A stretch of 64,000 nt of DNA from Rivularia sp. PCC 7116. GTDB taxonomy: Bacteria; Cyanobacteriota; Cyanobacteriia; Cyanobacteriales; Nostocaceae. Positions 1 to 64,000 of this stretch are shown in pieces; positions within the stretch are counted from its first letter, which is position 1; every line of letters starts with the position of its first letter. Under the pieces are notes generated by a model. It was given only the letters and a program-made list of their open reading frames with translations, was not told where the DNA came from and did no database searches. The DNA is taken from assembly GCF_000316665.1 (NCBI RefSeq), contig NC_019678.1:2790001-2854000 (forward strand). The letters run 5' to 3'. Both the position numbers and the translations under genes were made by a program.

Positions 1-474
1 TAATCCCCTACCTTCATGCATCATTACATTGCGTGCGTGAATATCGTGGGGGAAAAGTCCGCGACTTCTCGCGTAATCTAAAGCTTTATCAATTTCTTTT
101 ATAACTTTTTTGGGAACGCGGATACCAAGTTGAATGCAGTCCCATATTGTAACTCCGTATAGCCGTTTCAATACTAAAAAACCGTCTTCAGCGAAGAATA
201 ATTGTGAGAAAGCAGGATGTTCACCCAAACGTTTGTAAACTTCTACCTCTTCCTCAAAACCAGGTCTTCCCGGTGCGTAAATCTTAACTACTAAATCTTG
301 ATAATCTGGATGATGAACCACGGCAGCGTAGTTTCCGGTACCAAGTAAAATCCAAGGGGGTGGTATATGACGAACTTTTACCGGATCGTGAGGATTAACG
401 CTTTCTATTTGAAGTTTCGGAAGTAATTCAACCTGAATATTCTTGACGAAGCGATTTATCTGCAAGGTTTCCAT
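1..474 (-). CDS. Protein-kinase-like (RIO/ABC1-type) protein, 5' part only
   Basis: The reverse strand reads open for 158 codons from an ATG at 474 to the window edge, so the 3' part is missing. The visible part has a glycine-containing nucleotide loop (LLGTGNYAAVV), a lysine in VVKIYAPG suited to ATP binding, a conserved glutamate region (FEEEVEVYKRL), and a catalytic-loop motif HDIHARNVMM (H-x-D-x4-N). These are the core signatures of the protein-kinase fold, in the compact form seen in RIO or ABC1-like kinases. The following DFG-type motif would lie outside the window. The substrate cannot be told. It points away from trmFO, so the two share a divergent upstream region. Confidence 0.75.
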   Translation of the reverse strand, partial: METLQINRFVKNIQVELLPKLQIESVNPHDPVKVRHIPPPWILLGTGNYAAVVHHPDYQDLVVKIYAPGRPGFEEEVEVYKRLGEHPAFSQLFFAEDGFLVLKRLYGVTIWDCIQLGIRVPKKVIKEIDKALDYARSRGLFPHDIHARNVMMHEGRGL

Positions 475-777
475 ATAAAATAAACACCCTGGTTTAACGA
501 TTGATGAGAATTCATCCCGAATCAAAGTCACAATAAAGTTATCACACAGCTATCATCAAATATAAGTAGTAACTACACACACAAAATTATTTTTACGAAT
601 TGGAAAAGGAGATGGTAAGCTACTGCGTTGCGGAGGTTCCCGCAGTACTTAGCAAATAGCACCACCCGAAGGGAGACAAGGAAATGGAGTTAAGAGTTAT
701 GAGTTAATAAAGATTACCCCATTGCCAATCCCGATCCCCTATGCCCCATGCCCAATGCCCTATCTAAAATCTAAAAT
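475..777. other. Intergenic region with palindromic and heptamer repeats
   Basis: This divergent spacer holds no convincing ORF. It must contain the promoters of both flanking genes. Around 620-680 is a GC-richer segment (GTTGCGGAGGTTCCCGCAG) of a type scattered in Nostocales genomes, and 715-765 is a run of degenerate heptamers of the ATGCCCA type. No recognised regulator site was seen. Confidence 0.5.
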
Positions 778-2175
778 ATGAATCCTATAACAGTAATTGG
801 TGGTGGATTAGCTGGAACTGAAGCAGCTTGGCAAATAGCTCAAGCTGGAATTCCAGTCATTTTTTATGAAATGCGTCCCACACGTTTTGGAGGAGCGCAC
901 CATACAGAACATTTAGCAGAATTAGTATGTAGTAATTCTTTCGGAGCAATGGCAAGCGATCGCGCTGCTGGTTTGCTGCATGAAGAATTGCGCCGTCTCG
1001 GTTCTATCGTGATTTCCAAAGCTGACGAGCATAAAGTTCCTGCTGGTGGGGCATTAGCGGTTGATAGAGGTGTGTTTAGTCAAGATTTGACGGAAACTCT
1101 GGCGAAACATCCTTTAATAGACTTTCGCCGCGAAGAATTACGAGAAATTCCTGAAGGTATTGTAGTTTTGGCAACCGGTCCTCTGACAAGTCCCGATTTA
1201 GCTGAAGATTTGCGTCGTTTCACGGGCATGGAATATCTCAGCTTTTTTGATGCAGCTAGTCCCATAGTTGTAGGAGAATCCATAAATCACGATGTTGCTT
1301 TCATGGCATCCCGTTACGACAAAGGGGAAGCAGCTTATCTTAATTGTCCCATGAATAAAGAGCAATATCTCAGATTCTGGGAAGAATTGCGTCAAGCCGA
1401 ACAAGTTGAATTGAAAGGCTTTGAAAGAGAAAACGCCAAATTTTTTGAAGCTTGTTTACCCATTGAAGAACAAGCACAACGCGGTGAAGACACCATGCGT
1501 TATGGCCCCCTCAAGCCAGTTGGTTTAACTCCCCCTACAATTGCGGGATGGGGTAATGATGCTCCTCCTCCAGAAGTTCAAGAAGGAGAAGAAGTTAAAA
1601 AACAACGTCCTTATGCAGTAGTGCAGTTACGTCAAGAAGACAAAGCTGGAAAACTGTGGAATATGGTGGGTTTCCAAACAAACTTGCGCTGGGGAGAACA
1701 AAAGCGGATATTCCAAATGATTCCCGGTTTAGAAAATGCCGAATTTGTACGATTAGGAGTAATGCATCGCAACACCTTTATTAATGCACCCCAATTAATG
1801 ATTCCCACACTGCAATTTAAATCTCGTCCTACCTTGCTTGCAGCCGGACAAATCATTGGTACAGAAGGATACACAGCCGCATCAGCCGGAGGTTGGTTAG
1901 CAGGAACTAACGCCGCTCGCATCGCTTTAGGAAAAGAACCCTTAACCATGCCAAACGCAACCATGATGGGAGCTTTATTCGACTTTATCAGTTCTGCTTC
2001 TCCCAAACACTTCCAACCAATGCCCCCTAACTTCGGTATATTGCCGGACTTAGGAGTGAAAATAAAAAACAAACGCGAAAGATACGGAAAATACCGCGAT
2101 CGCGCTTTGGAACAGTTAGCAGGTATCAGCGAACAGTTAACAGTCAGCAGTGAACAGTTATCAGCTATCAGTTAG
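778..2175 (+). CDS. trmFO: tRNA (uracil-54-C5)-methyltransferase, folate- and FAD-dependent (TrmFO)
   Basis: TrmFO makes the T54 ribothymidine of tRNA using methylenetetrahydrofolate and FAD. The N-terminus has the Rossmann FAD motif ([16 protein letters not shown], about residues 6-21) followed by the family block YEMRP and the cysteine-bearing [10 protein letters not shown] (about 49-58). The late [16 protein letters not shown] block is also diagnostic. The protein is a little longer than usual because the last ~20 residues (repeated SEQL units) are encoded by a heptamer repeat array that runs into the gene end; the family domain stops before this tail. The start is the ATG that begins the FAD motif directly. 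It is followed by a PhyH-type oxygenase on the same strand. Confidence 0.95.
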
Positions 2176-2285
2176 GAGTTAGCAGTTAGCAGTTAAAAAT
2201 GTAGTGGGAGCGTCTCGCTCCCCCATCTCTCCCTGTCTTCCCATGCCCGATGCCCAATGCCCAATGCCCAATGCCCAATTCCCAA
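2156..2285. repeat. Heptamer repeat array with GGGAGCG hairpin
   Basis: Degenerate heptamers (CAGTTAGC, ATGCCCA types) flank a perfect hairpin at 2206-2222 (GGGAGCG, 3-nt loop, CGCTCCC). Related hairpins occur at 6596-6612 and 39321-39348. The array supplies the final codons of trmFO. The hairpin has no T-run on the plus strand, so it is a weak terminator candidate at best. Confidence 0.6.
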
Positions 2286-2290
2286 ATTAC

Positions 2291-3016
2291 ATGAATGAAT
2301 CCGAACGTTATTTGTTTGATTTACAAGGATTTTTAGTTGTTGAGAATGTTCTTACTGACGATGAAATTTTGGCTTTGAGGAAACTGGTGGATAAACAAGT
2401 AGCGATCAAAAATCAACCAGAAGCGTCTAAGTTGCGATTTGATGGTTTGCTTTCATGGGGAAAACCTTTTCTAAATTTGATTGATAATCCCCGCATAACT
2501 CCTTATTTATCTGAGTTACTGGGAAAATTTCGTTTAGATCACGATTATCTTCACATCATTCGTGAAGGTTTAGGACCAATCGGTTGCTATTTGCACGGTG
2601 GGGGAACACCTTACGATCCAACTCAATACTACTCATTCCGGAATGGCAGAATTTACAATGGCTTGCTAGCTGTTGCTTACGAATTAAATGACGTACATCC
2701 CGGTGACGGAGGATTTGCTTGTATCCCCGGTAGTCATAAAAGTAATTTAGCTTGCCCCCAAGAATGGATTAACCTAGAATTTCCCAGAGATATCGTCAAA
2801 TCTGTCGCCGTCAAAGCTGGAAGTGCAATTATATTTACTGAAGCGTTAAGTCATGGAACACTTCCTTGGCAAGGAAAAAACGAACGTAGAACATTATTTT
2901 ATAAGTATTCTCCCGGTTCATATGCTTGGCTAAGAAATTACTACAATCCCGAAGAATTTGAAGATTTAACTGCATCTCAGCGAGAAATGCTTAAAACACC
3001 GGGAGTTTATCCTTAA
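2291..3016 (+). CDS. Phytanoyl-CoA dioxygenase (PhyH) family oxygenase
   Basis: This is a 241-residue member of the non-haem Fe(II)/2-oxoglutarate oxygenase superfamily. After an N-terminal FDLQGFLVVENVLTDDEI segment typical of PhyH proteins come the likely metal-binding regions: CYLHGGGTPYDP, the conserved GDGGFACIPGSHKSN, and a distal histidine and arginine in SHGTLPW...ERR. I chose the ATG at 2291, since upstream in-frame codons are made of ATGCCCA repeats. The substrate is unknown; family members hydroxylate a wide range of small molecules. It may be co-transcribed with trmFO, but the repeat-filled gap makes this uncertain. Confidence 0.85.
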   Translation: MNESERYLFDLQGFLVVENVLTDDEILALRKLVDKQVAIKNQPEASKLRFDGLLSWGKPFLNLIDNPRITPYLSELLGKFRLDHDYLHIIREGLGPIGCYLHGGGTPYDPTQYYSFRNGRIYNGLLAVAYELNDVHPGDGGFACIPGSHKSNLACPQEWINLEFPRDIVKSVAVKAGSAIIFTEALSHGTLPWQGKNERRTLFYKYSPGSYAWLRNYYNPEEFEDLTASQREMLKTPGVYP

Positions 3017-3096
3017 AGAGTTATCGGCAAACAATGCATATAGAGTAGCAAGTCGGGAAATATTTTTTTACTTTTTCTCACTTTGTTACCTTGCCT

Positions 3097-3546
3097 TCAC
3101 TTCCCAATTTCTATTCCAGTGGACTCTAACCATTTCAAAACAAGTTTTTCAAGCTGTTTGCTTCTAAAATTAGACAATTCGTACTTCGATGCTTCTCGTT
3201 TCAAAATATCTTGAAAGCGTTGAAATGCTTGATAGCTATCAATAGTGTTCTCTAATTTATTACGAAGCCATTCACTTTTAATTGTGAAGATAAATGCTTG
3301 AATCTCGTAATATTCATCACAAGACTTACTAGATGGCAATCGGATAAATCTCCTTTTATCCGGAAACTCTTCTATAGAGTAACCATCTAGATACAAAAAA
3401 TTACCATCAATGTCCATCGGGTCGCCACTACCATTGTCTAGTATAATTTTTCCAGTGGTCGTGTCCAAGTAATATTTGCACCCGCTATTTTCACAATAGT
3501 TAGTAAAAGCTTCTTTCAATTCATCAATTTCTATCGGCAACTGCAT
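3097..3546 (-). CDS. Conserved hypothetical protein, UPF0158-like
   Basis: The 149-residue acidic soluble protein resembles UPF0158 proteins: an N-terminal helix (IEIDELKEAF), a middle strand-rich part around a negatively charged segment (DPMDIDGNFLYLDGYS), and a C-terminal helical part rich in aromatic and basic residues (YQAFQRFQDIL, WLESTGIEI). No catalytic motif is visible and the function of that family is unknown. The ATG start follows an A/T-rich leader. It is convergent with the PhyH gene. The family assignment rests on overall pattern only. Confidence 0.6.
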   Translation of the reverse strand: MQLPIEIDELKEAFTNYCENSGCKYYLDTTTGKIILDNGSGDPMDIDGNFLYLDGYSIEEFPDKRRFIRLPSSKSCDEYYEIQAFIFTIKSEWLRNKLENTIDSYQAFQRFQDILKREASKYELSNFRSKQLEKLVLKWLESTGIEIGK

Positions 3547-3711
3547 GGTCTATTACCCGAACACAAAGTGAAATTTATAATTTTGATAGTTGTACAAGGT
3601 ATTCTCATATAATTCATAAAAGATATTAGGAAAACGAATATAATCACAATTCTATTTCTTCAACTCTATAAATGATATGAGAACTGCTATATAAGTTTTA
3701 ACAATTTTTTT

Positions 3712-4197
3712 TCAATCATGCAGTATTCTCTTTTCCATTGCATAATTTGTAAAGCTTTCTCCTCTACGTATTACCTGTTGTTTCTTTACAGTCAAAAATC
3801 CCATACTTAGAAAAAACGGTTTCGCGGTAATACTCGCTTCAGTATATAAACAATGTATTTTTAATTCGCGAGCTTTCGCTTCTATGGCATAGTAAATTTT
3901 TTTACCTACACCCATGCGCTGATAGTTTTTGTGGCAGTAAAAACAGTCTATATGTCCGTCAGCTTCTAACTCCCCAAAACCCGCAATTTTACCATTATCA
4001 TCAGCTACGTAAGTAAATTTATCCGAACAAACACTTACCCAATCTCTAAAATAAATATTATCAGGTGCCCATGCTTTGACCTGATTTATTGAATAATCAT
4101 TGATGTTAACTTCACGTACTGTTTGATGAAATAAGTTTGCGACTTGCTCGGCATCTTTTTTATCAAATAATCTTATATCCATTGCTGTGTTGGGCAT
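3712..4197 (-). CDS. GNAT family N-acetyltransferase
   Basis: A single-domain acetyltransferase of about 161 residues. It starts with the typical IRLFDKKDAEQVANLFHQTV strand-helix and carries the acetyl-CoA loop motif in YQRMGVGKKIYYAIE (R-x-G-x-G). The C-terminal FFLSMGFLTVKKQQ is the usual last strand region. The substrate is not predictable. Possible starts are ATGs at 4197 and 4182 and a TTG at 4218; I prefer 4197. It is isolated between long A/T-rich spacers. Confidence 0.85.
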   Translation of the reverse strand: MPNTAMDIRLFDKKDAEQVANLFHQTVREVNINDYSINQVKAWAPDNIYFRDWVSVCSDKFTYVADDNGKIAGFGELEADGHIDCFYCHKNYQRMGVGKKIYYAIEAKARELKIHCLYTEASITAKPFFLSMGFLTVKKQQVIRRGESFTNYAMEKRILHD

Positions 4198-4521
4198 TGT
4201 GCATAGATTTAACCGCAATCACCCTATTCAATCATAAGTTTAATTGTAAAAATATTGAATATGTTTTCTGCAATTACCTATCTAGAAAAAAATAATTATT
4301 TTTTAGCATCGAAAAAGTTTATCATTAAAGCTTAATATTAGAGATATATATAGCCCAAAGATAAATTTATCAAGTTATCATCACTAACTAGCAATGCCTA
4401 ATGCCCAATTTATAATGCCGAATTACCGACTCCCAATTTCCAACAATAATAAATAAAATCCCACACAACCTAAATCGAGAGGGACTTATAAATTGAAAAT
4501 ACAATACAAATCAATTCTTGA
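4198..4521. other. A/T-rich intergenic spacer
   Basis: No ORF or RNA gene was recognised. A short patch of ATGCCCAAT-type heptamers lies near 4393-4440. The promoter of the upstream acetyltransferase must be at its left end. Confidence 0.4.
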
Positions 4522-4797
4522 TTAATTATTCACAGCTTGCCATTTTAGATATTGTATTTCTGCCCAAGATTGGCTTTGATGGAACATTTTGGCTATCATC
4601 GACCATGTTGTGCGGGAAACCTTAGTCAGATTGTATTTCTTTAAATCACCAAACTTACAAAACATTTTATAAGCCCATGTAGGCTCATATCCCATAAATC
4701 TTGCTATAGCTATCCAGTCTGCTAATGAAAATAATGAAATGTCAATTTCAGATTTATTTTGTAGATCCTTGGAATTGATAGTCTTGGTTAATAACAT
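4522..4797 (-). CDS. Small hypothetical protein
   Basis: A 91-residue ORF, rich in aromatic residues (GYEPTWAYKMFCKFG, SQSWAEIQYLKWQ). The pattern W-x2-IA-x-FMGY-x-P-x-WAY resembles short helical modules found attached to or beside cyanobacterial helicases and nucleases, but I cannot name a family. The ATG at 4797 is preferred over an upstream TTG. The composition is gene-like, and no signal peptide or metal motif is visible. Confidence 0.55.
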   Translation of the reverse strand: MLLTKTINSKDLQNKSEIDISLFSLADWIAIARFMGYEPTWAYKMFCKFGDLKKYNLTKVSRTTWSMIAKMFHQSQSWAEIQYLKWQAVNN

Positions 4798-5360
4798 GGT
4801 AATCAAGAGTAAAGTTTATTATTTGCAAACAACCAAAACTTTGCAAAAGCCGGATTATTTGGTTGTCAAAATTAAAATCCACCTCGGTTTTCACATATTT
4901 ATTTTGAAATGTCAAGTCAATTTAAATATAATTTCCAAAAAATATTTTGTCTATCAATTTTTGAATTAATTCTTAAGAAAGTCTTGCGATATGTCTAAAG
5001 ACTAGAAAACTACAAGTTAATTGCAGCCTTGAGAGCAATATTATAGTTATCTCATCTATTTTGTTCTAAAAAAACTTGGATTTTAGATAAATCAATGGTA
5101 GAGTCTTTAGTTAATTTAAAATCCATTAACATAAATCTCTGGCGATTTATCTAGCTCATGCAAAAAGGCAGGAAACTACAAGTGCATTTATTTTGTAGAT
5201 GTCTTATCTCTATACCGCTCAAAAATATACCTCTCTTCTACTCAGCTAAAATAATGAACGATATTTTTTAATCCCAATTATCTTTGTGTTTAATTTCTCT
5301 AGTTTTTCTGGGAACAATCAACATGGTGTTGCCCCAAAGATTACGGATTAATCAAAAAAT
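4798..5360. other. Long A/T-rich intergenic spacer
   Basis: About 560 bases with no credible gene. The plus-strand ORF inside it (76 codons) has low-complexity, A/T-driven codons and no ribosome site, so I do not call it. It should contain the promoter of the M23 peptidase gene at 5361. Confidence 0.4.
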
Positions 5361-6578
5361 ATGAAAGCATTATTCTTCCAGAAAAAGAAAGTTTATTCCC
5401 GCTTACATATTGTATTGTGCGGCTTTTTATGCTTAATATTAGTCTTAACTCCAGTATATTCCGTATATGGTCAGCAAAGCGCGAAACAATCTATAAATAA
5501 ATTAAAGCAGGAACGAAAGCAAATTCAGAAGCAGCATCAAAATGTAATCAAAGAAAAAAAACGTTTGAATAATTTACAGCAAGAGGCAGAAAAACGTCTT
5601 GGTGGTTTAGAAGAGAATTTGCAAACAACCAATAGCCAAATTGAAGATAGTGAAAGACGTTTAGAGATAGCAACTCAAAGGCTCGAACAATTCCAGGCAG
5701 ACTTAGCAGCATCTCAGGTTTCTTACGCTCAACGTCAAGCCTCAACTGTAGCTAGACTCAAGTATTTGCAGCGCTCCCCAATTAGTCAAGGATGGGCTGT
5801 TTTATTGCAAAGTCGTAATTTGAATGACTTTTTTAGCCGTCGTCGTAATTTAAAGTTAGTTTATCAAGCAGACCAAAAAGTTCTGGCGCAGTTAACCCAA
5901 GAAGCGATTGAAATCAAAAACAAAAAAACCGATGTAGAAAGGAAGAAAAACGAAATATCCTTGATTCGTCAACAATTATTCGCACAAAAAGCTGACTATA
6001 AAGGGCAAGCCGAACTGCAATCCGAATTAATACAACGTTTGAATGGCGATCGCCTAGCATTAGATGCAGCAAGAATGCAGTTAGAAAAAGACTCTTTATC
6101 TGTAGCCAACTTAATTCAAAAAAAGGTAGCTGAGGAACAAGCGAGAATCGCAGCAGCCAAAGCCAGAAGCAAACCCAGAAACTTTGTCCGTGGCAGCGGT
6201 ATCATGGCATTACCTAGCAACGGTTATATTAGTAGTCCCTACGGTTGGCGATCGCACCCAGTTCTGGGTAGAGGTCGCTTGCACACGGGTATAGATTTTG
6301 CGGCAAATTACGGTAGTACAATACGCGCCGCAGATTCGGGAACTGTTATATATTCAGGATGGTATGGTGGTTACGGTAAAACAGTAATCATCAACCACGG
6401 TAAAGGAATTACCACGCTATACGCCCATAGCAGCAAACTATACGTCAAGTCGGGAGCCAGCGTTAAGCGCGGACAAGCTATATCAGCAATTGGTTCAACG
6501 GGATTATCAACCGGTCCCCATTTACACTTTGAAGTCCGCAAAAATGGTAGACCAGTAAACCCGGCAAATTATCTTTAA
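5361..6578 (+). CDS. EnvC-like murein hydrolase activator / M23 peptidase
   Basis: The protein has an N-terminal hydrophobic signal segment (about residues 19-38), a long coiled coil (about 40-260, KQERKQIQKQHQN onward) and a C-terminal LytM/M23 domain. The zinc ligands of an active M23 enzyme are present (H-x3-D in HTGIDFA and H-x-H in HLHFEV), and the domain closes with RPVNPANYL. This layout matches EnvC/NlpD-type factors that cleave peptidoglycan or activate amidases in the periplasm during division. Unlike E. coli EnvC, the metal ligands are intact, so it could be catalytic itself. ATG start at the first Met before the signal. Confidence 0.9.
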   Translation: MKALFFQKKKVYSRLHIVLCGFLCLILVLTPVYSVYGQQSAKQSINKLKQERKQIQKQHQNVIKEKKRLNNLQQEAEKRLGGLEENLQTTNSQIEDSERRLEIATQRLEQFQADLAASQVSYAQRQASTVARLKYLQRSPISQGWAVLLQSRNLNDFFSRRRNLKLVYQADQKVLAQLTQEAIEIKNKKTDVERKKNEISLIRQQLFAQKADYKGQAELQSELIQRLNGDRLALDAARMQLEKDSLSVANLIQKKVAEEQARIAAAKARSKPRNFVRGSGIMALPSNGYISSPYGWRSHPVLGRGRLHTGIDFAANYGSTIRAADSGTVIYSGWYGGYGKTVIINHGKGITTLYAHSSKLYVKSGASVKRGQAISAIGSTGLSTGPHLHFEVRKNGRPVNPANYL

Positions 6579-6595
6579 TATTATGCATAGGTATT

Positions 6596-6612
6596 GGGAG
6601 CATCTTGCTCCC
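6596..6612. repeat. GGGAGC hairpin
   Basis: Perfect 7-bp stem GGGAGCA / TGCTCCC with a 3-nt loop 18 bases after the M23 stop codon. There is no U-tract, so termination is uncertain; it belongs to the same small hairpin family as 2206-2222. Confidence 0.5.
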
Positions 6613-6756
6613 CGCTATGTCAATCCTAAATCATTTCTAAGAAGTTTAAATGTAATTAGATTAATATAATTTGCTGCCAAACAAATGAAATTAGCCATTA
6701 GTTTTAAAAGCAAATAGTAAGAAGCTATCAATTTTTGGTTTCCTGTTCAAGATTGG

Positions 6757-7392
6757 CTATCCGATAAACTTTTCCTCTTCATCAAACGGAATATCAAATT
6801 GCATTTTTGGACGACGAGTAGAAGCTTGGTCGCTACCGATTTGATTGTTTGTAATCAAAGTTAAATTAGTTGCCCCTTCAGGGATTCCACCAGAAAAAAC
6901 TAACTCTGCATTGAAAGTTGTACCGGGTTTAATTTCAATATCAGGATTATCAGGGGGTGGTTGCACATTATATTGATGCCCTAAATTATCTACTATTACA
7001 ACCCCTTTACCATGCAAATTGAGATATATCGTATGTTTAAAACCATTAGTTACGGTTAATCCTACAATAGTATTTTCCCTATTTAATGAAATATAATTCA
7101 ATCTCCCTACAGTCCCATTGGCATGTGTTGCTTTTATGTTCAATTGTCTTTCAGTTAATAACGTACTGGATGTTTTTACTTCAACTGGATTTTCCACAGT
7201 ATCCGAATTTATATTTTTTGTTATGATTTTCCGTACTTGTTTGTTATCAAACATTAGCAACGTACCCACACACATAATCATCAAAATCGCAGATATTATT
7301 CCTAGTACGTAACCAGTATTATGTCGATCTAAATTATTAGTATGGTTGATAGTATATTCGATTAATTTATTCTTTAAATTTTTTCTATCCAT
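6757..7392 (-). CDS. Membrane-anchored protein of unknown function
   Basis: A 211-residue protein with one transmembrane helix (about residues 28-48, YVLGIISAILMIMCVGTLLMF) after a short positively charged N-terminus, so the bulk is probably outside the cytoplasm. The exported part looks like a beta-sandwich: TVGRLNYISLNRENTIVGLTV and a later PEGATNLTLITN segment resemble adhesin or transport-associated domains. No named family recognised. It ends with an acidic tail. Its neighbour is the divergently separated tRNA-Arg gene, with which it has no evident link. Confidence 0.6.
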   Translation of the reverse strand: MDRKNLKNKLIEYTINHTNNLDRHNTGYVLGIISAILMIMCVGTLLMFDNKQVRKIITKNINSDTVENPVEVKTSSTLLTERQLNIKATHANGTVGRLNYISLNRENTIVGLTVTNGFKHTIYLNLHGKGVVIVDNLGHQYNVQPPPDNPDIEIKPGTTFNAELVFSGGIPEGATNLTLITNNQIGSDQASTRRPKMQFDIPFDEEEKFIG

Positions 7393-7636
7393 ATGATATT
7401 ACTTTTAATACTGTATAAGTATAAAGTAGCTCTGCCTCAGTATTAACACTAGTTGTTTAGGTAACTATTTTATGAATTTTATGTAAATCATGGAAATTAA
7501 TAAGTCTTATGCATTTAACCAGAATATTGGTATAAAAAAGCAGATAAGATTACTTAAGTAGCCAGGAAAGGAAATAAAGGTTATACTGTTTATTAATATG
7601 TAGGTTAACTATTGCCTGCATTGCCTAAATATATTA

Positions 7637-7709
7637 GGGCGCGTAGTTCAGTGGATAGAACATCAGATTCCGGTTCTGACGGTCGGGGGTTCAAATCCCT
7701 CCGCGCTCA
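7637..7709 (+). tRNA. tRNA-Arg (anticodon CCG)
   Basis: A full cloverleaf is visible. The acceptor GGGCGCG pairs with CGCGCTC (one G-U), the D-loop is GTTCAGTGGATAGAAC, the anticodon stem TCAGA/TCTGA encloses loop TTCCGGT (anticodon CCG), and the T-arm contains GGTTCAAATCC. The discriminator base is A. The CCA end is not encoded. Confidence 0.95.
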
Positions 7710-7771
7710 TTTTTAGTAATTACACAGCTTTCATCAATTAATATTTATTTGCTGTGGCAAAAATAGTTTCT

Positions 7772-7801
7772 TGTAGAGACGCTACTCATGTCGTCTCTAC
7801 A
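7772..7801. repeat. GTAGAGACG inverted repeat
   Basis: Perfect 10-bp inverted repeat (TGTAGAGACG / CGTCTCTACA) with a 10-base loop, sitting between the converging tRNA and amidase genes. This motif is a common dispersed repeat in Nostocales. It could block read-through but lacks a T-run. Confidence 0.55.
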
Positions 7802-7819
7802 TACTGGCAGTTTAATACA

Positions 7820-8584
7820 TTAATCTGCAATAAAATCGCTATGACCAGTATATATATAGTCAACTTCGCGCAAACCAGAACCCATCTCGTTTTCTAGCTC
7901 TACAGCATAGTGAGATTCTTCTTTAGCAACTAACTTTCCTGGGTAATCTCCTGGCTGTATTACTTTTAATTGGCTCGGATTTATATTAGAAGATTGGTCG
8001 GAAGAAGGTTTGAGATAAGTAGTATACCTAACTTTTAAAGTACCGGATATAGTTGTTATTTCTTCTTTGCCGACTAAACCATCGACGATTGCAGTAGCCA
8101 TTTTTTCAGCGTTGAATAATCGCATATCTTTGTCGGAACTGATAAAGCAACATTCAATTAAAATTGCTGGCATTGCAGTCAGTTCCAAGACTCTAAATCT
8201 AGCTTTTTTTACACCTCGGTTAAAGAAACCTAAAGATGCAATATTGCTAACTACTGATTGCGCTAAAGGTCTGGCAGCACTACGTAAGTCATATACGTAA
8301 ACTTCACTACCATTAGCTCTCGGACTGCTAAAAGCATTAAAGTGGATAGAGATAAAATAATCAGCATCAAGTTGATTAGCTTTTCTAGCTCTTTGCATCA
8401 AAGAATCATCGGTACTATAAGCAGATTGCGGCGTAACAGAAATAACTTTATGCTTTCTTAGACGGAGCTTACCAATAACTAACTCCCCTACTAGCTTAGT
8501 CAAAGCATCTTCACTGTACTTGTTAGTGCGGGCACCGGTGTCATAGGGAGGGCAATTGTGACCAATATCGATAGCGAAGAACAT
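7820..8584 (-). CDS. N-acetylmuramoyl-L-alanine amidase (Amidase_3)
   Basis: The 254-residue protein has the zinc amidase pattern: AIDIGHN (first His ligand), a glutamate in NKYSEDAL, DYFISIHFNAF (second His ligand), and the catalytic glutamate in ILIECCFISS. These enzymes cut the bond between muramic acid and L-Ala in peptidoglycan. The C-terminal ~85 residues form an extra beta-rich domain (TLKVRYTTYLKP..., VDYIYTGHSDF) that may bind the wall. No signal peptide is visible, which is unusual for a wall amidase and suggests cytoplasmic recycling, lysis or leaderless export. ATG start. Confidence 0.88.
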   Translation of the reverse strand: MFFAIDIGHNCPPYDTGARTNKYSEDALTKLVGELVIGKLRLRKHKVISVTPQSAYSTDDSLMQRARKANQLDADYFISIHFNAFSSPRANGSEVYVYDLRSAARPLAQSVVSNIASLGFFNRGVKKARFRVLELTAMPAILIECCFISSDKDMRLFNAEKMATAIVDGLVGKEEITTISGTLKVRYTTYLKPSSDQSSNINPSQLKVIQPGDYPGKLVAKEESHYAVELENEMGSGLREVDYIYTGHSDFIAD

Positions 8585-9117
8585 TTGTGTATCTCCTTAT
8601 TTACTACTGCAATTCGAGACACCCTGTCAGGAGTTGATTATTTTTCTTGCAAGTTTTGACTGAATTAATTCGGGCATAGTGAAATAAGCACATTTCGGAA
8701 AATGTACCTACAAGCAATTATTTATATCCGCAAAAAAGCTGATATCTCTAATTAAATATTGTAAAAATTCTCTATAAATAATTTAATAAAAAAATGTATT
8801 TTAACTAAAAATAAAATTGTAATTTAGTAATCCTTATTAACCGTAAATCAATTTTGTATTTTGGATATGTAATTTCAGATTATTTCTATAAATAAATTTT
8901 GAGAGTCACAATTCCTCTGTAAAAAACGGATACGATACTATTTATTATGAGTTAGAAGTATTTAATGTTATATTTTATAATTTTATAATTGAGATTCAAT
9001 AAATTAGGATTCGACAGTTAGAAGAATAATAATTTAGTGATGAGATAACGGGATAATGAGGAAGGATTTTTCACTCCATATTTTTACCTCTTCATCCCAT
9101 CTCCCCTTCTCATACTT
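8585..9117. other. A/T-rich intergenic spacer
   Basis: More than 500 bases of low-GC sequence without a gene, RNA or repeat that I can support. The leader of the amidase gene is at its left end. Confidence 0.4.
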
Positions 9118-10095
9118 CTAGGTCACAGCAGGATGTAGAATAATCAAGTGAAACTCATGTCTAGTTTCGAGTTTAAGAAATCTTTCCTGTAAAGATTGCC
9201 ATTGTTGCCATAAATCATAACGATTTTTCTTCAACAAATTTACTAAAGTAGGAAGTTCTTTGCTAACTTTTGATTTCAGCACTTCTTTGAGCCACTCATC
9301 TAATATTACGCTATCCTGTATTGAACCTAAAATTTCTTGAATATTTTTGACTTGTGCAAGATAATTTGCGTATCCTTCACCGTAGAAACTGGTAAATAAT
9401 TCCATCTGATACCGCAATCTTTTCGCTTGCTTGCGTAAACCATGTAAATCTTCAGCCAAATTCGTTGATAATTGTTTTTCTACTTGTTTCTCATCAAAGT
9501 TAGTCGAAATAACAACTTTATTTTCTTCTACTGTAGTTCCTACTAACCAACCAGGATGCAGCAAAAAATGACTCAACTCAGGTAAAAGTAAATCCGGCAA
9601 ACCTTGTTGAATTGTTAAATTTGCTAATTGAAAATATTCGGGTTTTTCTAACCATTCTTGTAATCCGGTTTTCAAAGATTTGTAACGTTCGCTTTTAAAT
9701 AGCGCTTTTACATCCGCTACTGCATCTACACGCTGTTCTTCCAAAGTGTTAATAACTTTATCTAAAATTGCTCTTTCTTTTTTAGGCAGTTGTGGCTTAT
9801 ATGTATTAGTTAAAGTCTCTTTTAAGACATCTAAATCTCTTAAAGAACCTAGGCAAGCAGCAATTTTCTTAATATTTTTATCGTTAGCCGACTTCGGAAA
9901 ATTGACAATAGAATTAATACTAGTTACAGTAGTACGCAAACGACGCATACCGACGCGCATTTGATGCAAAGCTTCGGCATCTTTATCGTTTTTTACTGAT
10001 TTCTCCCACTTCCAAATTTTTTTGAAATTTTTGTCAATCGCATTGTAAGTGTAATCTTTTAAAGTTGTTACTTTAGGTTTAGTCGCTAGTGTCAT
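9118..10095 (-). CDS. CHAD domain protein
   Basis: The CHAD (conserved histidine alpha-helical) domain fills the whole 325 residues. It is seen in the paired helical repeats with conserved His/Arg: LHQMRVGMRRLRTTV near residue 44 and DLHGLRKQAKRLRYQMELF near residue 218. CHAD domains bind inorganic polyphosphate. Family knowledge places them with CYTH/triphosphate tunnel enzymes, but no CYTH domain is encoded nearby. ATG start. It is divergent from the DUF3616 gene, with a roughly 300-base spacer. Confidence 0.9.
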   Translation of the reverse strand: MTLATKPKVTTLKDYTYNAIDKNFKKIWKWEKSVKNDKDAEALHQMRVGMRRLRTTVTSINSIVNFPKSANDKNIKKIAACLGSLRDLDVLKETLTNTYKPQLPKKERAILDKVINTLEEQRVDAVADVKALFKSERYKSLKTGLQEWLEKPEYFQLANLTIQQGLPDLLLPELSHFLLHPGWLVGTTVEENKVVISTNFDEKQVEKQLSTNLAEDLHGLRKQAKRLRYQMELFTSFYGEGYANYLAQVKNIQEILGSIQDSVILDEWLKEVLKSKVSKELPTLVNLLKKNRYDLWQQWQSLQERFLKLETRHEFHLIILHPAVT

Positions 10096-10394
10096 AAAAT
10101 TTCAATGTGTTAAGAACAATGTTTTACTTCAAACGTATTATTGAATATTATCACCGGTTTCAGCTACAGACCTTTGCTTTGATATTTTTTTATATTAATT
10201 TTTTCGCGATTCAGTTAGATATTTTTAATCCAATATCTGTCTTAAGAAAGATTATCGATTATTTTTTAGATTAAGCTATTTAGCCTGGAGATATATTTAT
10301 AACAAGATTTTTAGTTATAGGTATTGAATTAGAAGTATTATTAAAAAGTTTGAAATATAACTCAATATATTTTAAGGATAAACAAGTATAAAAA

Positions 10395-11510
10395 ATGCAT
10401 TACCCATCTTTAATAAGTAAAATTTTACTCAGCTTTGCCGATAATTTTGCAGACCATCATCATGACCTTTCAGCATTATTGTTAACTCCACAAAAGCATT
10501 TATGGCTGGGTTCGGATGAAGCTTCTACAATTGAGCGTCTTTCATTTATTGACAAGCAACACTTTGGAGAACATAAGCAGTATCGGGTAGCAGAATTTTT
10601 CGATTTACCAGCACCCGAAGAGGAAGAAATTGATATTGAAGGATTGGCATATAGCGATTATTACTTATGGTTGATAGGTTCCCATAGTTACAAACGAAAA
10701 AAGCCGAAGCCTGATAAATCAGATGTGAAAAACATTAAAAGACTGACAAAAGTCAAAACAGAAGCAAATCGTTACATTATTGGACGTATTCCGTTGGTAA
10801 ATGGTGAACTAATCGGTGAATGCCCTCATCCGGCAAAGCCAAACGAATACTTGAGTGCAAGGAAACTACAGATAACAACCAAAGGTAATCTGCTGATGGA
10901 AGCTTTAGCAAATGATTCCCATTTAGGATTCTTTGTTAAAGCAGAAATTCCTGGCAAAGATAATGGTTTTGATATTGAAGGAATAGAAATTTGTCAAAAT
11001 CGGATTTTTTTAGGTTTACGCGGTCCTGTGTTGCGCGGTTGGGCGATAATTTTAGAAATACAGTTGCAAGAATCTAATTCACCGGGATTACTTGATTTAA
11101 AATATCTGGAAATTAGTGGAGAAAAGTACAAAAAGCATTTCATCTATTTAAATGGTTTGGGAATTCGGGATTTATGCTGGGATAATCAAGATTTATTGAT
11201 TTTAGCCGGTCCCACAATGGATTTAGATGGTCCTATAACAGTTTATCGTTTGCAGGGCGGCGTTAATTCAGATGAAAACGTGCTTAATTATCCCCAGCCA
11301 GTACTTGAGATTCCTTACGGAAAAGGTAACGATCGCGCAGAGGGAATTACTTTATTTGAAGAGATTACGGGAGTCAAGTCCTTATTAGTAGTTCATGATT
11401 CTCCCGCAGAAAATAGACTACAGGGAAAAGCTAGTTTAATTGCTGATGTCTTACAGTTGAACAGCGAGCAGCGAGCAGCGAGCAGTGAGCAGTTAGCTAT
11501 AAACAGCTAA
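10395..11510 (+). CDS. DUF3616 family protein
   Basis: A 371-residue soluble protein matching the DUF3616 pattern: LWLGSDEASTIERL, IDIEGLAYSDYYLWLIGSHS, NGFDIEGIEICQNRIFLGLRGP and DRAEGITLF. The recurring D-x-EG motifs suggest a beta-propeller-like fold, but the biochemical role is unknown. The last ~16 residues (SEQRAASSEQL type) come from a heptamer repeat array that overruns the gene end and are not part of the domain. A strong terminator hairpin lies about 110 bases downstream. The start ATG is preceded by AAGGATAAACA. Confidence 0.8.
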   Translation: MHYPSLISKILLSFADNFADHHHDLSALLLTPQKHLWLGSDEASTIERLSFIDKQHFGEHKQYRVAEFFDLPAPEEEEIDIEGLAYSDYYLWLIGSHSYKRKKPKPDKSDVKNIKRLTKVKTEANRYIIGRIPLVNGELIGECPHPAKPNEYLSARKLQITTKGNLLMEALANDSHLGFFVKAEIPGKDNGFDIEGIEICQNRIFLGLRGPVLRGWAIILEIQLQESNSPGLLDLKYLEISGEKYKKHFIYLNGLGIRDLCWDNQDLLILAGPTMDLDGPITVYRLQGGVNSDENVLNYPQPVLEIPYGKGNDRAEGITLFEEITGVKSLLVVHDSPAENRLQGKASLIADVLQLNSEQRAASSEQLAINS

Positions 11511-11622
11511 TAATTGTCGTTGCTCAATCCAAGTATCAATTACGCGATCGCCTTAAGCTTGCGAACCTAGAGTTCTTCAAGCACCACGGATAGGTAGAAT
11601 GTGTTCTAAGGGACTTGCAAGT

Positions 11623-11661
11623 AATAAATTGTCCTACGGTCGGTAGGACAATTTATTTTTT
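11623..11661 (+). terminator. Strong intrinsic terminator
   Basis: A perfect 15-bp stem (AATAAATTGTCCTAC / GTAGGACAATTTATT) with a 5-base loop is followed by a T-run. It would stop plus-strand transcription from DUF3616 before it runs into the convergent flavoprotein gene. Confidence 0.85.
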
Positions 11662-11772
11662 GGATTTTCCTGAGACTCTACTCATACAGCACCTTGCAGG
11701 GTGGACATCCCTGTCAGCCCAAATGTACCTCACAAAAATGAAATCTGCTGTAAGATTCCGATAAAAAACCTG

Positions 11773-13014
11773 TCAAGCAATTTTAGCTTGACTTTGACCA
11801 ATATTAGATTTAATAATCGCCTTGAGCATTTTATCACTTGCCATTCTTGCACCTGATAAATTTCGCGCTGTCGGTCCAATTTGTAAAGCCGCTAACCCAC
11901 CCATAATAAATAACGAACAACCGCGCCACTGTAAGTTATTATCCAAAACGGGTAAACCATTGATTACAGGTATTGGATATGCTTGCAAAACTTCCTTTAA
12001 TAAAGGTTCGGAATTGACATCAAAACGATTTCCGGTAGATAACCAAATGCGATGAAATAGTTTTTGCTCTCCATTAGTAAATTTCACCAACCATTGATTA
12101 TTCATCCATTCAGCCCCAATAACTTGGGTGTTTTCTTGAATTTTCAACTTACCATTATGCGCTTGTCGTCTTAGCTGCGTTACCATTGCAGGAGTCATAG
12201 AACCACCATTTCGCGCTTGCTGAATCATTTCAGAGCGCTTTGCAAAATCTGATTCTGCAAAAAATCCTTTAAGATATTTCGGTCCCAACCAACCAGCATC
12301 CGCATCAAATATCTTTTCCTGTAACTGTCGTTGCATTGATATCTGCACAAACGCACCACGAGACATTGCACCTACCGCTAAATGTCCGCTTGTTAAACCT
12401 CCACCAATAATTAATACTTTTTCACCAGCTAAATATAGTTGACGTAAATCTACTGATTTAGAATGACAAAGTTTATCTTCTGGATAATTTTGGTTAATTT
12501 GACTTATCCAATCCGGTATTTGTAGTTGACTGCTACCAGTTGCTAATACTACCCGACGAGCTAATATTGATTTCCCAGAATCCAACCACAAACGAAACTG
12601 CGATCCAAAAGGATTATTTAATGGTTGAATTCGAGTTATCTTTTCACCAATAACTATATTTTCTAAATCCCAACGACGAATTACATCCTCACAAAAATCA
12701 TTAAATAACCGAGTTCCCGGTAAATCATAGGGAGGGAAAAACTCATTCGAGCGAGACTCTGCAAACTTACGTAATGCAAAAGGATTGGGATCTGGATGAT
12801 GAACCGCAGGAGAACGTAAATGCGGTATTTCCAATGCTGCAAATTGACGCTCCCACTGACTCATCCATTTTCCACTGGGGTCAAACACTGCAATTTTTGA
12901 ACGGATTTTCTGACGTTTCTGTAGCAGATGAGTAACTAAAGTCAGAGCGTGAACCCCAGCACCGATAATTGCTAAATCGATTTTCCTCAAAAGGTGTGGT
13001 GGATTACTTTCCAT
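11773..13014 (-). CDS. FAD/NAD(P)-dependent oxidoreductase (flavin monooxygenase-like), Zur-box gene
   Basis: A 413-residue flavoprotein with an N-terminal FAD Rossmann motif (AIIGAGVHALTLV, about residues 15-27), a second dinucleotide motif (VLIIGGGLTSGHLAV, around residue 200) and the VVLATGSS motif between them. The layout resembles the FAD/NAD(P)-binding hydroxylases related to ornithine/lysine N-monooxygenases. A perfect 7-1-7 zinc-uptake-regulator box lies 29 bases upstream of its ATG, so it is probably induced by zinc starvation. Possible roles are making a metallophore or modifying a low-molecular-weight ligand, but this is inference; no partner biosynthetic gene is in view. Confidence 0.8.
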   Translation of the reverse strand: MESNPPHLLRKIDLAIIGAGVHALTLVTHLLQKRQKIRSKIAVFDPSGKWMSQWERQFAALEIPHLRSPAVHHPDPNPFALRKFAESRSNEFFPPYDLPGTRLFNDFCEDVIRRWDLENIVIGEKITRIQPLNNPFGSQFRLWLDSGKSILARRVVLATGSSQLQIPDWISQINQNYPEDKLCHSKSVDLRQLYLAGEKVLIIGGGLTSGHLAVGAMSRGAFVQISMQRQLQEKIFDADAGWLGPKYLKGFFAESDFAKRSEMIQQARNGGSMTPAMVTQLRRQAHNGKLKIQENTQVIGAEWMNNQWLVKFTNGEQKLFHRIWLSTGNRFDVNSEPLLKEVLQAYPIPVINGLPVLDNNLQWRGCSLFIMGGLAALQIGPTARNLSGARMASDKMLKAIIKSNIGQSQAKIA

Positions 13015-13042
13015 AAATTTTCACTACATATAACAATCATAA

Positions 13043-13057
13043 TGATAATCGTTATCA
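13043..13057. promoter_or_regulatory. Zur box (flavoprotein gene)
   Basis: TGATAATCGTTATCA matches the cyanobacterial Zur operator form TGATAAT-N-ATTATCA with one mismatch between its 7-base arms, and sits just before the reverse-strand gene starting at 13014. Confidence 0.85.
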
Positions 13058-13106
13058 TAATAACATTAGATTTTTCGTAGGTGTCAAAATTTTGAGACTG
13101 CAAATC

Positions 13107-13249
13107 GGCGTTGCTGATTGTAAGTCTGATTTGCCCCCCAACCCCCAATTTTGGGGGAGAAAGAGAATCCCAAGTCCCCCAAGTTTGGGGGATTTAGGGG
13201 GCATAGTACATATAAGAAAATTTTATTCATATTTCAATTCAGCAACGCC
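13107..13249. mobile_element. MITE-like palindromic element
   Basis: Terminal inverted repeats GGCGTTGCTGA / TCAGCAACGCC enclose two internal hairpins (CCCCCAATTTTGGGGG and CCCCCAAGTTTGGGGG). The same family reappears in the opposite orientation around 59833-60152. It has no coding capacity, so any movement needs a transposase in trans. Confidence 0.75.
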
Positions 13250-13268
13250 AGCAAATCTTACTTATTGT

Positions 13269-14159
13269 TTACCTACGCTTCACTTTTGCGACTTCGTGCA
13301 AAACCTTCTGAGAACGATTTAGCTTTCTTGCTCTCGGACGAGTTAATATACCTTGTGAAGGGCTGAATAATAATGCTAATAAAAATAACCCGCAAATAAA
13401 TAATACAATTGATGCACCCGAAGGCACGTTTTGATAATAGCTAATATATAAACCGCCGACGCTACCAATAATACCGATTACAGAACCCAAAAGCATCATT
13501 TGATGAAGCTCGTTTACTAATAAATAAGCCGTTACTCCAGGACCTATTAATAAAGAAATTACTAACACTACTCCCACAGCTTGCATACTAGCAATAATGG
13601 TTAACGTAATTGCTGCCGTCAATCCAAATTTAATAATATTTGTCGGCAATCCGCTGGCTTGTGCGCCTAATGGGTCAAAGGTGTAAAATAGCAATTCTTT
13701 ATAACAAACCTTCACTAAAAGTAAAGTAACAGATGTAATTATTAAAGTTCTAAAAACATCTTCTGTTGTCACCCCTAAAATATCGCCAAATAAAAAGTGA
13801 TGCAAATCAACTTTACTTTTCAGCACGCTAATTAGCATGATACCCAAAGCTAAAAAACCCGAAAAAACCAAAGCCATTGCAGCATCAACTTTAACCCGAG
13901 ACTGCGATTCTATCCAAGCAATTACAAAAGTACTGAAAGTCCCGCAAACAAAAGCACCCAGAAAAATATCAATGCCAAGAAATAGCGCGATCGCAATTCC
14001 GGGTAAAACAGCATGAGCAATTACATCACCAAGTATTCCCTGACGCTGTACTATCAGATAAGAACCAACAACAGAGCAAAGAATACCTAAACTAGCTGCA
14101 ATAACTAGCGCGTCTCGCATGAATCCAAAACTAAGCGGTTCAAAAAGCAAATTTAACAT
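13269..14159 (-). CDS. znuB: Zinc ABC transporter permease ZnuB
   Basis: A hydrophobic protein of 296 residues of the metal ABC-3 permease family. It contains the typical QRQGILGDVIAHAVLPGIA block (about residues 36-55) and about eight to nine membrane helices. With ZnuC and ZnuA it forms the high-affinity zinc importer of the plasma membrane. I start it at the ATG at 14159: the longer in-frame extension (32 residues) is encoded by heptamer repeat DNA and has no membrane-protein character. It lies downstream of znuC on the same strand, and the pair would be read from the promoter at 15000-15090. Confidence 0.92.
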   Translation of the reverse strand: MLNLLFEPLSFGFMRDALVIAASLGILCSVVGSYLIVQRQGILGDVIAHAVLPGIAIALFLGIDIFLGAFVCGTFSTFVIAWIESQSRVKVDAAMALVFSGFLALGIMLISVLKSKVDLHHFLFGDILGVTTEDVFRTLIITSVTLLLVKVCYKELLFYTFDPLGAQASGLPTNIIKFGLTAAITLTIIASMQAVGVVLVISLLIGPGVTAYLLVNELHQMMLLGSVIGIIGSVGGLYISYYQNVPSGASIVLFICGLFLLALLFSPSQGILTRPRARKLNRSQKVLHEVAKVKRR

Positions 14160-14265
14160 TATTGGTACGTAGTTGCGCTTCAGCGCCAAAAATATTGAAT
14201 AAGAACTGGTAATTGGTAATTGGTAATTGGTAGCTGATAACTGCTCACTGTTCACTGCTCACTGA

Positions 14266-15000
14266 TTAAGCCGATTTTTCTTGTCTATTTAAAAATAAAA
14301 TATTATTGCCATAAGCACGCTGTAAATTTTCGGTTGTAACAACTTCCTTCATCGAACCATCAGCGATAATATGTTTGTTTAACAATAATAAAAAGTCACA
14401 TTGAGCTAAAGTTTCACCTAGATCGTGAGTAATTAAAATTAATATCTTGCCATCCCTTCTTAATTCATTGAAAATATTAAACATGATATCTTCAGTGCTT
14501 TTATCAATTCCCACAAACGGTTCGTCAAAAAATAATAAATCAGCTTGCTGTGCTAGCGCTCTAGCTAAAAATACCCGCTGCTGTTGTCCTCCGGATAACT
14601 CACCGATTTGACGAGAACGAAATTCCCACATCCCTACTCTATGCAATGCAGATTTAACTATTTCTTTAGACTTACGGCTTGGCTTGCGAAACCAACCCGT
14701 GCTTACAGTACGAGCCATCATCACTACATTCTGTACCGTAATCGGATAATCCCAATCTACTTGGGTTCTTTGAGGTACGTAAGCAATGGAGCGTAATTGC
14801 TTGTGGATGGGACAGTTACAAAATTTAATAGTGCCATCTGAAACCGGAATTAAACCGAGTATCGCTTTAACCAAAGTGCTTTTACCAGCGCCATTTGGAC
14901 CGATTACACCAACCATCTGTCCGGGGGAAACGCAAAAACTCACATCCTCAACAGCCACTACACCCCGGTAATCTACGTCCAAATGCTCTACTTCTAGCAC
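14266..15000 (-). CDS. znuC: Zinc ABC transporter ATPase ZnuC
   Basis: A 244-residue ABC ATPase. Walker A is GPNGAGKST (about residues 34-42), the ABC signature is LSGGQQQR, Walker B is LLFFDEP and the switch histidine follows in LITHD. The start is a GTG with a good AGGAG ribosome site six bases upstream. The gene overlaps the metal-transport context: znuB follows and znuA is divergent, with two Zur boxes in the 110-base gap between znuC and znuA. The family also includes manganese importers; the boxes and the His-rich ZnuA favour zinc. Confidence 0.93.
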   Translation of the reverse strand: MLEVEHLDVDYRGVVAVEDVSFCVSPGQMVGVIGPNGAGKSTLVKAILGLIPVSDGTIKFCNCPIHKQLRSIAYVPQRTQVDWDYPITVQNVVMMARTVSTGWFRKPSRKSKEIVKSALHRVGMWEFRSRQIGELSGGQQQRVFLARALAQQADLLFFDEPFVGIDKSTEDIMFNIFNELRRDGKILILITHDLGETLAQCDFLLLLNKHIIADGSMKEVVTTENLQRAYGNNILFLNRQEKSA

Positions 15001-15014
15001 TGATTTCTCCTGTA

Positions 15015-15029
15015 TGATAATGATAATTA
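15015..15029. promoter_or_regulatory. Zur box, znuC side
   Basis: TGATAATGATAATTA: a perfect left arm and a weaker right arm of the Zur operator, 14 bases before the znuC start, so likely to overlap its promoter or leader. Confidence 0.65.
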
Positions 15030-15072
15030 TTTATGTTACAAATCTACTTCCCTTCCCGCAGTAGCTAATGTA

Positions 15073-15087
15073 TGATAACGATTATCA
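15073..15087. promoter_or_regulatory. Zur box, znuA side
   Basis: TGATAACGATTATCA: near-perfect 7-1-7 palindrome 27 bases upstream of znuA, in the divergent znuC/znuA promoter region. Confidence 0.88.
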
Positions 15088-15113
15088 TTCTACTGCACTA
15101 TTCCTTATAAGTG

Positions 15114-16181
15114 ATGTTTAGAAAATTACCTCTAAATGCGATTGCGGCGTTAACTTTAGCTTTTGGTTTGATTAGCTGTAGTGGTAACGAGCAAGTCAAC
15201 TCCAATTCTGGTACAGAAGAAAATTCTGCCGTAAATACCAGCAGTACTGCAACGGGGGAGCGTCCTTTGGTTGTTGCGACTACAAGCATACTTTGCGACT
15301 TAACTAAACAAGTAGCGGCTCAAACAGTTGACTTGAAGTGCTTAGTAGATGCAGGTCAAGATCCCCACACATATCAGCCCAAACCGGATGACCGCAAAGC
15401 AATCGAGCAGGCTGATTTAGTTTTGTACGGTGGTTATGATTTTGAACCTAGTATTATCAAATTAGTTCAAGCAAGCAGTAATCAGGCTCCGAAAGTAGCA
15501 GTTCATGAAGTTGCTGTTCCTAAACCAATTCTTGGAGAAGAACACGACCATAGTCATTCCGGACATAAGGAAGAAAAGCACGACGGGCACGACCACGAGA
15601 AAGAAGAAAAACATTCTGAAGAAAAAGCACCAGACCCCCATGTATGGCATAATCCTCAAAATGGCGTACAAATGGTGGAAGCTATTCGTAGTAATTTAGA
15701 AAAAGTTGCTCCAGATAACGCTCAATTGTATGCAGCTAATGCCGAGAAAGTAACCGGGGAAATAAAAGAAATAGATAGCTGGATTAAAAAGAATGTAGCT
15801 ACGATTCCTGCAAATCAACGTAAACTAGTTACCACTCACGATGCTTTAACTTACTATACTCAGGCATATAATATTGACTACGAAGGTGCAATTGAAGGTT
15901 TGAGTACTGAAGTACAACCAACAGCAGCGAGAATAGGTCAACTTTCAAAAGAAATCAAGCAAGAGAACGTACCGACAATATTTGCTGAAAGTACCCATAG
16001 TCCAAAACTAATTGAAAGGATTGCTAAAGAAGCTAACGTAAAAGTTTCTGAGGAAAAATTATATGCTGATAATTTGGGTGAACAAGGTACTGATGCCGAT
16101 ACTTATCAGAAAATGTTAGTTGCTAATACTAAAGCTATTGTGGATGGTTTGGGAGGTACATATACGGCTTTTGGACAATAA
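15114..16181 (+). CDS. znuA: Zinc-binding lipoprotein ZnuA
   Basis: The periplasmic zinc-binding component of the ABC importer. A signal peptide ends in a lipobox (LISC, cysteine 22), so the protein is probably anchored to the outer face of the plasma membrane. The cluster A-I binding fold is recognisable from DPHTYQPKPDD, DPHVWHNPQNG and TTHDALTYY, each with a metal-ligand histidine. Between the first two is a long charged His-rich loop (HDHSHSGHKEEKHDGHDHEK), a hallmark of zinc rather than manganese binding proteins. I prefer the ATG at 15114 to the adjacent GTG at 15111. A Zur box lies just upstream. Confidence 0.95.
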   Translation: MFRKLPLNAIAALTLAFGLISCSGNEQVNSNSGTEENSAVNTSSTATGERPLVVATTSILCDLTKQVAAQTVDLKCLVDAGQDPHTYQPKPDDRKAIEQADLVLYGGYDFEPSIIKLVQASSNQAPKVAVHEVAVPKPILGEEHDHSHSGHKEEKHDGHDHEKEEKHSEEKAPDPHVWHNPQNGVQMVEAIRSNLEKVAPDNAQLYAANAEKVTGEIKEIDSWIKKNVATIPANQRKLVTTHDALTYYTQAYNIDYEGAIEGLSTEVQPTAARIGQLSKEIKQENVPTIFAESTHSPKLIERIAKEANVKVSEEKLYADNLGEQGTDADTYQKMLVANTKAIVDGLGGTYTAFGQ

Positions 16182-16510
16182 TAGCCCTGAGTGGAATTAA
16201 ATTAATTAATCATTAGTTTGACTAGCTTAGAGGTTGTGGAATGAGAGCAAATCAATCAGAATATCTGTGGAAAAGCTGGGCTTCTTAAGAATGCATCAAG
16301 CTCAAAAATTTGATTATTAGCTTAACTTGCTTGTAGATAAATCTAGAAATCTAGTTGATTATTTTTTAGGTTTGGGATGTACTCTGGTTTTATTCGTAAT
16401 TAATAGTTAATCAATATCAGGGGAAAATAGGTGGTGTCAGATATACTTACACCATCTGCGTTTATTCGCTTGCTCTGTATTTAAAATTTGAGTGTGAGGT
16501 GAGAAGAATC
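16182..16510. other. Leader region of the porin gene
   Basis: A 330-base spacer with no gene. I searched it for a Zur-type 7-1-7 palindrome and found none, so the porin is not obviously Zur-controlled even though it is next to znuA. Confidence 0.4.
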
Positions 16511-18079
16511 ATGAAGAAAAATTTGTGGAAGTTTTTAGTAGTTAGTCCTGTCTTAAGCTTTCCGTTTGCAACATCATTATTAATAAATGACAGCGCTGTT
16601 GCACAAACTCAAATCCAAGAAGAAACCTTAGAACAAGTTACTTCTGTTTCCCAGTTTTCAGATGTACAGCCTACAGATTGGGCATTTCAGGCATTACAGT
16701 CTTTAGTAGAACGCTACGGGTGTATTGCAGGATATCCCAATAGTACCTACAGAGGAAATCGGGCTTTAACAAGATATGAGTTTGCAGCAGGTTTGAATGC
16801 TTGTTTGGATAGAGTCAATGAGTTGATTGCAACCTCAACCGCAGACCTAGTTAGTAAAGAAGACCTTGCAACTTTACAAAGACTACAATCAGAATTTTCT
16901 GCGGAATTAGCAACCCTTAGAGGAAGAGTAGATGCTTTAGAAGCACGTACTGCTCAGTTAGAAGCAAATCAATTCTCTACAACTTCTAAACTCGAAGGTG
17001 AAGTAGTCGTGGGGATTACAGATGTATTTGAAGGAGATACTAACGACGACAATACTACATTGGGTGCAAGAGCAAGAATTAACTTCGTTACCAGCTTCAC
17101 AGGAAAAGATACTCTCTACACCAGACTGCAAAGCAATAACATAGTTGGTCCCGATATTGGCACACCCGAAGGAAGCTTAGCCTTTGCTGGTGAGAGCGGA
17201 GATAATGACGTTGAATTAGATGCACTTTGGTACAGTTTTCCTTTAACTGAGAGTACTAACGTCATCGCGATCGCAAATGCAGGTGCAGCAGATGATGTTG
17301 TAGATACAGTTAACTTATTTGATGGTGATGGTACTGAAGGAGCTTTATCTAGCTTTGGTACTCGTAACCCCATCTATGGAGCAATGGATGGTGCTGGTGT
17401 AGGAGTTACCCAAGAGTTTGGCAAGAATCTATCTTTGAGCTTGGCTTATTTAGCTGGTTCTGCAAGCGATCCAAGTACTGATAATGGTTTATTTAACGGT
17501 TCCTACGGTGCATTAGCACAGTTGACCTTTGCACCAAGCGACCGCTTTAAGGTTGGTTTAACCTACATCAATTCTTACAATCAGTTCAATGGTTCTGGTA
17601 GTAGTGCTTCTAACTTCAATACAGTTTCACCATTGGATAATATTTCGACCCTTGCAGATACTCCTTTTAGTGCCGACTCCTATGGTGTTCAAGCATCATT
17701 AGGGATAAGTAAAAACTTAGTATTAGGTGGTTGGGCTGGTTATACCAATGCTCGTAATTTAACCACATCCGCAGCTTTCCCAGACCGTGGAAGTACGGAG
17801 ATTTGGAACTGGGCTGTTACTTTAGGTTTGCCCGATCTGGGTAAAAAAGGTAATTTGGCAGGTATCATCTTTGGTATGGAGCCAAAAGTAACTGATTCTA
17901 GTATTGATGGTTTGAATGAAGATCCAGATACTTCCTACCACATCGAAGCATTCTATCAGTATCAAATTAATGACAATATTGCCATTACTCCTGGTGTGAT
18001 TTGGCTGACTGCACCAGACCATAACGATAATAACAATGATGTAGTAATTGGTACTTTCAGAACTACTTTTACTTTTTAG
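16511..18079 (+). CDS. SLH-domain outer-membrane porin (OprB family, iron uptake porin type)
   Basis: A 522-residue cyanobacterial porin. It has a signal peptide, then one S-layer-homology domain (FSDVQPTDWAFQALQSLVER... LTRYEFAAGLNACLDRV, about residues 48-110), a short coiled coil (LRGRVDALEARTAQLEANQF) and a C-terminal beta-barrel of the OprB type ending in the aromatic-rich TFRTTFTF. The SLH domain would bind the peptidoglycan-linked polysaccharide, the barrel would pass solutes, including metal ions, through the outer membrane. Its position behind znuA suggests a part in zinc entry, but this is inference. ATG at 16511 is chosen over GTG at 16499. A hairpin terminator follows. Confidence 0.9.
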   Translation: MKKNLWKFLVVSPVLSFPFATSLLINDSAVAQTQIQEETLEQVTSVSQFSDVQPTDWAFQALQSLVERYGCIAGYPNSTYRGNRALTRYEFAAGLNACLDRVNELIATSTADLVSKEDLATLQRLQSEFSAELATLRGRVDALEARTAQLEANQFSTTSKLEGEVVVGITDVFEGDTNDDNTTLGARARINFVTSFTGKDTLYTRLQSNNIVGPDIGTPEGSLAFAGESGDNDVELDALWYSFPLTESTNVIAIANAGAADDVVDTVNLFDGDGTEGALSSFGTRNPIYGAMDGAGVGVTQEFGKNLSLSLAYLAGSASDPSTDNGLFNGSYGALAQLTFAPSDRFKVGLTYINSYNQFNGSGSSASNFNTVSPLDNISTLADTPFSADSYGVQASLGISKNLVLGGWAGYTNARNLTTSAAFPDRGSTEIWNWAVTLGLPDLGKKGNLAGIIFGMEPKVTDSSIDGLNEDPDTSYHIEAFYQYQINDNIAITPGVIWLTAPDHNDNNNDVVIGTFRTTFTF

Positions 18080-18122
18080 GAATTAGTCTTGCATTCTCAA
18101 TAAACGTTTAGGATATTGATGG

Positions 18123-18173
18123 CGGTGTTGTATCGAATACTTTTGTATTCCATACTCACCGTTTACTTTTTTT
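18123..18173 (+). terminator. Probable terminator after the porin gene
   Basis: An outer CGGTG/CACCG pair and inner GAATAC-TTTT-GTATTC hairpin are followed by a T-rich run ending in seven Ts, about 45 bases after the porin stop. Confidence 0.65.
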
Positions 18174-18262
18174 GTTCTATTTATCTCTGATGACATTGCA
18201 AGCACTTTGGAGCAATTAAATTACATTAAAAACCAAAAATTTTTCTCCAAAAACAACTATGA

Positions 18263-19312
<1,050 letters not shown>

Positions 19313-19341
19313 TTATTATCCAAAAGTAATGCAGTAATAGG

Positions 19342-19475
19342 ACAAGAATGAAATTCATTCTCAACTTAACAATTGTTTACTATAATTAAAATAGCGTTAG
19401 TAATTATTGCTTCTTAAATAATTAGTTGAAAGACTGTAAAAATGCCCTGCAATTAAATTTTATTTGTTTAATTTA
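19342..19475 (+). pseudogene. Fossil of a COG0523 gene 3' end plus its downstream flank
   Basis: Bases 19342-19386 encode the last 14 residues and stop of the COG0523 GTPase at 39865-40935 almost unchanged (DKNEIHSQLNNCLL), and the similarity continues about 90 bases into the non-coding flank (19387-19475 against 40936-41023). The rest of the gene is absent. It is a relic of a duplicated COG0523 gene that once lay between hemB and folE, or of an unequal recombination. Confidence 0.85.
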
Positions 19476-19541
19476 TTGGGTGAAATTTTACTGTATATAT
19501 TTTTATAAATATCAGCTAATAACTAACAAGTGATAATTATT

Positions 19542-19666
19542 CAGGACTTACGCAATTGTCATAACACTCGGCTGGTGCGTGACACTGAAAACATTATTAC
19601 TACGTTTACAGCTGCTCAAAGTGTCACAGCACCCTACAAGAAAAATGTGCCGGTTGCGTAAGTCCT
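19542..19666. mobile_element. 125-bp palindromic MITE upstream of folE
   Basis: Ends AGGACTTACGCAA and TTGCGTAAGTCCT are inverted repeats, and an inner pair (GGTGCGTGACACT / AGTGTCACAGCACC) makes the element one long imperfect hairpin. It is flanked by ATTATT on both sides (19536-19541 and 19667-19672), a likely 6-bp target duplication. It has no coding capacity. Confidence 0.8.
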
Positions 19667-19698
19667 ATTATTAACTAGAAAGCAATTAAATTAAAAAA

Positions 19699-20349
19699 AT
19701 GACTTTATCTTTTCGTCCCGAATTAAATTCTGCCGAGGAAGTTGTTTCATCTTTATCTACACAAAATAAACCAAAGGTTACGGATGAAGAAATGATGCAA
19801 GCTGTGAGAACTTTACTACTTGGATTAGGAGAAGACCCAGATAGAGAAGGACTTAAAGATACTCCTAAAAGAGTTGTAAAAGCCTTACAGTTTTTGACCA
19901 AGGGATACAATGAATCTTTGGACGAACTGTTAAATGGTGCAGTATTTACAGAAGATGCCAATGAAATGGTATTAGTCAGAGATATTGATATTTTTAGTTC
20001 CTGCGAACACCATATTTTACCAATCCTTGGTCGCGCTCATGTAGCTTATATTCCTAATGGGAAAGTCATTGGATTATCAAAAATTGCCCGCATTTGTGAA
20101 ATGTACGGAAGACGTTTACAAGTGCAGGAAAGATTGACTTTACAAATTGCTGAAGCACTCGAAGGTTTACTCAAACCTCAAGGTGTGGCAGTAGTTGTAG
20201 AAGCTAGTCATATGTGTATGGTAATGCGTGGCGTACAAAAACCTGGTTCTTGGACTGTAACCAGTGCAATGCGTGGTGTATTCGCAGAAGATGCCAAAAC
20301 TCGCGAGGAATTTATGAATTTGATTCGACACAAAGCTAATTTTCATTAA
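19699..20349 (+). CDS. folE: GTP cyclohydrolase I, type IA
   Basis: FolE makes dihydroneopterin triphosphate from GTP, the first step to folate and pterins. The 216-residue protein has the zinc ligands of the IA class: Cys102 and His105 in SSCEHHILP and Cys173 in [10 protein letters not shown]. It is thus a zinc enzyme rather than the zinc-independent IB (FolE2) form that bacteria often place under Zur. Type IA paralogues in Zur clusters are known too, where they may get zinc through a COG0523 chaperone; the truncated COG0523 protein follows only 21 bases downstream. A MITE lies just upstream, next to a partial Zur arm. Confidence 0.95.
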
Positions 20350-20370
20350 TTGATAACTTAAATATAGGCA

Positions 20371-20976
20371 ATGGTAAATAAAACTTCACCATTGCCTGCT
20401 ACCCTAATTCTAGGGTTCGCAGGTAGTGGAAAAACTAGTTTAATTAAATATCTGAGTAATCAAATTGGGACTACTGTAGAGCATATACAAAGCGGTTCTT
20501 CAGAACTTGGTAGTGGTTGTATTTGCTGTAGTGGACTCAAAGATTTAAAACAGTTAATCAAAGATTTACTTATTGATAGAGAAAGCGGAAAAAATCAATG
20601 TCAGCATTTGTTTATCGAAGCTAGTCACGAAACAGATCCAATTCCAGTAATTAGAACAATTCGACAATCTTTTTCCCCAGGAAGTATTTTTTTGAAAGAA
20701 GCGATTACAGTAATTAATGTAGCAAACTATCCACCTACAGATAGCAGAATTGATTTAGTTACCAATCAAATATTTTTTGCCAATAAAATAGTAGTTAATC
20801 ACTGCGACAGCGCAACTGATGAGCAAATAAATAAATGTCATAAACATATTCGTGGAGTAAAATGGCAGCCAATATTTAATGCGATTCAAGGAATTATTAA
20901 CACTAATGATTTTCGCGTGCCTTCAACAGTAGAAGCATCTACAAGTGTTTCTACTGTAATTTCCTTTTCCTCCTAA
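20371..20976 (+). CDS. Truncated COG0523-type P-loop GTPase
   Basis: A 201-residue protein containing only the G domain of a COG0523 (CobW/ZNG1-like) metal chaperone. Walker A is GFAGSGKT (residues 15-22), the metal-binding C-x-C-C signature is GCICC (49-53), and a switch/guanine-base region follows (KIVVNHCDSATDE in place of the usual LNKTD). The CobW C-terminal domain is missing, and the last ~15 residues are Ser/Thr/Val rich. It lies between folE and cysS with short gaps (21 and 57 bases), consistent with one operon. It may feed zinc to, or sense, its neighbours; GTPase activity is uncertain because the NKxD motif is altered. Confidence 0.8.
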   Translation: MVNKTSPLPATLILGFAGSGKTSLIKYLSNQIGTTVEHIQSGSSELGSGCICCSGLKDLKQLIKDLLIDRESGKNQCQHLFIEASHETDPIPVIRTIRQSFSPGSIFLKEAITVINVANYPPTDSRIDLVTNQIFFANKIVVNHCDSATDEQINKCHKHIRGVKWQPIFNAIQGIINTNDFRVPSTVEASTSVSTVISFSS

Positions 20977-20991
20977 ATTTATTGATTAGAA

Positions 20992-21032
20992 AACTGAAAA
21001 CTGAAAACTGATAATTGATAACTGATAACTGA
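20992..21032. repeat. Heptamer repeat (CTGATAA type) before cysS
   Basis: Six head-to-tail units of (A)ACTGAAA/ACTGATA fill the space directly up to the cysS start, replacing any clear ribosome site. Confidence 0.7.
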
Positions 21033-21033
21033 C

Positions 21034-22497
21034 ATGACTCTAACAATATACAATACCCTCACCCGTCGTAAAGAAACCTTTCAACCTTTAGAACCAGGAA
21101 AGTTGAAAATGTACTGCTGTGGTGTCACGGTGTATGATTATTGTCACCTGGGTCATGCAAGGTCTTATATTGTTTGGGATACAGTACGACGCTATTTAAA
21201 ATTTAGCGGTTATCAAGTGCGTTACCTGCAAAATTTTACCGACATTGATGACAAAATTCTGAATCGGGCTAACGCTGAGAATACATCAATGGAAGAGGTT
21301 TCTCAAAAGTACATTCAAGCCTATTTTGAAGATATCCGTCGCTTAAACGTCATTGATGCATCTGAGTATCCCCGTGTGACTGAAAATATCACTCCTATTC
21401 ATCAGTTGATTGCAGAATTGGAACGAAAAGATTATGCTTATGCGGTAAATGGAGATGTCTATTACAAGACAGAAAACTTTGCTGAATATGGCAAACTTTC
21501 CGGTAAGCAATTAGAAGATATGCAAGCCGGGGCAAGTGGTAGAGTTGATTTAGAAGACTTATCTGGAAAGAAGAAACATAAACCATCTGATTTTGCCTTG
21601 TGGAAAGCAGCAAAACCGGGAGAACCCGCTTGGGAGTCACCTTGGGGAATGGGAAGGCCGGGATGGCACATTGAATGTTCGGCAATGATTCGTGCTAATT
21701 TGGGAGAAACCATTGATATTCATGGTGGTGGTGGTGATTTGGTATTTCCCCATCATGAAAATGAAATCGCTCAATCAGAAGTAGTCACTGGTAAACCACT
21801 TGCTAATTACTGGATGCATAACGGCATGGTGACTGTGAATGGTGTAAAAATGTCTAAGTCTCTAGGTAATTTTACGACAATTAGAGAATTACTTGACCGA
21901 CCAATCGACCCAATGGTTATCAGGTTATTTGTACTGCAAGGTCATTACCGCAAGCCTTTGGACTTTACAAAAGATGCTATTTCTTCGGCTCAAAATGCTT
22001 GGGAAACTCTCAAAAACGGTTTGTTATTCCGACACCAATATGGTGAAAAATTGGGATGGAAGGAAACAAATCTCAATCCAGAAACTGAGTTACAAAATTC
22101 TCAGATCAACAGCTTTCAAACAGCAATGGATGATGATTTTAATACACCAGGGGGATTAGCAGTATTATTTGAACTAGCCAAAGAATTGCGTCGGAACGCT
22201 AATATCATCACTCATCAAGGTAATACGGAAATTCCTTCAGAAAAGCTAAAGCAAATGTGGCAAACTTTAGTAACATTAGCAAAGGTTTTTGGACTTGAAA
22301 TCTTATCCCCAGCAGAAAATAAAAACGCATCCGAAGTACTGAGTAATGCAGAAATTTTAGCTTTAATTGAGCAACGACAAGATGCACGTCAAAATCGTAA
22401 CTTTGCTTTATCCGATTCTATTCGTAATCAATTACAAGCTGTAGGAGTAAATTTAATTGACCAACCGAATGGGGAAACTCGCTGGCATCGGAACTAA
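21034..22497 (+). CDS. cysS: Cysteinyl-tRNA synthetase
   Basis: A complete 487-residue class I synthetase. HIGH motif appears as HLGHA (residues 38-42), KMSKS is intact (VKMSKSLGNF). The zinc ligands used to recognise cysteine are present: Cys29 or 28 in MYCCGVTVYD, Cys in WHIECSAM, and the His/Glu pair in FPHHENEIAQSE. It is therefore a normal zinc enzyme. Its place directly after folE and a COG0523 gene suggests a zinc-starvation paralogue, as cysS paralogues are recurrent partners of COG0523 genes; whether another cysS exists in the genome cannot be seen. A relic of the 3' end of a second copy lies 600 bases downstream. Confidence 0.95.
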   Translation: MTLTIYNTLTRRKETFQPLEPGKLKMYCCGVTVYDYCHLGHARSYIVWDTVRRYLKFSGYQVRYLQNFTDIDDKILNRANAENTSMEEVSQKYIQAYFEDIRRLNVIDASEYPRVTENITPIHQLIAELERKDYAYAVNGDVYYKTENFAEYGKLSGKQLEDMQAGASGRVDLEDLSGKKKHKPSDFALWKAAKPGEPAWESPWGMGRPGWHIECSAMIRANLGETIDIHGGGGDLVFPHHENEIAQSEVVTGKPLANYWMHNGMVTVNGVKMSKSLGNFTTIRELLDRPIDPMVIRLFVLQGHYRKPLDFTKDAISSAQNAWETLKNGLLFRHQYGEKLGWKETNLNPETELQNSQINSFQTAMDDDFNTPGGLAVLFELAKELRRNANIITHQGNTEIPSEKLKQMWQTLVTLAKVFGLEILSPAENKNASEVLSNAEILALIEQRQDARQNRNFALSDSIRNQLQAVGVNLIDQPNGETRWHRN

Positions 22498-22541
22498 TTT
22501 TGATCAGTTACATAATCTTAAATCTAAAATTTAAGATTACT

Positions 22542-22592
22542 ATGAATTGGGCAATTTTAAGTGGTATTTAAGGTAATTTAACGGCTTATCTC
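22542..22592 (+). pseudogene. Fossil 5' end of the metallophosphatase-like gene
   Basis: Seventeen codons match the start of the gene at 26613: MNWAILSGI, stop, GNLTAYL against MKWAILSGIEGNLAAYE. A GAA codon has become TAA and similarity stops soon after. It is a dead remnant of a duplication or recombination. Confidence 0.85.
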
Positions 22593-22599
22593 ACCAAAC

Positions 22600-22675
22600 A
22601 GCACCATTCGCAATAAGCAGAGGCAGAGCCTCCAGATCCTAGTTCCCAGGTTCAACCTGGGAACCAGTTCAAAGT
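22600..22675. repeat. Palindromic GGCAGAGCCTCC / TTCCCAGG repeat
   Basis: A single degenerate copy of the repeat that occurs twice in tandem at 26293-26535 (GAGGCAGAGCCTC and TTCCCAGGTTCAACCTGGGAA hairpins). Confidence 0.6.
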
Positions 22676-22824
22676 TTCCCGCTTTCCGAGTGCTTCTTAT
22701 GAAATAGTCCCGTGAAAAAGATTTCCAATAATTATAAAAAATACTTTTGTTTTGACATTGTTATAGATGTCTACTGCTTTTTACTTCGCAAGCACTTACT
22801 CGCGACTCCATTACATTTCTCGAC

Positions 22825-22968
22825 CTATTTAGGACATCCGGTAGCATAAGTCTCCCGTTCTGATATCTCTCGACAGTATTGACAAATGAAGTTGTAAACC
22901 CTGGTACGGATAATTCGGTCGTGTGCTTTGACATTATATTCCCGGACATGAATTTTTTTGCTTGGCAT
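22825..22968 (-). pseudogene. Zur-controlled small zinc-ribbon-like protein interrupted by a stop codon
   Basis: The ATG at 22968 lies 28 bases after a Zur box and opens a basic 47-codon frame (MPSKKIHVREYNVKAHDRII...) with a C-x2-C motif (ICQYC), then TYATGCPK and a TAG stop. In the same frame, past the stop, VEKCNGVASKC continues for 16 codons to a second TAG at about 22774. Ignoring the first stop the cysteines form C-x2-C-x12-C-x6-C, like an incomplete zinc ribbon. So either it is a gene broken by one mutation, or a short real protein ending at GCPK. An in-frame extension upstream of 22968 would translate the operator and is unlikely. Family not recognised. Confidence 0.55.
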
Positions 22969-22996
22969 CGTTTTAATCAAAATGGTAAGTGGACAA

Positions 22997-23011
22997 TGAT
23001 AATGATAATCA
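22997..23011. promoter_or_regulatory. Zur box (small zinc-ribbon gene)
   Basis: TGATAATGATAATCA matches the operator with one arm mismatch and faces the reverse-strand small ORF starting at 22968. Confidence 0.75.
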
Positions 23012-23054
23012 CTCAAGGTTTGACAAGCATAAAAGGTAATGTAACATAAATATC

Positions 23055-23083
23055 GACAGAATGATAATGATTATCATTCTGTC
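23055..23083. promoter_or_regulatory. Extended perfect Zur palindrome
   Basis: A perfect 14-1-14 palindrome centred at 23069, with core TGATAATGATTATCA extended by GACAGAA/TTCTGTC. It is the best-formed operator in the window, but the nearest plus-strand feature is only the cysS fossil at 23093. Confidence 0.9.
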
Positions 23084-23092
23084 AGCAATATT

Positions 23093-23200
23093 AGCTATCG
23101 TAACTTTGCTTTATCCGACTCTATCCGCGATCAATTACAAGCCGTAGGAGTAAATCTAATCGACCAACCTAATGGGGAAACTCGCTGGTATCGAATCTAA
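23093..23200 (+). pseudogene. cysS: Fossil 3' end of a second cysS
   Basis: These 36 codons, ending in a normal stop, match the C-terminus of cysS at 22390-22497 with few changes (YRNFALSDSIRDQLQAVGVN... ending RWYRI against RWHRN). Most differences are silent, so the copy was under selection until recently or was refreshed by gene conversion. A perfect Zur palindrome lies ten bases in front, so a Zur-controlled cysS was probably deleted down to its tail. Confidence 0.9.
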
Positions 23201-23273
23201 CGAACCATAGCTTGAATATTTCAGTAAGTCGTGATTACTACCCCTGTATCTAAAATAGCCTTGACCAAAATAA

Positions 23274-23288
23274 TGAGAATGATTATCA
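23274..23288. promoter_or_regulatory. Zur box 1 of the M23 peptidase gene
   Basis: TGAGAATGATTATCA, one mismatch to the 7-1-7 operator. Confidence 0.75.
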
Positions 23289-23299
23289 TTGGCAATCAG

Positions 23300-23314
23300 C
23301 GAGAATCATTCTCA
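23300..23314. promoter_or_regulatory. Zur box 2 of the M23 peptidase gene
   Basis: CGAGAATCATTCTCA, with perfect inner arms GAGAAT/ATTCTC, 26 bases centre-to-centre from box 1. It has C instead of A at a symmetrical position, a variation also seen in the other weaker boxes here. Confidence 0.65.
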
Positions 23315-23382
23315 TTCTTGTTATTGACAACAGACCTTTGTTTCCCTCACACATTCAAAGCTGGAGGCTATTCTTGAAGTCC

Positions 23383-24066
23383 ATGCTAATCAAGACGGAA
23401 AAGACTTTTTCCGAAAGGAATGCTGATGTCTCGGTGTTTCGTTTAAATAAACTATTGAAAAACTACCGAAAAGCACAGACAAATGTTTTAACAATTGCTG
23501 TGGCAATGTCCATCGTAAATGCTAGTGTTTCACTTGGGCAAAGTAACCAAACTTTAGCAGTAGAACCAGCAGAGTTAAATTCTGAAGTTTCTACAATACA
23601 ACCTTTACCACCTCTAGCAGTTATCGAAAAATATCTTCCTCAACCAATTGACCAAAATACCTTTCCACCATCTTTGGATGATGCCAAAATTGCTTATATT
23701 TGGCCAGCAAAAGGAGTTTTAACTTCAGGCTATGGTATGCGTTGGGGTCGAATGCACAGAGGGATTGATATTGCTAACAAAATTGGAACACCAATAGTTG
23801 CGGCAGCAGATGGAGTTGTAACATTTGAAGGTAGGCAAAGAGGTTATGGGAAGATAATTGATGTTCGTCATATCGACGGTAGTTTAACTCGTTATGCCCA
23901 TAATCACAGGCATTTTGTTAAACTTGGTCAAAAAGTTCAACAAGGTCAAACTATTGCTCATATGGGTAGTACTGGTTTTAGCACAGGTCCTCATTTGCAT
24001 TTTGAAATTCACCCGACCGGGAAAAGGGCTGTTAATCCCATGACTTATTTACCATCACGAGGTTAA
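23383..24066 (+). CDS. M23 (LytM) peptidase under tandem Zur boxes
   Basis: A 227-residue exported endopeptidase. A basic N-terminus and hydrophobic stretch (about residues 34-52, VLTIAVAMSIVNASVSLG) act as signal or anchor, a proline-rich linker follows, and the M23 domain begins at about 115. The zinc ligands are intact (H-x3-D in MHRGIDIA and H-x-H in PHLHFEI) with the conserved YGMRWGR. M23 enzymes cut peptide cross-links in peptidoglycan. Two Zur-type boxes lie 70-110 bases before the ATG at 23383 (chosen over a TTG at 23338). This parallels the Vibrio ShyB case, a Zur-induced M23 enzyme able to work with little zinc; whether that holds here is inference. Confidence 0.9.
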   Translation: MLIKTEKTFSERNADVSVFRLNKLLKNYRKAQTNVLTIAVAMSIVNASVSLGQSNQTLAVEPAELNSEVSTIQPLPPLAVIEKYLPQPIDQNTFPPSLDDAKIAYIWPAKGVLTSGYGMRWGRMHRGIDIANKIGTPIVAAADGVVTFEGRQRGYGKIIDVRHIDGSLTRYAHNHRHFVKLGQKVQQGQTIAHMGSTGFSTGPHLHFEIHPTGKRAVNPMTYLPSRG

Positions 24067-24072
24067 TATAAA

Positions 24073-24558
24073 TTAAAGTTTTGTTGGATTGGGTGCATCA
24101 CCGTAAACTGTCTTGGGGTCAAAGGTTTTTTCGGTTTCGGTAAAGGTTAACCGTATATGGTTCTCAGAAGAAATAACATCTTTTCCTACAGGAATACTAC
24201 GATAAAAACAAGAACGATAACCAACATGACAACTTGCTCCTGAACCAGCAACTTCAACCCGCATCCAAATACAATCTTGGTCATCATCAATCAATAATTG
24301 TTTAACTTTCTGTACCAATCCGCTTGATTGACCTTTATGCCATAGCTGCTGACGACTGCGACTATAATAATGGGCTTCGCCAGTTTCAATTGTTCTAGCT
24401 AATGCATCCTGATTCATATAGCCCTGCATCAACACTTCCCCAGTGTTTGCATCTGTAGTCACTACTGGTATCAAACCATTGCAATCAAACTTGGGAGCAA
24501 GTTCTAGACCTTCTTCTACCTGTTCGATTGAAGTGCGATCGCTAAATTTTAAATTCAT
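24073..24558 (-). CDS. hisI: Phosphoribosyl-AMP cyclohydrolase, variant metal site
   Basis: HisI opens the purine ring in step three of histidine synthesis. The 161-residue protein is the single-domain form without HisE. Family blocks are [35 protein letters not shown] and [13 protein letters not shown]. The usual D-C-D-x-D segment, whose cysteine is a zinc ligand, reads DDDQD here (residues 91-95), so that ligand is Asp; the other two ligand cysteines (110 and 117) remain and an extra Cys96 lies nearby. The gene ends seven bases from the convergent M23 gene and has a Zur-like half-site upstream. It is plausibly a low-zinc version of HisI. Confidence 0.92.
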
Positions 24559-24576
24559 CTTATTTCCAAAAAAAAC

Positions 24577-24591
24577 TGAAAACGATTATCA
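24577..24591. promoter_or_regulatory. Zur-like box between hisI and a divergent COG0523-like gene
   Basis: TGAAAACGATTATCA: the arm on the right is perfect, the left has two mismatches. It lies 19 bases upstream of hisI and 83 bases upstream of the divergent gene, so it could serve both. Confidence 0.6.
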
Positions 24592-24640
24592 TTCACATAT
24601 AGTTTATACTTAGAGTTAACAATTTCCCATCTATCTATCA

Positions 24641-24671
24641 CTGATAACTGATAACTGATAACTGATAACTG
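24641..24671. repeat. Heptamer array (CTGATAA)
   Basis: Four perfect head-to-tail units of CTGATAA abut the start codon of the next gene. Each contains a Zur-like arm, but as direct repeats, not as a palindrome. Confidence 0.8.
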
Positions 24672-24673
24672 AA

Positions 24674-25450
24674 ATGACTGTACCTTTAATTAACGTTGTG
24701 GCTGGTTGCGCGGGTTCGGGGAAAACTGCTTGGATTCATCAGCAAATCCAAGATACAACTGTCGAAGATAAGGATATTATTTATTTCAGTCCCGGTACTG
24801 GTAATGTTTCTATAGATAAAAATCGAATTGCAGCCGATTTTCCCCAAATACAAGTTTTTAGTGACAATCAAGAAGTTGATTTACTCAAGCAAATACCCGA
24901 AGCGAAAGCGGTTTATATCGAGTTGGGTTTTCACTTGGATTTAGGAAGTTTATCAGCATTATTAAATAATTTACCTTACCATTCTGTAGCTGTATTACCT
25001 CCCCATCTCAAAGATTCTGAATATCATGCTTGGGCTGACGAAATTATTCAGGGAGTTCTAGCAGAAACTGATTCATCTAAACATTTGTGGAGAGTTGTAA
25101 CTGATACTCAAGTTATTGACGAAAATTCTTTAGAAGAGTTTTGGTATGAATTAACTCACGGTGCTTATGGTAAAGTTACTCGTGCTAAAGCGATTTTTGA
25201 TGTTAATGATGGTAGAAGTATTTACTGTGATTTCGTTACGGGTGTACCCCAAGCAGGTTTTTTGGAATTAAATTTACCTCGTTATTTAGAAGGTAGACCA
25301 CAACGTTTTAGCGGTATTGAAGTAGCAGGAGAAGATTTGGATGAAACTGCTCTCAAACAAACTTTATCTGATTGTTTTTTATCAGATTCATTAATTAAGC
25401 AGTATCAGCAACAAGTTAAACAAATGTTATTAGAAGGAATGCCGGTATGA
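24674..25450 (+). CDS. Degenerate COG0523/CobW-like P-loop protein
   Basis: A 258-residue protein with a clear Walker A (GCAGSGKT, residues 11-18) and a beta-alpha layout like COG0523 GTPases, but without the GCxCC metal motif and with no NKxD. The C-terminal half (TRAKAIFDVNDGRSIYCDF... LNLPRYLEGRPQRFSGIEVAG) resembles a CobW C-terminal domain. It may thus be a metallochaperone relative that has lost one metal site or changed its nucleotide use. The stop codon overlaps the ATG of the next gene (ATGA), so the two are translationally coupled. A Zur-like half-box lies in the shared upstream region. Confidence 0.75.
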   Translation: MTVPLINVVAGCAGSGKTAWIHQQIQDTTVEDKDIIYFSPGTGNVSIDKNRIAADFPQIQVFSDNQEVDLLKQIPEAKAVYIELGFHLDLGSLSALLNNLPYHSVAVLPPHLKDSEYHAWADEIIQGVLAETDSSKHLWRVVTDTQVIDENSLEEFWYELTHGAYGKVTRAKAIFDVNDGRSIYCDFVTGVPQAGFLELNLPRYLEGRPQRFSGIEVAGEDLDETALKQTLSDCFLSDSLIKQYQQQVKQMLLEGMPV

Positions 25451-26256
25451 AAATAGCAGTTATGTCATGTATTCACGGTAATATAGAGGCTTTGGATGCT
25501 GTTTTATTGGATATAGATAAATATAAAGCTGAAAAAATATTTTGTTTAGGTGATTTAGTTGGTTACGGTCCTTATCCGAATCAAGTAGTAGAAAAAATTC
25601 GTTCTTTAAATATTCCTACTTGTGCTGGTTGCTGGGATGAAGATGTGGTTGAAGGTCTAAATGCTTGCGATTGTAGCTATCCTTCGATGTTAGCAGAACA
25701 ACGCGGTTTTATCGCTCATGAGTGGACTAATAAACAGATAAAACCAGAAAATCGTGACTTTTTAGCTCAACTACCTCATATTATCAAAGAAGATAACTTG
25801 GCTTTTGTTCACGGTAGTCCCCACAGCAACCACGAATATTTATTACCAGAACTCGATGCATTTGTAGCATTGGAACGGGTGATTTCATCAGGCGCAGATG
25901 TGCTTTTTTGCGGTCATACTCACGCTCCTTATTACCGTAATTTAGATTCAGGTAAACTAAAAATTCGAGTAGAAAGCAAAAATTTATCTGAAGAAAAAAG
26001 TTTTACAGCTAACTTGAAAAAGATTATTAATGCAGGTTCCGTAGGAGAACCAAGACATGGACGACCCAATGCAACTTATGTAATTTATGACACCGATGCT
26101 CAAGAAGTGATATTACGAGAAGTTGCTTACGATTATCAAAAAACCTGTACGGCAATTGTAGAAAAAGGATTACCACCCATCTTTGCATGGCGTTTAGCGC
26201 GAGGAATAGAGTTTGCAGAACGCGCAGACGATCCAACTCATGTTTGTACTAAGTAG
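25447..26256 (+). CDS. Metallophosphoesterase-like protein with altered metal site
   Basis: A 269-residue calcineurin-fold protein. Motifs in order: MSCIHGN (usual SDIHGN, the ligand Asp is Cys8), GDLVGYGPYPN (Asp36 present), GCWDED (usual GNHD; Asn and His are Cys62 and Trp63), FVHGSP (His122) and CGHTHAPY (His157/159). So the first Asp and the bridging Asn/His are replaced, with two cysteines at metal-ligand places, while the other ligands stay. It may bind zinc or another soft metal in a new way, or have lost phosphatase activity. It overlaps the upstream COG0523-like gene by four bases. Confidence 0.85.
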   Translation: MKIAVMSCIHGNIEALDAVLLDIDKYKAEKIFCLGDLVGYGPYPNQVVEKIRSLNIPTCAGCWDEDVVEGLNACDCSYPSMLAEQRGFIAHEWTNKQIKPENRDFLAQLPHIIKEDNLAFVHGSPHSNHEYLLPELDAFVALERVISSGADVLFCGHTHAPYYRNLDSGKLKIRVESKNLSEEKSFTANLKKIINAGSVGEPRHGRPNATYVIYDTDAQEVILREVAYDYQKTCTAIVEKGLPPIFAWRLARGIEFAERADDPTHVCTK

Positions 26257-26292
26257 GAGATTGGGCATAGGGCATTGGGCATTGGTAATTGC

Positions 26293-26535
26293 GAACTGGT
26301 TCCTAGCCTCTGGCTGGGAACTGATGATTGAAGGCTCTGCCTTCAGGAATTAATGAGAGGCAGAGCCTCCGGGCTATGCATTCCCAGCCCGGAGGCTGGG
26401 AACGAGTCAAAAATTCAGAACTGGTTCCTAGCCTCTGGCTGGGAACTGATGATTGAAGGCTCTGCCTTCAGGAAATCAACGAGAGGCAGAGCCTCTGGGC
26501 TATGCATTCCCAGCCCGGAGGCTGGGAACGAGTCA
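26293..26535. repeat. Tandem pair of 117-bp palindromic repeats
   Basis: Two nearly identical units (26293-26409 and 26418-26535) are separated by eight bases. Each contains paired arms GGTTCC..TGGGAAC and GGCAGAGCC, so each could fold into hairpins. They read as the peptide RGRASGLCIPSPEAGNES in one frame, twice, but this is not a gene. A degenerate single copy lies at 22600-22675. Confidence 0.85.
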
Positions 26536-26554
26536 CCTACTAACTATCTACTAT

Positions 26555-26610
26555 CCACTAACAACCAACAACCAACAACTAACAACCAACAACTAACAAC
26601 TAACTCATCA
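26555..26610. repeat. Heptamer array (AACAACC/AACAACT)
   Basis: Degenerate heptamers run to within two bases of the next gene start, leaving no clear ribosome site. Confidence 0.6.
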
Positions 26611-26612
26611 TT

Positions 26613-27359
26613 ATGAAGTGGGCAATTTTAAGCGGTATTGAAGGTAATTTGGCGGCTTACGAAGCGGTGATGGCGGATATTAAACGTCAAAGTCGTTATA
26701 TAGAAGCTTTATATATTCTAGGAGATGTGGTGGGACCAACTCCGGAGTCTGAGAAGCTGGTGGAGCGTTTGCATCAGCCACAGTCTGGGTTAACACCGCT
26801 GGTTTGTAAGGGCTGGTGGGAGGAGCAATGTTTGATACTGCATGGTTTATCTGCAAGTTCAGACGAGAACGATTTATTGGAACAATTTGGTGGCGAGACA
26901 GTAAAATTACTATGGGATAATGTTTCTCGTCATACTGTAGAGTGGATACGAAATCTTGATTTTGGTTTCTTTGAATTAGATTGTTTATTAATTCACGGTA
27001 CAACTGTATCTGTGGATGAAGCATTAACTCCGGAAACTTCTCCAGTTATGATGTTAGATCGGGTAGCGCGAATGCAAGCAAATAATTTATTTTGCGCTCG
27101 TTCTGGTTCAACTTTTCAGTATAATTTAGAAGCTGGTTCGATTGATACGGGAATAACTACCCTTGATAATCAAACACCAAATCAAACTATCAACGTTACT
27201 CCACGTATGGTTGTAGGTGTTGGTAATGTGGGTAGAAAATCAGGAGAAGCAACTTACACTCTCTACAACCCGAATAATAATCAAGTAGAATTTAAGACAG
27301 TTCGCTATGGGGTAAATAAGGGTTTTGGAGTCAAAAAAACAACTGTTAAGTCTAATTAG
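26613..27359 (+). CDS. Metallophosphatase-fold protein lacking most catalytic ligands
   Basis: A 248-residue paralogue of the preceding gene. The N-terminal motif reads LSGIEGN (Asp to Gly8, His to Glu10), GDVVGPTPE keeps Asp38, GNHD is GWWE (67-70), IHGT is present, and the GHTH motif is gone (CARSGST). With so few ligands it cannot be an ordinary phosphatase, and a binding or scaffold role is more likely. A fossil of its 5' end lies at 22542, so the gene family has been duplicated inside this island. The ATG is in front of WAILSGIEGN. The upstream region is made of mobile repeats; no Zur box was found there. Confidence 0.8.
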   Translation: MKWAILSGIEGNLAAYEAVMADIKRQSRYIEALYILGDVVGPTPESEKLVERLHQPQSGLTPLVCKGWWEEQCLILHGLSASSDENDLLEQFGGETVKLLWDNVSRHTVEWIRNLDFGFFELDCLLIHGTTVSVDEALTPETSPVMMLDRVARMQANNLFCARSGSTFQYNLEAGSIDTGITTLDNQTPNQTINVTPRMVVGVGNVGRKSGEATYTLYNPNNNQVEFKTVRYGVNKGFGVKKTTVKSN

Positions 27360-27504
27360 TTTTTCGCTATTTGTTATTTAATTGTTCTATATTTAGCCAA
27401 TGAGGAATTAAAAACATTTGATTACCCGAATAATTTCAAGTAAGGCATTACAAATTTTATTATTCAAGTTAGCTTCTATCTAAAGGTAATGCAGTACCAT
27501 ATTA

Positions 27505-27519
27505 CGAGAATGATTTTCA
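27505..27519. promoter_or_regulatory. Weak Zur-like box before the COG0523 gene
   Basis: CGAGAATGATTTTCA has arms GAGAAT/ATTTTC, two mismatches from the operator, 18 bases before the ATG at 27538. Confidence 0.55.
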
Positions 27520-27537
27520 TTGTCTGGGAGAATAAGG

Positions 27538-28506
27538 ATGACTGCTCAAGCTTTAGATACAGTCCCCGTAACCGTTCTTACTGGTTATTTAGGAGCGGGG
27601 AAAACAACTTTACTCAACCGGATTCTCACCCACGAGCATGGTAAGAAAGTCGCGGTGATAGTAAATGAGTTTGGGGAAGTCGGAATTGATAATCAATTGG
27701 TTATCGATGCTGATGAAGAAATCTTTGAAATGAATAATGGCTGCATTTGCTGTACGGTGCGCGGTGATTTGATTCGCATCATTGCTAATTTAATGAAGCG
27801 ACGTGACAAATTTGACCACTTAGTAATTGAAACTACTGGACTAGCAGACCCCGCACCTGTAATTCAGACTTTCTTTGTAGATGAAGATATGCAGGAAAAA
27901 TTGAATTTAGATGCTGTAGTTACAGTAGTCGATGCTAAGCATATTTGGCAACATTGGGATGCGGATGAAGCTCAAGAACAAATAGCTTTTGCTGATGTAG
28001 TTTTACTTAATAAAACAGATTTAGTAGCCCCAGAGCAACTTGAAGAATTAGAAAATAGAATACGGGGAATGAATGCAATGGCAAAAATCTACCGTACTCG
28101 CAATTCTGAGTTAGAAATGGATGCGCTTTTAGGGGTGAAAGCTTTTGATTTAGATAGAGCTTTGGAAATTGACCCAGATTTTTTAAGCGAAGATGCTCAC
28201 GAACATGATGAAACTGTTTATTCGATAGCTTTGGTAGAAAAAGGTGAATTAGACGGAAATAAATTAAATCAATGGTTAAGTAATTTATTACAAACCAAAG
28301 GACCTGATATTTTCCGGATGAAAGGTATTTTAAATATTGCAGGAGAGGATGAAAGGTTTGTTTTCCAAGGAGTACATATGTTATTAGATGGAAAACCAGA
28401 CCGTTTATGGAAAGAAGGCGAACAACGTAAGAATGAACTGGTTTTTATTGGTCGAAATTTAGATGAAACTCAGTTGAAGAAAGATTTTTTAGCTTGTATG
28501 GCTTAA
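27538..28506 (+). CDS. COG0523 GTPase (zinc metallochaperone type)
   Basis: A 322-residue canonical member. Walker A is GYLGAGKT (residues 16-23), VNEFGEVGID follows, the metal motif is GCICC (68-72), TTGLADP is the switch region, and LLNKTDL gives guanine specificity. The CobW C-terminal domain ends at the LVFIGRNLDE block. A His-rich insert is absent, unlike the paralogue at 39865. Such proteins hydrolyse GTP to deliver zinc to client enzymes. The ATG at 27538 has the ribosome site GGGAGAATAAGG and a weak Zur box just upstream. The WD40 gene follows and may be its partner. Confidence 0.93.
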   Translation: MTAQALDTVPVTVLTGYLGAGKTTLLNRILTHEHGKKVAVIVNEFGEVGIDNQLVIDADEEIFEMNNGCICCTVRGDLIRIIANLMKRRDKFDHLVIETTGLADPAPVIQTFFVDEDMQEKLNLDAVVTVVDAKHIWQHWDADEAQEQIAFADVVLLNKTDLVAPEQLEELENRIRGMNAMAKIYRTRNSELEMDALLGVKAFDLDRALEIDPDFLSEDAHEHDETVYSIALVEKGELDGNKLNQWLSNLLQTKGPDIFRMKGILNIAGEDERFVFQGVHMLLDGKPDRLWKEGEQRKNELVFIGRNLDETQLKKDFLACMA

Positions 28507-28546
28507 TTTTTATTAATCGTTATAGCTACTGATGTATACCTCAAAA

Positions 28547-28613
28547 CCTCACCCCCAACCCCTCTCCTTAACAAGGAGAGGGGAGATAAAGCACAGCTTT
28601 ATTGGGGTGAGGT
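28547..28613. repeat. Palindromic repeat (CCTCACCCC / GGGGTGAGG)
   Basis: Outer arms CCTCACCCC / GGGGTGAGG and an inner hairpin (CCCCTCTCCTT / AAGGAGAGGGG) form a nested stem between the COG0523 and WD40 genes. It is a common cyanobacterial dispersed repeat and may damp transcription into the next gene. Confidence 0.7.
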
Positions 28614-28706
28614 GAAGCTGTACCTCGGTTGCTTCATAAATGCTATATTCTGCCATTTTATTCTTTCTTATTTCTTACTTCTTACTTCTTACTTGCTTTT
28701 AAGATT

Positions 28707-29780
28707 ATGAAAACTATTAAATCTACAGACTTTGATTTAAATTGGAATAATATACTTTCTGATTATATAACCGCTGTAAATTGGTCTTCTGATGGTAGTA
28801 CTTTAGCGATGAGTTCTGCTGCTGGTGAAGTAAAAGTTTTGGTAGAAAACGAATTAATAGCTTTGCAAGAAGTCACCAATACTTCCATTGATAGACTAGC
28901 TTTTTCTACTGATGGAAAGTTTTTAGCAGTTGGCGGACAAGATGGTAAAGTAAAAATTTGGAGTACTTCTAATCATCAACTGATTGCGACTTTAGAAAAT
29001 GCTCCAGCTTGGGTAGATAAGTTAGCATGGAGTCCCCGCAAAAATTTACTAGCTTTTAGTTTGGGACGTTACGTACAGGTTTGGGATGCAGACATCCAAG
29101 AAATTGTTGTCACCTTGAATTTTGATAATTCTTCAGTACTGAGTATTGACTGGAGTCATGATGGTAAATTTCTGGCGATCGCTGGTTATCAAGGTGTGAA
29201 AATTTGGCGCTCTCATGAATGGGATGAAGACCCGTATTTGTTTAGCATACCATCGGCTAGTGTTGCTGTGGCTTGGTCGTCTGATGGTAAATACATTGCT
29301 TCGGGTAACATGGATAAAACTATCTGTGTATTGGAAACAGATTTGATTGCTAATGCTAAACAAGCCGAACCTTGGTTAATGCATGGTTTTCCCGGAAAAA
29401 TTCGTCATTTAGCTTGGTCAAAAGTTACTACATCTAAAAAAGAGCCATTACTCGCATCTTCCTGCGGAGAAAGTATAGTTATTTGGGAAAAACAAGATGA
29501 TGCATCTTCCGGTTGGGGTGCGACTGTATTAAGCAATCACAGCGATATTGTAGAAGCAATCGAATTTGCACCCGATAACTTAATGCTTGCTTCTGCTGGT
29601 GCTGAAGGTTGGCTTTGTTTGTGGAAAAAAGCGAAAAAAGTAACGCAAGTTCTCCAAGGTGCTAAAAACGGGTTTTCTTGTGTTGCATGGCATCCCCAAG
29701 GTCATAAAATTGCTGCTGGGGGTCAAAATGGTGAAGTGCTAATTTGGTATAAAGGTAATCGTGGAGTTGGTTTTGCTTAA
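28707..29780 (+). CDS. WD40 repeat protein
   Basis: A 357-residue soluble protein made almost entirely of WD40 blades, seen as repeated AWSxDGK...A-x-G-x2-xxVKIW units (e.g. LAFSTDGKFLAVGGQDGKVKIW, IEFAPDNLMLASAGAEGWLC-W). About seven units fit a closed propeller. No catalytic motif is visible, so it is a scaffold. I start it at the ATG at 28707 because the longer frame upstream translates TTACTTC heptamer repeats. It follows a COG0523 gene in the zinc island, so a role in zinc delivery complexes is possible, but this is inference from position. Confidence 0.88.
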   Translation: MKTIKSTDFDLNWNNILSDYITAVNWSSDGSTLAMSSAAGEVKVLVENELIALQEVTNTSIDRLAFSTDGKFLAVGGQDGKVKIWSTSNHQLIATLENAPAWVDKLAWSPRKNLLAFSLGRYVQVWDADIQEIVVTLNFDNSSVLSIDWSHDGKFLAIAGYQGVKIWRSHEWDEDPYLFSIPSASVAVAWSSDGKYIASGNMDKTICVLETDLIANAKQAEPWLMHGFPGKIRHLAWSKVTTSKKEPLLASSCGESIVIWEKQDDASSGWGATVLSNHSDIVEAIEFAPDNLMLASAGAEGWLCLWKKAKKVTQVLQGAKNGFSCVAWHPQGHKIAAGGQNGEVLIWYKGNRGVGFA

Positions 29781-29801
29781 AGATTGATAATTCTTGAGTA
29801 T

Positions 29802-30614
29802 TCAAGATTCTTCCTCACTTTGCTTTTCAATAGCTTTTCTGACAACTTCAACTTCCAATTCCAGAGCTTGAGCAATTTGTTCGACACTCAATCCCATATT
29901 TAACAAACGGGGTATTGTTTCAAGTTTTGTTGCTATTTTTGTTTTTTGTTCAACCTCTTGCTCAACTTCTTCTCGAACTTCTTGATAAAATCTAGTTTTT
30001 CGCCACTCGGTTAATCCAAACATCGCTGCTAACTCCTGTCTAGTTTGATTGGAGAATTTATAAATCAACATCCTTTCTACTAATTCTAAAAGCTGCCGAC
30101 GGTTGCTGACATCTACTTGTTGGACTTTTTCGATTAAATTTCTGGCAACTTCTACAGCTTCTTCTTCCGGAGCAACTACCAATCCAATTATCCCCAACCC
30201 AATTGAAGAAGAAGTATCTGTTAATTCATCTAGATATATTACTTGTATTTGCCCATCAGATAGTGATGTCTGATACGCAATCGGAATACCAGGGTCAAGG
30301 CTACGTTTAGACCATAAAACTACTGCTTTCCAGTTTTTATCTGGTTTATACTGGTTGAGATAAACAAAGGCTTCGGTGATTAATCGCCAGTATAAATCGT
30401 CATCACGCTGATATTGTACTTCTACAAAATAAATTGGATCTTGGGGATATTCGGGCTTAGGTATAAATAAACCATCAATTCTTCGCGCAAGCTCTTTTAT
30501 CTCCACAGAGGAAAATTCATAGTGTAAAGCTTGAGTGGGAGATTGTTGCAGTATTTCAAATAATACGCTGGGAAGGTTTTGTAGCAGCGTATAAAAGATT
30601 GTATCTGTTTTCAT
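29802..30614 (-). CDS. DUF2887 family PD-(D/E)XK nuclease-like protein
   Basis: A 270-residue protein of a family widespread in cyanobacteria (DUF2887, Rpn/transposase-associated). The N-terminal domain shows the PD-(D/E)XK core as ARRIDGLFIP (Asp) and IYFVEVQYQRDD (Glu-x-Gln, the usual family form). The C-terminus has charged helices (EEVEQEVEQKTK) typical of these multi-copy proteins. They are probably recombination-promoting nucleases and tend to be mobile. It is convergent with the WD40 gene (22-base gap), so it is not part of the zinc operons. ATG start. Confidence 0.85.
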   Translation of the reverse strand: MKTDTIFYTLLQNLPSVLFEILQQSPTQALHYEFSSVEIKELARRIDGLFIPKPEYPQDPIYFVEVQYQRDDDLYWRLITEAFVYLNQYKPDKNWKAVVLWSKRSLDPGIPIAYQTSLSDGQIQVIYLDELTDTSSSIGLGIIGLVVAPEEEAVEVARNLIEKVQQVDVSNRRQLLELVERMLIYKFSNQTRQELAAMFGLTEWRKTRFYQEVREEVEQEVEQKTKIATKLETIPRLLNMGLSVEQIAQALELEVEVVRKAIEKQSEEES

Positions 30615-30737
30615 CCATTAAAACTTTGGAATCACTGGTAGAGCATATGTATTATACAGCAATGTTTATACCAATTTGCCCACAGTCAAACTATTATTAC
30701 TTGTAATTTAATTTAATATAAACAGAATAGTTGTTTA

Positions 30738-33700
30738 TCAAAGGGTTGAAGTGAATTTTTGTTCTAATTGTTCAATGTTATCTATCAAAATCTGAACTTG
30801 AGCAGGCTTATTGCGGAACCAATCTGTTGACCAAATTCGATGAATTTTCCAACCCAACCTTTCAAGGACTTGCTGTCTTAAACGGTCGCGGTCTCTTGCG
30901 GTGGGTGAATTATGATAAGATGCACCATCGCACTCAATTCCTAACAAAAACTCACCTGGACGATTTTTATTAACCACTCCCAAATCAATTCGATAACCAG
31001 AACATCCTACTTGGGTGCGAAGAATATATCCTTTTTCTGCTAGTGTATGATAAACATCTTCTTCAAAGGGTGAGTCAAATTTAAGCTTATCAGTATAAAA
31101 ATTACCTTCAAGTCTTTCACCACCACTAGCAGCATACTCTAAATAATCGCGTAGTAATCTTATACCTTCGCTTTTAGTACGTGTGGTATCTATATCACCA
31201 GCAACAATTGAAGAAACCAAAGTCAGCTTTCTTTTAGCTCGGGTTACAGCAACATTTAATCGTCTTTCTCCACCTTGTTTAATTAAAGGACCAAAGCTAA
31301 GAGAAAACTTACCTTGAGAATCGCGAGCATAACCAACGCTAATTACAATTGCATCCCGCTCATCCCCTTGAACGTTTTCCAATGCTTTAATAAAAAACTG
31401 AGGTGAGTTATCGCTGCAAAATGTTTCTAGCTCGGGATGTTCTTTACTTAAAATTTCTATTTGCTCCCCAATAGCATCAGCCTGAGCTTCACTAAAGGCA
31501 ATAATACCAAGGGATTGTTCGGGAAAGTTTTGAAAATGTTCTAATGTAAGTTGAGCAACTATTTCTGCTTCCCGTCGATTGTCCCTGCGTCCACCACGGT
31601 CGTAAATACCATCAGGAACGTGTTTAAACCATACTCCCAAATCTGGATTTTGAACTGGGTTGGGAAAAGTTACTAATTGAGAATCGTAAAAATGTTTATT
31701 AGAAAAAGCAATCAAACGCTCATCTTGACTGCGATAGTGCCATTTTAATGTACGTCCAAACATAAAATTTGAACATTCATCTAAAACACTTTCATAACTT
31801 TCATCATCAGTATCATCTAAATCTTCTTCACTATCTCCCGTGGAGAAGAATGAAGTGGGAGGTAATTGTTTGCGATCGCCAATTATAATAACTTGGTCGG
31901 AGCGAATTATTGAGGGGACAACATCTTCTGTACGAAGCTGAGATGCTTCATCAAAAATAAGAACATCAAAATGAACTACATCAGCGTTAACATATTGGCT
32001 GACTGAAAGTGGACTCATCATCCAACAAGGTTTCAAAGCTTTGACAAGATTAGGAATTCCCTTTTGGTTATCGTTAAGTAATTTACGAATGGGTAAATGT
32101 CTACTTTTTTTTGTTACTTCTTTTTTTAACCTTGGTAATTCAGCTTGAATAATCGAAGTTTTTTCCTGTTCTTCCCAACATTGTAGGTGACGTTGTTTTA
32201 AGCGTTCTTTAGCAGCATCAAGTTGGTAACTATCAAGTTTAGTAAACTCTTGAATTTGCTGCTCCTGTACCTCAACATTAAAATTCTTTAACTCAGGTTT
32301 TTTAGCAAGGATAGCATCAAGACAAGTTTGGTAAATACGCTTCTCTAAAATTGGGAACCAAAGTTTTGGTTCTATATTATTGTCACGTAAAGCATCTAAT
32401 AATTTTTTAGTTCCGAGATTTTCTAGCTTTTGATAAGTTTCCTTGTAAGTTAGCCATTCTTGAAAGTCAGATAATTCAGATTGAGCTAAATTGAGAAAAT
32501 CTTCTAGTTCTACAAAAGGAATTTGATTTACAGGTAAATAAGAATCTGTAATATCACTTTCGTTAAAGTGCGATAAAAGGAAACCTACTCCTTGGTTAAT
32601 ATTGCTGCTAATTTCTTCAAAGTTTTGAACAAGTTGATTTATTTCTCGTCGCAGAAAAGAAGAATTAATTATTTGCTGTATAGAGTCATGATTTAGCGAA
32701 TAAGCTTCTAATTCAAGCAACCAATTCAAAGCATCTTCAATTGGCTTTAACTCCGCTTCTTGAGAAATTTGTGGATTAAACAAAGACCCAAAAACTTGAC
32801 GGGGAAGATACTCTGGATGACTTAATTTATTTCGTAAAACAACAATAGGATTGGGTTTATTGTCTCGTAAAGCATTAACGAATTCTTGCAGTCCTAATTT
32901 TTTTAATTCTTCGCAAATTTCTTGGTATTTTAACCATTTGCGAAAATCTTCCAAGTCAGTTTCAGCTAGATTAATAAATTCTATAAGTTCTGTAAATAAG
33001 ATTTTATTTTTAGGATAATATTGCTTAACAATATTATTCTTGTTAAAGTATAAAGTTAAAAATTTTATTCCTTGTTCAAAAATTGCGGGAAATGATTCGA
33101 GTCTTTGAACTAAATCGGATAATTCCTGTTGTAGAGAAGAAGAATTTATAATCCGTTTTATATAATCATGAGGAAGGGAATAATTTTGTAAGTTAGTTAG
33201 CCAACTTAAAGCTTGTTCGATTTTGATTAGTTCTGATTCATTAGAAACTTCTGGATTAAATAAAGATCCAAAAATTTTACGAACAGGGGAATTTTTTTGA
33301 TGCAGTTCATTTCTGGCTGTTTGCACTTCTACAGCTTGCGATAAATCTCTTTTTAATTCATTAAATGAAGTTCCTGCTTCCTGAAAGCACAGTTTCTTCA
33401 AACGCTTCATATCTTTTCTATACTGAGCATTAAAAATGCTAATAAACCAAAAACGGTTATATCTTTGAAATCTATTATTCAAAGCAGGCAATTGTGAAGA
33501 GAATAATTCAGAATGATATTTTTGTTTTAATAAAGTCTCATTTTCTGATAAATAATTAACACTTTTTTTCAAGTTAGCGAAAGCATTTTCAGCATTTAAT
33601 ACATCTACTTCTATAAAATCATCGGGTAAATTTGATGGAGCTTGCAAAATATGTTTAATAATTTGAATGCTTGCTTCGACATCTTCTATGTTCAATAATG

Positions 33701-35690
33701 GCTGATATTTTAAAATAAGTTGAAGCCGTTCGCTATCAGTTTGTAGGTTAGAAAGAGCTTGTTGAAAATTATTTATTTTCTGATGTAACTCTAACTCTAG
33801 AGCTTCGGAGCAAGATTGCAATTTACTGCTTGACCAGATATTCGCTTTTTCTTCTCTTAAAAATGAAACAAGGGAAGAAAGCTGTTCGAGTAAATCAAGA
33901 CCAAAATGTGAAGGTTGCGTTCTCTCAATTTCTTGAACATCTTGTTTTAAAATATCAAATGCTTCACGAGCATTCACAACATCTACTTTAGCCCAATTTT
34001 CAGGTAATTGATATGGTGCTGTTGTTATATGAACAACTGCTGGATAATAATGCTCTAAAGTTTCTACATTAGATAACGGCTGAATTTTTAGCTTTCCTTC
34101 AAGTTGCCGACTAAGAATTTTTATAGAATCAATCGCTTGCTGAAAATCTTGTATTTTCTCTTGAATTTCTAATTCAAGTTCATAATAATAAGAATTAATC
34201 GAGCTTTTTGACCAAATAGTAGTTTTTTCTTTTTTAAAAAATAGTAAAAACTTTGCTAACTGGCTGAATAAATCTTTTGCTTCATCCAATCTATTTGGAT
34301 TCCACTGATTAAATTTAGAAAATATGACATTTATATTAGGAACTTCTTGATGTTCTTTTTTCAAAAGCTCGCCAAAAATCTCAAAAGGTGATTTATCTAA
34401 AGGCTTCTGTTTGTCATGTAAACTTGTAAGATATGAATTCAAAGATTGACGAGTATTTACCAATTTTTCAAATAATAACTGATGATTTTCAGCTTCAGAT
34501 ACTTGTGAAAGATAATCAATTGTTTTTGATAAATTGTTTACAATTTTTCTTTTATCTGTTGTGCCACTATGGTGTAGATTCAGACATATATTGTCTAAAC
34601 CACATTCTGCCATGCGTTTATAAACAACATTCAGTGCAGTTTCTTTTTCCGCAACTAATAAAACAGATTTACCATCACCAATTAGTTCGGCAATCATATT
34701 TACTATTGTTTGACTTTTTCCGGTTCCTGGTGGTCCTTGAACAACAAAACTAGAACCAGATTTTGCAGCTTCAATAACAACTTGTTGACTAGAATCAGCA
34801 TCAAGAATCTGAAATATTCTTTCCGGTTTAACTTGAGAATCTAAAGCAGACGCAGGTATAGGTTCTTGATAATTAGACTGATATTGATTTAAATCTCCAC
34901 TAATTGCTTGCAAAATAGGATGAGTGAATATCAAATCTTCATTTTCAATAATGTCTCGAACCATTGCAGCTTTGGCATAAGAAAATAACGATAGAAAGAC
35001 ATTCTCTTTAATTTCCCATGTCTTGTGTTCTGAAAAAGCTTCGCTAACTAGAGCAATAATTTCACTGTAATTTAATTCTTGGATTGTTTCTGCTTCTGGA
35101 AAATCAATTGCAAAATTTTGTTTTAACTTTTGTGTTAAAGCTGGATTTAAAACAATCTCCTCATCTAAGACAGATATTTTGTATATATCCCTCCCCCGCT
35201 CCTTTGTTAATTCTAAGGGAAGCAAAATCAACGGTGAAAGCAAAGCTTCTTCTGGTTTATCTTTGTCATACCAAGTCAAAGTTCCCAATACTAAAAATAA
35301 ACTATTAACTCCTCGTTCCTCAAAGGAGCGTCTTGCTTCACTACGAATTTTTTTGAGTCGTTTAAGTTGCTCGTTACCAGCTTGACGAGTAATTAATTCT
35401 AAAGAACTTTTTCTTTCTGGTAATTTTTTATTTTCTTTCAATAGAGTAATATCTTGATACTCGCTATCAAGTATTTGAAATTGAAACGATTTTTTCCCTT
35501 CTGTGAGATTTTTGAAGAGAATATCCGGTTTATCTGTCAAAATCTCCAAACTTCGAGGGCTATCTTGCTTAAACTTGATTAAAGGATTCCGTCGTCCTAA
35601 ATCAGCCAGTCCAGCTTTCCACCTGACAATCTTTTGAATAAGTTTTTGTTGATAATCTGAAGCAGGCTGTTGCATACTCGTTGATACCAT
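30738..35690 (-). CDS. DUF4011-helicase-Vsr nuclease fusion (Hhe-like antiviral protein)
   Basis: A giant protein of about 1650 residues. The N-terminus (WKAGLADLGRRNPLIKF) is the DUF4011 domain. A split SF1 helicase follows: Walker A GPPGTGKSQT near residue 320, then a ~900-residue helical insertion, Walker B FDEASQL near 1247, IIGDRKQLPP, NVQGDERDAIVIS and LNVAVTRAKRKL. The C-terminus has a Vsr/MTES-type PD-(D/E)XK nuclease: GYRIDLGVV and LGIECDGASYH. This combination is the Hhe defence architecture (DUF4011-helicase-Vsr), a single-gene anti-phage system. The helical insert with repeated segments probably forms coiled coils. I used the ATG at 35690; a TTG at 35708 is also in frame. Confidence 0.85.
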   Translation of the reverse strand: MVSTSMQQPASDYQQKLIQKIVRWKAGLADLGRRNPLIKFKQDSPRSLEILTDKPDILFKNLTEGKKSFQFQILDSEYQDITLLKENKKLPERKSSLELITRQAGNEQLKRLKKIRSEARRSFEERGVNSLFLVLGTLTWYDKDKPEEALLSPLILLPLELTKERGRDIYKISVLDEEIVLNPALTQKLKQNFAIDFPEAETIQELNYSEIIALVSEAFSEHKTWEIKENVFLSLFSYAKAAMVRDIIENEDLIFTHPILQAISGDLNQYQSNYQEPIPASALDSQVKPERIFQILDADSSQQVVIEAAKSGSSFVVQGPPGTGKSQTIVNMIAELIGDGKSVLLVAEKETALNVVYKRMAECGLDNICLNLHHSGTTDKRKIVNNLSKTIDYLSQVSEAENHQLLFEKLVNTRQSLNSYLTSLHDKQKPLDKSPFEIFGELLKKEHQEVPNINVIFSKFNQWNPNRLDEAKDLFSQLAKFLLFFKKEKTTIWSKSSINSYYYELELEIQEKIQDFQQAIDSIKILSRQLEGKLKIQPLSNVETLEHYYPAVVHITTAPYQLPENWAKVDVVNAREAFDILKQDVQEIERTQPSHFGLDLLEQLSSLVSFLREEKANIWSSSKLQSCSEALELELHQKINNFQQALSNLQTDSERLQLILKYQPLLNIEDVEASIQIIKHILQAPSNLPDDFIEVDVLNAENAFANLKKSVNYLSENETLLKQKYHSELFSSQLPALNNRFQRYNRFWFISIFNAQYRKDMKRLKKLCFQEAGTSFNELKRDLSQAVEVQTARNELHQKNSPVRKIFGSLFNPEVSNESELIKIEQALSWLTNLQNYSLPHDYIKRIINSSSLQQELSDLVQRLESFPAIFEQGIKFLTLYFNKNNIVKQYYPKNKILFTELIEFINLAETDLEDFRKWLKYQEICEELKKLGLQEFVNALRDNKPNPIVVLRNKLSHPEYLPRQVFGSLFNPQISQEAELKPIEDALNWLLELEAYSLNHDSIQQIINSSFLRREINQLVQNFEEISSNINQGVGFLLSHFNESDITDSYLPVNQIPFVELEDFLNLAQSELSDFQEWLTYKETYQKLENLGTKKLLDALRDNNIEPKLWFPILEKRIYQTCLDAILAKKPELKNFNVEVQEQQIQEFTKLDSYQLDAAKERLKQRHLQCWEEQEKTSIIQAELPRLKKEVTKKSRHLPIRKLLNDNQKGIPNLVKALKPCWMMSPLSVSQYVNADVVHFDVLIFDEASQLRTEDVVPSIIRSDQVIIIGDRKQLPPTSFFSTGDSEEDLDDTDDESYESVLDECSNFMFGRTLKWHYRSQDERLIAFSNKHFYDSQLVTFPNPVQNPDLGVWFKHVPDGIYDRGGRRDNRREAEIVAQLTLEHFQNFPEQSLGIIAFSEAQADAIGEQIEILSKEHPELETFCSDNSPQFFIKALENVQGDERDAIVISVGYARDSQGKFSLSFGPLIKQGGERRLNVAVTRAKRKLTLVSSIVAGDIDTTRTKSEGIRLLRDYLEYAASGGERLEGNFYTDKLKFDSPFEEDVYHTLAEKGYILRTQVGCSGYRIDLGVVNKNRPGEFLLGIECDGASYHNSPTARDRDRLRQQVLERLGWKIHRIWSTDWFRNKPAQVQILIDNIEQLEQKFTSTL

Positions 35691-35948
35691 AGATATACGT
35701 ACAGCCAAACATTATACTTATTAAATTTGCTTTCGTCTTTGCTTTATTGGCTTAAGAAGGCTACTAAACCTTTAAAAGTGATGCAAACTTCTATTCGCTT
35801 CGTAGTGATAGTAGTCAGTGGGAAAATGGTGGAATTTGCAAAGATACTGGAGCAATTAATTTATTTGGCAGCAACCAACTTCTGTAGCACCCTTAAAAAG
35901 CATTCATGATTGTCAATAAATCTCAATTACGGCCCACAAAAATAGCAT

Positions 35949-36560
35949 CTAGGCCAAAGCTCTCCAAGACTGTGAAAGTACTGTCCCTGCTGACTTTGCA
36001 AACACAAACGTTAATAATAAACCTACTGCTAAATCAGGAAATATCGAGCCTGTCAGAAACACTAATCCTGCTGCTACAAGAACGGATATATTGGCAACGA
36101 TGTCATTCCTCGAACACAACCACACAGAAGACATATTCAGATTATCCCTTCTATGTCTAGCTAATAACAACAGACAGACTAAATTGGCAAGTAACGCTAT
36201 AACTCCAATCGCACTCATAACGGTTGCTTCTGGAGTTACACCCGAAAAGAATTGATAGGTTGCTCTAGCAAATACCGAAATCGCAAACACAAACATGATG
36301 ATTCCCTTCAGAAATGCTGAGCCAGCCTGAGCTTTACTACCCTTATTAATGACATATAAACTGCTTGCGTAAACCAAGGTATCACCTAGCATATCGAGGG
36401 AGTCTCCAGTCAAAGATATCGAATCCGCACGAATACCTGCTCCAAACTCCACAAAGAACATTACTAGGTTGATAAACAAAACAACCCAAAGAACATTAGC
36501 TTGCTGTTTTTTCAGCTTCGTTAGCTCACAACCTTTGTTTTGACAGCAGTTATCACTCAT
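35949..36560 (-). CDS. Cation diffusion facilitator (CDF) family metal exporter, short form
   Basis: A 203-residue membrane protein with six predicted helices, corresponding to the transmembrane part of a CDF transporter. The C-terminal cytoplasmic domain is missing, as in short CDFs. The TMD2 motif reads SISLTGDSLDMLGD (D-x3-D replaces the usual H-x3-D) and TMD5 reads RNDIVANIS (N-D-x3-N). The N-terminus has three cysteines (CCQNKGC) that could bind metal. It exports divalent metals such as zinc or cadmium. Inverted repeats before it probably are targets of the ArsR regulator encoded 90 bases upstream on the same strand. Confidence 0.85.
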   Translation of the reverse strand: MSDNCCQNKGCELTKLKKQQANVLWVVLFINLVMFFVEFGAGIRADSISLTGDSLDMLGDTLVYASSLYVINKGSKAQAGSAFLKGIIMFVFAISVFARATYQFFSGVTPEATVMSAIGVIALLANLVCLLLLARHRRDNLNMSSVWLCSRNDIVANISVLVAAGLVFLTGSIFPDLAVGLLLTFVFAKSAGTVLSQSWRALA

Positions 36561-36580
36561 AATTTTCCTATGATTTAATT

Positions 36581-36608
36581 ATTCTAATATTCAAACGAAC
36601 ATTAGAAT
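36581..36608. promoter_or_regulatory. ArsR-type operator 1
   Basis: ATTCTAAT-N12-ATTAGAAT, an inverted repeat 20 bases upstream of the CDF start. The arms match those of operator 2, so both probably bind the same dimeric repressor. Confidence 0.75.
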
Positions 36609-36626
36609 GATATCACAAAGAAAGTT

Positions 36627-36648
36627 CATTCTAACGTTGCTTAGAATG
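36627..36648. promoter_or_regulatory. ArsR-type operator 2
   Basis: CATTCTAA-N6-TTAGAATG, a perfect 8-bp inverted repeat right at the end of the regulator gene and upstream of the CDF gene. Confidence 0.7.
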
Positions 36649-36650
36649 AC

Positions 36651-37016
36651 TTACTCAGCAAGTTGCTTTAATGTATAGTAGAGAACTTCTGCTATACGCT
36701 GGTCTTTAAGAGAATAATAAGCTAGCTTGCCATCGTTTCTATACTTTAAAATTTTAAGATCGCGTAGTTTCCGCAAATGATGAGAGGCAGACGCAATTTT
36801 GACATCAAGCAGAGAAGCCACGTCGCAAACGCAAAGCTCTTGACCGTTACTCAGAGCGTGAAGAATCTTTAAGCGTGATTTATCTGCTAAAGCACTAAAA
36901 AGAATTTGAGCATTTTCGATAATATCATCTCCCGGCAATGCTTCACCAACCTCTTGCACTAATTCCGAGTTAAAACACTGGGTTTGGCAAACGTCACTTT
37001 CCTTGGCTTTAGTCAC
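36651..37016 (-). CDS. ArsR/SmtB family metal sensor repressor
   Basis: A 121-residue winged-helix regulator. The DNA-reading helix follows KIASASHHLRKLRDL. The metal site looks like that of CadC/AztR-type sensors: Cys10 and Cys14 in the N-terminal arm (DVCQTQC) and the Cys62-x-Cys64 pair in ELCVCDVA. That cysteine-rich set favours cadmium, lead or zinc. The C-terminal helix (RIAEVLYYTLKQLAE) lacks the D-x-H / H-x2-E pattern of zinc-only SmtB. It would repress the CDF gene until metal binds. It is transcribed away from thrS. Confidence 0.92.
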   Translation of the reverse strand: MTKAKESDVCQTQCFNSELVQEVGEALPGDDIIENAQILFSALADKSRLKILHALSNGQELCVCDVASLLDVKIASASHHLRKLRDLKILKYRNDGKLAYYSLKDQRIAEVLYYTLKQLAE

Positions 37017-37131
37017 AAATCTTGACGTACACGAGGTTTTACAACTTAATTATAGCTGAGGCGTGATAATCGGTTTATTTTTATTACTACCCGAAAAAGT
37101 CTTTACATCAAACCAACTTTTTACGCTATTA

Positions 37132-37146
37132 TGATAACGATTCTCA
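37132..37146. promoter_or_regulatory. Zur box before thrS
   Basis: TGATAACGATTCTCA, one mismatch per arm, 13 bases before the thrS ATG at 37159. Confidence 0.75.
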
Positions 37147-37158
37147 TTCTAGTTGCAT

Positions 37159-39021
37159 ATGGTCAGTTCATTATCCCAATCTCAGGAAGGCTTGCAAGAG
37201 AAAGATGCCCAAAAGCTTGAGCAGATTCGTCATACTTGCGCTCACATCATGGCTATGGCTGTACAAAAGCTGTTTCCGGGGACAAAAGTTGCGATTGGAC
37301 CAGTTACCGATACAGGTTTTTACTACGATTTTGATTGTCCTGTAAGTATTACCCCAGATGATTTGGGTAAAATTGAAGCCGAAATGCGGCGAATAATTAA
37401 GTCAAATTTACCTATTATTCGTGAGGAGGTGGAAAGGGAAGACATTCAAAAAGAAATCACAGCTTTGAATGAACCATATAAGTTAGAAATTTTAGAACGA
37501 ATTCCCGATCAAGAAATAATTACTCGTTATTTTATTGGTAGTCCCGATGCTGGTAATAGAGAATCATCATTGCTTGCTGTAGATAATACAAATAATACAA
37601 AACTTAATCAAGCTAATAGTTATTGGTGGGATTTATGTGCGGGACCCCACGTAAATTTTACTAGAGAAATTAATAAAAAAGCGTTTGCATTATTAAATGT
37701 TGCGGGTGCATATTGGCAAGGAGATGAAACCAAGCCGATGTTACAGCGTATTTACGGTACAGCTTGGGAAACTCCAGAAGAATTACAGGCTTTTTTGAAG
37801 CAAAGAGAAGAAGTATTAAAACGCGACCATAGAAAATTAGGTCAGCAATTAGATTTATTTAGCATTCAAGAAGATGCTGGTGGAGGGTTAGTATTTTGGC
37901 ATCCTAAAGGTGCAACAATTCGCTACATAATTGAAGAATATTGGCGCAAATCTCACATAGAATCTGGTTATAAATTACTATATACACCCCATATTGCTAA
38001 TTTAGATTTATGGAAAACATCGGGTCATTTCGATTTTTATAGTGAAAATATGTTTGATTCGATGGAAGTGGAAAAACAAGCTTATCAAATTAAGCCGATG
38101 AATTGTCCTTTCCACGTACTGACTTATAAAAATAAGCTACATTCCTATCGAGAATTACCATTAAGATGGGCGGAATTAGGAACAGTTTATCGTTACGAAC
38201 GTTCGGGAGCGCTACATGGTTTGATGCGAGTGCGTGGGTTTACTCAAGATGATGCTCATATCTTTTGTTTACCAAATCAAATAGCTGATGAAATTTTAGG
38301 AGTATTGAATCTTACTGAGCAGATTTTATCTGATTTTGGTTTTAATAATTACGAAATAAATCTTTCTACTCGTCCCAGTAAATCAGTAGGAACAGATGAA
38401 GTTTGGGAGTTAGCAACTGCGGCTTTAAAAGAAGCATTAGATAATAAAGGTTGGAATTATATTGTAGATGAAGGTGGTGGTGCTTTTTATGGACCAAAAA
38501 TAGATATAAAAATTCAAGATGCGATTGGTCGTTTGTGGCAATGTTCGACGATTCAGGTAGATTTTAATTTACCTGAAAGGTTTGATATGCAATATGTTGC
38601 TGATGACGATACTAAAAAACGACCAATAATGATTCATCGGGCAATTTTTGGTTCGATAGAACGTTTTTTTGGAATTTTAATTGAGAACTATGCTGGTGAT
38701 TTTCCTTTGTGGTTAGCGCCAATTCAATGTAGATTATTACCAGTTAGCGATGAAGTACGAGAATATGCAGAATCCGTAGCGAAGGAATTGCATAAAGAAG
38801 GATTAAGAGTAGAAGTTGATGGTAGTGGGGAAAGATTAGGTAAACAAATTCGTAATGCGGAATTAGAAAAAATTCCTGTAGTTGCTGTAGTTGGAAAACG
38901 AGAGATGGAAAACCAAAATTTAAGCGTGCGTACCCGAAAAGGTGGAGATTTAGGAGCGCTATCAATCAATGAAACAGTTACTCATTTGCAATCGATTATT
39001 GCTTTGAATACAACTATTTAA
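37159..39021 (+). CDS. thrS: Threonyl-tRNA synthetase, TGS-less Zur-box paralogue
   Basis: A 620-residue class II synthetase. It begins directly with the editing domain (HTCAHIMAMAVQKLFPG and the LCAGPHV motif), so the N-terminal TGS domain of normal ThrRS is missing. The catalytic core has MNCPFHV (zinc-ligand Cys), TQDDAHIFC (His) and MIHRAIFGSIERF (His), so the zinc used to recognise threonine is retained. The anticodon-binding domain follows (GLRVEVDGSGERLGKQIR). I chose the ATG at 37159 over a TTG six bases upstream. The Zur box and position among COG0523 genes point to a second, zinc-starvation ThrRS, a paralogue described in cyanobacterial Zur regulons. Confidence 0.93.
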   Translation: MVSSLSQSQEGLQEKDAQKLEQIRHTCAHIMAMAVQKLFPGTKVAIGPVTDTGFYYDFDCPVSITPDDLGKIEAEMRRIIKSNLPIIREEVEREDIQKEITALNEPYKLEILERIPDQEIITRYFIGSPDAGNRESSLLAVDNTNNTKLNQANSYWWDLCAGPHVNFTREINKKAFALLNVAGAYWQGDETKPMLQRIYGTAWETPEELQAFLKQREEVLKRDHRKLGQQLDLFSIQEDAGGGLVFWHPKGATIRYIIEEYWRKSHIESGYKLLYTPHIANLDLWKTSGHFDFYSENMFDSMEVEKQAYQIKPMNCPFHVLTYKNKLHSYRELPLRWAELGTVYRYERSGALHGLMRVRGFTQDDAHIFCLPNQIADEILGVLNLTEQILSDFGFNNYEINLSTRPSKSVGTDEVWELATAALKEALDNKGWNYIVDEGGGAFYGPKIDIKIQDAIGRLWQCSTIQVDFNLPERFDMQYVADDDTKKRPIMIHRAIFGSIERFFGILIENYAGDFPLWLAPIQCRLLPVSDEVREYAESVAKELHKEGLRVEVDGSGERLGKQIRNAELEKIPVVAVVGKREMENQNLSVRTRKGGDLGALSINETVTHLQSIIALNTTI

Positions 39022-39057
39022 AGTTAATTTAAGCTATTAAATAAGGTCATAAAATAT

Positions 39058-39318
39058 ATGAGCTTTTCTTTGGGTAAACAATTTCAGAAAGCCAGTTCTG
39101 AGAAAACTAAGCAAATTAAACAATGGATTTATCAAGCTTTGGAAATTGACGATGAAATTTCTATTTCTTTAAGTCAGCTGCAATGTACGGAACCTGGATG
39201 TCCGCCAATTGAAACGGTAATAAATGTGATGACTAATCCCGTACAACAATACAAAATTCACAAGTCTATTGCTGAGATAGAATATACAGATATTAGTTTG
39301 CTCAAGCAGAATAAATAA
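39058..39318 (+). CDS. Conserved small protein with CTEPGCPP motif
   Basis: An 86-residue soluble protein starting 37 bases after thrS, so likely in its operon. A helical N-terminal part (IKQWIYQALEI) precedes the motif QCTEPGCPPIETVI, with two cysteines four apart (C-x4-C), which could bind a metal. The fold looks like a small alpha/beta domain. I recognise the motif as a recurring short cyanobacterial protein associated with COG0523 regions but cannot assign a function. A terminator hairpin follows. Confidence 0.75.
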   Translation: MSFSLGKQFQKASSEKTKQIKQWIYQALEIDDEISISLSQLQCTEPGCPPIETVINVMTNPVQQYKIHKSIAEIEYTDISLLKQNK

Positions 39319-39320
39319 TC

Positions 39321-39362
39321 GGGAGCATTTCAAAATCGAGATGCTCCCTAAATAATTTTTTT
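39321..39362 (+). terminator. Terminator after the thrS operon
   Basis: An 8-bp stem GGGAGCAT / ATGCTCCC (loop extendable by TC/GA) followed closely by an A/T stretch and a T-run. The stem is related to the GGGAGC hairpins at 2206 and 6596. Confidence 0.8.
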
Positions 39363-39389
39363 GTTATTTGTTGTTGAAATTTATCTAAT

Positions 39390-39776
39390 ATGGCTTCTCA
39401 CACATTATTTGTTTGTAAATCCTGTTACTTTTCAGCTACACAACGCGATTACATGGGCGAAAGGGGTGGTAAACATTTATTAAGTAAGTTACTAGATTTG
39501 CATCAACACTGGTCGTTAAAATCTGAATTTGTCATTGCAGAAGTAGAATGTTTAAGTGCTTGTAAAAGACCTTGTTCTGTAGCGCTTACTGCTCCAAAAA
39601 AAACTAGTTTAATGTTTGGTGATTTACCACCATTAGAAAGTGCAGCAGATATATTAAAATTGTGCGAAAGATATCGTACTAGCACTAATGGCATAGTTTC
39701 ACGAAATGAACGACCAGAAGTTTTACAAAAAGGAATATTAGCACGAATTCCCGCACCGATAGACCAGCAAAAATAG
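39390..39776 (+). CDS. DUF1636 ferredoxin-like metal-binding protein
   Basis: A 128-residue protein of the DUF1636 family, seen in the paired cysteines FVCKSCYF near the N-terminus and the ECLSACKRPCSVAL block in the middle. These resemble thioredoxin-like [2Fe-2S] ferredoxins; family members often lie near cobW/COG0523 genes and cobalamin loci. Here it is followed 89 bases later by the His-rich COG0523 gene, fitting a role in metal insertion. Direct function unknown. It starts after the terminator at 39321, so it has its own promoter. Confidence 0.85.
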   Translation: MASHTLFVCKSCYFSATQRDYMGERGGKHLLSKLLDLHQHWSLKSEFVIAEVECLSACKRPCSVALTAPKKTSLMFGDLPPLESAADILKLCERYRTSTNGIVSRNERPEVLQKGILARIPAPIDQQK

Positions 39777-39864
39777 AAAATTATTTTTACGCTTAAATAT
39801 GTTTAAATAATCTGACAAAAATCAAAACTTAGTAACAACTTAGTAATAAATACCAGGAGAAATT

Positions 39865-40935
39865 ATGACTCAACTAACTGCACCCAAATCTGATATTATT
39901 CCCGATATTCCTAAAAGAGGAATGCCTGTTACTATTATTACCGGATTTTTAGGTAGTGGTAAGACAACATTACTCAATCAAATTCTTCATAACAAAGAAG
40001 ATTTGAAAGTTGCCGTGCTTGTAAATGAATTTGGTGATATTAATATTGATAGCCAGTTACTCATCTCTACGGATGATGACATGATGGAACTGAGTAACGG
40101 CTGTATTTGTTGTACTATTAACGATGGATTAGTTGATGCGGTTTATCGAATTTTAGAAAGAGACGAACGCATTGACTATATGGTCATAGAAACTACAGGT
40201 GTAGCTGACCCATTACCAATTGTTTTAACTTTTTTAGGTACAGAACTCAGAGATTTAACCAATATTGATTCCATACTTACTCTAGTTGATGCAGAAGCTT
40301 TTAATAGCGAACATTTCCAAAGTGAAGCTGCTTTAAAACAGATAACTTATGGTGATATTATCCTCCTCAACAAAACTGATTTAGTTGGTGAAGAAAAATT
40401 AGGTGAGCTAGAAAGTTTTATTAAGGAAACTAAATCTGGTGCAAAAATTCTTCGCACTTCTTACGGTAAAGTTGCTTTACCATTAATTTTAGATGTGGAA
40501 TTGACCCCCAAAGATGAATATTCTTCCTTGATTGAGGAAGATAGTCACGAACATCATCATCATCACCATGAGCACGACCATGACCACGACCATCATCACC
40601 ATGACCATCATGACCACGAACACCATCACCATCACTCAAATCATCTAGAAAATGATGGATTCGTTTCCATTTCTTTCCAGAGCGATCGCCCTTTTGATGT
40701 GCATAAATTTGAGACATTTCTGAATGAAGAAATGCCAGAAAATGTATTTAGAGCCAAGGGTATCCTCTGGTTTAGCGATAGCGAACTACGACATATTTTC
40801 CAACTTAGCGGTCCTCGCTATCAACTCAATGCTGATGAATGGTCTACTACAAACCGCCAAAATCAATTAGTTTTCATCGGTCGCAATTTGGACAAAAATG
40901 AAATTCATTCTCAACTTAACAATTGTTTACTATAA
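39865..40935 (+). CDS. COG0523 GTPase with His-rich metal-binding loop
   Basis: A 356-residue member with Walker A GFLGSGKT (27-34), the GCICC motif, ETTGVADPLP and LLNKTDL. Between the G domain and the CobW C-terminal domain is a loop of about 35 residues made almost only of His, Asp and Glu (HHHHHHEHDHDHDHHHHDHH), which must bind many metal ions and suggests storage or zinc scavenging. The start has the clear ribosome site AGGAG. Its 3' end and flank are duplicated as a fossil behind hemB. I saw no Zur box upstream, in contrast to other genes of the island. The related gene at 27538 lacks the His loop. Confidence 0.95.
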   Translation: MTQLTAPKSDIIPDIPKRGMPVTIITGFLGSGKTTLLNQILHNKEDLKVAVLVNEFGDINIDSQLLISTDDDMMELSNGCICCTINDGLVDAVYRILERDERIDYMVIETTGVADPLPIVLTFLGTELRDLTNIDSILTLVDAEAFNSEHFQSEAALKQITYGDIILLNKTDLVGEEKLGELESFIKETKSGAKILRTSYGKVALPLILDVELTPKDEYSSLIEEDSHEHHHHHHEHDHDHDHHHHDHHDHEHHHHHSNHLENDGFVSISFQSDRPFDVHKFETFLNEEMPENVFRAKGILWFSDSELRHIFQLSGPRYQLNADEWSTTNRQNQLVFIGRNLDKNEIHSQLNNCLL

Positions 40936-41087
40936 TTCAAATAATTTTAGTAATTATTGCTCGTTAAATAGTTAGTTGAAGGACTGTAAATACACCCTGC
41001 AACGCCGATTTTATTTGTCTAATTGCAATGAAATTAGTGTTGCAAAAGTGAAGCATTCAGCACTAACTACTAAACACTAGTAACCAA

Positions 41088-41492
41088 TTATAAATTTGTC
41101 GAAATTGCATTCACCGGACAAGTAGGAATACATTGCTCGCAAACAATGCAGCGAGAACGAGTAAACGTCAATTTAAAACTTTGAGGATTAAGAGTAAGTG
41201 CTTGTGTCGGGCACACCCCAGTACATAATCCACAGTGAACGCAAGATTCCTCGTCGATGACAATTTCTCCCAAACTAAGCGAAACAGCAATGTTCTGCTC
41301 CCGCATCCACTGTATCGCTGCATCTAACTGGTCAATATCCCCAGATAGCTCCACAACCAGTTTACCAATTTGATTGGGAGCAACTTGAGCGCGGATAATA
41401 TTCGCAGCTACATTAAAATCCTTAGCCAGTCTGTAGGTAATGGGCATTTGAACCGTGCGTTTAGGAAATGTAATGGTAACTCGTTTTTTCAT
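41088..41492 (-). CDS. NIL-domain 4Fe-4S ferredoxin
   Basis: A 134-residue protein with an N-terminal NIL domain (VTITFPKRTV...GKLVVELSGD) and a C-terminal pair of [4Fe-4S] clusters: CVHCGLCTGVCP and CIVCEQCIPTCP. NIL domains bind small ligands such as methionine, and in cyanobacteria this fusion is a conserved protein linked to sulfur or methionine metabolism. It faces the COG0523 gene convergently and is probably the first ordinary gene after the zinc island. ATG start. Confidence 0.9.
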   Translation of the reverse strand: MKKRVTITFPKRTVQMPITYRLAKDFNVAANIIRAQVAPNQIGKLVVELSGDIDQLDAAIQWMREQNIAVSLSLGEIVIDEESCVHCGLCTGVCPTQALTLNPQSFKLTFTRSRCIVCEQCIPTCPVNAISTNL

Positions 41493-41499
41493 TTTGGAT

Positions 41500-41690
41500 T
41501 AGTAATTGGGGATTGGTAATTGGTAATTGGTAATTGGGGATTGGGCATGGGGCATAGGGCATAGGGCATTGGTAGTAGGAGTTAGGAGTTAAGAGTGATG
41601 AATAAAATGATTAACTATTTTTACCCATTACCCATTACCTATAAGCCATTGCCCATTACCAATTACCCATATGATGTTTTTATTTTCGTA
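41500..41690. repeat. Heptamer repeat tract
   Basis: Runs of GGTAATT, GGGCATA and TTACCCA heptamers fill most of the divergent spacer between the ferredoxin and txlA-like genes. Confidence 0.75.
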
Positions 41691-41763
41691 ACAGTTCTAA
41701 TAAATGGAAGTAGAGAGTTAAACTTGTATGAAATGACTTGTTAAGACTTTATAAACTTTTATC

Positions 41764-42354
41764 ATGAGTAAGGATTCGTCCTTAGATTCGCAGGAAAAGC
41801 CAGAAGCAACTTTTGGAATACGTCTCCGAAATTTTTTGATTGTAACGGTAGCTGCTGTTCTTTCAGTAGCTTTATTCATAGGACTCCGAAGTGAGACCAG
41901 TTCGGCTTCCCTAGCCGATTTAGATGAGAATTCCATACCATTGGAAGTTGCTTTGAGTAATGGAAAACCATCTTTAATAGAATTTTACGCTAATTGGTGT
42001 ACTGTCTGCCAGAAGATGGCACCCGATATTGCCACACTAGAAACAGAATATGCCGATAAAGTAAATTTCGTGATGCTGAATGTAGATAACAGTAAGTGGC
42101 TGCCGGAAATGCTGCAATATCGTGTGGATGGGATTCCTCATTTTGTGTTTTTAGATGCAGATGCTCAAGCCCAAGCAGAAACTATAGGCGACCAACCCCG
42201 GACAATTATGGGAAGTAATCTAGAAGCCTTGATTGCAGGTTCAACCTTACCTTATGCTCAAGCTAACGGTAGAGTTTCGCAATTTTCTACAACCGCAGTG
42301 CCGACAGGTAATAATGAAGACCCACGCAGTCACGGCAGTCAGGTGGTGAATTAG
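41764..42354 (+). CDS. txlA: Thioredoxin-like protein (TxlA/HCF164 type)
   Basis: A 196-residue protein: a short charged N-terminus, one transmembrane helix (about residues 23-41, LRNFLIVTVAAVLSVALFIG), then a thioredoxin fold with the active site EFYANWCTVCQKMAP (C-x2-C) and the cis-proline in VDGIPHFVF. TxlA/HCF164 proteins face the thylakoid lumen or periplasm and reduce disulfides of cytochrome b6f apoproteins. The C-terminal ~30 residues are polar and flexible. ATG start. No operon partner on the same strand is close except the CNNM gene 160 bases on. Confidence 0.88.
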   Translation: MSKDSSLDSQEKPEATFGIRLRNFLIVTVAAVLSVALFIGLRSETSSASLADLDENSIPLEVALSNGKPSLIEFYANWCTVCQKMAPDIATLETEYADKVNFVMLNVDNSKWLPEMLQYRVDGIPHFVFLDADAQAQAETIGDQPRTIMGSNLEALIAGSTLPYAQANGRVSQFSTTAVPTGNNEDPRSHGSQVVN

Positions 42355-42514
42355 AATGCTTGTGACAGCTTGTAGACTTGCTCGTAGTTTTCTAACAAGC
42401 AATATATGCTTGCGTGGGTTTAAGATAGGTGAGGTTGTATTAGCTACAACATCGCTTGTAGTACTTCGTTCAAAACACAATTAACCTCAACTATTCTTCC
42501 CATAGCTGGGAAAT

Positions 42515-43579
42515 ATGATGTTACAGCTTATTTTCGTTGTTATTTTTGTTATTTCAGGTTCAGCCCTCTGTTCTGGAATAGAAGCGGCTTTATTTTCGGT
42601 TTCGACGCTCAAAGTTAGACAATTAGCGCAGTCAAAGAATGCATCAGCAGTGGCTTTACTGGCGATTCGCGAAAACATGAATCGACCGATTGCTACTATT
42701 GTAGTCATCAATAATATTTTCAATATTGTCGGTAGTATTATTACAGGTAGTCTTGCCGAAGAAGTATTTGGAGATGTTTGGCTGGGTGTATTTTCAGGAG
42801 TTTTGACATTTCTGATTATCATTTGTGCAGAAATTATTCCAAAAACTGTAGGCGAGCGCTATGCAGAATCAATTTCCCTACTTATAGCGATTCCTCTTGC
42901 TGCATTGACTTTAATCTTTACACCTTTGGTATGGGTTTTAGAGAATATTACAGCACCTTTCACTAAAGGTAAAAAACAACCAACAACTAATAAAGCAGAA
43001 ATTATGTTGTTGGCAGATATTGCTCATCAAGAAGGAATAATTGAACGCGACGAAGCACAGATGATTCAGCGGGTGTTTCAGTTAAATGAACTGACAGCAG
43101 CAGATTTAATGACACCCCGAACGATACTTACATATTTGCGCGGTAATTTAACTCTTGCTGAAGCTAAAACTGATATTATCAGTTCGCAGCATACAAGAAT
43201 AATTGTCATTAATGAAACTATTGATGAAGTAATTGGTGTAGCTTTAAAGCAGAACTTGCTGACAGCAATGGTAGAAGGAAGAAAAACTCAAAAAATTGGC
43301 ACATTAACGCGAAAAGTTGGATTTGTACCCGAAACAATTCGCGCCGACAGATTAATGAGAAACTTTCTTGAAGCCCGAGAGCATTTAGCTGTAGTTGTAG
43401 ATGAGTACGGTAATGTTTCTGGGGTAATTACCTTAGAAGACGTATTAGAAGTAATAACCGGCGAAATTGTGGACGAAACAGATAAAACCATCGACTTGCA
43501 GGCGATCGCCCGTAAAAAGCGAGAAAGAATGTTGCAGTCAATGCGTTTTGCTTATCGCTCTGTAGAAAATAAACGGTAA
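42515..43579 (+). CDS. CNNM/CorC family membrane protein with CBS domains
   Basis: A 354-residue protein with the DUF21 membrane domain (three to four helices; GSALCSGIEAALFSVS near residue 15, where S-x2-E-x2-L is the family motif), then a pair of CBS domains (ELTAADLMTPRTI, and LAVVVDEYGNVSGVITLEDVLEVITGEI near 300-330). Family members regulate or export magnesium or sodium. No transporter-associated CorC_HlyC C-terminal domain seems present, so this is a short form. The end overlaps a heptamer-repeat zone. Confidence 0.88.
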   Translation: MMLQLIFVVIFVISGSALCSGIEAALFSVSTLKVRQLAQSKNASAVALLAIRENMNRPIATIVVINNIFNIVGSIITGSLAEEVFGDVWLGVFSGVLTFLIIICAEIIPKTVGERYAESISLLIAIPLAALTLIFTPLVWVLENITAPFTKGKKQPTTNKAEIMLLADIAHQEGIIERDEAQMIQRVFQLNELTAADLMTPRTILTYLRGNLTLAEAKTDIISSQHTRIIVINETIDEVIGVALKQNLLTAMVEGRKTQKIGTLTRKVGFVPETIRADRLMRNFLEAREHLAVVVDEYGNVSGVITLEDVLEVITGEIVDETDKTIDLQAIARKKRERMLQSMRFAYRSVENKR

Positions 43580-43690
43580 ATCAGTTAGCAGTTATCAGTT
43601 AGGAGTGAGGAGTTAGGAGTTAGGAATTTTTCTACCCCCTCTTCCCCCTCTTCCCCCTCTCTCACTATTCCCCGTTCCCTGTTCCCTGTT
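43580..43690. repeat. Heptamer and poly(CCCCTCTT) repeat tract
   Basis: GTTAGGA-type heptamers and a CCCCCTCTTCC run lie between converging genes and form the last codons of the 43665 reverse-strand ORF. Confidence 0.65.
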
Positions 43691-43901
43691 CCCTTATCAT
43701 TTCCATATAAGCTTTCGGGTATATCAATAGAAAAAATCCCATCCAAGTTAATAAAGGGATGGATACTAAAATAGTTAGCCAAACTTTGTGAAATAATAAC
43801 CAGCTTCCAGAAATTATTGTTGTACCCGTGAGTAATATAGACCAAGGTTGACACCACCAAGGTTTATATTGCCATACGCTAATTGGTTTTTGGGAAGTCA
43901 T
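43665..43901 (-). CDS. Small DUF6737-like membrane protein
   Basis: A 78-residue protein with two hydrophobic helices (WSILLTGTTIISGSWLLF, then VWLTILVSIPLLTWMGFFLLIYP), separated by a short loop. The N-terminus VWQYKPWWCQPWSI is a conserved feature of the short cyanobacterial DUF6737 family. Function unknown. The last residues (REQGTGNGE) are repeat-encoded. ATG start. Confidence 0.75.
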   Translation of the reverse strand: MTSQKPISVWQYKPWWCQPWSILLTGTTIISGSWLLFHKVWLTILVSIPLLTWMGFFLLIYPKAYMEMIREQGTGNGE

Positions 43902-43928
43902 ATTTTTGATAATAATTGGCTCGAAATA

Positions 43929-44544
43929 CTATATAGAATTTTTCGGAGAATAAGGACCTAAAAACTTTTCACCATTAAAATGAATTATATGTTCTGGTGA
44001 TTGTGCAATCCAAACTTCTGTTTCCCATGCTATATCTGGCGCAAACTGTCGATAATTGTTCTTTTAATGTTTCTCTATTTGACAAAAAATTCTCAACTTC
44101 TTTTTCCCAGTTCAAATCGCTAAATTTTTTGATTAAATCAATATATTCTGGATTTAAAGCATATGAGCGCGTACCATCATTTTTCGCTGCGTTCTTGTTT
44201 GCAGAACTAGAGTTAATTATTTTTGCTAAAACAGGAAATTTTAAATCTTTGCGACGTATATCATCATATGAACTGTCGGAAATATTTTCATCAAAATGAT
44301 TATTCCAATATCTGATAATATCTCTTGTTCTTAGAGCATGAGAGCCACTAATATTTTTCCAGTCAGTACTTTGTTTAACATTAGAAACAGCTAAAAAAGC
44401 CATTCCTATTCTTTCCCTACGTCTGAGCGTAATTCCTTCTAAAGGTATACCAAGCTTATCCAGAATATACAATGCTTCATTAATTAGCTGTTGCAGACTG
44501 TTTGTTTTCTTTGATTTTAAAATATATTGTGGTATTTTTGACAT
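43929..44544 (-). pseudogene. BsuBI/PstI-like restriction endonuclease, internally deleted
   Basis: The N-terminal frame encodes a helical DNA-binding-like domain (about 165 residues). The frame then shifts: near 44055 it leaves the original phase, whereas the alternative phase reads FAPDIAWETEVWIAQSPEHIIHFNG and a matching end (GEKFLGPYSPKNSI) with its stop at 43929. That tail matches the C-terminal signature of BsuBI/PstI-type endonucleases (IAWETEVWIA...HMIHFNG). About 100 residues of the expected middle, which carries the PD-(D/E)XK site, are missing, so the enzyme should be dead. It lies 10 bases after the methyltransferase stop, in the same operon. Confidence 0.8.
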
Positions 44545-44553
44545 AACAAACAG

Positions 44554-45567
44554 CTAGAAAGGCAATGATAACTGTATTGGCGCTTGATATTGCTCTATCT
44601 CTTTAGAAGACACTCTATAATCCGAATTTAAGTATTCTCTAACACTTGCTGCTAAATGAAAAGCAAATAATGGTGAAACTGCATTACCAATTTGATTAAA
44701 ACAGCTTGTATTAGTACCCATAAATTCAAACCAGTCGGGAAAGCTTTGTAAACGAGCAGCTTCTTCTAATAATAAACGTCTTCGTCTACCGTCAGGAAGT
44801 TTTATTCTATGCATATCACCTGTCGCACCAGCCAAGTTCCTACAGGTTAATGTTCTTGCTGGTTTATTTAAATGTAAATCCCGAGGATTTTTACAAGCGG
44901 ATGCTTTTTCATATTTTGCAACATATTTATCCATATTATCAGTAAGAAATTTAGATTCTGGAGGAGTTGCAAATGCAAGTTCTCCTAATGCTTCACCTGC
45001 TGTGATTATTTTTTCTAATACATGTGGAAATTTAAATTTTCCATGATGACCAACTACTATTAAACGTTCGCGATTTTGAGGAACCCCGAAATTAACTGCA
45101 TTTAATAATTTATATTCAACTATATAGTCTAAATTTTGCAACGATTGGATAATTTCGTCAAAATACCATTTATTTCTATAAAGTAAGCCTCGAACATTTT
45201 CAAATAACCATATTTGTGGATTTAGCTTTTTAACCGCATTTATAAATATTGGAAAACCATCTCGCGAATCTTTTAAACCTTTTTGCTTACCTCCCACACT
45301 AAAAGGCTGACAAGGAACCCCACCTATTATGACATCACATGACGGTAATTCTATTTCATTTGTAAGTACAACTTTCGTGCATTCTCCTTTTAGATTTTGA
45401 TTATATGTAGCGCAAGAATCGCTATCCATTTCAAAGCCATATGTTACAAATCTTTGTGCTTCAAATCCCAAAGATAAACCACCACAACCTGCGAATAAGT
45501 CTATAACTATAGGGCTTTGAGATTGTTTCGGTGTTAAGAGATGGTTGATTTTATCTATATAGTTCAT
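44554..45567 (-). CDS. DNA (cytosine-5) methyltransferase
   Basis: A complete 337-residue m5C methyltransferase. Motif I is DLFAGCGGLSLGFE, IV is GGVPCQPFSVGGKQ with the catalytic cysteine, VI is ENVRGL, VIII is QNRERLIVVG and X is QIGNAVSP. A target-recognition region lies between VIII and IX. The companion endonuclease downstream is broken, so this is now probably an orphan methylase that protects DNA or marks it. The recognition sequence cannot be read from the protein. ATG start. Confidence 0.93.
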   Translation of the reverse strand: MNYIDKINHLLTPKQSQSPIVIDLFAGCGGLSLGFEAQRFVTYGFEMDSDSCATYNQNLKGECTKVVLTNEIELPSCDVIIGGVPCQPFSVGGKQKGLKDSRDGFPIFINAVKKLNPQIWLFENVRGLLYRNKWYFDEIIQSLQNLDYIVEYKLLNAVNFGVPQNRERLIVVGHHGKFKFPHVLEKIITAGEALGELAFATPPESKFLTDNMDKYVAKYEKASACKNPRDLHLNKPARTLTCRNLAGATGDMHRIKLPDGRRRRLLLEEAARLQSFPDWFEFMGTNTSCFNQIGNAVSPLFAFHLAASVREYLNSDYRVSSKEIEQYQAPIQLSLPF

Positions 45568-45767
45568 ACTTTGAATAAGTAGAAAAATTTAGTTTGTACG
45601 AAGTGCTTTAATGCTTGTAATCATAATTGCACGGGATAACTTAAGTGATTTAGTGATTTGGCGCTCCCAGAACCTTACGTGTTTTATGCCAACACCTATA
45701 TAAAAAATATAGGGCAAGCTACCAGCCCACCCTACAGTAAATCACGATTAAATTAAAAACTTAATAT

Positions 45768-46841
45768 TTACCTTTCCACAACTTCCCTTACCAACTGCGC
45801 TAATTTCTCAGCGCTTTCGGGAACTGCTACTGTTTTCGCTTTATCGCTCATTTGCTGCAATTCTTCAGGAGATTTCAATAATTCTAAAACCTGTAACAGC
45901 AATTTTTCTGCGGTTAATTCTTTCTGCTGAAATAATATCCCTGCTCCTGCCGTCGTATATACTTGAGCGTTATAGGTTTGATGGTCTTCTGCTGCGTAAG
46001 GATAGGGAATCAAAATCGCTGGAGTACCGCATACGGCTAATTCGGTGACGCTTCCAGCACCGGAGCGACTGATAGCTAAATTAGCTCGTTGTAATAGCGC
46101 TGCCATGTTGTTGTAAAATGGCATCGAAATATACTGCGGATGCACAAGACTATCGGCTTCTGGGTCTTGGTTTCCTGTTAAATGCACTACATAAGCACCA
46201 GCTTCAAACCATGCAGGAGCGCTTTCGCGTACTAATTTATTTACAGAAACTGCTCCTTGAGAACCACCAAAAACTACAATTACAGGTGCATCTGGAGGAA
46301 TTGATAAATCTAGTGATGCTTCAATTCCTGGTTCTAAAAAAGCAGAGCGTACTGGCGTACTAGTATATATAGTTTTGTTTTTAGGTAAATATTTTGCAGC
46401 AGCTTCAAATCCTACCGCTACAGCATTACATAAAAGACCGAAAAAGCGAGTAACTTTACCGGGTAAAGCGTTGGATTCATGAAGAATAACGGGTAAGCCC
46501 AAAGAACGAGCCGCAATCACAGCAGGGCCAGAAATATAGCCTCCCGTTGTGAAAACTCCGTTGAATTTGCCTTGTTTTAATATTTTTCTTACTTGTAGAA
46601 TCGAACCCATGAGTTTACCCAAGGTGAGTAATGAAGAAATGCCCAAACCTTTTTGGAACCCTTCAACTCCGATAGTATTCAATTTATACTGTGTGGGAAC
46701 TAGCTGAGTTTCTAATCTATTAGGAACACCCAGCCATTCTATTTGATAATCTGGCAATTGTTCCGCAAGTGCGATCGCCGGAAAAAGATGTCCGCCAGTT
46801 CCGCTGGCTGCTATAAGTAATCGTATAGGAGCGTCGTGCAT
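45768..46841 (-). CDS. murG: UDP-N-acetylglucosamine transferase MurG
   Basis: MurG adds GlcNAc to lipid I to make lipid II for peptidoglycan, on the inner face of the plasma membrane. The 357-residue protein has the N-terminal ASGTGGHLFPAIALAEQL loop, the HESNALPGKVTR motif, VVFGGSQGAVSVN and the acceptor/UDP site RSGAGSVTELAVCG...PYPYAAEDHQTYNA. Length and motifs are typical. ATG start. Confidence 0.95.
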   Translation of the reverse strand: MHDAPIRLLIAASGTGGHLFPAIALAEQLPDYQIEWLGVPNRLETQLVPTQYKLNTIGVEGFQKGLGISSLLTLGKLMGSILQVRKILKQGKFNGVFTTGGYISGPAVIAARSLGLPVILHESNALPGKVTRFFGLLCNAVAVGFEAAAKYLPKNKTIYTSTPVRSAFLEPGIEASLDLSIPPDAPVIVVFGGSQGAVSVNKLVRESAPAWFEAGAYVVHLTGNQDPEADSLVHPQYISMPFYNNMAALLQRANLAISRSGAGSVTELAVCGTPAILIPYPYAAEDHQTYNAQVYTTAGAGILFQQKELTAEKLLLQVLELLKSPEELQQMSDKAKTVAVPESAEKLAQLVREVVER

Positions 46842-46943
46842 TAACCCTTTACCCTGTTAGCGCCAAAGCTTGAATAAGATAAAACAATTTCCTGGTTTTT
46901 TGTAGACTCATCCGGAATGTCACTTATAAAGTGAAGTTATAGA

Positions 46944-47867
46944 ATGAAGAATACATTAAAACAGCAAATAATTACTGTAGTTAAATTACCTACAACATTA
47001 TCACCAATGCCTAACTTTAATACCTTAAGAGCAGCACGAAAATCAAGAGTTACTAGTAGCCGTTGGGCAATTTTATTTATTTTGACACTCGGCTTATCTA
47101 GTAGTTGGATGCCTGCCGAGGCAAATGTACCACAAAATGCATCTGCCAAACTCAGAATTCTCTTAACGCAAAGCAGATCGCGAAATGCACCTCCTCAACT
47201 TAGAACTTTATTAACACAGATCGATGCAGCTGCAAATCGCCGCAATATCAAGGGTGTAATGAACTTTTACAGCCCTAGTTTTGTTCATGGAGACGGGTTA
47301 AATCGTTCGAGCATGGAACAAGCCTTAACTTCTCTGTGGAAGCGCTATCCAGGTTTAACTTACAATACAAAACTGCAATCTTGGAGAACCCAAGGTAACA
47401 GTATTATTGCCGACACTGTAACAAATATAGTTGGTTTACCTTCTGCGAGTAATCAAAAATTAGGCATGAATGCCACTATTAAATCGCGTCAGCGTATTGT
47501 TAACGGTAAAATTGTTCGTCAAGATATTTTGTCAGAAAAAACTCAGCTTACTTCTGGTGTTAACCCTCCTAAAGTAGATATTAATTTACCAGATAAACTA
47601 AAAGCCGGACAGCGCTATTATTTTGATGCTATTGTCAACGAGCCTTTAGGTGATAGCTTCCTTTTAGGCGCTGCCTTAGATGAACCCGTACAACCAGGAA
47701 AATATCTCAAACCCACACCTGTAAACTTGGAATTACTTTCTGCTGGTGGAATATTCAAAGTTGGCAGAGCGCCCACAACTCCCGGCAATCAATGGATTTC
47801 TGCGGTATTAGTACGAGGAAATGGCATGACCATGATTACTCAGCGCGTGCCAGTAGTGGGAAGATAG
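46944..47867 (+). CDS. Exported NTF2-like (SnoaL/DUF4440) protein
   Basis: A 307-residue protein with a positively charged N-terminus and a hydrophobic stretch (WAILFILTLGLSSSW) ending near PAEA, so probably exported. A NTF2-like fold follows (LLTQIDAAANRRNIKGVMNFYSP...), the pocket-forming type found in enzymes and in plain ligand-binding proteins. The C-terminal ~90 residues form a further beta-rich domain (KVDINLPDKLKAGQRYYFDA). A later Met (residue 28, MPNFNTLR) is another start possibility. Function unknown. Confidence 0.75.
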   Translation: MKNTLKQQIITVVKLPTTLSPMPNFNTLRAARKSRVTSSRWAILFILTLGLSSSWMPAEANVPQNASAKLRILLTQSRSRNAPPQLRTLLTQIDAAANRRNIKGVMNFYSPSFVHGDGLNRSSMEQALTSLWKRYPGLTYNTKLQSWRTQGNSIIADTVTNIVGLPSASNQKLGMNATIKSRQRIVNGKIVRQDILSEKTQLTSGVNPPKVDINLPDKLKAGQRYYFDAIVNEPLGDSFLLGAALDEPVQPGKYLKPTPVNLELLSAGGIFKVGRAPTTPGNQWISAVLVRGNGMTMITQRVPVVGR

Positions 47868-47868
47868 T

Positions 47869-47930
47869 AAGTTAGTTGTTAGTTGTTAGTGGTTAGTGGT
47901 TAGTGGTTAGTGGTTAATTGCTCTTAATTT
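47869..47930. repeat. Heptamer array (GTTAGTG)
   Basis: About eight direct heptamer units (GTTAGTT/GTTAGTG) follow the NTF2-like stop codon. Confidence 0.75.
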
Positions 47931-48040
47931 GGAAGTAAATCACTAAATCCGCTAGGGACTACAAGAAATCCTCCGCTTAACAACTATCAACTTTCACCGA
48001 TCGGGTGTGGATCGTCAACTATCAACTAACTTCTTCTCCG

Positions 48041-48808
48041 ATGACTTCAATTCAAAATCAAATTGTCTTAATAACTGGTGCAAGTAGTGGAATTGGTGCG
48101 TCTTGCGTCAAATATTTTGCAGAAGCGGGAGCTAAATTAGTTTTAGCTGCACGACGCTTAGAACGTTTGCAGCAGCTTGTGGAAAATTTAAAATTACCAT
48201 CAGAAAATTTTCATTTATTAGAACTCGATGTCCGCAACCGTAGTGCTGTAGAATCTGCTGTCTCAAATTTACCGAGCGAATGGTCTAACATTGATATTCT
48301 CATTAACAATGCCGGTCTTAGTCGCGGTTTAAATAAGCTTTACGAAGGTAGTTACCAAGACTGGGAAGAAATGATTGATACCAATGTTAAGGGTTTGCTT
48401 TACCTTACTCGCTGCGTAGTTCCGGGAATGGTAGAACGCGATCGCGGTCATGTAGTTAACATCGGTTCTATCGCCGGACATCAAACTTATCCTGGTGGTA
48501 ATGTTTACTGTGCGACTAAAGCCGCAGTTAAGGCAATTTCCGAAGGTTTAAAACAAGATTTATTAGGAACACCTGTTCGCGTAAGTTCTGTAGATCCCGG
48601 TTTAGTAGAAACTGAATTTAGCCAGGTAAGATTTCATGGAGATGATGAAAAAGCTAAGAAAGTATATCAAGGATTAACTCCTCTTACCCCAGATGATATT
48701 GCTGATGTTGTATTATTTTGCGTAACTCGTCCGTCACACGTTAATCTTAGCGAAATTTTATTAGTACCAGTAGATCAAGCAAGTGCAACAATGGTTAATC
48801 GGAAGTAG
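48041..48808 (+). CDS. SDR family oxidoreductase (YdfG-like)
   Basis: A 255-residue short-chain dehydrogenase. The cofactor motif is TGASSGIG (about residues 12-19), a basic pair in AARRLERL favours NADP, NNAG is present, and the catalytic triad is S (NIGSIAG), Y-x3-K (YCATKAAV). The sequence is closest in pattern to 3-hydroxy acid dehydrogenases of the YdfG type. The upstream in-frame start at 48005 translates repeat sequence, so I use the ATG at 48041. Confidence 0.92.
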   Translation: MTSIQNQIVLITGASSGIGASCVKYFAEAGAKLVLAARRLERLQQLVENLKLPSENFHLLELDVRNRSAVESAVSNLPSEWSNIDILINNAGLSRGLNKLYEGSYQDWEEMIDTNVKGLLYLTRCVVPGMVERDRGHVVNIGSIAGHQTYPGGNVYCATKAAVKAISEGLKQDLLGTPVRVSSVDPGLVETEFSQVRFHGDDEKAKKVYQGLTPLTPDDIADVVLFCVTRPSHVNLSEILLVPVDQASATMVNRK

Positions 48809-48825
48809 TTAATTCGTAGTTAATC

Positions 48826-49037
48826 TGTAGGTTGGGTTAGACGCACTAGAGAATATAATTGCAAACTCAAAATAATGAAAGCGTCCTAACCCAACATCAA
48901 TTTATCGGTGTTTTCCAATCTTCTACATTTCGCGAGAAATAATATTTCTTATTCACAATAGGCGATGTTGGGTTAAAACACGAAAATATCAATTTCCGTT
49001 ACATTTCAAATTAATTTTCGTGTCTAACCCAACCTAC
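48826..49037. mobile_element. 212-bp MITE-like element with 16-bp inverted ends
   Basis: The ends GTAGGTTGGGTTAGAC and GTCTAACCCAACCTAC are perfect inverted repeats. Inside are two more inverted arms (CCTAACCCAACAT and ATGTTGGGTTA), so the element can fold as two hairpins. No ORF. Confidence 0.8.
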
Positions 49038-49293
49038 CAACTACTTGTAAAACGCAGCGATTGATTTAATTGTGTTTTTAATGCATATTCTTCATATTTA
49101 TCCATTCTTAGGTTTTGATTATAGTAGTAAGTTGCTTATATTCAATATAAAAATCTCACCTTTAATCCCTACCTCTGTAAAGAAGAGGTAAGCCGGAGAT
49201 ACACAAAGATAGTAATAAAATTATTGGTAATTGTCATGAAAGCGTTGGGCATAGATAATTAATTTATAGCTTTAACCTTTGACCTTACCTATT
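49038..49293. other. Spacer before the HTH gene
   Basis: Mostly A/T-rich sequence with nothing recognisable; the promoter of the next gene is presumably here. Confidence 0.35.
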
Positions 49294-49962
49294 ATGTCAT
49301 CAACAAGCGAAAACAAAATCGATTTTACTGCGAATTTACTTGAATTAATGCAGCAAAAAGATATTTCTAGCTTTAAAGATTTGAGTAAAGTAGCTGGAGT
49401 TTCTGAATATCAAATACAGCGTTTGCGGAAAGGAGAAATTCAGCAAATGCGTTTAGAGTTTTTGGTCAAATTATCTCAAGCACTAAAAATAGATTTGAGC
49501 GAGTTAATAAATAATTTTTCTGAAACAAATTTAATTAAACAATCCGCTTCAACTGAGCAGTCACCATCTTCAGAAATAATAGATTTAAAAAAAGAATACG
49601 AGCGCTTACAAAAGCAATTAGAAAATCAAGAACAATTGTTACTTGCTAAATTTCAGCAATCGAGTTTACAAATCCTTGAATCGTTATTAATTCAATTTCC
49701 GACAGCAGCAAGCAAAGCTAAAGAAAATCGTCAGTTACCAGCAGCGAATATTGTTCCATTGATAGAAAAACCAATTACAAGACTTTTACAAGAATGGGGG
49801 ATCGAAGCCATTGCACAAATAGATACAGAATTACCTTACGAACCCGAAATCCACCAATTAATAGAAGGCACCGCACAGCCGCAGGAAAAAGTCAAAATTC
49901 GTTATACCGGCTACCGTCAAGGAGATAAGTTGCTGTATCGGGCAAAAGTTAGTCCGGTTTAG
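49294..49962 (+). CDS. XRE-type HTH protein with coiled coil and GrpE-like C-terminus
   Basis: A 222-residue protein. Residues 10-75 form a Cro/C1-type helix-turn-helix (FKDLSKVAGVSEYQIQRLRKGE), then a coiled coil (KKEYERLQKQLENQEQLL), then a C-terminal part (LQEWGIEAIAQIDTELPYEPEIHQLIEG...VKIRYTGYRQGDKLLYRAKV) like the beta domain of GrpE. GrpE is a nucleotide exchange factor for DnaK; here the domain may regulate stress responses. It could also be an unrelated two-domain protein. I use the ATG at 49294 rather than the TTG at 49279. Confidence 0.75.
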   Translation: MSSTSENKIDFTANLLELMQQKDISSFKDLSKVAGVSEYQIQRLRKGEIQQMRLEFLVKLSQALKIDLSELINNFSETNLIKQSASTEQSPSSEIIDLKKEYERLQKQLENQEQLLLAKFQQSSLQILESLLIQFPTAASKAKENRQLPAANIVPLIEKPITRLLQEWGIEAIAQIDTELPYEPEIHQLIEGTAQPQEKVKIRYTGYRQGDKLLYRAKVSPV

Positions 49963-50152
49963 GGAAGAGGGGGAAATAAAGAGAAAAATTTCAGCCATCA
50001 ATGTTGAAACAGTATCAATTCCGGGAATACTAGTTAAGTGCATATGGGGAAACGGACGCTTTATGAATTAAGCGCATTTGCGGATATTAAGTAGAGTCAG
50101 CATCTAATGAAGTAATGAAGGCTAAAACCTTTACGGGAATAGGATTTTGGGG

Positions 50153-53100
50153 ATGAATAAAGACAACGTAAACAATGAATCGTCCCTTAGTCGGGAGGAA
50201 ATAGTCCAAGAGGATTGTCAAACACAGCACGAATTTGCTTCTTCTGCTGGGTTTTTGCTAATGGTAATCAACGGTACTTCTGACCCTATTTTTGTCAAAG
50301 ACCGTCAACATTGTTGGGTGCTGGCTAATGATGCGTATTGTAATTTTATTGGACGCAGTAGAGAAGAAATTATCGGTAAATCGGATTTTGACTTGTTTGA
50401 TAATGAAGTTGCGGATGCGTCTTGGGAAAAAGATGAATTTATTTTTACTACATCTAATCAAAACGAATCTGACGAATGCATTACAGATGGAGATGGAACA
50501 AAACGTTTTGTGGCGATAAAAAAATGCGTGTTCAGTGATGAAGAAGGAAATCAGTTTCTTATTAGTACTATTCGAGAATTAACGCAACAAATCAATCAGC
50601 ATTTTCAGGTGGAAGCAAGACTGCGCGAGTCTAAAGCTTTATTAGAAGAGATTTTAAACCATATACCACAAGCGGTTTTTTGGAAAGATTCTAATTCTGT
50701 GTACAAGGGTTGCAATAGCTTTTTTGCAGATATTGCAGGAGTAGGCGATCCAAAATTAATTAAAGGTAAAACTGATTTTGATTTACCTTGGAAAGAAGAA
50801 GAAGCTAATTGGTTTCGTTTGAATGATAGTCGAGCTATTGAATCAAAAATACCTGAAAGTATTGTTAAACCACAACTACAAGCAGATGGTAGACAGTGTT
50901 GGTTAGAAGTCAACACAATTCCGATTTGCGATGCGAACGGAAATGTTACTAACGTTTTAAGTACTCTCGAAGATATCACAGATCGTAAGGAAGTAGAAGT
51001 TACTTTGCAGAAGTTATATGAAGAGTTAGAAATTAGGGTACATCAGCGAACTTCCGAACTTACTAAAGTAGTTACCCATTTACAAGAAGAAATTAAACAG
51101 CGGCAAGCAATAGAAAATCAGTTTCGACTCAGCGAGGAAAAGTTACAGAAACTTTCTGCTAATGTCCCCGGCATGTTATATCAATTTAAACTCGGAGCCG
51201 ACAATCAATTTAGTTTTCCTTATATTAGTTCCGGCTGTTTTGAAATCTACGAACTTTCTTCGGAGCAGATTAGTGCCGATGCTAGTTTATTTATTTCTTG
51301 CGTTCATAGAGATGAGCGTGAGGATTTTGAAAAATCTATCGCTAATTCTGCTCGAAGTTTGCAACCTTGGCAATGGGAAGGAAGAATTATCCTTACTTCT
51401 GGAAAAACAAAATGGATACAAACTGCATCCCGTCCACAAAAACAGCAAGATGGTTCGATTCTTTGGGATGGTGTGGTGATGGATGTAACTCCTTTGAAGC
51501 AAGCCGAGAGAGCTTTGAAAAGAGCTTATGCAGATTTAGAAAAGCGAGTAGAAGAACGAACTCAGCAGTTAATGCAAAGCAATCGAAGCTTGCAAAAAGA
51601 AATTAGCGATCGCAAATCAGTACAGTCAGAACTTTTAACTTCTCGGCAAAGATTAGCGTTATTAGTTGAGCAAACGCCTTTAGCTGTAATTGAATGGGAT
51701 ATAGATTTTAAGGTACAAGAATGGAACAAAGCCGCAGAAAATATTTTTGGGTATACAAAACAAGAAGCAATTGGTAGTCATTTGGAGTTTATAGTTTCCC
51801 AAACAGCATTAGAACAAATCCATCATTTAAAGACTGCACTATTTTCGCAGAAAGGTGGAACCAGAATCGTCACAGAGAATATTACCAAAGAAGGTAAAAC
51901 CATTATTTGTGAATGGTATAACAACCCTTTGGTTGCCGTGAATAGTGAAGTCATTGGTGTTGCGTCTTTGGTTCTAAATATTACCAAAAGAGAAGAAGCA
52001 CAAACAACTTTACAAGAACAAGAGCAGTTTCTCCGCAATATTTATCAAGGAGTTGAACAACTGATTTTTGTTGTTAACGTTTTAGATAATCGCGAATTTG
52101 TTTATGCTGATTGGAACGCAGCCACAGAGAAAGCTATCGGCATAAAATCACAAAATGGCATCAGTAAATTTCCTGAAGAAGTGTTTGGAGACGTTCAAGG
52201 TGCAAAAATACGTCAACAATACATCCGATGTTTAGAAGCAGGTATAGCTATAAGCTATGAAGAAAATCTAACCATTCAAAATCAAGAGCTTTGTTGGTTA
52301 ACTACTCTCAATCCTTTAAGAAATGCAGAAGGTAAAATTTATCGGATTATAGGCACATCATTTAATATAAGCGAACGCAAACAAGCAGAAACGCAATTAA
52401 AACAGCAAACACAGGAATTAGAAACAGCCCTTAACGAACTGCAAAAAGCTCAAATGCAGTTAGTAAAAAACAAAAAAATGTCTTCATTGGGTAATTTGCT
52501 TGCAGGAGTAGCCCAAGAAATTAATCATCCTGCAAACTTTATTTACGGAAATATTAGTAATGTAAACAATTATGCTTACAACCTCTTAAATCTGGTGCAA
52601 CTGTATCACAACTATTATCCTCAGCCTGCATCAGAAATACAGAAAATGCTCGAAGAAGTTGACTTAAAATTGCTGCTTCAGAATTTACCGAACCTTCTCG
52701 ATTCGATGAGAATTGAAGCGCAACGCATTCGAGAAATAATTGCATATTTACATACCTACTCGCGTTTAGATGAAGCTCAAATCAAAAAAGTTGATCTGAA
52801 TGAAAGGTTAGATCGTACTTTAATGATGTTAGATAATCGTATTCAAGGCAAATTAAAACACCCATCTATTCAGATTATTAAAAATTACGGTAACTTACCA
52901 CCGGTAGAGTGCTATCCCAGTCAAATCAATCAAGTTTTTATAAATATTTTGAGTAATGCTTTAGATGCTGTAGAAGAGTCAATAGAATCAAAGCAGACAA
53001 AGAACAACAATCCTCAAATTCAGATTCGCACAGAATTTTTGCAGTCAGAAAAAGTAATGATTAGCATAGCCGATAACGGAACGGGAATACCAGAAGATAT

Positions 53101-53278
53101 TAAGGGAAAATTATTTGACCCCTTTTTTACAACCAAGTCCGTCAATAAAGCTACAGGAATGGGGCTTACTATTAGCCTCCAGATTATTACTGAAAGACAT
53201 GGTGGTTCGATTGAGTATATTTCCCAACCAGGAAAAGGCAGTGAATTTATTATTTCAATTCCACCTCATCAGGGGTAA
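50153..53278 (+). CDS. Multi-PAS sensor histidine kinase
   Basis: A 1041-residue signalling protein with no membrane segment. It has about five PAS domains in series, two of which contain the typical PAS start VFWKDSNSVYKGCN and VIEWDIDFKVQEWN, coiled coils between them (HQRTSELTKVV, EKRVEERTQQLMQSN) and a C-terminal kinase core. The phosphoacceptor is His792 (GVAQEINHPANF), and the HATPase has NALDAVEE, ADNGTGIPED and GMGLTISLQI. The substrates and response regulator are unknown; no regulator follows directly, though a STAS/PP2C pair lies close downstream. The ATG at 50153 is chosen over the upstream TTG. Confidence 0.92.
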   Translation: MNKDNVNNESSLSREEIVQEDCQTQHEFASSAGFLLMVINGTSDPIFVKDRQHCWVLANDAYCNFIGRSREEIIGKSDFDLFDNEVADASWEKDEFIFTTSNQNESDECITDGDGTKRFVAIKKCVFSDEEGNQFLISTIRELTQQINQHFQVEARLRESKALLEEILNHIPQAVFWKDSNSVYKGCNSFFADIAGVGDPKLIKGKTDFDLPWKEEEANWFRLNDSRAIESKIPESIVKPQLQADGRQCWLEVNTIPICDANGNVTNVLSTLEDITDRKEVEVTLQKLYEELEIRVHQRTSELTKVVTHLQEEIKQRQAIENQFRLSEEKLQKLSANVPGMLYQFKLGADNQFSFPYISSGCFEIYELSSEQISADASLFISCVHRDEREDFEKSIANSARSLQPWQWEGRIILTSGKTKWIQTASRPQKQQDGSILWDGVVMDVTPLKQAERALKRAYADLEKRVEERTQQLMQSNRSLQKEISDRKSVQSELLTSRQRLALLVEQTPLAVIEWDIDFKVQEWNKAAENIFGYTKQEAIGSHLEFIVSQTALEQIHHLKTALFSQKGGTRIVTENITKEGKTIICEWYNNPLVAVNSEVIGVASLVLNITKREEAQTTLQEQEQFLRNIYQGVEQLIFVVNVLDNREFVYADWNAATEKAIGIKSQNGISKFPEEVFGDVQGAKIRQQYIRCLEAGIAISYEENLTIQNQELCWLTTLNPLRNAEGKIYRIIGTSFNISERKQAETQLKQQTQELETALNELQKAQMQLVKNKKMSSLGNLLAGVAQEINHPANFIYGNISNVNNYAYNLLNLVQLYHNYYPQPASEIQKMLEEVDLKLLLQNLPNLLDSMRIEAQRIREIIAYLHTYSRLDEAQIKKVDLNERLDRTLMMLDNRIQGKLKHPSIQIIKNYGNLPPVECYPSQINQVFINILSNALDAVEESIESKQTKNNNPQIQIRTEFLQSEKVMISIADNGTGIPEDIKGKLFDPFFTTKSVNKATGMGLTISLQIITERHGGSIEYISQPGKGSEFIISIPPHQG

Positions 53279-53864
53279 TTAATACTTTGGTAGTATTGCT
53301 TTTCCAGCCGTTTTGATAGGTTGTATTAGGAAGGGGGAAGAGGAACCATTGCGTTGTTAGAGGGGTTCTCCGGCAGCACGGCAACGTGGGGAAGAAGAGC
53401 TAGAGAAGGTAGAAAATATTTTAATTACTATATCAAAATTCTTTTCTCCCCTTGCTTCCCTGCTTCCCCTGGCTGTCCCACTCGGCATTTTTCACGTGCT
53501 CAAATACTAGGATATTGCAAACAAAGAGAAGTCGCATATGCTACAAGCAAACAAGGTAAATTATGTAAAATGTAATCTAGCTTACCTTCCCTTTGATTGC
53601 CCGCATGGGTTTTTCTAAGTGGTCTTCTTGTATCTTTTAACAGTCAGGTATTATATTTTCTAGTTCAGTCGATAGCCTTATTTCTCTTATGCGACTTAAT
53701 AATCTACTTTCATGGCAATATATCTAGTTATATATATATTTAATGTTTGAATTTACAACTGTTAATTGAGAAACAATCCGCTGGCAAGTTGTCATCAAAT
53801 GAATTATGATTAATATGGATTTAAATAATAGACGTTTTTTTTGCAGTAAAATTACTGAGAAATT
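53279..53864. other. Intergenic spacer with palindromic repeats
   Basis: A 590-base region with no credible gene. It contains a GC-rich repeat at 53350-53400 (AGAGGGGTTCTCCGGCAGC), the same family as that near 620, and an A/T-rich section before the STAS gene. A plus-strand ORF of 73 codons here is repeat-derived. Confidence 0.45.
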
Positions 53865-54194
53865 ATGACAGAGCATATTAAAGTTGTTAAACCCAGTGGT
53901 GTTTTAGATGCAACTAGTTCCCAAGATTTTAGAGAAGAAGTTATTAAATCATTAGACAGCAAACCAAAAATGGTGCTGGTAGATTTAAAAGAAATTACTT
54001 TTATGGATAGTTCGGGTTTGGGTGCTTTGGTATTAGCATTTAAAACCTTAAGAGCATCAGATACAAAATTAGTGCTCTGTTCTATTAACGAGCAAGTCAA
54101 AATTTTATTTGAACTTACTGGAATGGATAAAGTGTTTGAAATCTTTTCCAACCAAGATGAATTTAATCAATCTGTACTTTCACAAATTTCTTAA
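53865..54194 (+). CDS. STAS-domain anti-sigma-factor antagonist
   Basis: A 109-residue single STAS domain with the phosphorylatable serine in TFMDSSGLGALVLA (Ser52 or 53). Such proteins switch partners with anti-sigma kinases, as SpoIIAA/RsbV do. The convergent gene overlapping by four bases encodes a PP2C phosphatase with a receiver, the usual activator in this module, though an anti-sigma kinase is not encoded next to it. Confidence 0.93.
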   Translation: MTEHIKVVKPSGVLDATSSQDFREEVIKSLDSKPKMVLVDLKEITFMDSSGLGALVLAFKTLRASDTKLVLCSINEQVKILFELTGMDKVFEIFSNQDEFNQSVLSQIS

Positions 54195-55315
54195 TTAAAG
54201 CCGATTTGGAGTATCGATAAATCATCATCAAAAGTATTTTTTGAATTCAAATCAACCAGACAATTAAGAATATTTTCTAGAGGGCTACTAGAAAAGTGAT
54301 ACAACCGCGTAACCCTTTGGATAAAGTTTTCTAGTCCCATTAGTTGACCATCAGATAAGCTAATCTCGTAAGCACCATCACTAAAAATGTACAAGGTGCT
54401 ATTTTTTTCGATTTTACAAAAACCATTAGTGTATTGAACCTCTGGAAACATGCCAACAGGCATTCCAGGGGTTTTTAATAATTGAATATCATTATTATTA
54501 GATAATAATATCGCAGGTGGATGACCCGCACTTGAATAAATTAGCTCTCGCTTAACTATGTTGTAAACTCCATACCAGATAGTAAAGTATTTATCATTTT
54601 GGTAATTCATCTGGAAAGTACTGTTTAATGCATTTAGTACTTCTTTCGGTTGGTAATAATTTAAATCTTTTAGAGCGCGCGAACGTAGTAAATTTAATAC
54701 CGAAATAGAAGGTAAAGTTGCTTTTAGTCCATGTCCGGCTGTATCTAGTAGATAAATTGCTAAATAATCCGGATCTAACCAATAGTAGTCAAAGCAGTCA
54801 CCACCAAGTTGCTGGGAAGGAATAAATGTATAATTAATATTGAAAGGATGTACCATTGGCATTGGTAAAAGAGAGCGCACGTAATCCGCAGCCTCTGATA
54901 ATTCTGCTTCTAGAATTTGTTTCTGAGCTTTTAAGTCTCTACTCATTTGATGCAAACGTAACCCAGCCCTTACCCGCGCTTGCATTTCATTTTGCTCTAT
55001 GGGTTTAGTGATAAAATCATCGGCACCCGCATCTAGTCCTTTGACACGATCTGCAACAGAATCTAAAGAGGTTAAAAGAATAAAAAATGTAGTAGATAAA
55101 TTGGGGTCTTTTTTTATATAACGACAAACATCAATACCACTCAATCCCGGCATTAACCAATCGCAAATAATTAGCGCTGGATGAGATACTATAGCTTGTG
55201 CTATTCCTTCTTCACCGTTGCTAACTGCAACTACTTTATAACCCTGCTTTTCCAGCATCCTTTTCAGTAAAATTTGTACGGCAGGGTCATCATCAATTAC
55301 TAATATTTGAAACAT
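54191..55315 (-). CDS. Response regulator with PP2C (RsbU-like) phosphatase output
   Basis: A 374-residue protein. An N-terminal receiver domain (ILVIDDDPAVQ, phosphoacceptor Asp in LIICDWLMPG, Lys in FITKPIEQ), a short coiled coil (KAQKQILEAELSEAAD) and a C-terminal PP2C/SpoIIE phosphatase domain with metal-ligand aspartates (GGDCFDYYW, DTAGHGLKAT, and DDDLSILQIGF). It would dephosphorylate a STAS protein, probably the one encoded convergently. I start it at the ATG at 55315 since the receiver begins right there. Confidence 0.93.
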   Translation of the reverse strand: MFQILVIDDDPAVQILLKRMLEKQGYKVVAVSNGEEGIAQAIVSHPALIICDWLMPGLSGIDVCRYIKKDPNLSTTFFILLTSLDSVADRVKGLDAGADDFITKPIEQNEMQARVRAGLRLHQMSRDLKAQKQILEAELSEAADYVRSLLPMPMVHPFNINYTFIPSQQLGGDCFDYYWLDPDYLAIYLLDTAGHGLKATLPSISVLNLLRSRALKDLNYYQPKEVLNALNSTFQMNYQNDKYFTIWYGVYNIVKRELIYSSAGHPPAILLSNNNDIQLLKTPGMPVGMFPEVQYTNGFCKIEKNSTLYIFSDGAYEISLSDGQLMGLENFIQRVTRLYHFSSSPLENILNCLVDLNSKNTFDDDLSILQIGFN

Positions 55316-55455
55316 AGAAAGTAGCCGCTTGATAATCAAAAAATTAAAAAATAAAATAGAAAATTGAATTACTTCTATTATTTACGACCCCGATCTACTG
55401 GAAAAATACTCTGATTGAGCTTTCTCTAGTAAAATCTATACATACCATCTTCCGA

Positions 55456-56223
55456 TTATAGTGTTGATAGAGGATTTAGCCATAATATCAAGCTACGTTT
55501 TAGCTGATTTAAATCTCTGTATACTTCTTGCTTAAACCACTGTCCTAAAGCATCAAGTGGATTAAATTCTTGAGAAGGCTGCCATTTGACATCTTGACCT
55601 AAAGGTGTAAGATGATTACCATTGAGCGTTTGGGTTGTTACCATCTCCTTAAACCGATTTTGTAACAGTTTATTCAAAGCTGCTGACTGGTCAAGATTAT
55701 CGTTGTTAAATTTGATTAATAGATTGCGACGAATATTGTAGTTTTCTTTCACCAAGCTATAAGTTTCTGCCGGTGAAGGGGTAAATTCAACATCCACCGC
55801 AGTATTGAATTGCTCCACCAAAGGTATAGCATCTCGCGCAGCGTAGTTATTAAATGACATGAGAATGTTACCCGCACGCTCGACTCCTGGAGAACAGCCG
55901 ATAAGCAAATGTAGTTTGCATCCCATGCTATGACCTAATCCATATATAGGAAGATAGCCTTTGAAAGCTGGTTCTCTATCTTCTAAGCGTACTATTACTC
56001 GCTCAAAATTTAACAAAACCTGTTGAGCGATCGCGTTATGGTCTAAGGTATTAACAAACGGGGTGGCAATTATCGCAAAGCCTTTTTCAGCCAGATATTC
56101 GAGCAATAAACGGTAAGTAACGTTGGGTGCAGTAGCGACAAATGCACCACCTAAAAAATGAACGATACCGATAGGGCGCTGGGGAACCATTACCCAGCTA
56201 CCAGCAATTTGTTTCCAGTTCAT
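55456..56223 (-). CDS. DUF1350 family alpha/beta-hydrolase-like protein
   Basis: A 255-residue protein conserved in cyanobacteria and plant plastids. The N-terminus GIVHFLGGAFVATAPNVTYRLLLE is the family signature, and the pattern YGLGHSMGCKLH (G-x-S-x-G) resembles a hydrolase nucleophile elbow. The actual substrate is not known. ATG start. It is followed on the same strand by no close partner. Confidence 0.88.
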   Translation of the reverse strand: MNWKQIAGSWVMVPQRPIGIVHFLGGAFVATAPNVTYRLLLEYLAEKGFAIIATPFVNTLDHNAIAQQVLLNFERVIVRLEDREPAFKGYLPIYGLGHSMGCKLHLLIGCSPGVERAGNILMSFNNYAARDAIPLVEQFNTAVDVEFTPSPAETYSLVKENYNIRRNLLIKFNNDNLDQSAALNKLLQNRFKEMVTTQTLNGNHLTPLGQDVKWQPSQEFNPLDALGQWFKQEVYRDLNQLKRSLILWLNPLSTL

Positions 56224-56429
56224 GCTTTTACGCGCAAAGAGCTTTTTGTTTTATATTTACTCATGTTAGACTGTTTGCTGACCTAGTAAACCGGGTTTCA
56301 AGCTTTTTGTTCTGAAATTGTTCGATTCGCTTTATGCTTTAGGTAAAAGCATGAGTTTGCGGTTATATAGGCAAAGCTGTGCAAAGTGACGATTTACACT
56401 TACCAGGAAAAAGTTTACCAATAATTATA

Positions 56430-57146
56430 TTAATGGCTCTGCAATCTTTTCATTTCTTGCTGTACGTCCATTGCAATTTCTAATGCTTCGTTGAGTAACC
56501 TGCCATGTTCGGAGGCTCGTTCGGAAACTTGCATCTGAGTTAATGTTGCCAAATTATTCGCCAGTAATTCTGAATTATTAACAATAAACCTTTTGTTTTC
56601 TCTCAAAATTCTTTCAGTTTTCAGGGCACGGACTAAATCCGCTCTCGTATATTTAAGAGCTTCAATAACTCGCTTTCTTTCTTTAATTATGACTTCTGTA
56701 TTTCCTGCTGCTTCAATTTTGTCGTTAATATCTATTGCCTTAACAACAGCATTAAATCTATCAACTTCATGTAAAAGAGTATTCAGACAATGAGTTAGAT
56801 TCTCTTTAACAGTTGAAACTCTTTTTTTCCAGGTAAAATATAAAATTAATTGCGTAATAGCTCCGCCAAAAAAACAGACTTTAATGAATAGCAACCAGGA
56901 TGGAAGTTGAAGCAAATTACCAAACATTTTGAGAACTAAATCAAATACAATATAGCTGCTAAGTATTGCCGCTAATCCAATAAAAATCGCCGTTGCTCCT
57001 TCGGGACCCCTAACTCGATGAATAAATTGCCCTATTAATAACTTGAGCGGATTAACAAGAATAATTAACTCTTCATTAATAGGCAGGTTCGTTAATTTTT
57101 GCAGTTCTTTTTGATTAATAGCCAAGCCTTTTAGATCATCACGCAC
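56430..57146 (-). CDS. Membrane protein of unknown function
   Basis: A 238-residue protein with a soluble N-terminus, two transmembrane helices (about residues 57-75, FIGLAAILSSYIVFDLVLK, and about 87-107, LFIKVCFFGGAITQLILYF) and a long helical C-terminus ending in MDVQQEMKRLQSH, likely coiled coil. No family recognised. The start appears to be GTG at 57146; an inner Met is far downstream. Confidence 0.6.
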   Translation of the reverse strand: MRDDLKGLAINQKELQKLTNLPINEELIILVNPLKLLIGQFIHRVRGPEGATAIFIGLAAILSSYIVFDLVLKMFGNLLQLPSWLLFIKVCFFGGAITQLILYFTWKKRVSTVKENLTHCLNTLLHEVDRFNAVVKAIDINDKIEAAGNTEVIIKERKRVIEALKYTRADLVRALKTERILRENKRFIVNNSELLANNLATLTQMQVSERASEHGRLLNEALEIAMDVQQEMKRLQSH

Positions 57147-58460
57147 AGCTTCTAAATCCCCACCACAAAGTTTTTCCGTATTATATATTTGCTTAAAACA
57201 AGTGACAATCTACTCAACTTATATAACTGACAATCAATAGATTCTTAACAAAACTTATTGTTATCCGGAATTTGAGATATTGCGGCATAGTCATATAATC
57301 GCAAAAAATCTTGAGATTTAAGTTAATGGATCTGCCGAATCACAAATATTCGTTGAGCGTATTTTTTTAGTCACCTCAAAACGGCACAATCATTTTCCAT
57401 AGAATCATCATTTATTTTACCCCTGCTTATTTATAAAAAATAGACAGGTGTCTTACAAAAATATAGGCTTAACATCAAATATAGTTAATTTACTAATCCT
57501 ATTGCCCCAGCAATAAAATTTATACTACTCCTTTCTCAGTCAAAACCGATGTAATTCGTTTTGCCCTGATTTTTATGATTCTACTCTACGGCAAGGCTCG
57601 CGGTAGGAGGGTTTCATGCAGGGTAATAATTGAAGTATTTCCTCAATGAGGATTGCTTCAAACAGCATAGGAATAATTTAAGTTTCTGTACGGGGCTTAG
57701 CAAATTGCATTTTTATTCTTCGCGGTACGTATAGCTTCGCCAGGATAACTTTTCAATAATAGTATAAATTGTACAACAGTTTGCTTTTTTAAGACTTATA
57801 TAGTAGGAAAAACAATTAAACCAACTCTCTTCTTTTATGTCTGCTAACCCCCTATGAATATAATTCCTATCAAGATAGCACAGTTACGGGATTTATCCGT
57901 GGTTTAAGTCCTGTAACTATGGATAGTTAAGCATTGTAAGCAATACGAGCCTGGAAAAAGGTAAATTTTACAACAATCTACTTTGATTAACTGAAACTTC
58001 CTATATAACGTAGTAAAAATAAAACACGATCAAACATAAATACTTAAATTTCGAGTAAAACATCAAAAATTATTATTTTTATACACTGGCTATGATTTAA
58101 AGACTTGTATAAAGATTGCAAATACTATGTCTTGGGGTAAAACAAGCATTTTTCACTAATATTTATCTCTCTTTTTCAATTTTTACTTTCAAATCCACCT
58201 TGAGAAGTACTATTTAAATTTGTAACTCGAAATTTGCCATGCTAGATACAGCAAAAAGCAAAATAGCTTAGACAATAATCTATATATAGCTTGATTAATC
58301 ATCTTAATATTTGATTAAATAAACATCGCATATTTGAAATATAAGGCGTTTTAAATACATCAAAAATAGCATGATATCTATATCCGTGATTCATGACATT
58401 TTTTTGAAAAAAGCCCTTTGGATTTGATATTATTTGGGATATAGTCCCAAAATATAATTA
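57147..58460. other. 1.3-kb gene-free tract
   Basis: The longest stretch without any supported gene in the window. It is A/T-rich with only a few GC-rich patches near 57585-57620 (CTACGGCAAGGCTCGCGGTAG) and 57715-57740. I see no tRNA, terminator or named riboswitch. It must include the promoter for the methyltransferase and could hide a small RNA. Confidence 0.5.
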
Positions 58461-59438
58461 ATGGCTGAAAAGACCTCTTACTCAAGACATAAAGATAATT
58501 TTGTTGCTACCGAACATTATCCTCAAATAATACCAAAACAGCGAACTAGGTGCGTAATATGCAAGCATGAAATAGATGCAAATGATGAATCAATTTTTAG
58601 TGATTTTAACTGTAACGTTAGAGCTTTTCAAAAAGAAAAATTTAAAGTTTGGCGATGTCCTAAATGTAAAACTATTCATAGTTTAGATATTGTTGATATT
58701 GCACCATACTACGAAAAATATCCCATAGCTGATTCAATATTGACATGGGAAATGCGTCTTTGCTATGGAAAACTATTTCGACAATTAAGTAAGCATGGAT
58801 TTTCAAAGGCTCATTCCATTCTCGATTATGGCTGTGCTAACGGTTTATTCATAGAATACTTAAAGCAAAAAGGATTCTCGAAGTGCTACGGATACGATCC
58901 CTATGCTGACGGAGACGGATTTGGTAACGAAGCTATTCTTGACTCTGCACCATTCGATTACATACTACTGCAAGATGTTATCGAACATGTTGAAGAACCC
59001 ACAGAATTATTGTCTAAATTGGATAATTTGCTTGCACCTGGCGGTTATATTCTTATCGGAACACCTAATGCAGCAAATATAGATTTAACAAAACCGAATA
59101 CATCTGATTTTTATAACCCCATTCACGCTCCATATCATTTTCATATTTATACTCCACAAACTCTCCAGTATTTAGGAAACTGTCAGAATTGGCAAGCCAT
59201 CGAGTTCCGCGATCGCGCTTATCACGATACACCTTGGATGGGAGTAAATACCCGTGCTTGGAACCAATATCAAAGGTTATGCGATGGCTCTTTGGATACT
59301 ATTCACGAGCCGATTGAATTAAGAAAAGTCCTTACTTCTTATAAAATGATTTTCTATGTGTTTTTCGGATATTGGCTTAGTTATCACACGGAAATGTCAA
59401 TGATGTTTCGCAAAGCTAAAAATGCAGATAATTCTTAG
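58461..59438 (+). CDS. Class I SAM-dependent methyltransferase with zinc-finger N-terminus
   Basis: A 325-residue protein. An N-terminal rubredoxin-like finger (CVICKHEIDANDES...WRCPKCKTIHS: two C-x2-C pairs) precedes the methyltransferase domain: motif I ILDYGCANGLFIEYL, acidic D in YGYDPYADG, motif post-I FDYILLQDVIEHVEEP and LLAPGGYILIGTPN. This is the Methyltransf_23-type layout found in sugar or lipid biosynthesis. No partner gene is next to it. ATG start, tight upstream leader. Confidence 0.87.
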   Translation: MAEKTSYSRHKDNFVATEHYPQIIPKQRTRCVICKHEIDANDESIFSDFNCNVRAFQKEKFKVWRCPKCKTIHSLDIVDIAPYYEKYPIADSILTWEMRLCYGKLFRQLSKHGFSKAHSILDYGCANGLFIEYLKQKGFSKCYGYDPYADGDGFGNEAILDSAPFDYILLQDVIEHVEEPTELLSKLDNLLAPGGYILIGTPNAANIDLTKPNTSDFYNPIHAPYHFHIYTPQTLQYLGNCQNWQAIEFRDRAYHDTPWMGVNTRAWNQYQRLCDGSLDTIHEPIELRKVLTSYKMIFYVFFGYWLSYHTEMSMMFRKAKNADNS

Positions 59439-59570
59439 CAAACAATGTTTAAAACAGGACTTTGATATTACCAGAACTTACGCACTTGCTATGATTACCA
59501 AGAAAACAATTCACTAATACCATTTCTTTATAAAGATGCGCCCCTATGAAAGCCCGTGTAGACGGTGAAT

Positions 59571-59606
59571 CTAGTTGGGGGTGTCGGTTTGGGTCCCCCA
59601 AACTAG
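59571..59606. repeat. CTAGTT-GGGG hairpin repeat
   Basis: Arms CTAGTTGGGGG / CCCCCAAACTAG (one bulge) enclose a 12-base loop. GC-rich repeat motifs of the kind GCGGAGCGT / CCGGAGGG follow to about 59690 (same dispersed family as near 60225-60260). Confidence 0.6.
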
Positions 59607-59832
59607 TGTTACCCTAACGGGTCACTTCGTGAACGCGGAGCGTCTCCCGGAGGGAGATACCCGGAGGGGCTTTGTTTAAGTAGCCCCACCATAGCTAGAG
59701 TGTTAGCGGAGCGTGTCCGTAAGGACATGGGCGATTGAGCGCAGCCTCATACAGAATTGGTTTAAGGAAGAGGGAAGAAGGGAAAAGGCAGTAGTGACTC
59801 ACCCTTAAAAGTTTTTTTCCCTTTTGAAAAAA

Positions 59833-60152
59833 CGGCATTGCCCAATTGAAATATGAATTTATCTTTCTCATATTTACTAGCTCCCTAAATCCCCCCTTCA
59901 TTGGTTCTATTTAAAATACATTTCTCCCCGCGAGATGAAAACTATAAAAATATGGGAAAACCTCTCTCAACCAGCCATTGTGGAGGTCACAAAGACTCGT
60001 GTGGGCAGGAATTTGGACGGAAACAAAGAATTTTGGGTAAAACTAGTCTGTATTTCCGCCCAAATTCCCAGGTTTTCCCATATTTTCAAGGAACAGTTGT
60101 AACCCAAGATTGGGAGTTGGGGGGCTATTCATATTTTTAACCAGCAACGCCG
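59833..60152. mobile_element. Outer MITE, split by a second MITE
   Basis: The left part (CGGCATTGCCCAATTGAAAT...CTAAATCCCCCC) and the right part (TTGGGAGTTGGGGGGC...CAGCAACGCCG) match the two ends of the element at 13107-13249 in reverse orientation. Between them is the element 59947-60086, so this is a nested insertion. Confidence 0.75.
59947..60086. mobile_element. Inner MITE with 17-bp inverted ends
   Basis: Ends AAAATATGGGAAAACCT / AGGTTTTCCCATATTTT are perfect inverted repeats, and inner arms GGAATTTGGACGGA / TCCGCCCAAATTCC form a long hairpin. It is non-coding. Confidence 0.8.
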
Positions 60153-60561
60153 AAAAAACTTTTAAGGGAACCCTTGACGTTTTATACGGGGCGTGTGCCG
60201 CCAGCCTCTGTATAATTCTTGTTTTTACTGTTAGCGCAGCGTGTCCGGAGGACATGCTTCAAACTCATAACGCGCATTTTAAATTGAGACTTTTTACCCA
60301 CTGCCTTTTTTTGTAACGAAGATATCTAAAATAGTACAGGGGCATGGATGGGCTTGAGTTCGCTAGCGAGCAAGATTCAGTTCCAGATTTTAGGTAGAAA
60401 GCGAAATATTACTTTTGCTTTTATGATGCCCTTAGAAAATCATAAAAGTGTAGAAAAATTAAGGAATGTTGCATTTCAATTAAATCCTAGGGGTAAAGCG
60501 AAAAATCAATCAAAGCTCCGTGGTAGGATGCTTCGAGGTAATGTCAAGTATGGGAGAAACA
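60153..60561. other. Leader and repeat region before chlP
   Basis: Dispersed GC-rich repeat (GTTAGCGCAGCGTGTCCGGAGGACATG at 60230-60257, also near 59700), then A/T-rich sequence with the chlP promoter. A small ORF at 60348-60620 is not supported as a gene because its reading frame crosses the chlP start. Confidence 0.5.
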
Positions 60562-61785
60562 ATGCCGACACTTCGGGTTGCTGTTGTAGGCTCAGGTCCT
60601 GCGGGTTCATCTGCTGCTGAAACTTTAGCGAAAGCGGGGATTGAAACCTATTTATTTGAGCGTAAATTAGATAATGCTAAGCCTTGCGGTGGTGCAATAC
60701 CGCTGTGTATGGTAGATGAATTTGACCTCCCGGCTGATATCATCGACCGTCAAGTACGGAAAATGAAGATGATTTCACCCTCAAATCGTGAGGTTGATAT
60801 TAATTTAGAAAAACAAGATGAATATATAGGAATGTGTCGCCGTGAAGTTTTAGATGGCTTCATGCGAAATAGAGCGGCTAAATTAGGCGCTCATTTAATT
60901 AATGCTACGGTTCATAAATTAGATTTTCCCAAAAATAATACAGATCCTTATACAATCCACTATGTTGACCATACAGAGAGTGGAGCAAAAGGGATTGCTA
61001 AAACTCTCAAAGTAGATTTAATCATCGGTGCTGATGGTGCAAATTCCCGTATTGCCAAGGAAATGGATGCTGGCGATTATAACTATGCCATTGCTTTCCA
61101 AGAACGCATTCGTCTTCCAGAAGACAAAATGGCATACTATAACGATTTAGCGGAAATGTATGTCGGTGACGATGTTTCTACCGATTTCTACGCCTGGGTT
61201 TTTCCTAAATATGACCACGTAGCCGTAGGTACGGGTACGATGCATATTAACAAAGCCAGTATCAAGCAATTGCAAGCTGGTATACGTTCCCGTGCTTCCA
61301 AAAAACTCGCTGGCGGTAGCATTATTAAAGTAGAAGCTCACCCCATCCCCGAACATCCTCGCCCCCGTCGCGTAGTCGGAAGAATTGCATTAGTAGGTGA
61401 TGCTGCTGGTTATGTTACGAAGTCTTCCGGAGAAGGTATTTACTTTGCTGCGAAATCCGGACGCATGTGTGCCGAAACCATTGTCGAAATTTCTAACAGC
61501 GGACAGTCTATCCCCACCGAAGCAGATTTAAAAATCTATTTGAAGCGCTGGGATAAAAAATACGGTCTTACCTACAAAGTACTCGACATCTTACAAAACG
61601 TGTTCTACCGTTCCGATGCAACCCGCGAAGCATTTGTAGAAATGTGTGACGATCGCGACGTTCAGCGTTTAACTTTTGACAGCTACTTGTACAAAACAGT
61701 TGTCCCTGCGAATCCTATTACTCAAATGAAAATTACTGCCAAAACTATTGGTAGCTTAATTCGCGGTAATGCTCTTGCACCCTAG
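60562..61785 (+). CDS. chlP: Geranylgeranyl reductase (chlorophyll/tocopherol)
   Basis: ChlP reduces the geranylgeranyl chain to phytyl for chlorophyll and tocopherol. From the ATG at 60562 the protein is 407 residues, the normal length. FAD motif VAVVGSGPAGSSAAETLAKAG (about residues 5-25), the KPCGGAIPLCMVDEF block, GADGANSRIAKEM and the GDAAGYVTKSSGEGIYFA active-site motif are all present. Upstream in-frame Mets at 60520-60550 are less likely since they add 14 residues of non-family sequence. This marks the organism as a phototroph. A single-gene transcript is likely. Confidence 0.96.
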   Translation: MPTLRVAVVGSGPAGSSAAETLAKAGIETYLFERKLDNAKPCGGAIPLCMVDEFDLPADIIDRQVRKMKMISPSNREVDINLEKQDEYIGMCRREVLDGFMRNRAAKLGAHLINATVHKLDFPKNNTDPYTIHYVDHTESGAKGIAKTLKVDLIIGADGANSRIAKEMDAGDYNYAIAFQERIRLPEDKMAYYNDLAEMYVGDDVSTDFYAWVFPKYDHVAVGTGTMHINKASIKQLQAGIRSRASKKLAGGSIIKVEAHPIPEHPRPRRVVGRIALVGDAAGYVTKSSGEGIYFAAKSGRMCAETIVEISNSGQSIPTEADLKIYLKRWDKKYGLTYKVLDILQNVFYRSDATREAFVEMCDDRDVQRLTFDSYLYKTVVPANPITQMKITAKTIGSLIRGNALAP

Positions 61786-62515
61786 TTAAAAAACATGGGT
61801 AAACAAGGGTACAAGGAGACAATAAGAATAATAAATTATTCTAGATTTCAATTCCTCACTCCTAATTTCTAATTCCTAATAACTGTGTCACGGTAATATC
61901 CGCGACCAGTTTTTTTTTACATCTAATTTCTTCATAAAGATGTGCCGAATTTAGCCCACCTTAACGGTAGCGTATAGCCTCAGCCTTTCAATACAGAGCA
62001 ATTAAGACACTATAGCTTTTTATCGCTTTATTAAGCTGCTACGCATTTAACTTATATATTCATTTGGTATTGGTTAATGGCTACAACTTCTGTCCCTTCT
62101 TCCTTCTTCCCTCTTCCTTCTTCCAAGAGTATTGTGCATTTAAAATGCACAACAGCTTACCTATGCTATTTTATTGAGAATGATAATTAAACTTGACAGA
62201 AGTTTAAAACATAGCATATTGTGTTTAAGTGTAAATACATAAATACTAATTCTTCATAATTGTTTTACTTGTATAACCGACTACATTAGCTTAGAATAAT
62301 ACAAGTCTATTGCAAAGAAAATATGAATATTGTCTAAATCGGTGAAGAGACTTATTGAAAAAGTTCCGCAGTTAAAAATATTTACAATATTTGGATAATT
62401 AGTATGAAGTTTTCATGAAAACTGCGATAAGTCTTAGCTAATTGTACGTATTTTAACTAATGTAGACGAATTGCTTATATACTAATTGCTCCCTTATAGG
62501 AGTAGGGATCTAGAC
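61786..62515. other. Intergenic spacer before the PEP-CTERM gene
   Basis: A 730-base A/T-rich spacer without an ORF. The only notable site is a Fur/Zur-like palindrome at 62175-62189 and a heptamer-like TTCTTCC patch near 62095-62130. Confidence 0.45.
62175..62189. promoter_or_regulatory. Isolated Fur/Zur-like site
   Basis: TGAGAATGATAATTA resembles the 7-1-7 operator with about three mismatches, but is 326 bases from the next gene. Chance occurrence is likely. Confidence 0.35.
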
Positions 62516-63247
62516 ATGAGATTAAGTTCGCTGTTTAATGTTGCTGTGTTTCCGTTATTTGTTGCAGTTGCGGGTGTTATTGGTTGTTCGAGTCAAGCTA
62601 AAGCTATGACATTTTCGGGTAGTGTTAATGGTAGTTGGGAAAATCCTACTGCTGGAAGCATTAATACCGATCCTTACTATACAGGTGTAGGGACAAAAGC
62701 ATTTACTTGGGGAGATCCAACTCTTTTTAAAGATGCTTCTGCAAACCAGCTTGTATTTGAAGGAAGTCCTTTTTCTGTCAATGAGGGATCTTTATTTAAG
62801 ATAGGTGATTTGACCTATGTAAATGGAACCGTACTTTTAGGTACAAGCGTAGAATCTGTACCTTTAAATCTTAATTTATCCTTTGACGAACCATCCGAGG
62901 TAGACCAGTTTTTTAGCTATCAATTTAATTTAAAAAATACTCCTAACCTGTCAGAAGACCCAGATTTAAATGCAGATTTTGTTGTTGTTGCACAAAATGA
63001 TGCTACAAGTAATTTTCTTCATGATGGTAATCTATATAGTTTATCTTTAACCGGTTTTAGCCAAGAGAATGGTCAAAATGTTAATGAATTCCGGGTACGT
63101 GAAGGAGAAAAAACTACAGCAGCTATTTATGGTCAGATAAACAAAGTTACCTTTTCTAAAAAAGAAGTTCCCGAGCCCGGTTTCGCAATCGGTTTATCTT
63201 TGCTTGGTATTTACTTAATTACTCGAAAAAAAGCGAAAAAAGCATAG
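62516..63247 (+). CDS. PEP-CTERM sorted exported protein (choice-of-anchor K like)
   Basis: A 243-residue protein with a signal peptide (to about SSQAKA), a beta-sandwich ligand domain (FSGSVNGSWENP..., GTKAFTWGDPTLF, FKIGDLTYVNGT) and a C-terminal sorting signal: VPEPG, a helix and a basic RKKAKKA end. Such proteins are processed by exosortase and anchored or exported, and many join extracellular polysaccharide or surface matrix. The domain matches the pattern of choice-of-anchor K proteins. Start is the ATG at 62516; the upstream part lacks a signal. Confidence 0.85.
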   Translation: MRLSSLFNVAVFPLFVAVAGVIGCSSQAKAMTFSGSVNGSWENPTAGSINTDPYYTGVGTKAFTWGDPTLFKDASANQLVFEGSPFSVNEGSLFKIGDLTYVNGTVLLGTSVESVPLNLNLSFDEPSEVDQFFSYQFNLKNTPNLSEDPDLNADFVVVAQNDATSNFLHDGNLYSLSLTGFSQENGQNVNEFRVREGEKTTAAIYGQINKVTFSKKEVPEPGFAIGLSLLGIYLITRKKAKKA

Positions 63248-63349
63248 TAATACGTTTTATTTTAGATTGATAATATAAACCTACGATATGCTTTTTAGCA
63301 AGCACACAGTAATACAATAATGAGTAGCGAAAATTATAACTGTTAAGGA

Positions 63350-63385
63350 ACCCGGTTTTGTAATAAAGCCGGGTTTCTACTTTAT
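63350..63385 (+). terminator. Probable terminator after the PEP-CTERM gene
   Basis: Stem AACCCGG / CCGGGTT with a loop rich in A/T, followed by a T-rich stretch, about 100 bases after the stop codon. Confidence 0.6.
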
Positions 63386-63610
63386 TATATTATGTCTGGT
63401 TACATACTTCTGACTACGTTTTGCTTGCGATGACATCTCCTAACAACGAACATGACATAAAAGGTTATTAGTTCGCTAATTATTCTTTTGATATTATTCG
63501 TTCTATCCAAAGGATGATTTCAATAGTTAACTGTTGACTTCTCTTGTAATACGATTGTAGCATTAAGCTTTGAAGGCGATAGACCTGCACAGAATTTGAG
63601 GGCGTGCGTC

Positions 63611-64000
63611 ATGGCAAATCTACGAGATATCGTTAAATACTTTCGTCCTTACTGGAAGCTGAGTATATTTAGTATCGCAGCATCCAGCGTTTATGAAATT
63701 TTAGATTTAGTTGTACCTTATGCAATTGGACAGATATTAAACCTGCTTTCAGGTCAACCGCTGGACAATTTTTTGAAGGGTATAATTTCTACAATTTCTG
63801 CGATTACGAATTATCCGGTAAATAACACTTTATCATTAACTGTTTTGCTGGGCTTAATATTTGTTGTAACGGTAGTGAGAGCGCCGACTCAGCCTTGGTT
63901 AAGCGGTTGGTTTCACTGGGAAATTGCCTTAAAAGCAAGAAGAAATCAAAGTCAAAAAGCAGTAGAAAAAATTCTGACATTACCTTTAGAATTTTATGAT
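63611..64000 (+). CDS. ABC transporter (exporter type), N-terminal part
   Basis: The plus-strand reading from ATG at 63611 to the window edge gives 130 codons without a stop. It begins MANLRDIVKYFRPYWKLSIF, then hydrophobic helices (VYEILDLVVPYAIGQILN, LTVLLGLIFVVTVVRAPTQ) and ends in VEKILTLPLEFYD, the typical end of the coupling region of an ABC exporter transmembrane domain. The ATPase part lies outside. Substrate unknown. A leader of A/T-rich bases and GAGGGCGTG precedes the start. Confidence 0.75.
   Translation, partial: MANLRDIVKYFRPYWKLSIFSIAASSVYEILDLVVPYAIGQILNLLSGQPLDNFLKGIISTISAITNYPVNNTLSLTVLLGLIFVVTVVRAPTQPWLSGWFHWEIALKARRNQSQKAVEKILTLPLEFYD

Follow-up and report, generated by a model that had tools for sequence, protein, structure and literature searches.

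Zur regulons have been described in several cyanobacteria. In a review covering Anabaena (PMC6103462), the regulon comprises 23 genes in total, including znuABC, hemB2, thrS2, folE2 and three COG0523 genes. Expression of thrS2 rises 200-fold in zinc deficiency, every attempt at showing an interaction between ThrS2 and its COG0523 neighbour failed, and a 15-bp palindrome found ahead of zepA genes in cyanobacteria agrees with the Anabaena consensus. For Synechococcus PCC 7002, the published study (PMC4628125) reports hemB-II, folE-II, GTPase-like and FAD genes as raised in a zur mutant and by TPEN, and phosphoesterase gene G0129 and G0130 as not raised in the zur mutant. The Zur regulon of Synechococcus WH8102 consists of eight genes, three of them called uncharacterised, and the word phosphoesterase appears nowhere in the paper describing it. 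Since Zur regulons with the same families have been published for Anabaena and Synechococcus, the kind of island described here was already known.

The window analysed is a stretch of 64,000 nucleotides from Rivularia sp. PCC 7116. Positions 11773 to 40935 are predicted from sequence, with high probability, to be a zinc-starvation island under Zur control in a cyanobacterium of the Rivularia/Calothrix kind. Like the Anabaena sp. PCC 7120 regulon, as far as the review lists it, the island combines znuABC with counterparts of hemB2, thrS2, folE2 and COG0523 and with a 15-bp palindromic consensus. A preliminary description had reported that ZnuABC, four COG0523-type proteins, hemB, folE, cysS, hisI, thrS and an M23 peptidase are gathered here, and Pfam matches and the extra gene copies bore this out. 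At the left end (strands in brackets) lie a FAD/NAD(P)-binding protein (11773..13014, -; PF13454, 2e-12), which recurs in the islands of relatives, the zinc ABC permease gene znuB (13269..14255, -; PF00950), the ATPase gene znuC (14266..15000, -; PF00005), znuA encoding a zinc-binding protein with a His-rich loop (15111..16181, +; PF01297, 1.7e-84), and an SLH-OprB porin of the iron uptake porin family (16499..18079, +; PF04966, NF033921) without a strong box of its own. Further Pfam matches identify the M23 peptidase (23338..24066, +; PF01551), a CDF metal exporter with an ArsR-type repressor (35949..37016, -; PF01545, PF01022), and a DUF1636 protein next to an 86-aa unknown (39058..39776, +; PF07845, 1e-40). 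The four COG0523-type proteins differ in completeness: two are full GTPases (27520..28506, +, and 39865..40935, +; both PF02492 and PF07683), the second with a His-rich stretch; one is shortened (20371..20976, +; PF02492, 1e-19), its alignment showing the GTPase part with CxCC and Pfam finding no CobW_C match in it; and one, at 24674, is strongly diverged. The gene at 27520 is paired with a WD40 repeat protein (28629..29780, +; PF00400), and a paralogous COG0523-WD40 pair at another locus (L167) has no box. The region does not consist of zinc genes throughout: it is split at 29802-35708 by a gene of the DUF2887 family and one for a candidate defence protein of 1656 aa.

Five enzymes of the island have further copies elsewhere in the genome. 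HemB (18293..19312, +; PF00490) is 60% identical to the copy at C1:2020215, and the alignment pairs ALDPF...GHDG of the island protein with CLCEY...GHCG, so that the Cys triad is missing from the island copy, which is, judged by these residues, of the zinc-independent type. The extra FolE, a GTP cyclohydrolase I (19699..20349, +; PF01227), is 86% and 70% identical to those at 2984927 and 4727643 and in the alignment retains the residues that we take to be its zinc ligands. The second CysS (21034..22497, +; PF01406) shares 63% identity with the one at 1894386. HisI (24073..24558, -; PF01502) is 45% identical to its counterpart at 6659848, and alignments place an Asp at one of the three positions that are presumably Cys ligands. 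ThrS (37153..39021, +; PF00587) is 52 and 53% identical to the two pieces at 3223463-3225214. Gene fossils also occur: a fossil of the cysS 3' end (23097..23200, +) is 89% identical to 22394-22497, and a fossil of the MPE2 gene start with a stop codon (22541..22588, +) is 90% identical to 26612-26659, within the operon considered below. Nearby, a 47-aa ORF with CxxC and a third Cys (22825..22968, -) is 94% and 72% identical in two other loci (L053 and L092) and is probably the small zinc-ribbon gene of the preliminary description.

Eleven good 7-1-7 boxes, all outside annotated genes, lie between 13.0 and 37.1 kb with leave-one-out scores of 13.3-22.3 bits, in agreement with the earlier report of at least ten Zur-like boxes before named genes. 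The first, TGATAATCGTTATCA (13043..13057, 20.8 bits leave-one-out), is ~29 bp upstream of the FAD/NAD(P)-binding gene; a weaker site at 13037 overlaps it. Between the divergent transporter genes, TGATAATGATAATTA (15015..15029, 13.3 bits leave-one-out) is 15 bp before znuC and TGATAACGATTATCA (15073..15087, 20.8 bits) is 24 bp before znuA, while CGATAATCATTATCA (18274..18288, 20.2 bits) stands 5 bp before hemB. A denser group follows, with TGATAATGATAATCA (22997..23011, 18.9 bits) ~29 bp upstream of the 47-aa ORF, TGATAATGATTATCA (23062..23076, 22.3 bits) before the cysS fossil, and two boxes at 23274 and 23300 (23274..23314, 21.5 and 17.6 bits) before the M23 gene. The box TGAAAACGATTATCA (24577..24591, 17.8 bits) occupies the gap common to hisI and the operon at 24674, CGAGAATGATTTTCA (27505..27519, 16.2 bits) directly precedes the COG0523 ORF at 27520, and TGATAACGATTCTCA (37132..37146, 20.0 bits) is 7 bp before thrS. 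The matrix scan of the island found no strong box belonging to folE or the intact cysS; folE has a 14.1-bit site at a distance of 336 bp upstream. Beyond the island there are a 14.5-bit site at 62175 and at least one good box, before a second ZnuA gene (C1:1665964).

AT-rich palindromes could arise by chance beside genes that are mere neighbours, and the genome-wide counts of loose matches are what such an explanation would expect: TGATAATNATTATCA with 2 mismatches occurs 205 times against 197 for the reversed pattern, and a looser match to YGANAAYSRTTNTCR 240 times against 453, neither showing an excess. Other counts give a different picture. Using a matrix built from the island boxes themselves, a scan detected 13 sites of at least 14 bits in the 29.2-kb island, one of them within a gene, versus 2 in a 400-kb background of 20 evenly spaced stretches of the same genome, and 10 of the 11 training boxes still reached 14 bits when left out. 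With up to 3 mismatches, TGATAATNATTATCA gave 27 matches in the whole window, where shuffled sequence averaged 10.6 and never exceeded 18. Allowing no more than 1 mismatch leaves 24 distinct places in the genome, and 6 of them are in the island, a region that makes up 0.33% of the genome. Exact YGANAAYSRTTNTCR, a pattern derived from the island boxes, has 9 of its 21 genomic sites in the island, all between genes, whereas 9 of the 12 elsewhere are inside ORFs; exact GAKAAYNRTTMTC has 7 of 33 there, the reversed pattern totalling 22. Relatives repeat boxes before the same genes, and those before PloopS, hemB and thrS are kept despite differing gene orders. Coincidence is thus highly improbable.

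Shared Zur control of the island, as put forward earlier, is well supported in silico by how densely and where the boxes lie, by the genes present and by the match to the published cyanobacterial regulons; that interpretation as a whole is partly supported. Zur itself is a candidate among four FUR-family genes in the genome, and the boxes might instead serve Fur or PerR, with the island responding to iron or peroxide. Fur boxes are likewise AT-rich palindromes, and the island includes a porin of an iron-uptake family; against this, its genes are centred on zinc and the same families respond to Zur and zinc in Anabaena and PCC 7002, so that we consider control by another FUR-family protein quite improbable. 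With Zur as the acting factor, a Zur-type repressor on the 7-1-7 boxes would block the promoters while zinc is present, and falling zinc would release the island genes from repression. The released set would include ZnuABC import, the porin, the zinc-free HemB and COG0523 metallochaperones, together with back-up copies of the zinc enzymes FolE, CysS, HisI and ThrS.

The concentration of such genes had been called unusual. It is so only in part: reshuffled zinc islands were found in relatives, plasmids included. Plasmid A of Trichormus variabilis ATCC 29413 shares znuC, znuA, hemB, thrS, DUF1636, COG0523, hisI, PloopS, MPE1 and MPE2 with the island and has boxes before hemB, thrS and PloopS as in Rivularia; it differs in that the plasmid is typed conjugative and, in the 20.8 kb compared, no cysS, folE, M23 or WD40 is annotated. 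The pAQ7 cluster of PCC 7002 shares the hemB-II, folE-II, GTPase-like and FAD genes but is smaller, and its phosphoesterase gene and neighbour were not raised. In proteobacteria, COG0523 genes are often co-localized with such paralogs, and Zur-linked clusters joining COG0523 to HisI, HemB, CysS and ThrS paralogs and an amidase have been described by Haas et al. 2009 (PMC2770081); these belong to other phyla, and section 10 of that paper mentions no phosphoesterase operon.

A phosphoesterase operon at 24674-27359, in the centre of the island, received no separate attention in the preliminary description. We think it is the least known part of the island; it is widely conserved and little-studied. 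It consists of PloopS (24674..25450, +), a P-loop relative of COG0523 proteins; MPE1 (25447..26256, +), a relative of calcineurin-like phosphoesterases in which Cys replaces ligand residues and whose first 4 bp in the window are shared with the end of PloopS; and MPE2 (26613..27359, +), a degenerate MPE1 copy (hhalign, 99.4% with MPE1) that has lost most metal ligands and retains D38 and H128. On a plasmid of Picosynechococcus PCC 7117 the genes run FAD, PloopS, MPE1, MPE2, folE, hemB, and from this related gene order PloopS would occupy the position of the PCC 7002 GTPase-like gene. The Walker A residues G11, G14, G16, K17 and T18 of PloopS are present in 61 of 61 rows, and C234 is its only Cys retained in at least 90% of them. 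Its CobW_C-like end was matched in 55 of 55 members at E<=1 (best 3e-6), with equally many matching ATPase_2; the window copy scored 17.6 bits, under the curated cut-off of 22 bits, and hhalign of the C-terminal part against CobW_C gave 91%. ATPase_2 is an ATPase family unrelated to CobW_C. PloopS resembles COG0523/G3E metallochaperones (YjiA, 4ixm) in its P-loop, a tentatively CobW_C-like C-terminal end and its best PDB fold match, Zn-bound YjiA, at a TM-score of only 0.30. It differs from them in lacking the CxCC metal motif, in an alignment with three COG0523 proteins, and the NKxD guanine motif, likewise by alignment with COG0523 proteins.

MPE1 has a phosphoesterase fold (PF12850, 2e-20; 3rqz, 1.5e-19) and shares fold and GD, HG and GHTH motifs with 3rqz (31% identity) and SapH 3qfm (20%). 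Unlike calcineurin-like phosphoesterases, it has CxH rather than DxH in motif I, with Cys8 for Asp, and C62, W63 and D64 rather than GNH(D/E) in motif III, where alignment with 3rqz sets Cys-Trp against Asn-His; four extra cysteines are also invariant. In 105 of 105 rows we found C8, C62, W63, C74, C76, C155, C267, H10, D36, H122, H157 and H159. The first 65 loci were collected with peptide patterns, two of which contain conserved cysteines and so favour Cys-bearing rows; the 39 rows of a second set, also among the 105, were found by similarity instead. MPE1 is strongly conserved outside the metal site as well. The structure model has low confidence at the C-terminus and over residues 66-82, the segment with C74 and C76, so no cysteine geometry is readable from it.

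The three genes travel together. PloopS precedes MPE1 in 101 of the 102 loci that leave room for it, and MPE2 follows MPE1 in 95 of 98; the PloopS stop overlaps the MPE1 start by 4 bp in 67 of 102 loci, and 91 of 102 have a distance of no more than 13 bp. Scored with a matrix lacking the window's own PloopS box, 63 of 102 loci have a Zur-like box of at least 15 bits in the ~500 bp ahead of PloopS, compared with 69 of 1855 control windows taken from other parts of these loci. Upstream of PloopS in 32 of the 102 loci there is no site of at least 13 bits, and in some the operon is behind other zinc genes. Of 46 long loci from named records, 25 have at least three island-type zinc genes around the operon, as do 9 of 39 further genomes; near the operon in 17 of 20 small-genome loci there is no cysS, hemB, folE, thrS, hisI or COG0523 gene. 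The operon is present in cyanobacterial genomes as small as 1.6-1.9 Mb, and its retention there may be relevant to the way small cyanobacteria cope with scarce zinc.

We tentatively propose from these features that PloopS, MPE1 and MPE2 might form a nucleotide-driven, thiolate-rich zinc-handling unit; we infer that MPE1 binds zinc and that PloopS uses nucleotides, and likewise any complex. MPE1, its presumed catalytic His gone, would hold zinc in what was once the di-metal site of a phosphoesterase, remodelled with Cys8 and Cys62; PloopS, related to COG0523 proteins but lacking a CxCC metal site of its own, would load or release this zinc through nucleotide binding or hydrolysis, and MPE2 would be a non-catalytic partner. 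The joint explanation of Zur island and zinc-handling operon is, as a whole, likely. Alternatively, MPE1 could be an active SapH/YfcE-type nucleotide phosphodiesterase whose Cys site binds a different metal, the operon clearing an alarmone or nucleotide of zinc shortage. Its nearest solved folds, 3rqz and SapH 3qfm (an asymmetric Ap4A hydrolase/phosphodiesterase), its retained D36, H122, H157 and H159 and its conservation beyond the metal site fit an enzyme, but the changes in motifs I and III hold in every row, its neighbour is a COG0523 relative, and the lost motif III His is one we take to be catalytic in calcineurin-like phosphoesterases; an enzymatic role is possible but rather doubtful. 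It is unlikely that the operon has no part in handling zinc and that MPE1 and MPE2 are pseudoenzymes with a scaffold or regulatory role whose zinc regulation is incidental: MPE2 without most ligands, MPE1 without the presumed catalytic His and PloopS without NKxD and CxCC would suit that role, yet a structural part need not retain six cysteines, four histidine ligands and a bridging Asp in all 105 rows. Under the zinc-handling proposal, the operon looks built for holding and passing on scarce zinc and is a candidate third element of the zinc-famine response, besides uptake and enzyme replacement. That it constitutes a new kind of metallochaperone or reservoir, with the metal on a phosphoesterase-derived partner rather than on the COG0523-type NTPase, and Zur-controlled across much of Cyanobacteria, is conceivable, if on balance improbable. 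Whether an enzyme fold can become a metal carrier through ligand swaps is a general question that is now testable.

Phosphoesterases on Bacteroidota and Clostridia plasmids (L260-L262) are ~33-38% identical to MPE1 and share the C-x-C at 74/76 but, unlike MPE1, retain the motif I Asp and motif III Asn. In the short stretches compared, no PloopS or MPE2 is annotated beside them; ars genes adjoin two of the three.

Shuffled sequence, genome-wide patterns and a matrix scored against a 400-kb background all show that the Zur-like boxes of the preliminary description (7-1-7 palindromes, eleven of them intergenic, in a zinc-starvation island at 11773-40935) are real. The window holds 27 matches to the consensus proposed there at up to 3 mismatches, while 100 shuffles gave 10.6 expected and a maximum of 18. 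The host genome (8.73 Mb, three contigs) was tested with three patterns and a 400-kb background sample scored with the matrix. At up to 1 mismatch, the island holds 6 of the 24 distinct places found by the genome-wide pattern search. A degenerate pattern drawn from the island boxes has 21 exact matches: 9 belong to the island, and of the 12 outside it 9 lie inside ORFs; a plainer pattern occurs exactly at 33 places, 7 in the island, and its reversed form gave 22. At looser settings the genome-wide counts show no enrichment against the reversed pattern (205 vs 197 and 240 vs 453), so that only good sites are informative. The higher density inside than outside was upheld with the eleven-box matrix: 13 sites of at least 14 bits lie in the island, one of them intragenic, against 2 in the 400-kb background, the genome being covered by the three patterns. 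Leave-one-out scores of the eleven boxes range from 13.3 to 22.3 bits, ten of them reaching at least 14. At 13037/13043, 18268/18274, 23274/23280 and 24577/24583 a weaker second site (9.0-12.1 bits) overlaps at a 6-bp offset, and such pairs might give room for two adjacent dimers.

A good box also precedes a second ZnuA gene (C1:1665964), hence the regulon is concentrated in the island, not confined to it. Around this ZnuA-like gene, named by sequence (L173, G000:C1:1664500-1667500), we noted a P-loop gene in divergent orientation and two overlapping Zur-like sites, scoring 16.1 and 15.1 bits. Within the window, a 14.5-bit box at 62175 lies outside the island, ~300 bp before a gene (62486-63247) whose product appears secreted and PEP-CTERM-like, a label taken from its own sequence. 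Loci with the other COG0523 genes and FolE copies contain no site of at least 12 bits in L167, L168, L180 and L183 and none of at least 11 bits in L170 and L171; L169 and L172 have one site each (13.1 and 11.6 bits), both inside ORFs. L167 carries a COG0523-WD40 pair without a box, parallel to the boxed pair at 27520-29780, and L168 carries another COG0523 gene, divergent to the other cysS.

The gene list proposed for the island is backed by Pfam matches, and the island adds a new, large case to a known type. All five biosynthetic and tRNA enzymes (HemB, FolE, CysS, HisI, ThrS) have other copies in the genome. By alignment, the Cys triad of the other HemB is Ala/Asp/Asp in the island copy, and among the five only HemB is, from its residues, plainly of the zinc-free type. 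This form was found in 24 of 26 relatives near MPE1, the remaining two being represented by a piece that does not cover the site. In the FolE, CysS and ThrS of the island, the residues we take to be zinc ligands are retained, and in its HisI an Asp occupies one of three positions presumed to be Cys ligands; the HisI of Nostoc-type islands, a separate lineage, keeps Cys where the island HisI has Asp. In Haas et al. 2009 (PMC2770081), such paralogs were proposed to use another metal or none, or to raise copy number. Anabaena ThrS2 is reported to function in low zinc, yet its in vitro activity was supported by zinc only, and its COG0523 neighbour was a suspected helper whose interaction could not be shown (PMC4787780). 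We infer that the back-up enzymes would be loaded by COG0523 proteins.

The described gene fossils, the 3' end of cysS and the start of MPE2, are genuine and both lie between cysS and M23, therefore this part was rearranged by duplication. Next to the rearranged parts, at 22620-22700 and 26300-26540, are repeated elements (gcagagcctc...ggctgggaac). The island is not all zinc-related: a DUF2887 gene (29802-30614) and a gene for a 1656-aa helicase-nuclease (30738-35708) occupy 29802-35708. The 1656-aa protein combines DUF4011, AAA helicase parts and an MTES_1575 nuclease and matches PDC-S37, a candidate defence family of PADLOC, with 1456 bits; inside the zinc island it is adjoined by the DUF2887 gene.

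At the island's centre stands an operon of PloopS (24674..25450, + strand), MPE1 (25447..26256, +) and MPE2 (26613..27359, +). A first set of 65 loci from named records was retrieved with the MPE1 protein. At 1e-20, MPE1 matched in 193 of 386 genomes, of which 92 were counted as its own class and 101 as outside; the latter are distant (those listed align along part of the length at ~34-43% identity) and were not counted as PloopS-MPE1-MPE2 operons. The second set comprises 39 of the 92 own-class genomes, chosen by hand, so that its fractions are not a census. Best matches are partial or stop-containing in three of the 92 (G203, G326, G385). L255, an accidental 101-base region, was left out, as were L066 and L091, too short upstream, from the box, gene-order and gap counts. 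The closest of the fetched named loci, with MPE1 95.5-98% identical, are from Calothrix parasitica NIES-267 and metagenome genomes labelled Calothrix, Rivularia and Richelia. Where the fetched stretch is long enough, 101 of 102 loci have PloopS before MPE1 and 95 of 98 have MPE2 after it. Measured gaps showed a 4-bp overlap of the PloopS stop and MPE1 start in 67 of 102 loci (60/63 in the first set, 7/39 in the second) and in 91 of 102 the gap does not exceed 13 bp. With the window's own PloopS box omitted from the matrix, 63 of 102 loci have a box of at least 15 bits in the ~500 bp before PloopS, compared with 69 of 1855 windows taken from other parts of these loci; with the threshold at 13 bits the counts were 70 of 102 and 86 of 1855.

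The PloopS model is of good confidence (mean pLDDT 91). Among solved structures, the COG0523 protein YjiA in its Zn-bound form matches best (E 3.9e-8), though at a TM-score of 0.30; nine chains reach E 0.001 or less, SRP GTPases and potassium channels included. At E up to 1 all 55 members have a CobW_C-like end, but 55 also match ATPase_2; a profile comparison with CobW_C gave 91%. The alignment contains neither CxCC nor NKxD in PloopS; taken together with the CobW_C-like end and the YjiA match, PloopS is thus a COG0523 relative, not filed as a member.

MPE1 is related to the calcineurin-like phosphoesterases, with 3rqz and the Ap4A hydrolase SapH as nearest solved folds. Its main alternative role is that of an enzyme acting on a nucleotide. 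In an alignment with 3rqz and four distant relatives, Cys8 replaces Asp of motif I and Cys62-Trp63 replaces Asn-His of motif III, which is Asn-Tyr in three of the four. Cys8, Cys62, Trp63, Cys74, Cys76, Cys155 and Cys267, as well as His10, Asp36, His122, His157 and His159, are present in 105 of 105 MPE1 rows. Peptide patterns covering two of these positions served to fetch the first 65 loci, but not the 39 rows added in the second set. General invariance of C59 was rejected: it is invariant in the first 66 rows and present in 95 of 105 overall. Ligand roles are presumed from the phosphoesterase family. The loop with Cys74 and Cys76 is of low confidence in the predicted model. Three relatives encoded on plasmids from other phyla share the C-x-C at 74/76, which for this reason may predate the swap at 8 and 62; two of the three have ars genes as neighbours. 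These distant relatives (L260-L262, Bacteroidota/Clostridia plasmids) have GNYD in place of GNHD; an ACR3 arsenite exporter gene adjoins two of the three, and DUF6428 adjoins two. MPE2 is a clear MPE1 homologue that has lost most ligands. Apparent ligand retention by MPE2 in L046, L051 and L062 was rejected, the sequences there being MPE1 itself; the 63-row MPE2 table still includes three such rows.

Over a nucleotide enzyme we tentatively prefer the reading that MPE1 would bind zinc in its rebuilt phosphoesterase site and that PloopS would drive zinc loading or release. The model for this proposal is taken from two-protein chaperone systems, HypA-HypB and UreE-UreG among them. Published results from PCC 7002 and WH8102 weigh against a simple operon story: in the Synechococcus PCC 7002 zur mutant the phosphoesterase gene shows no rise (PMC4628125), and the WH8102 zur paper names no phosphoesterase, although three of its eight regulated genes are uncharacterised (PMC9337993). 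The operon was described earlier as PCC 7002 genes for a phosphoesterase and a GTPase-like protein together with one unnamed gene, a correspondence that we infer from gene order. Among the papers listed from an open-licence library, none gave a further account of it; a 2012 Anabaena paper (Napolitano 2012) lies outside that scope.

Around MPE1, hemB, folE, thrS, hisI, cysS, COG0523, znu and FAD genes are mixed in varying order in many first-set loci. With loci below 14 kb left out, at least one such zinc gene lies near MPE1 in 34 of 46 first-set loci and at least three in 25 of 46; the hand-picked second set gave 19 and 9 of 39. These fractions are valid only for MPE1-bearing genomes, since sampling starts from MPE1. 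Twenty small-genome loci (family f25, 1.6-2.9 Mb) carry the operon without other zinc genes in 17 cases, and their best upstream sites score 10.2-19.6 bits (at least 15 in 11 of 20), ~30-165 bp upstream. Picosynechococcus PCC 7117 has a smaller zinc island on a plasmid, and Trichormus variabilis ATCC 29413 a comparable one on plasmid A. On the latter plasmid (L259:12197-19541) a lanthipeptide cluster of the mersacidin type comes after the zinc operon. One Zur-like box, TAATAATCATTATCA (18.3 bits), lies ~107 bp before the lanthipeptide precursor gene, possibly a zinc-regulated peptide, and another precedes an iron uptake porin.
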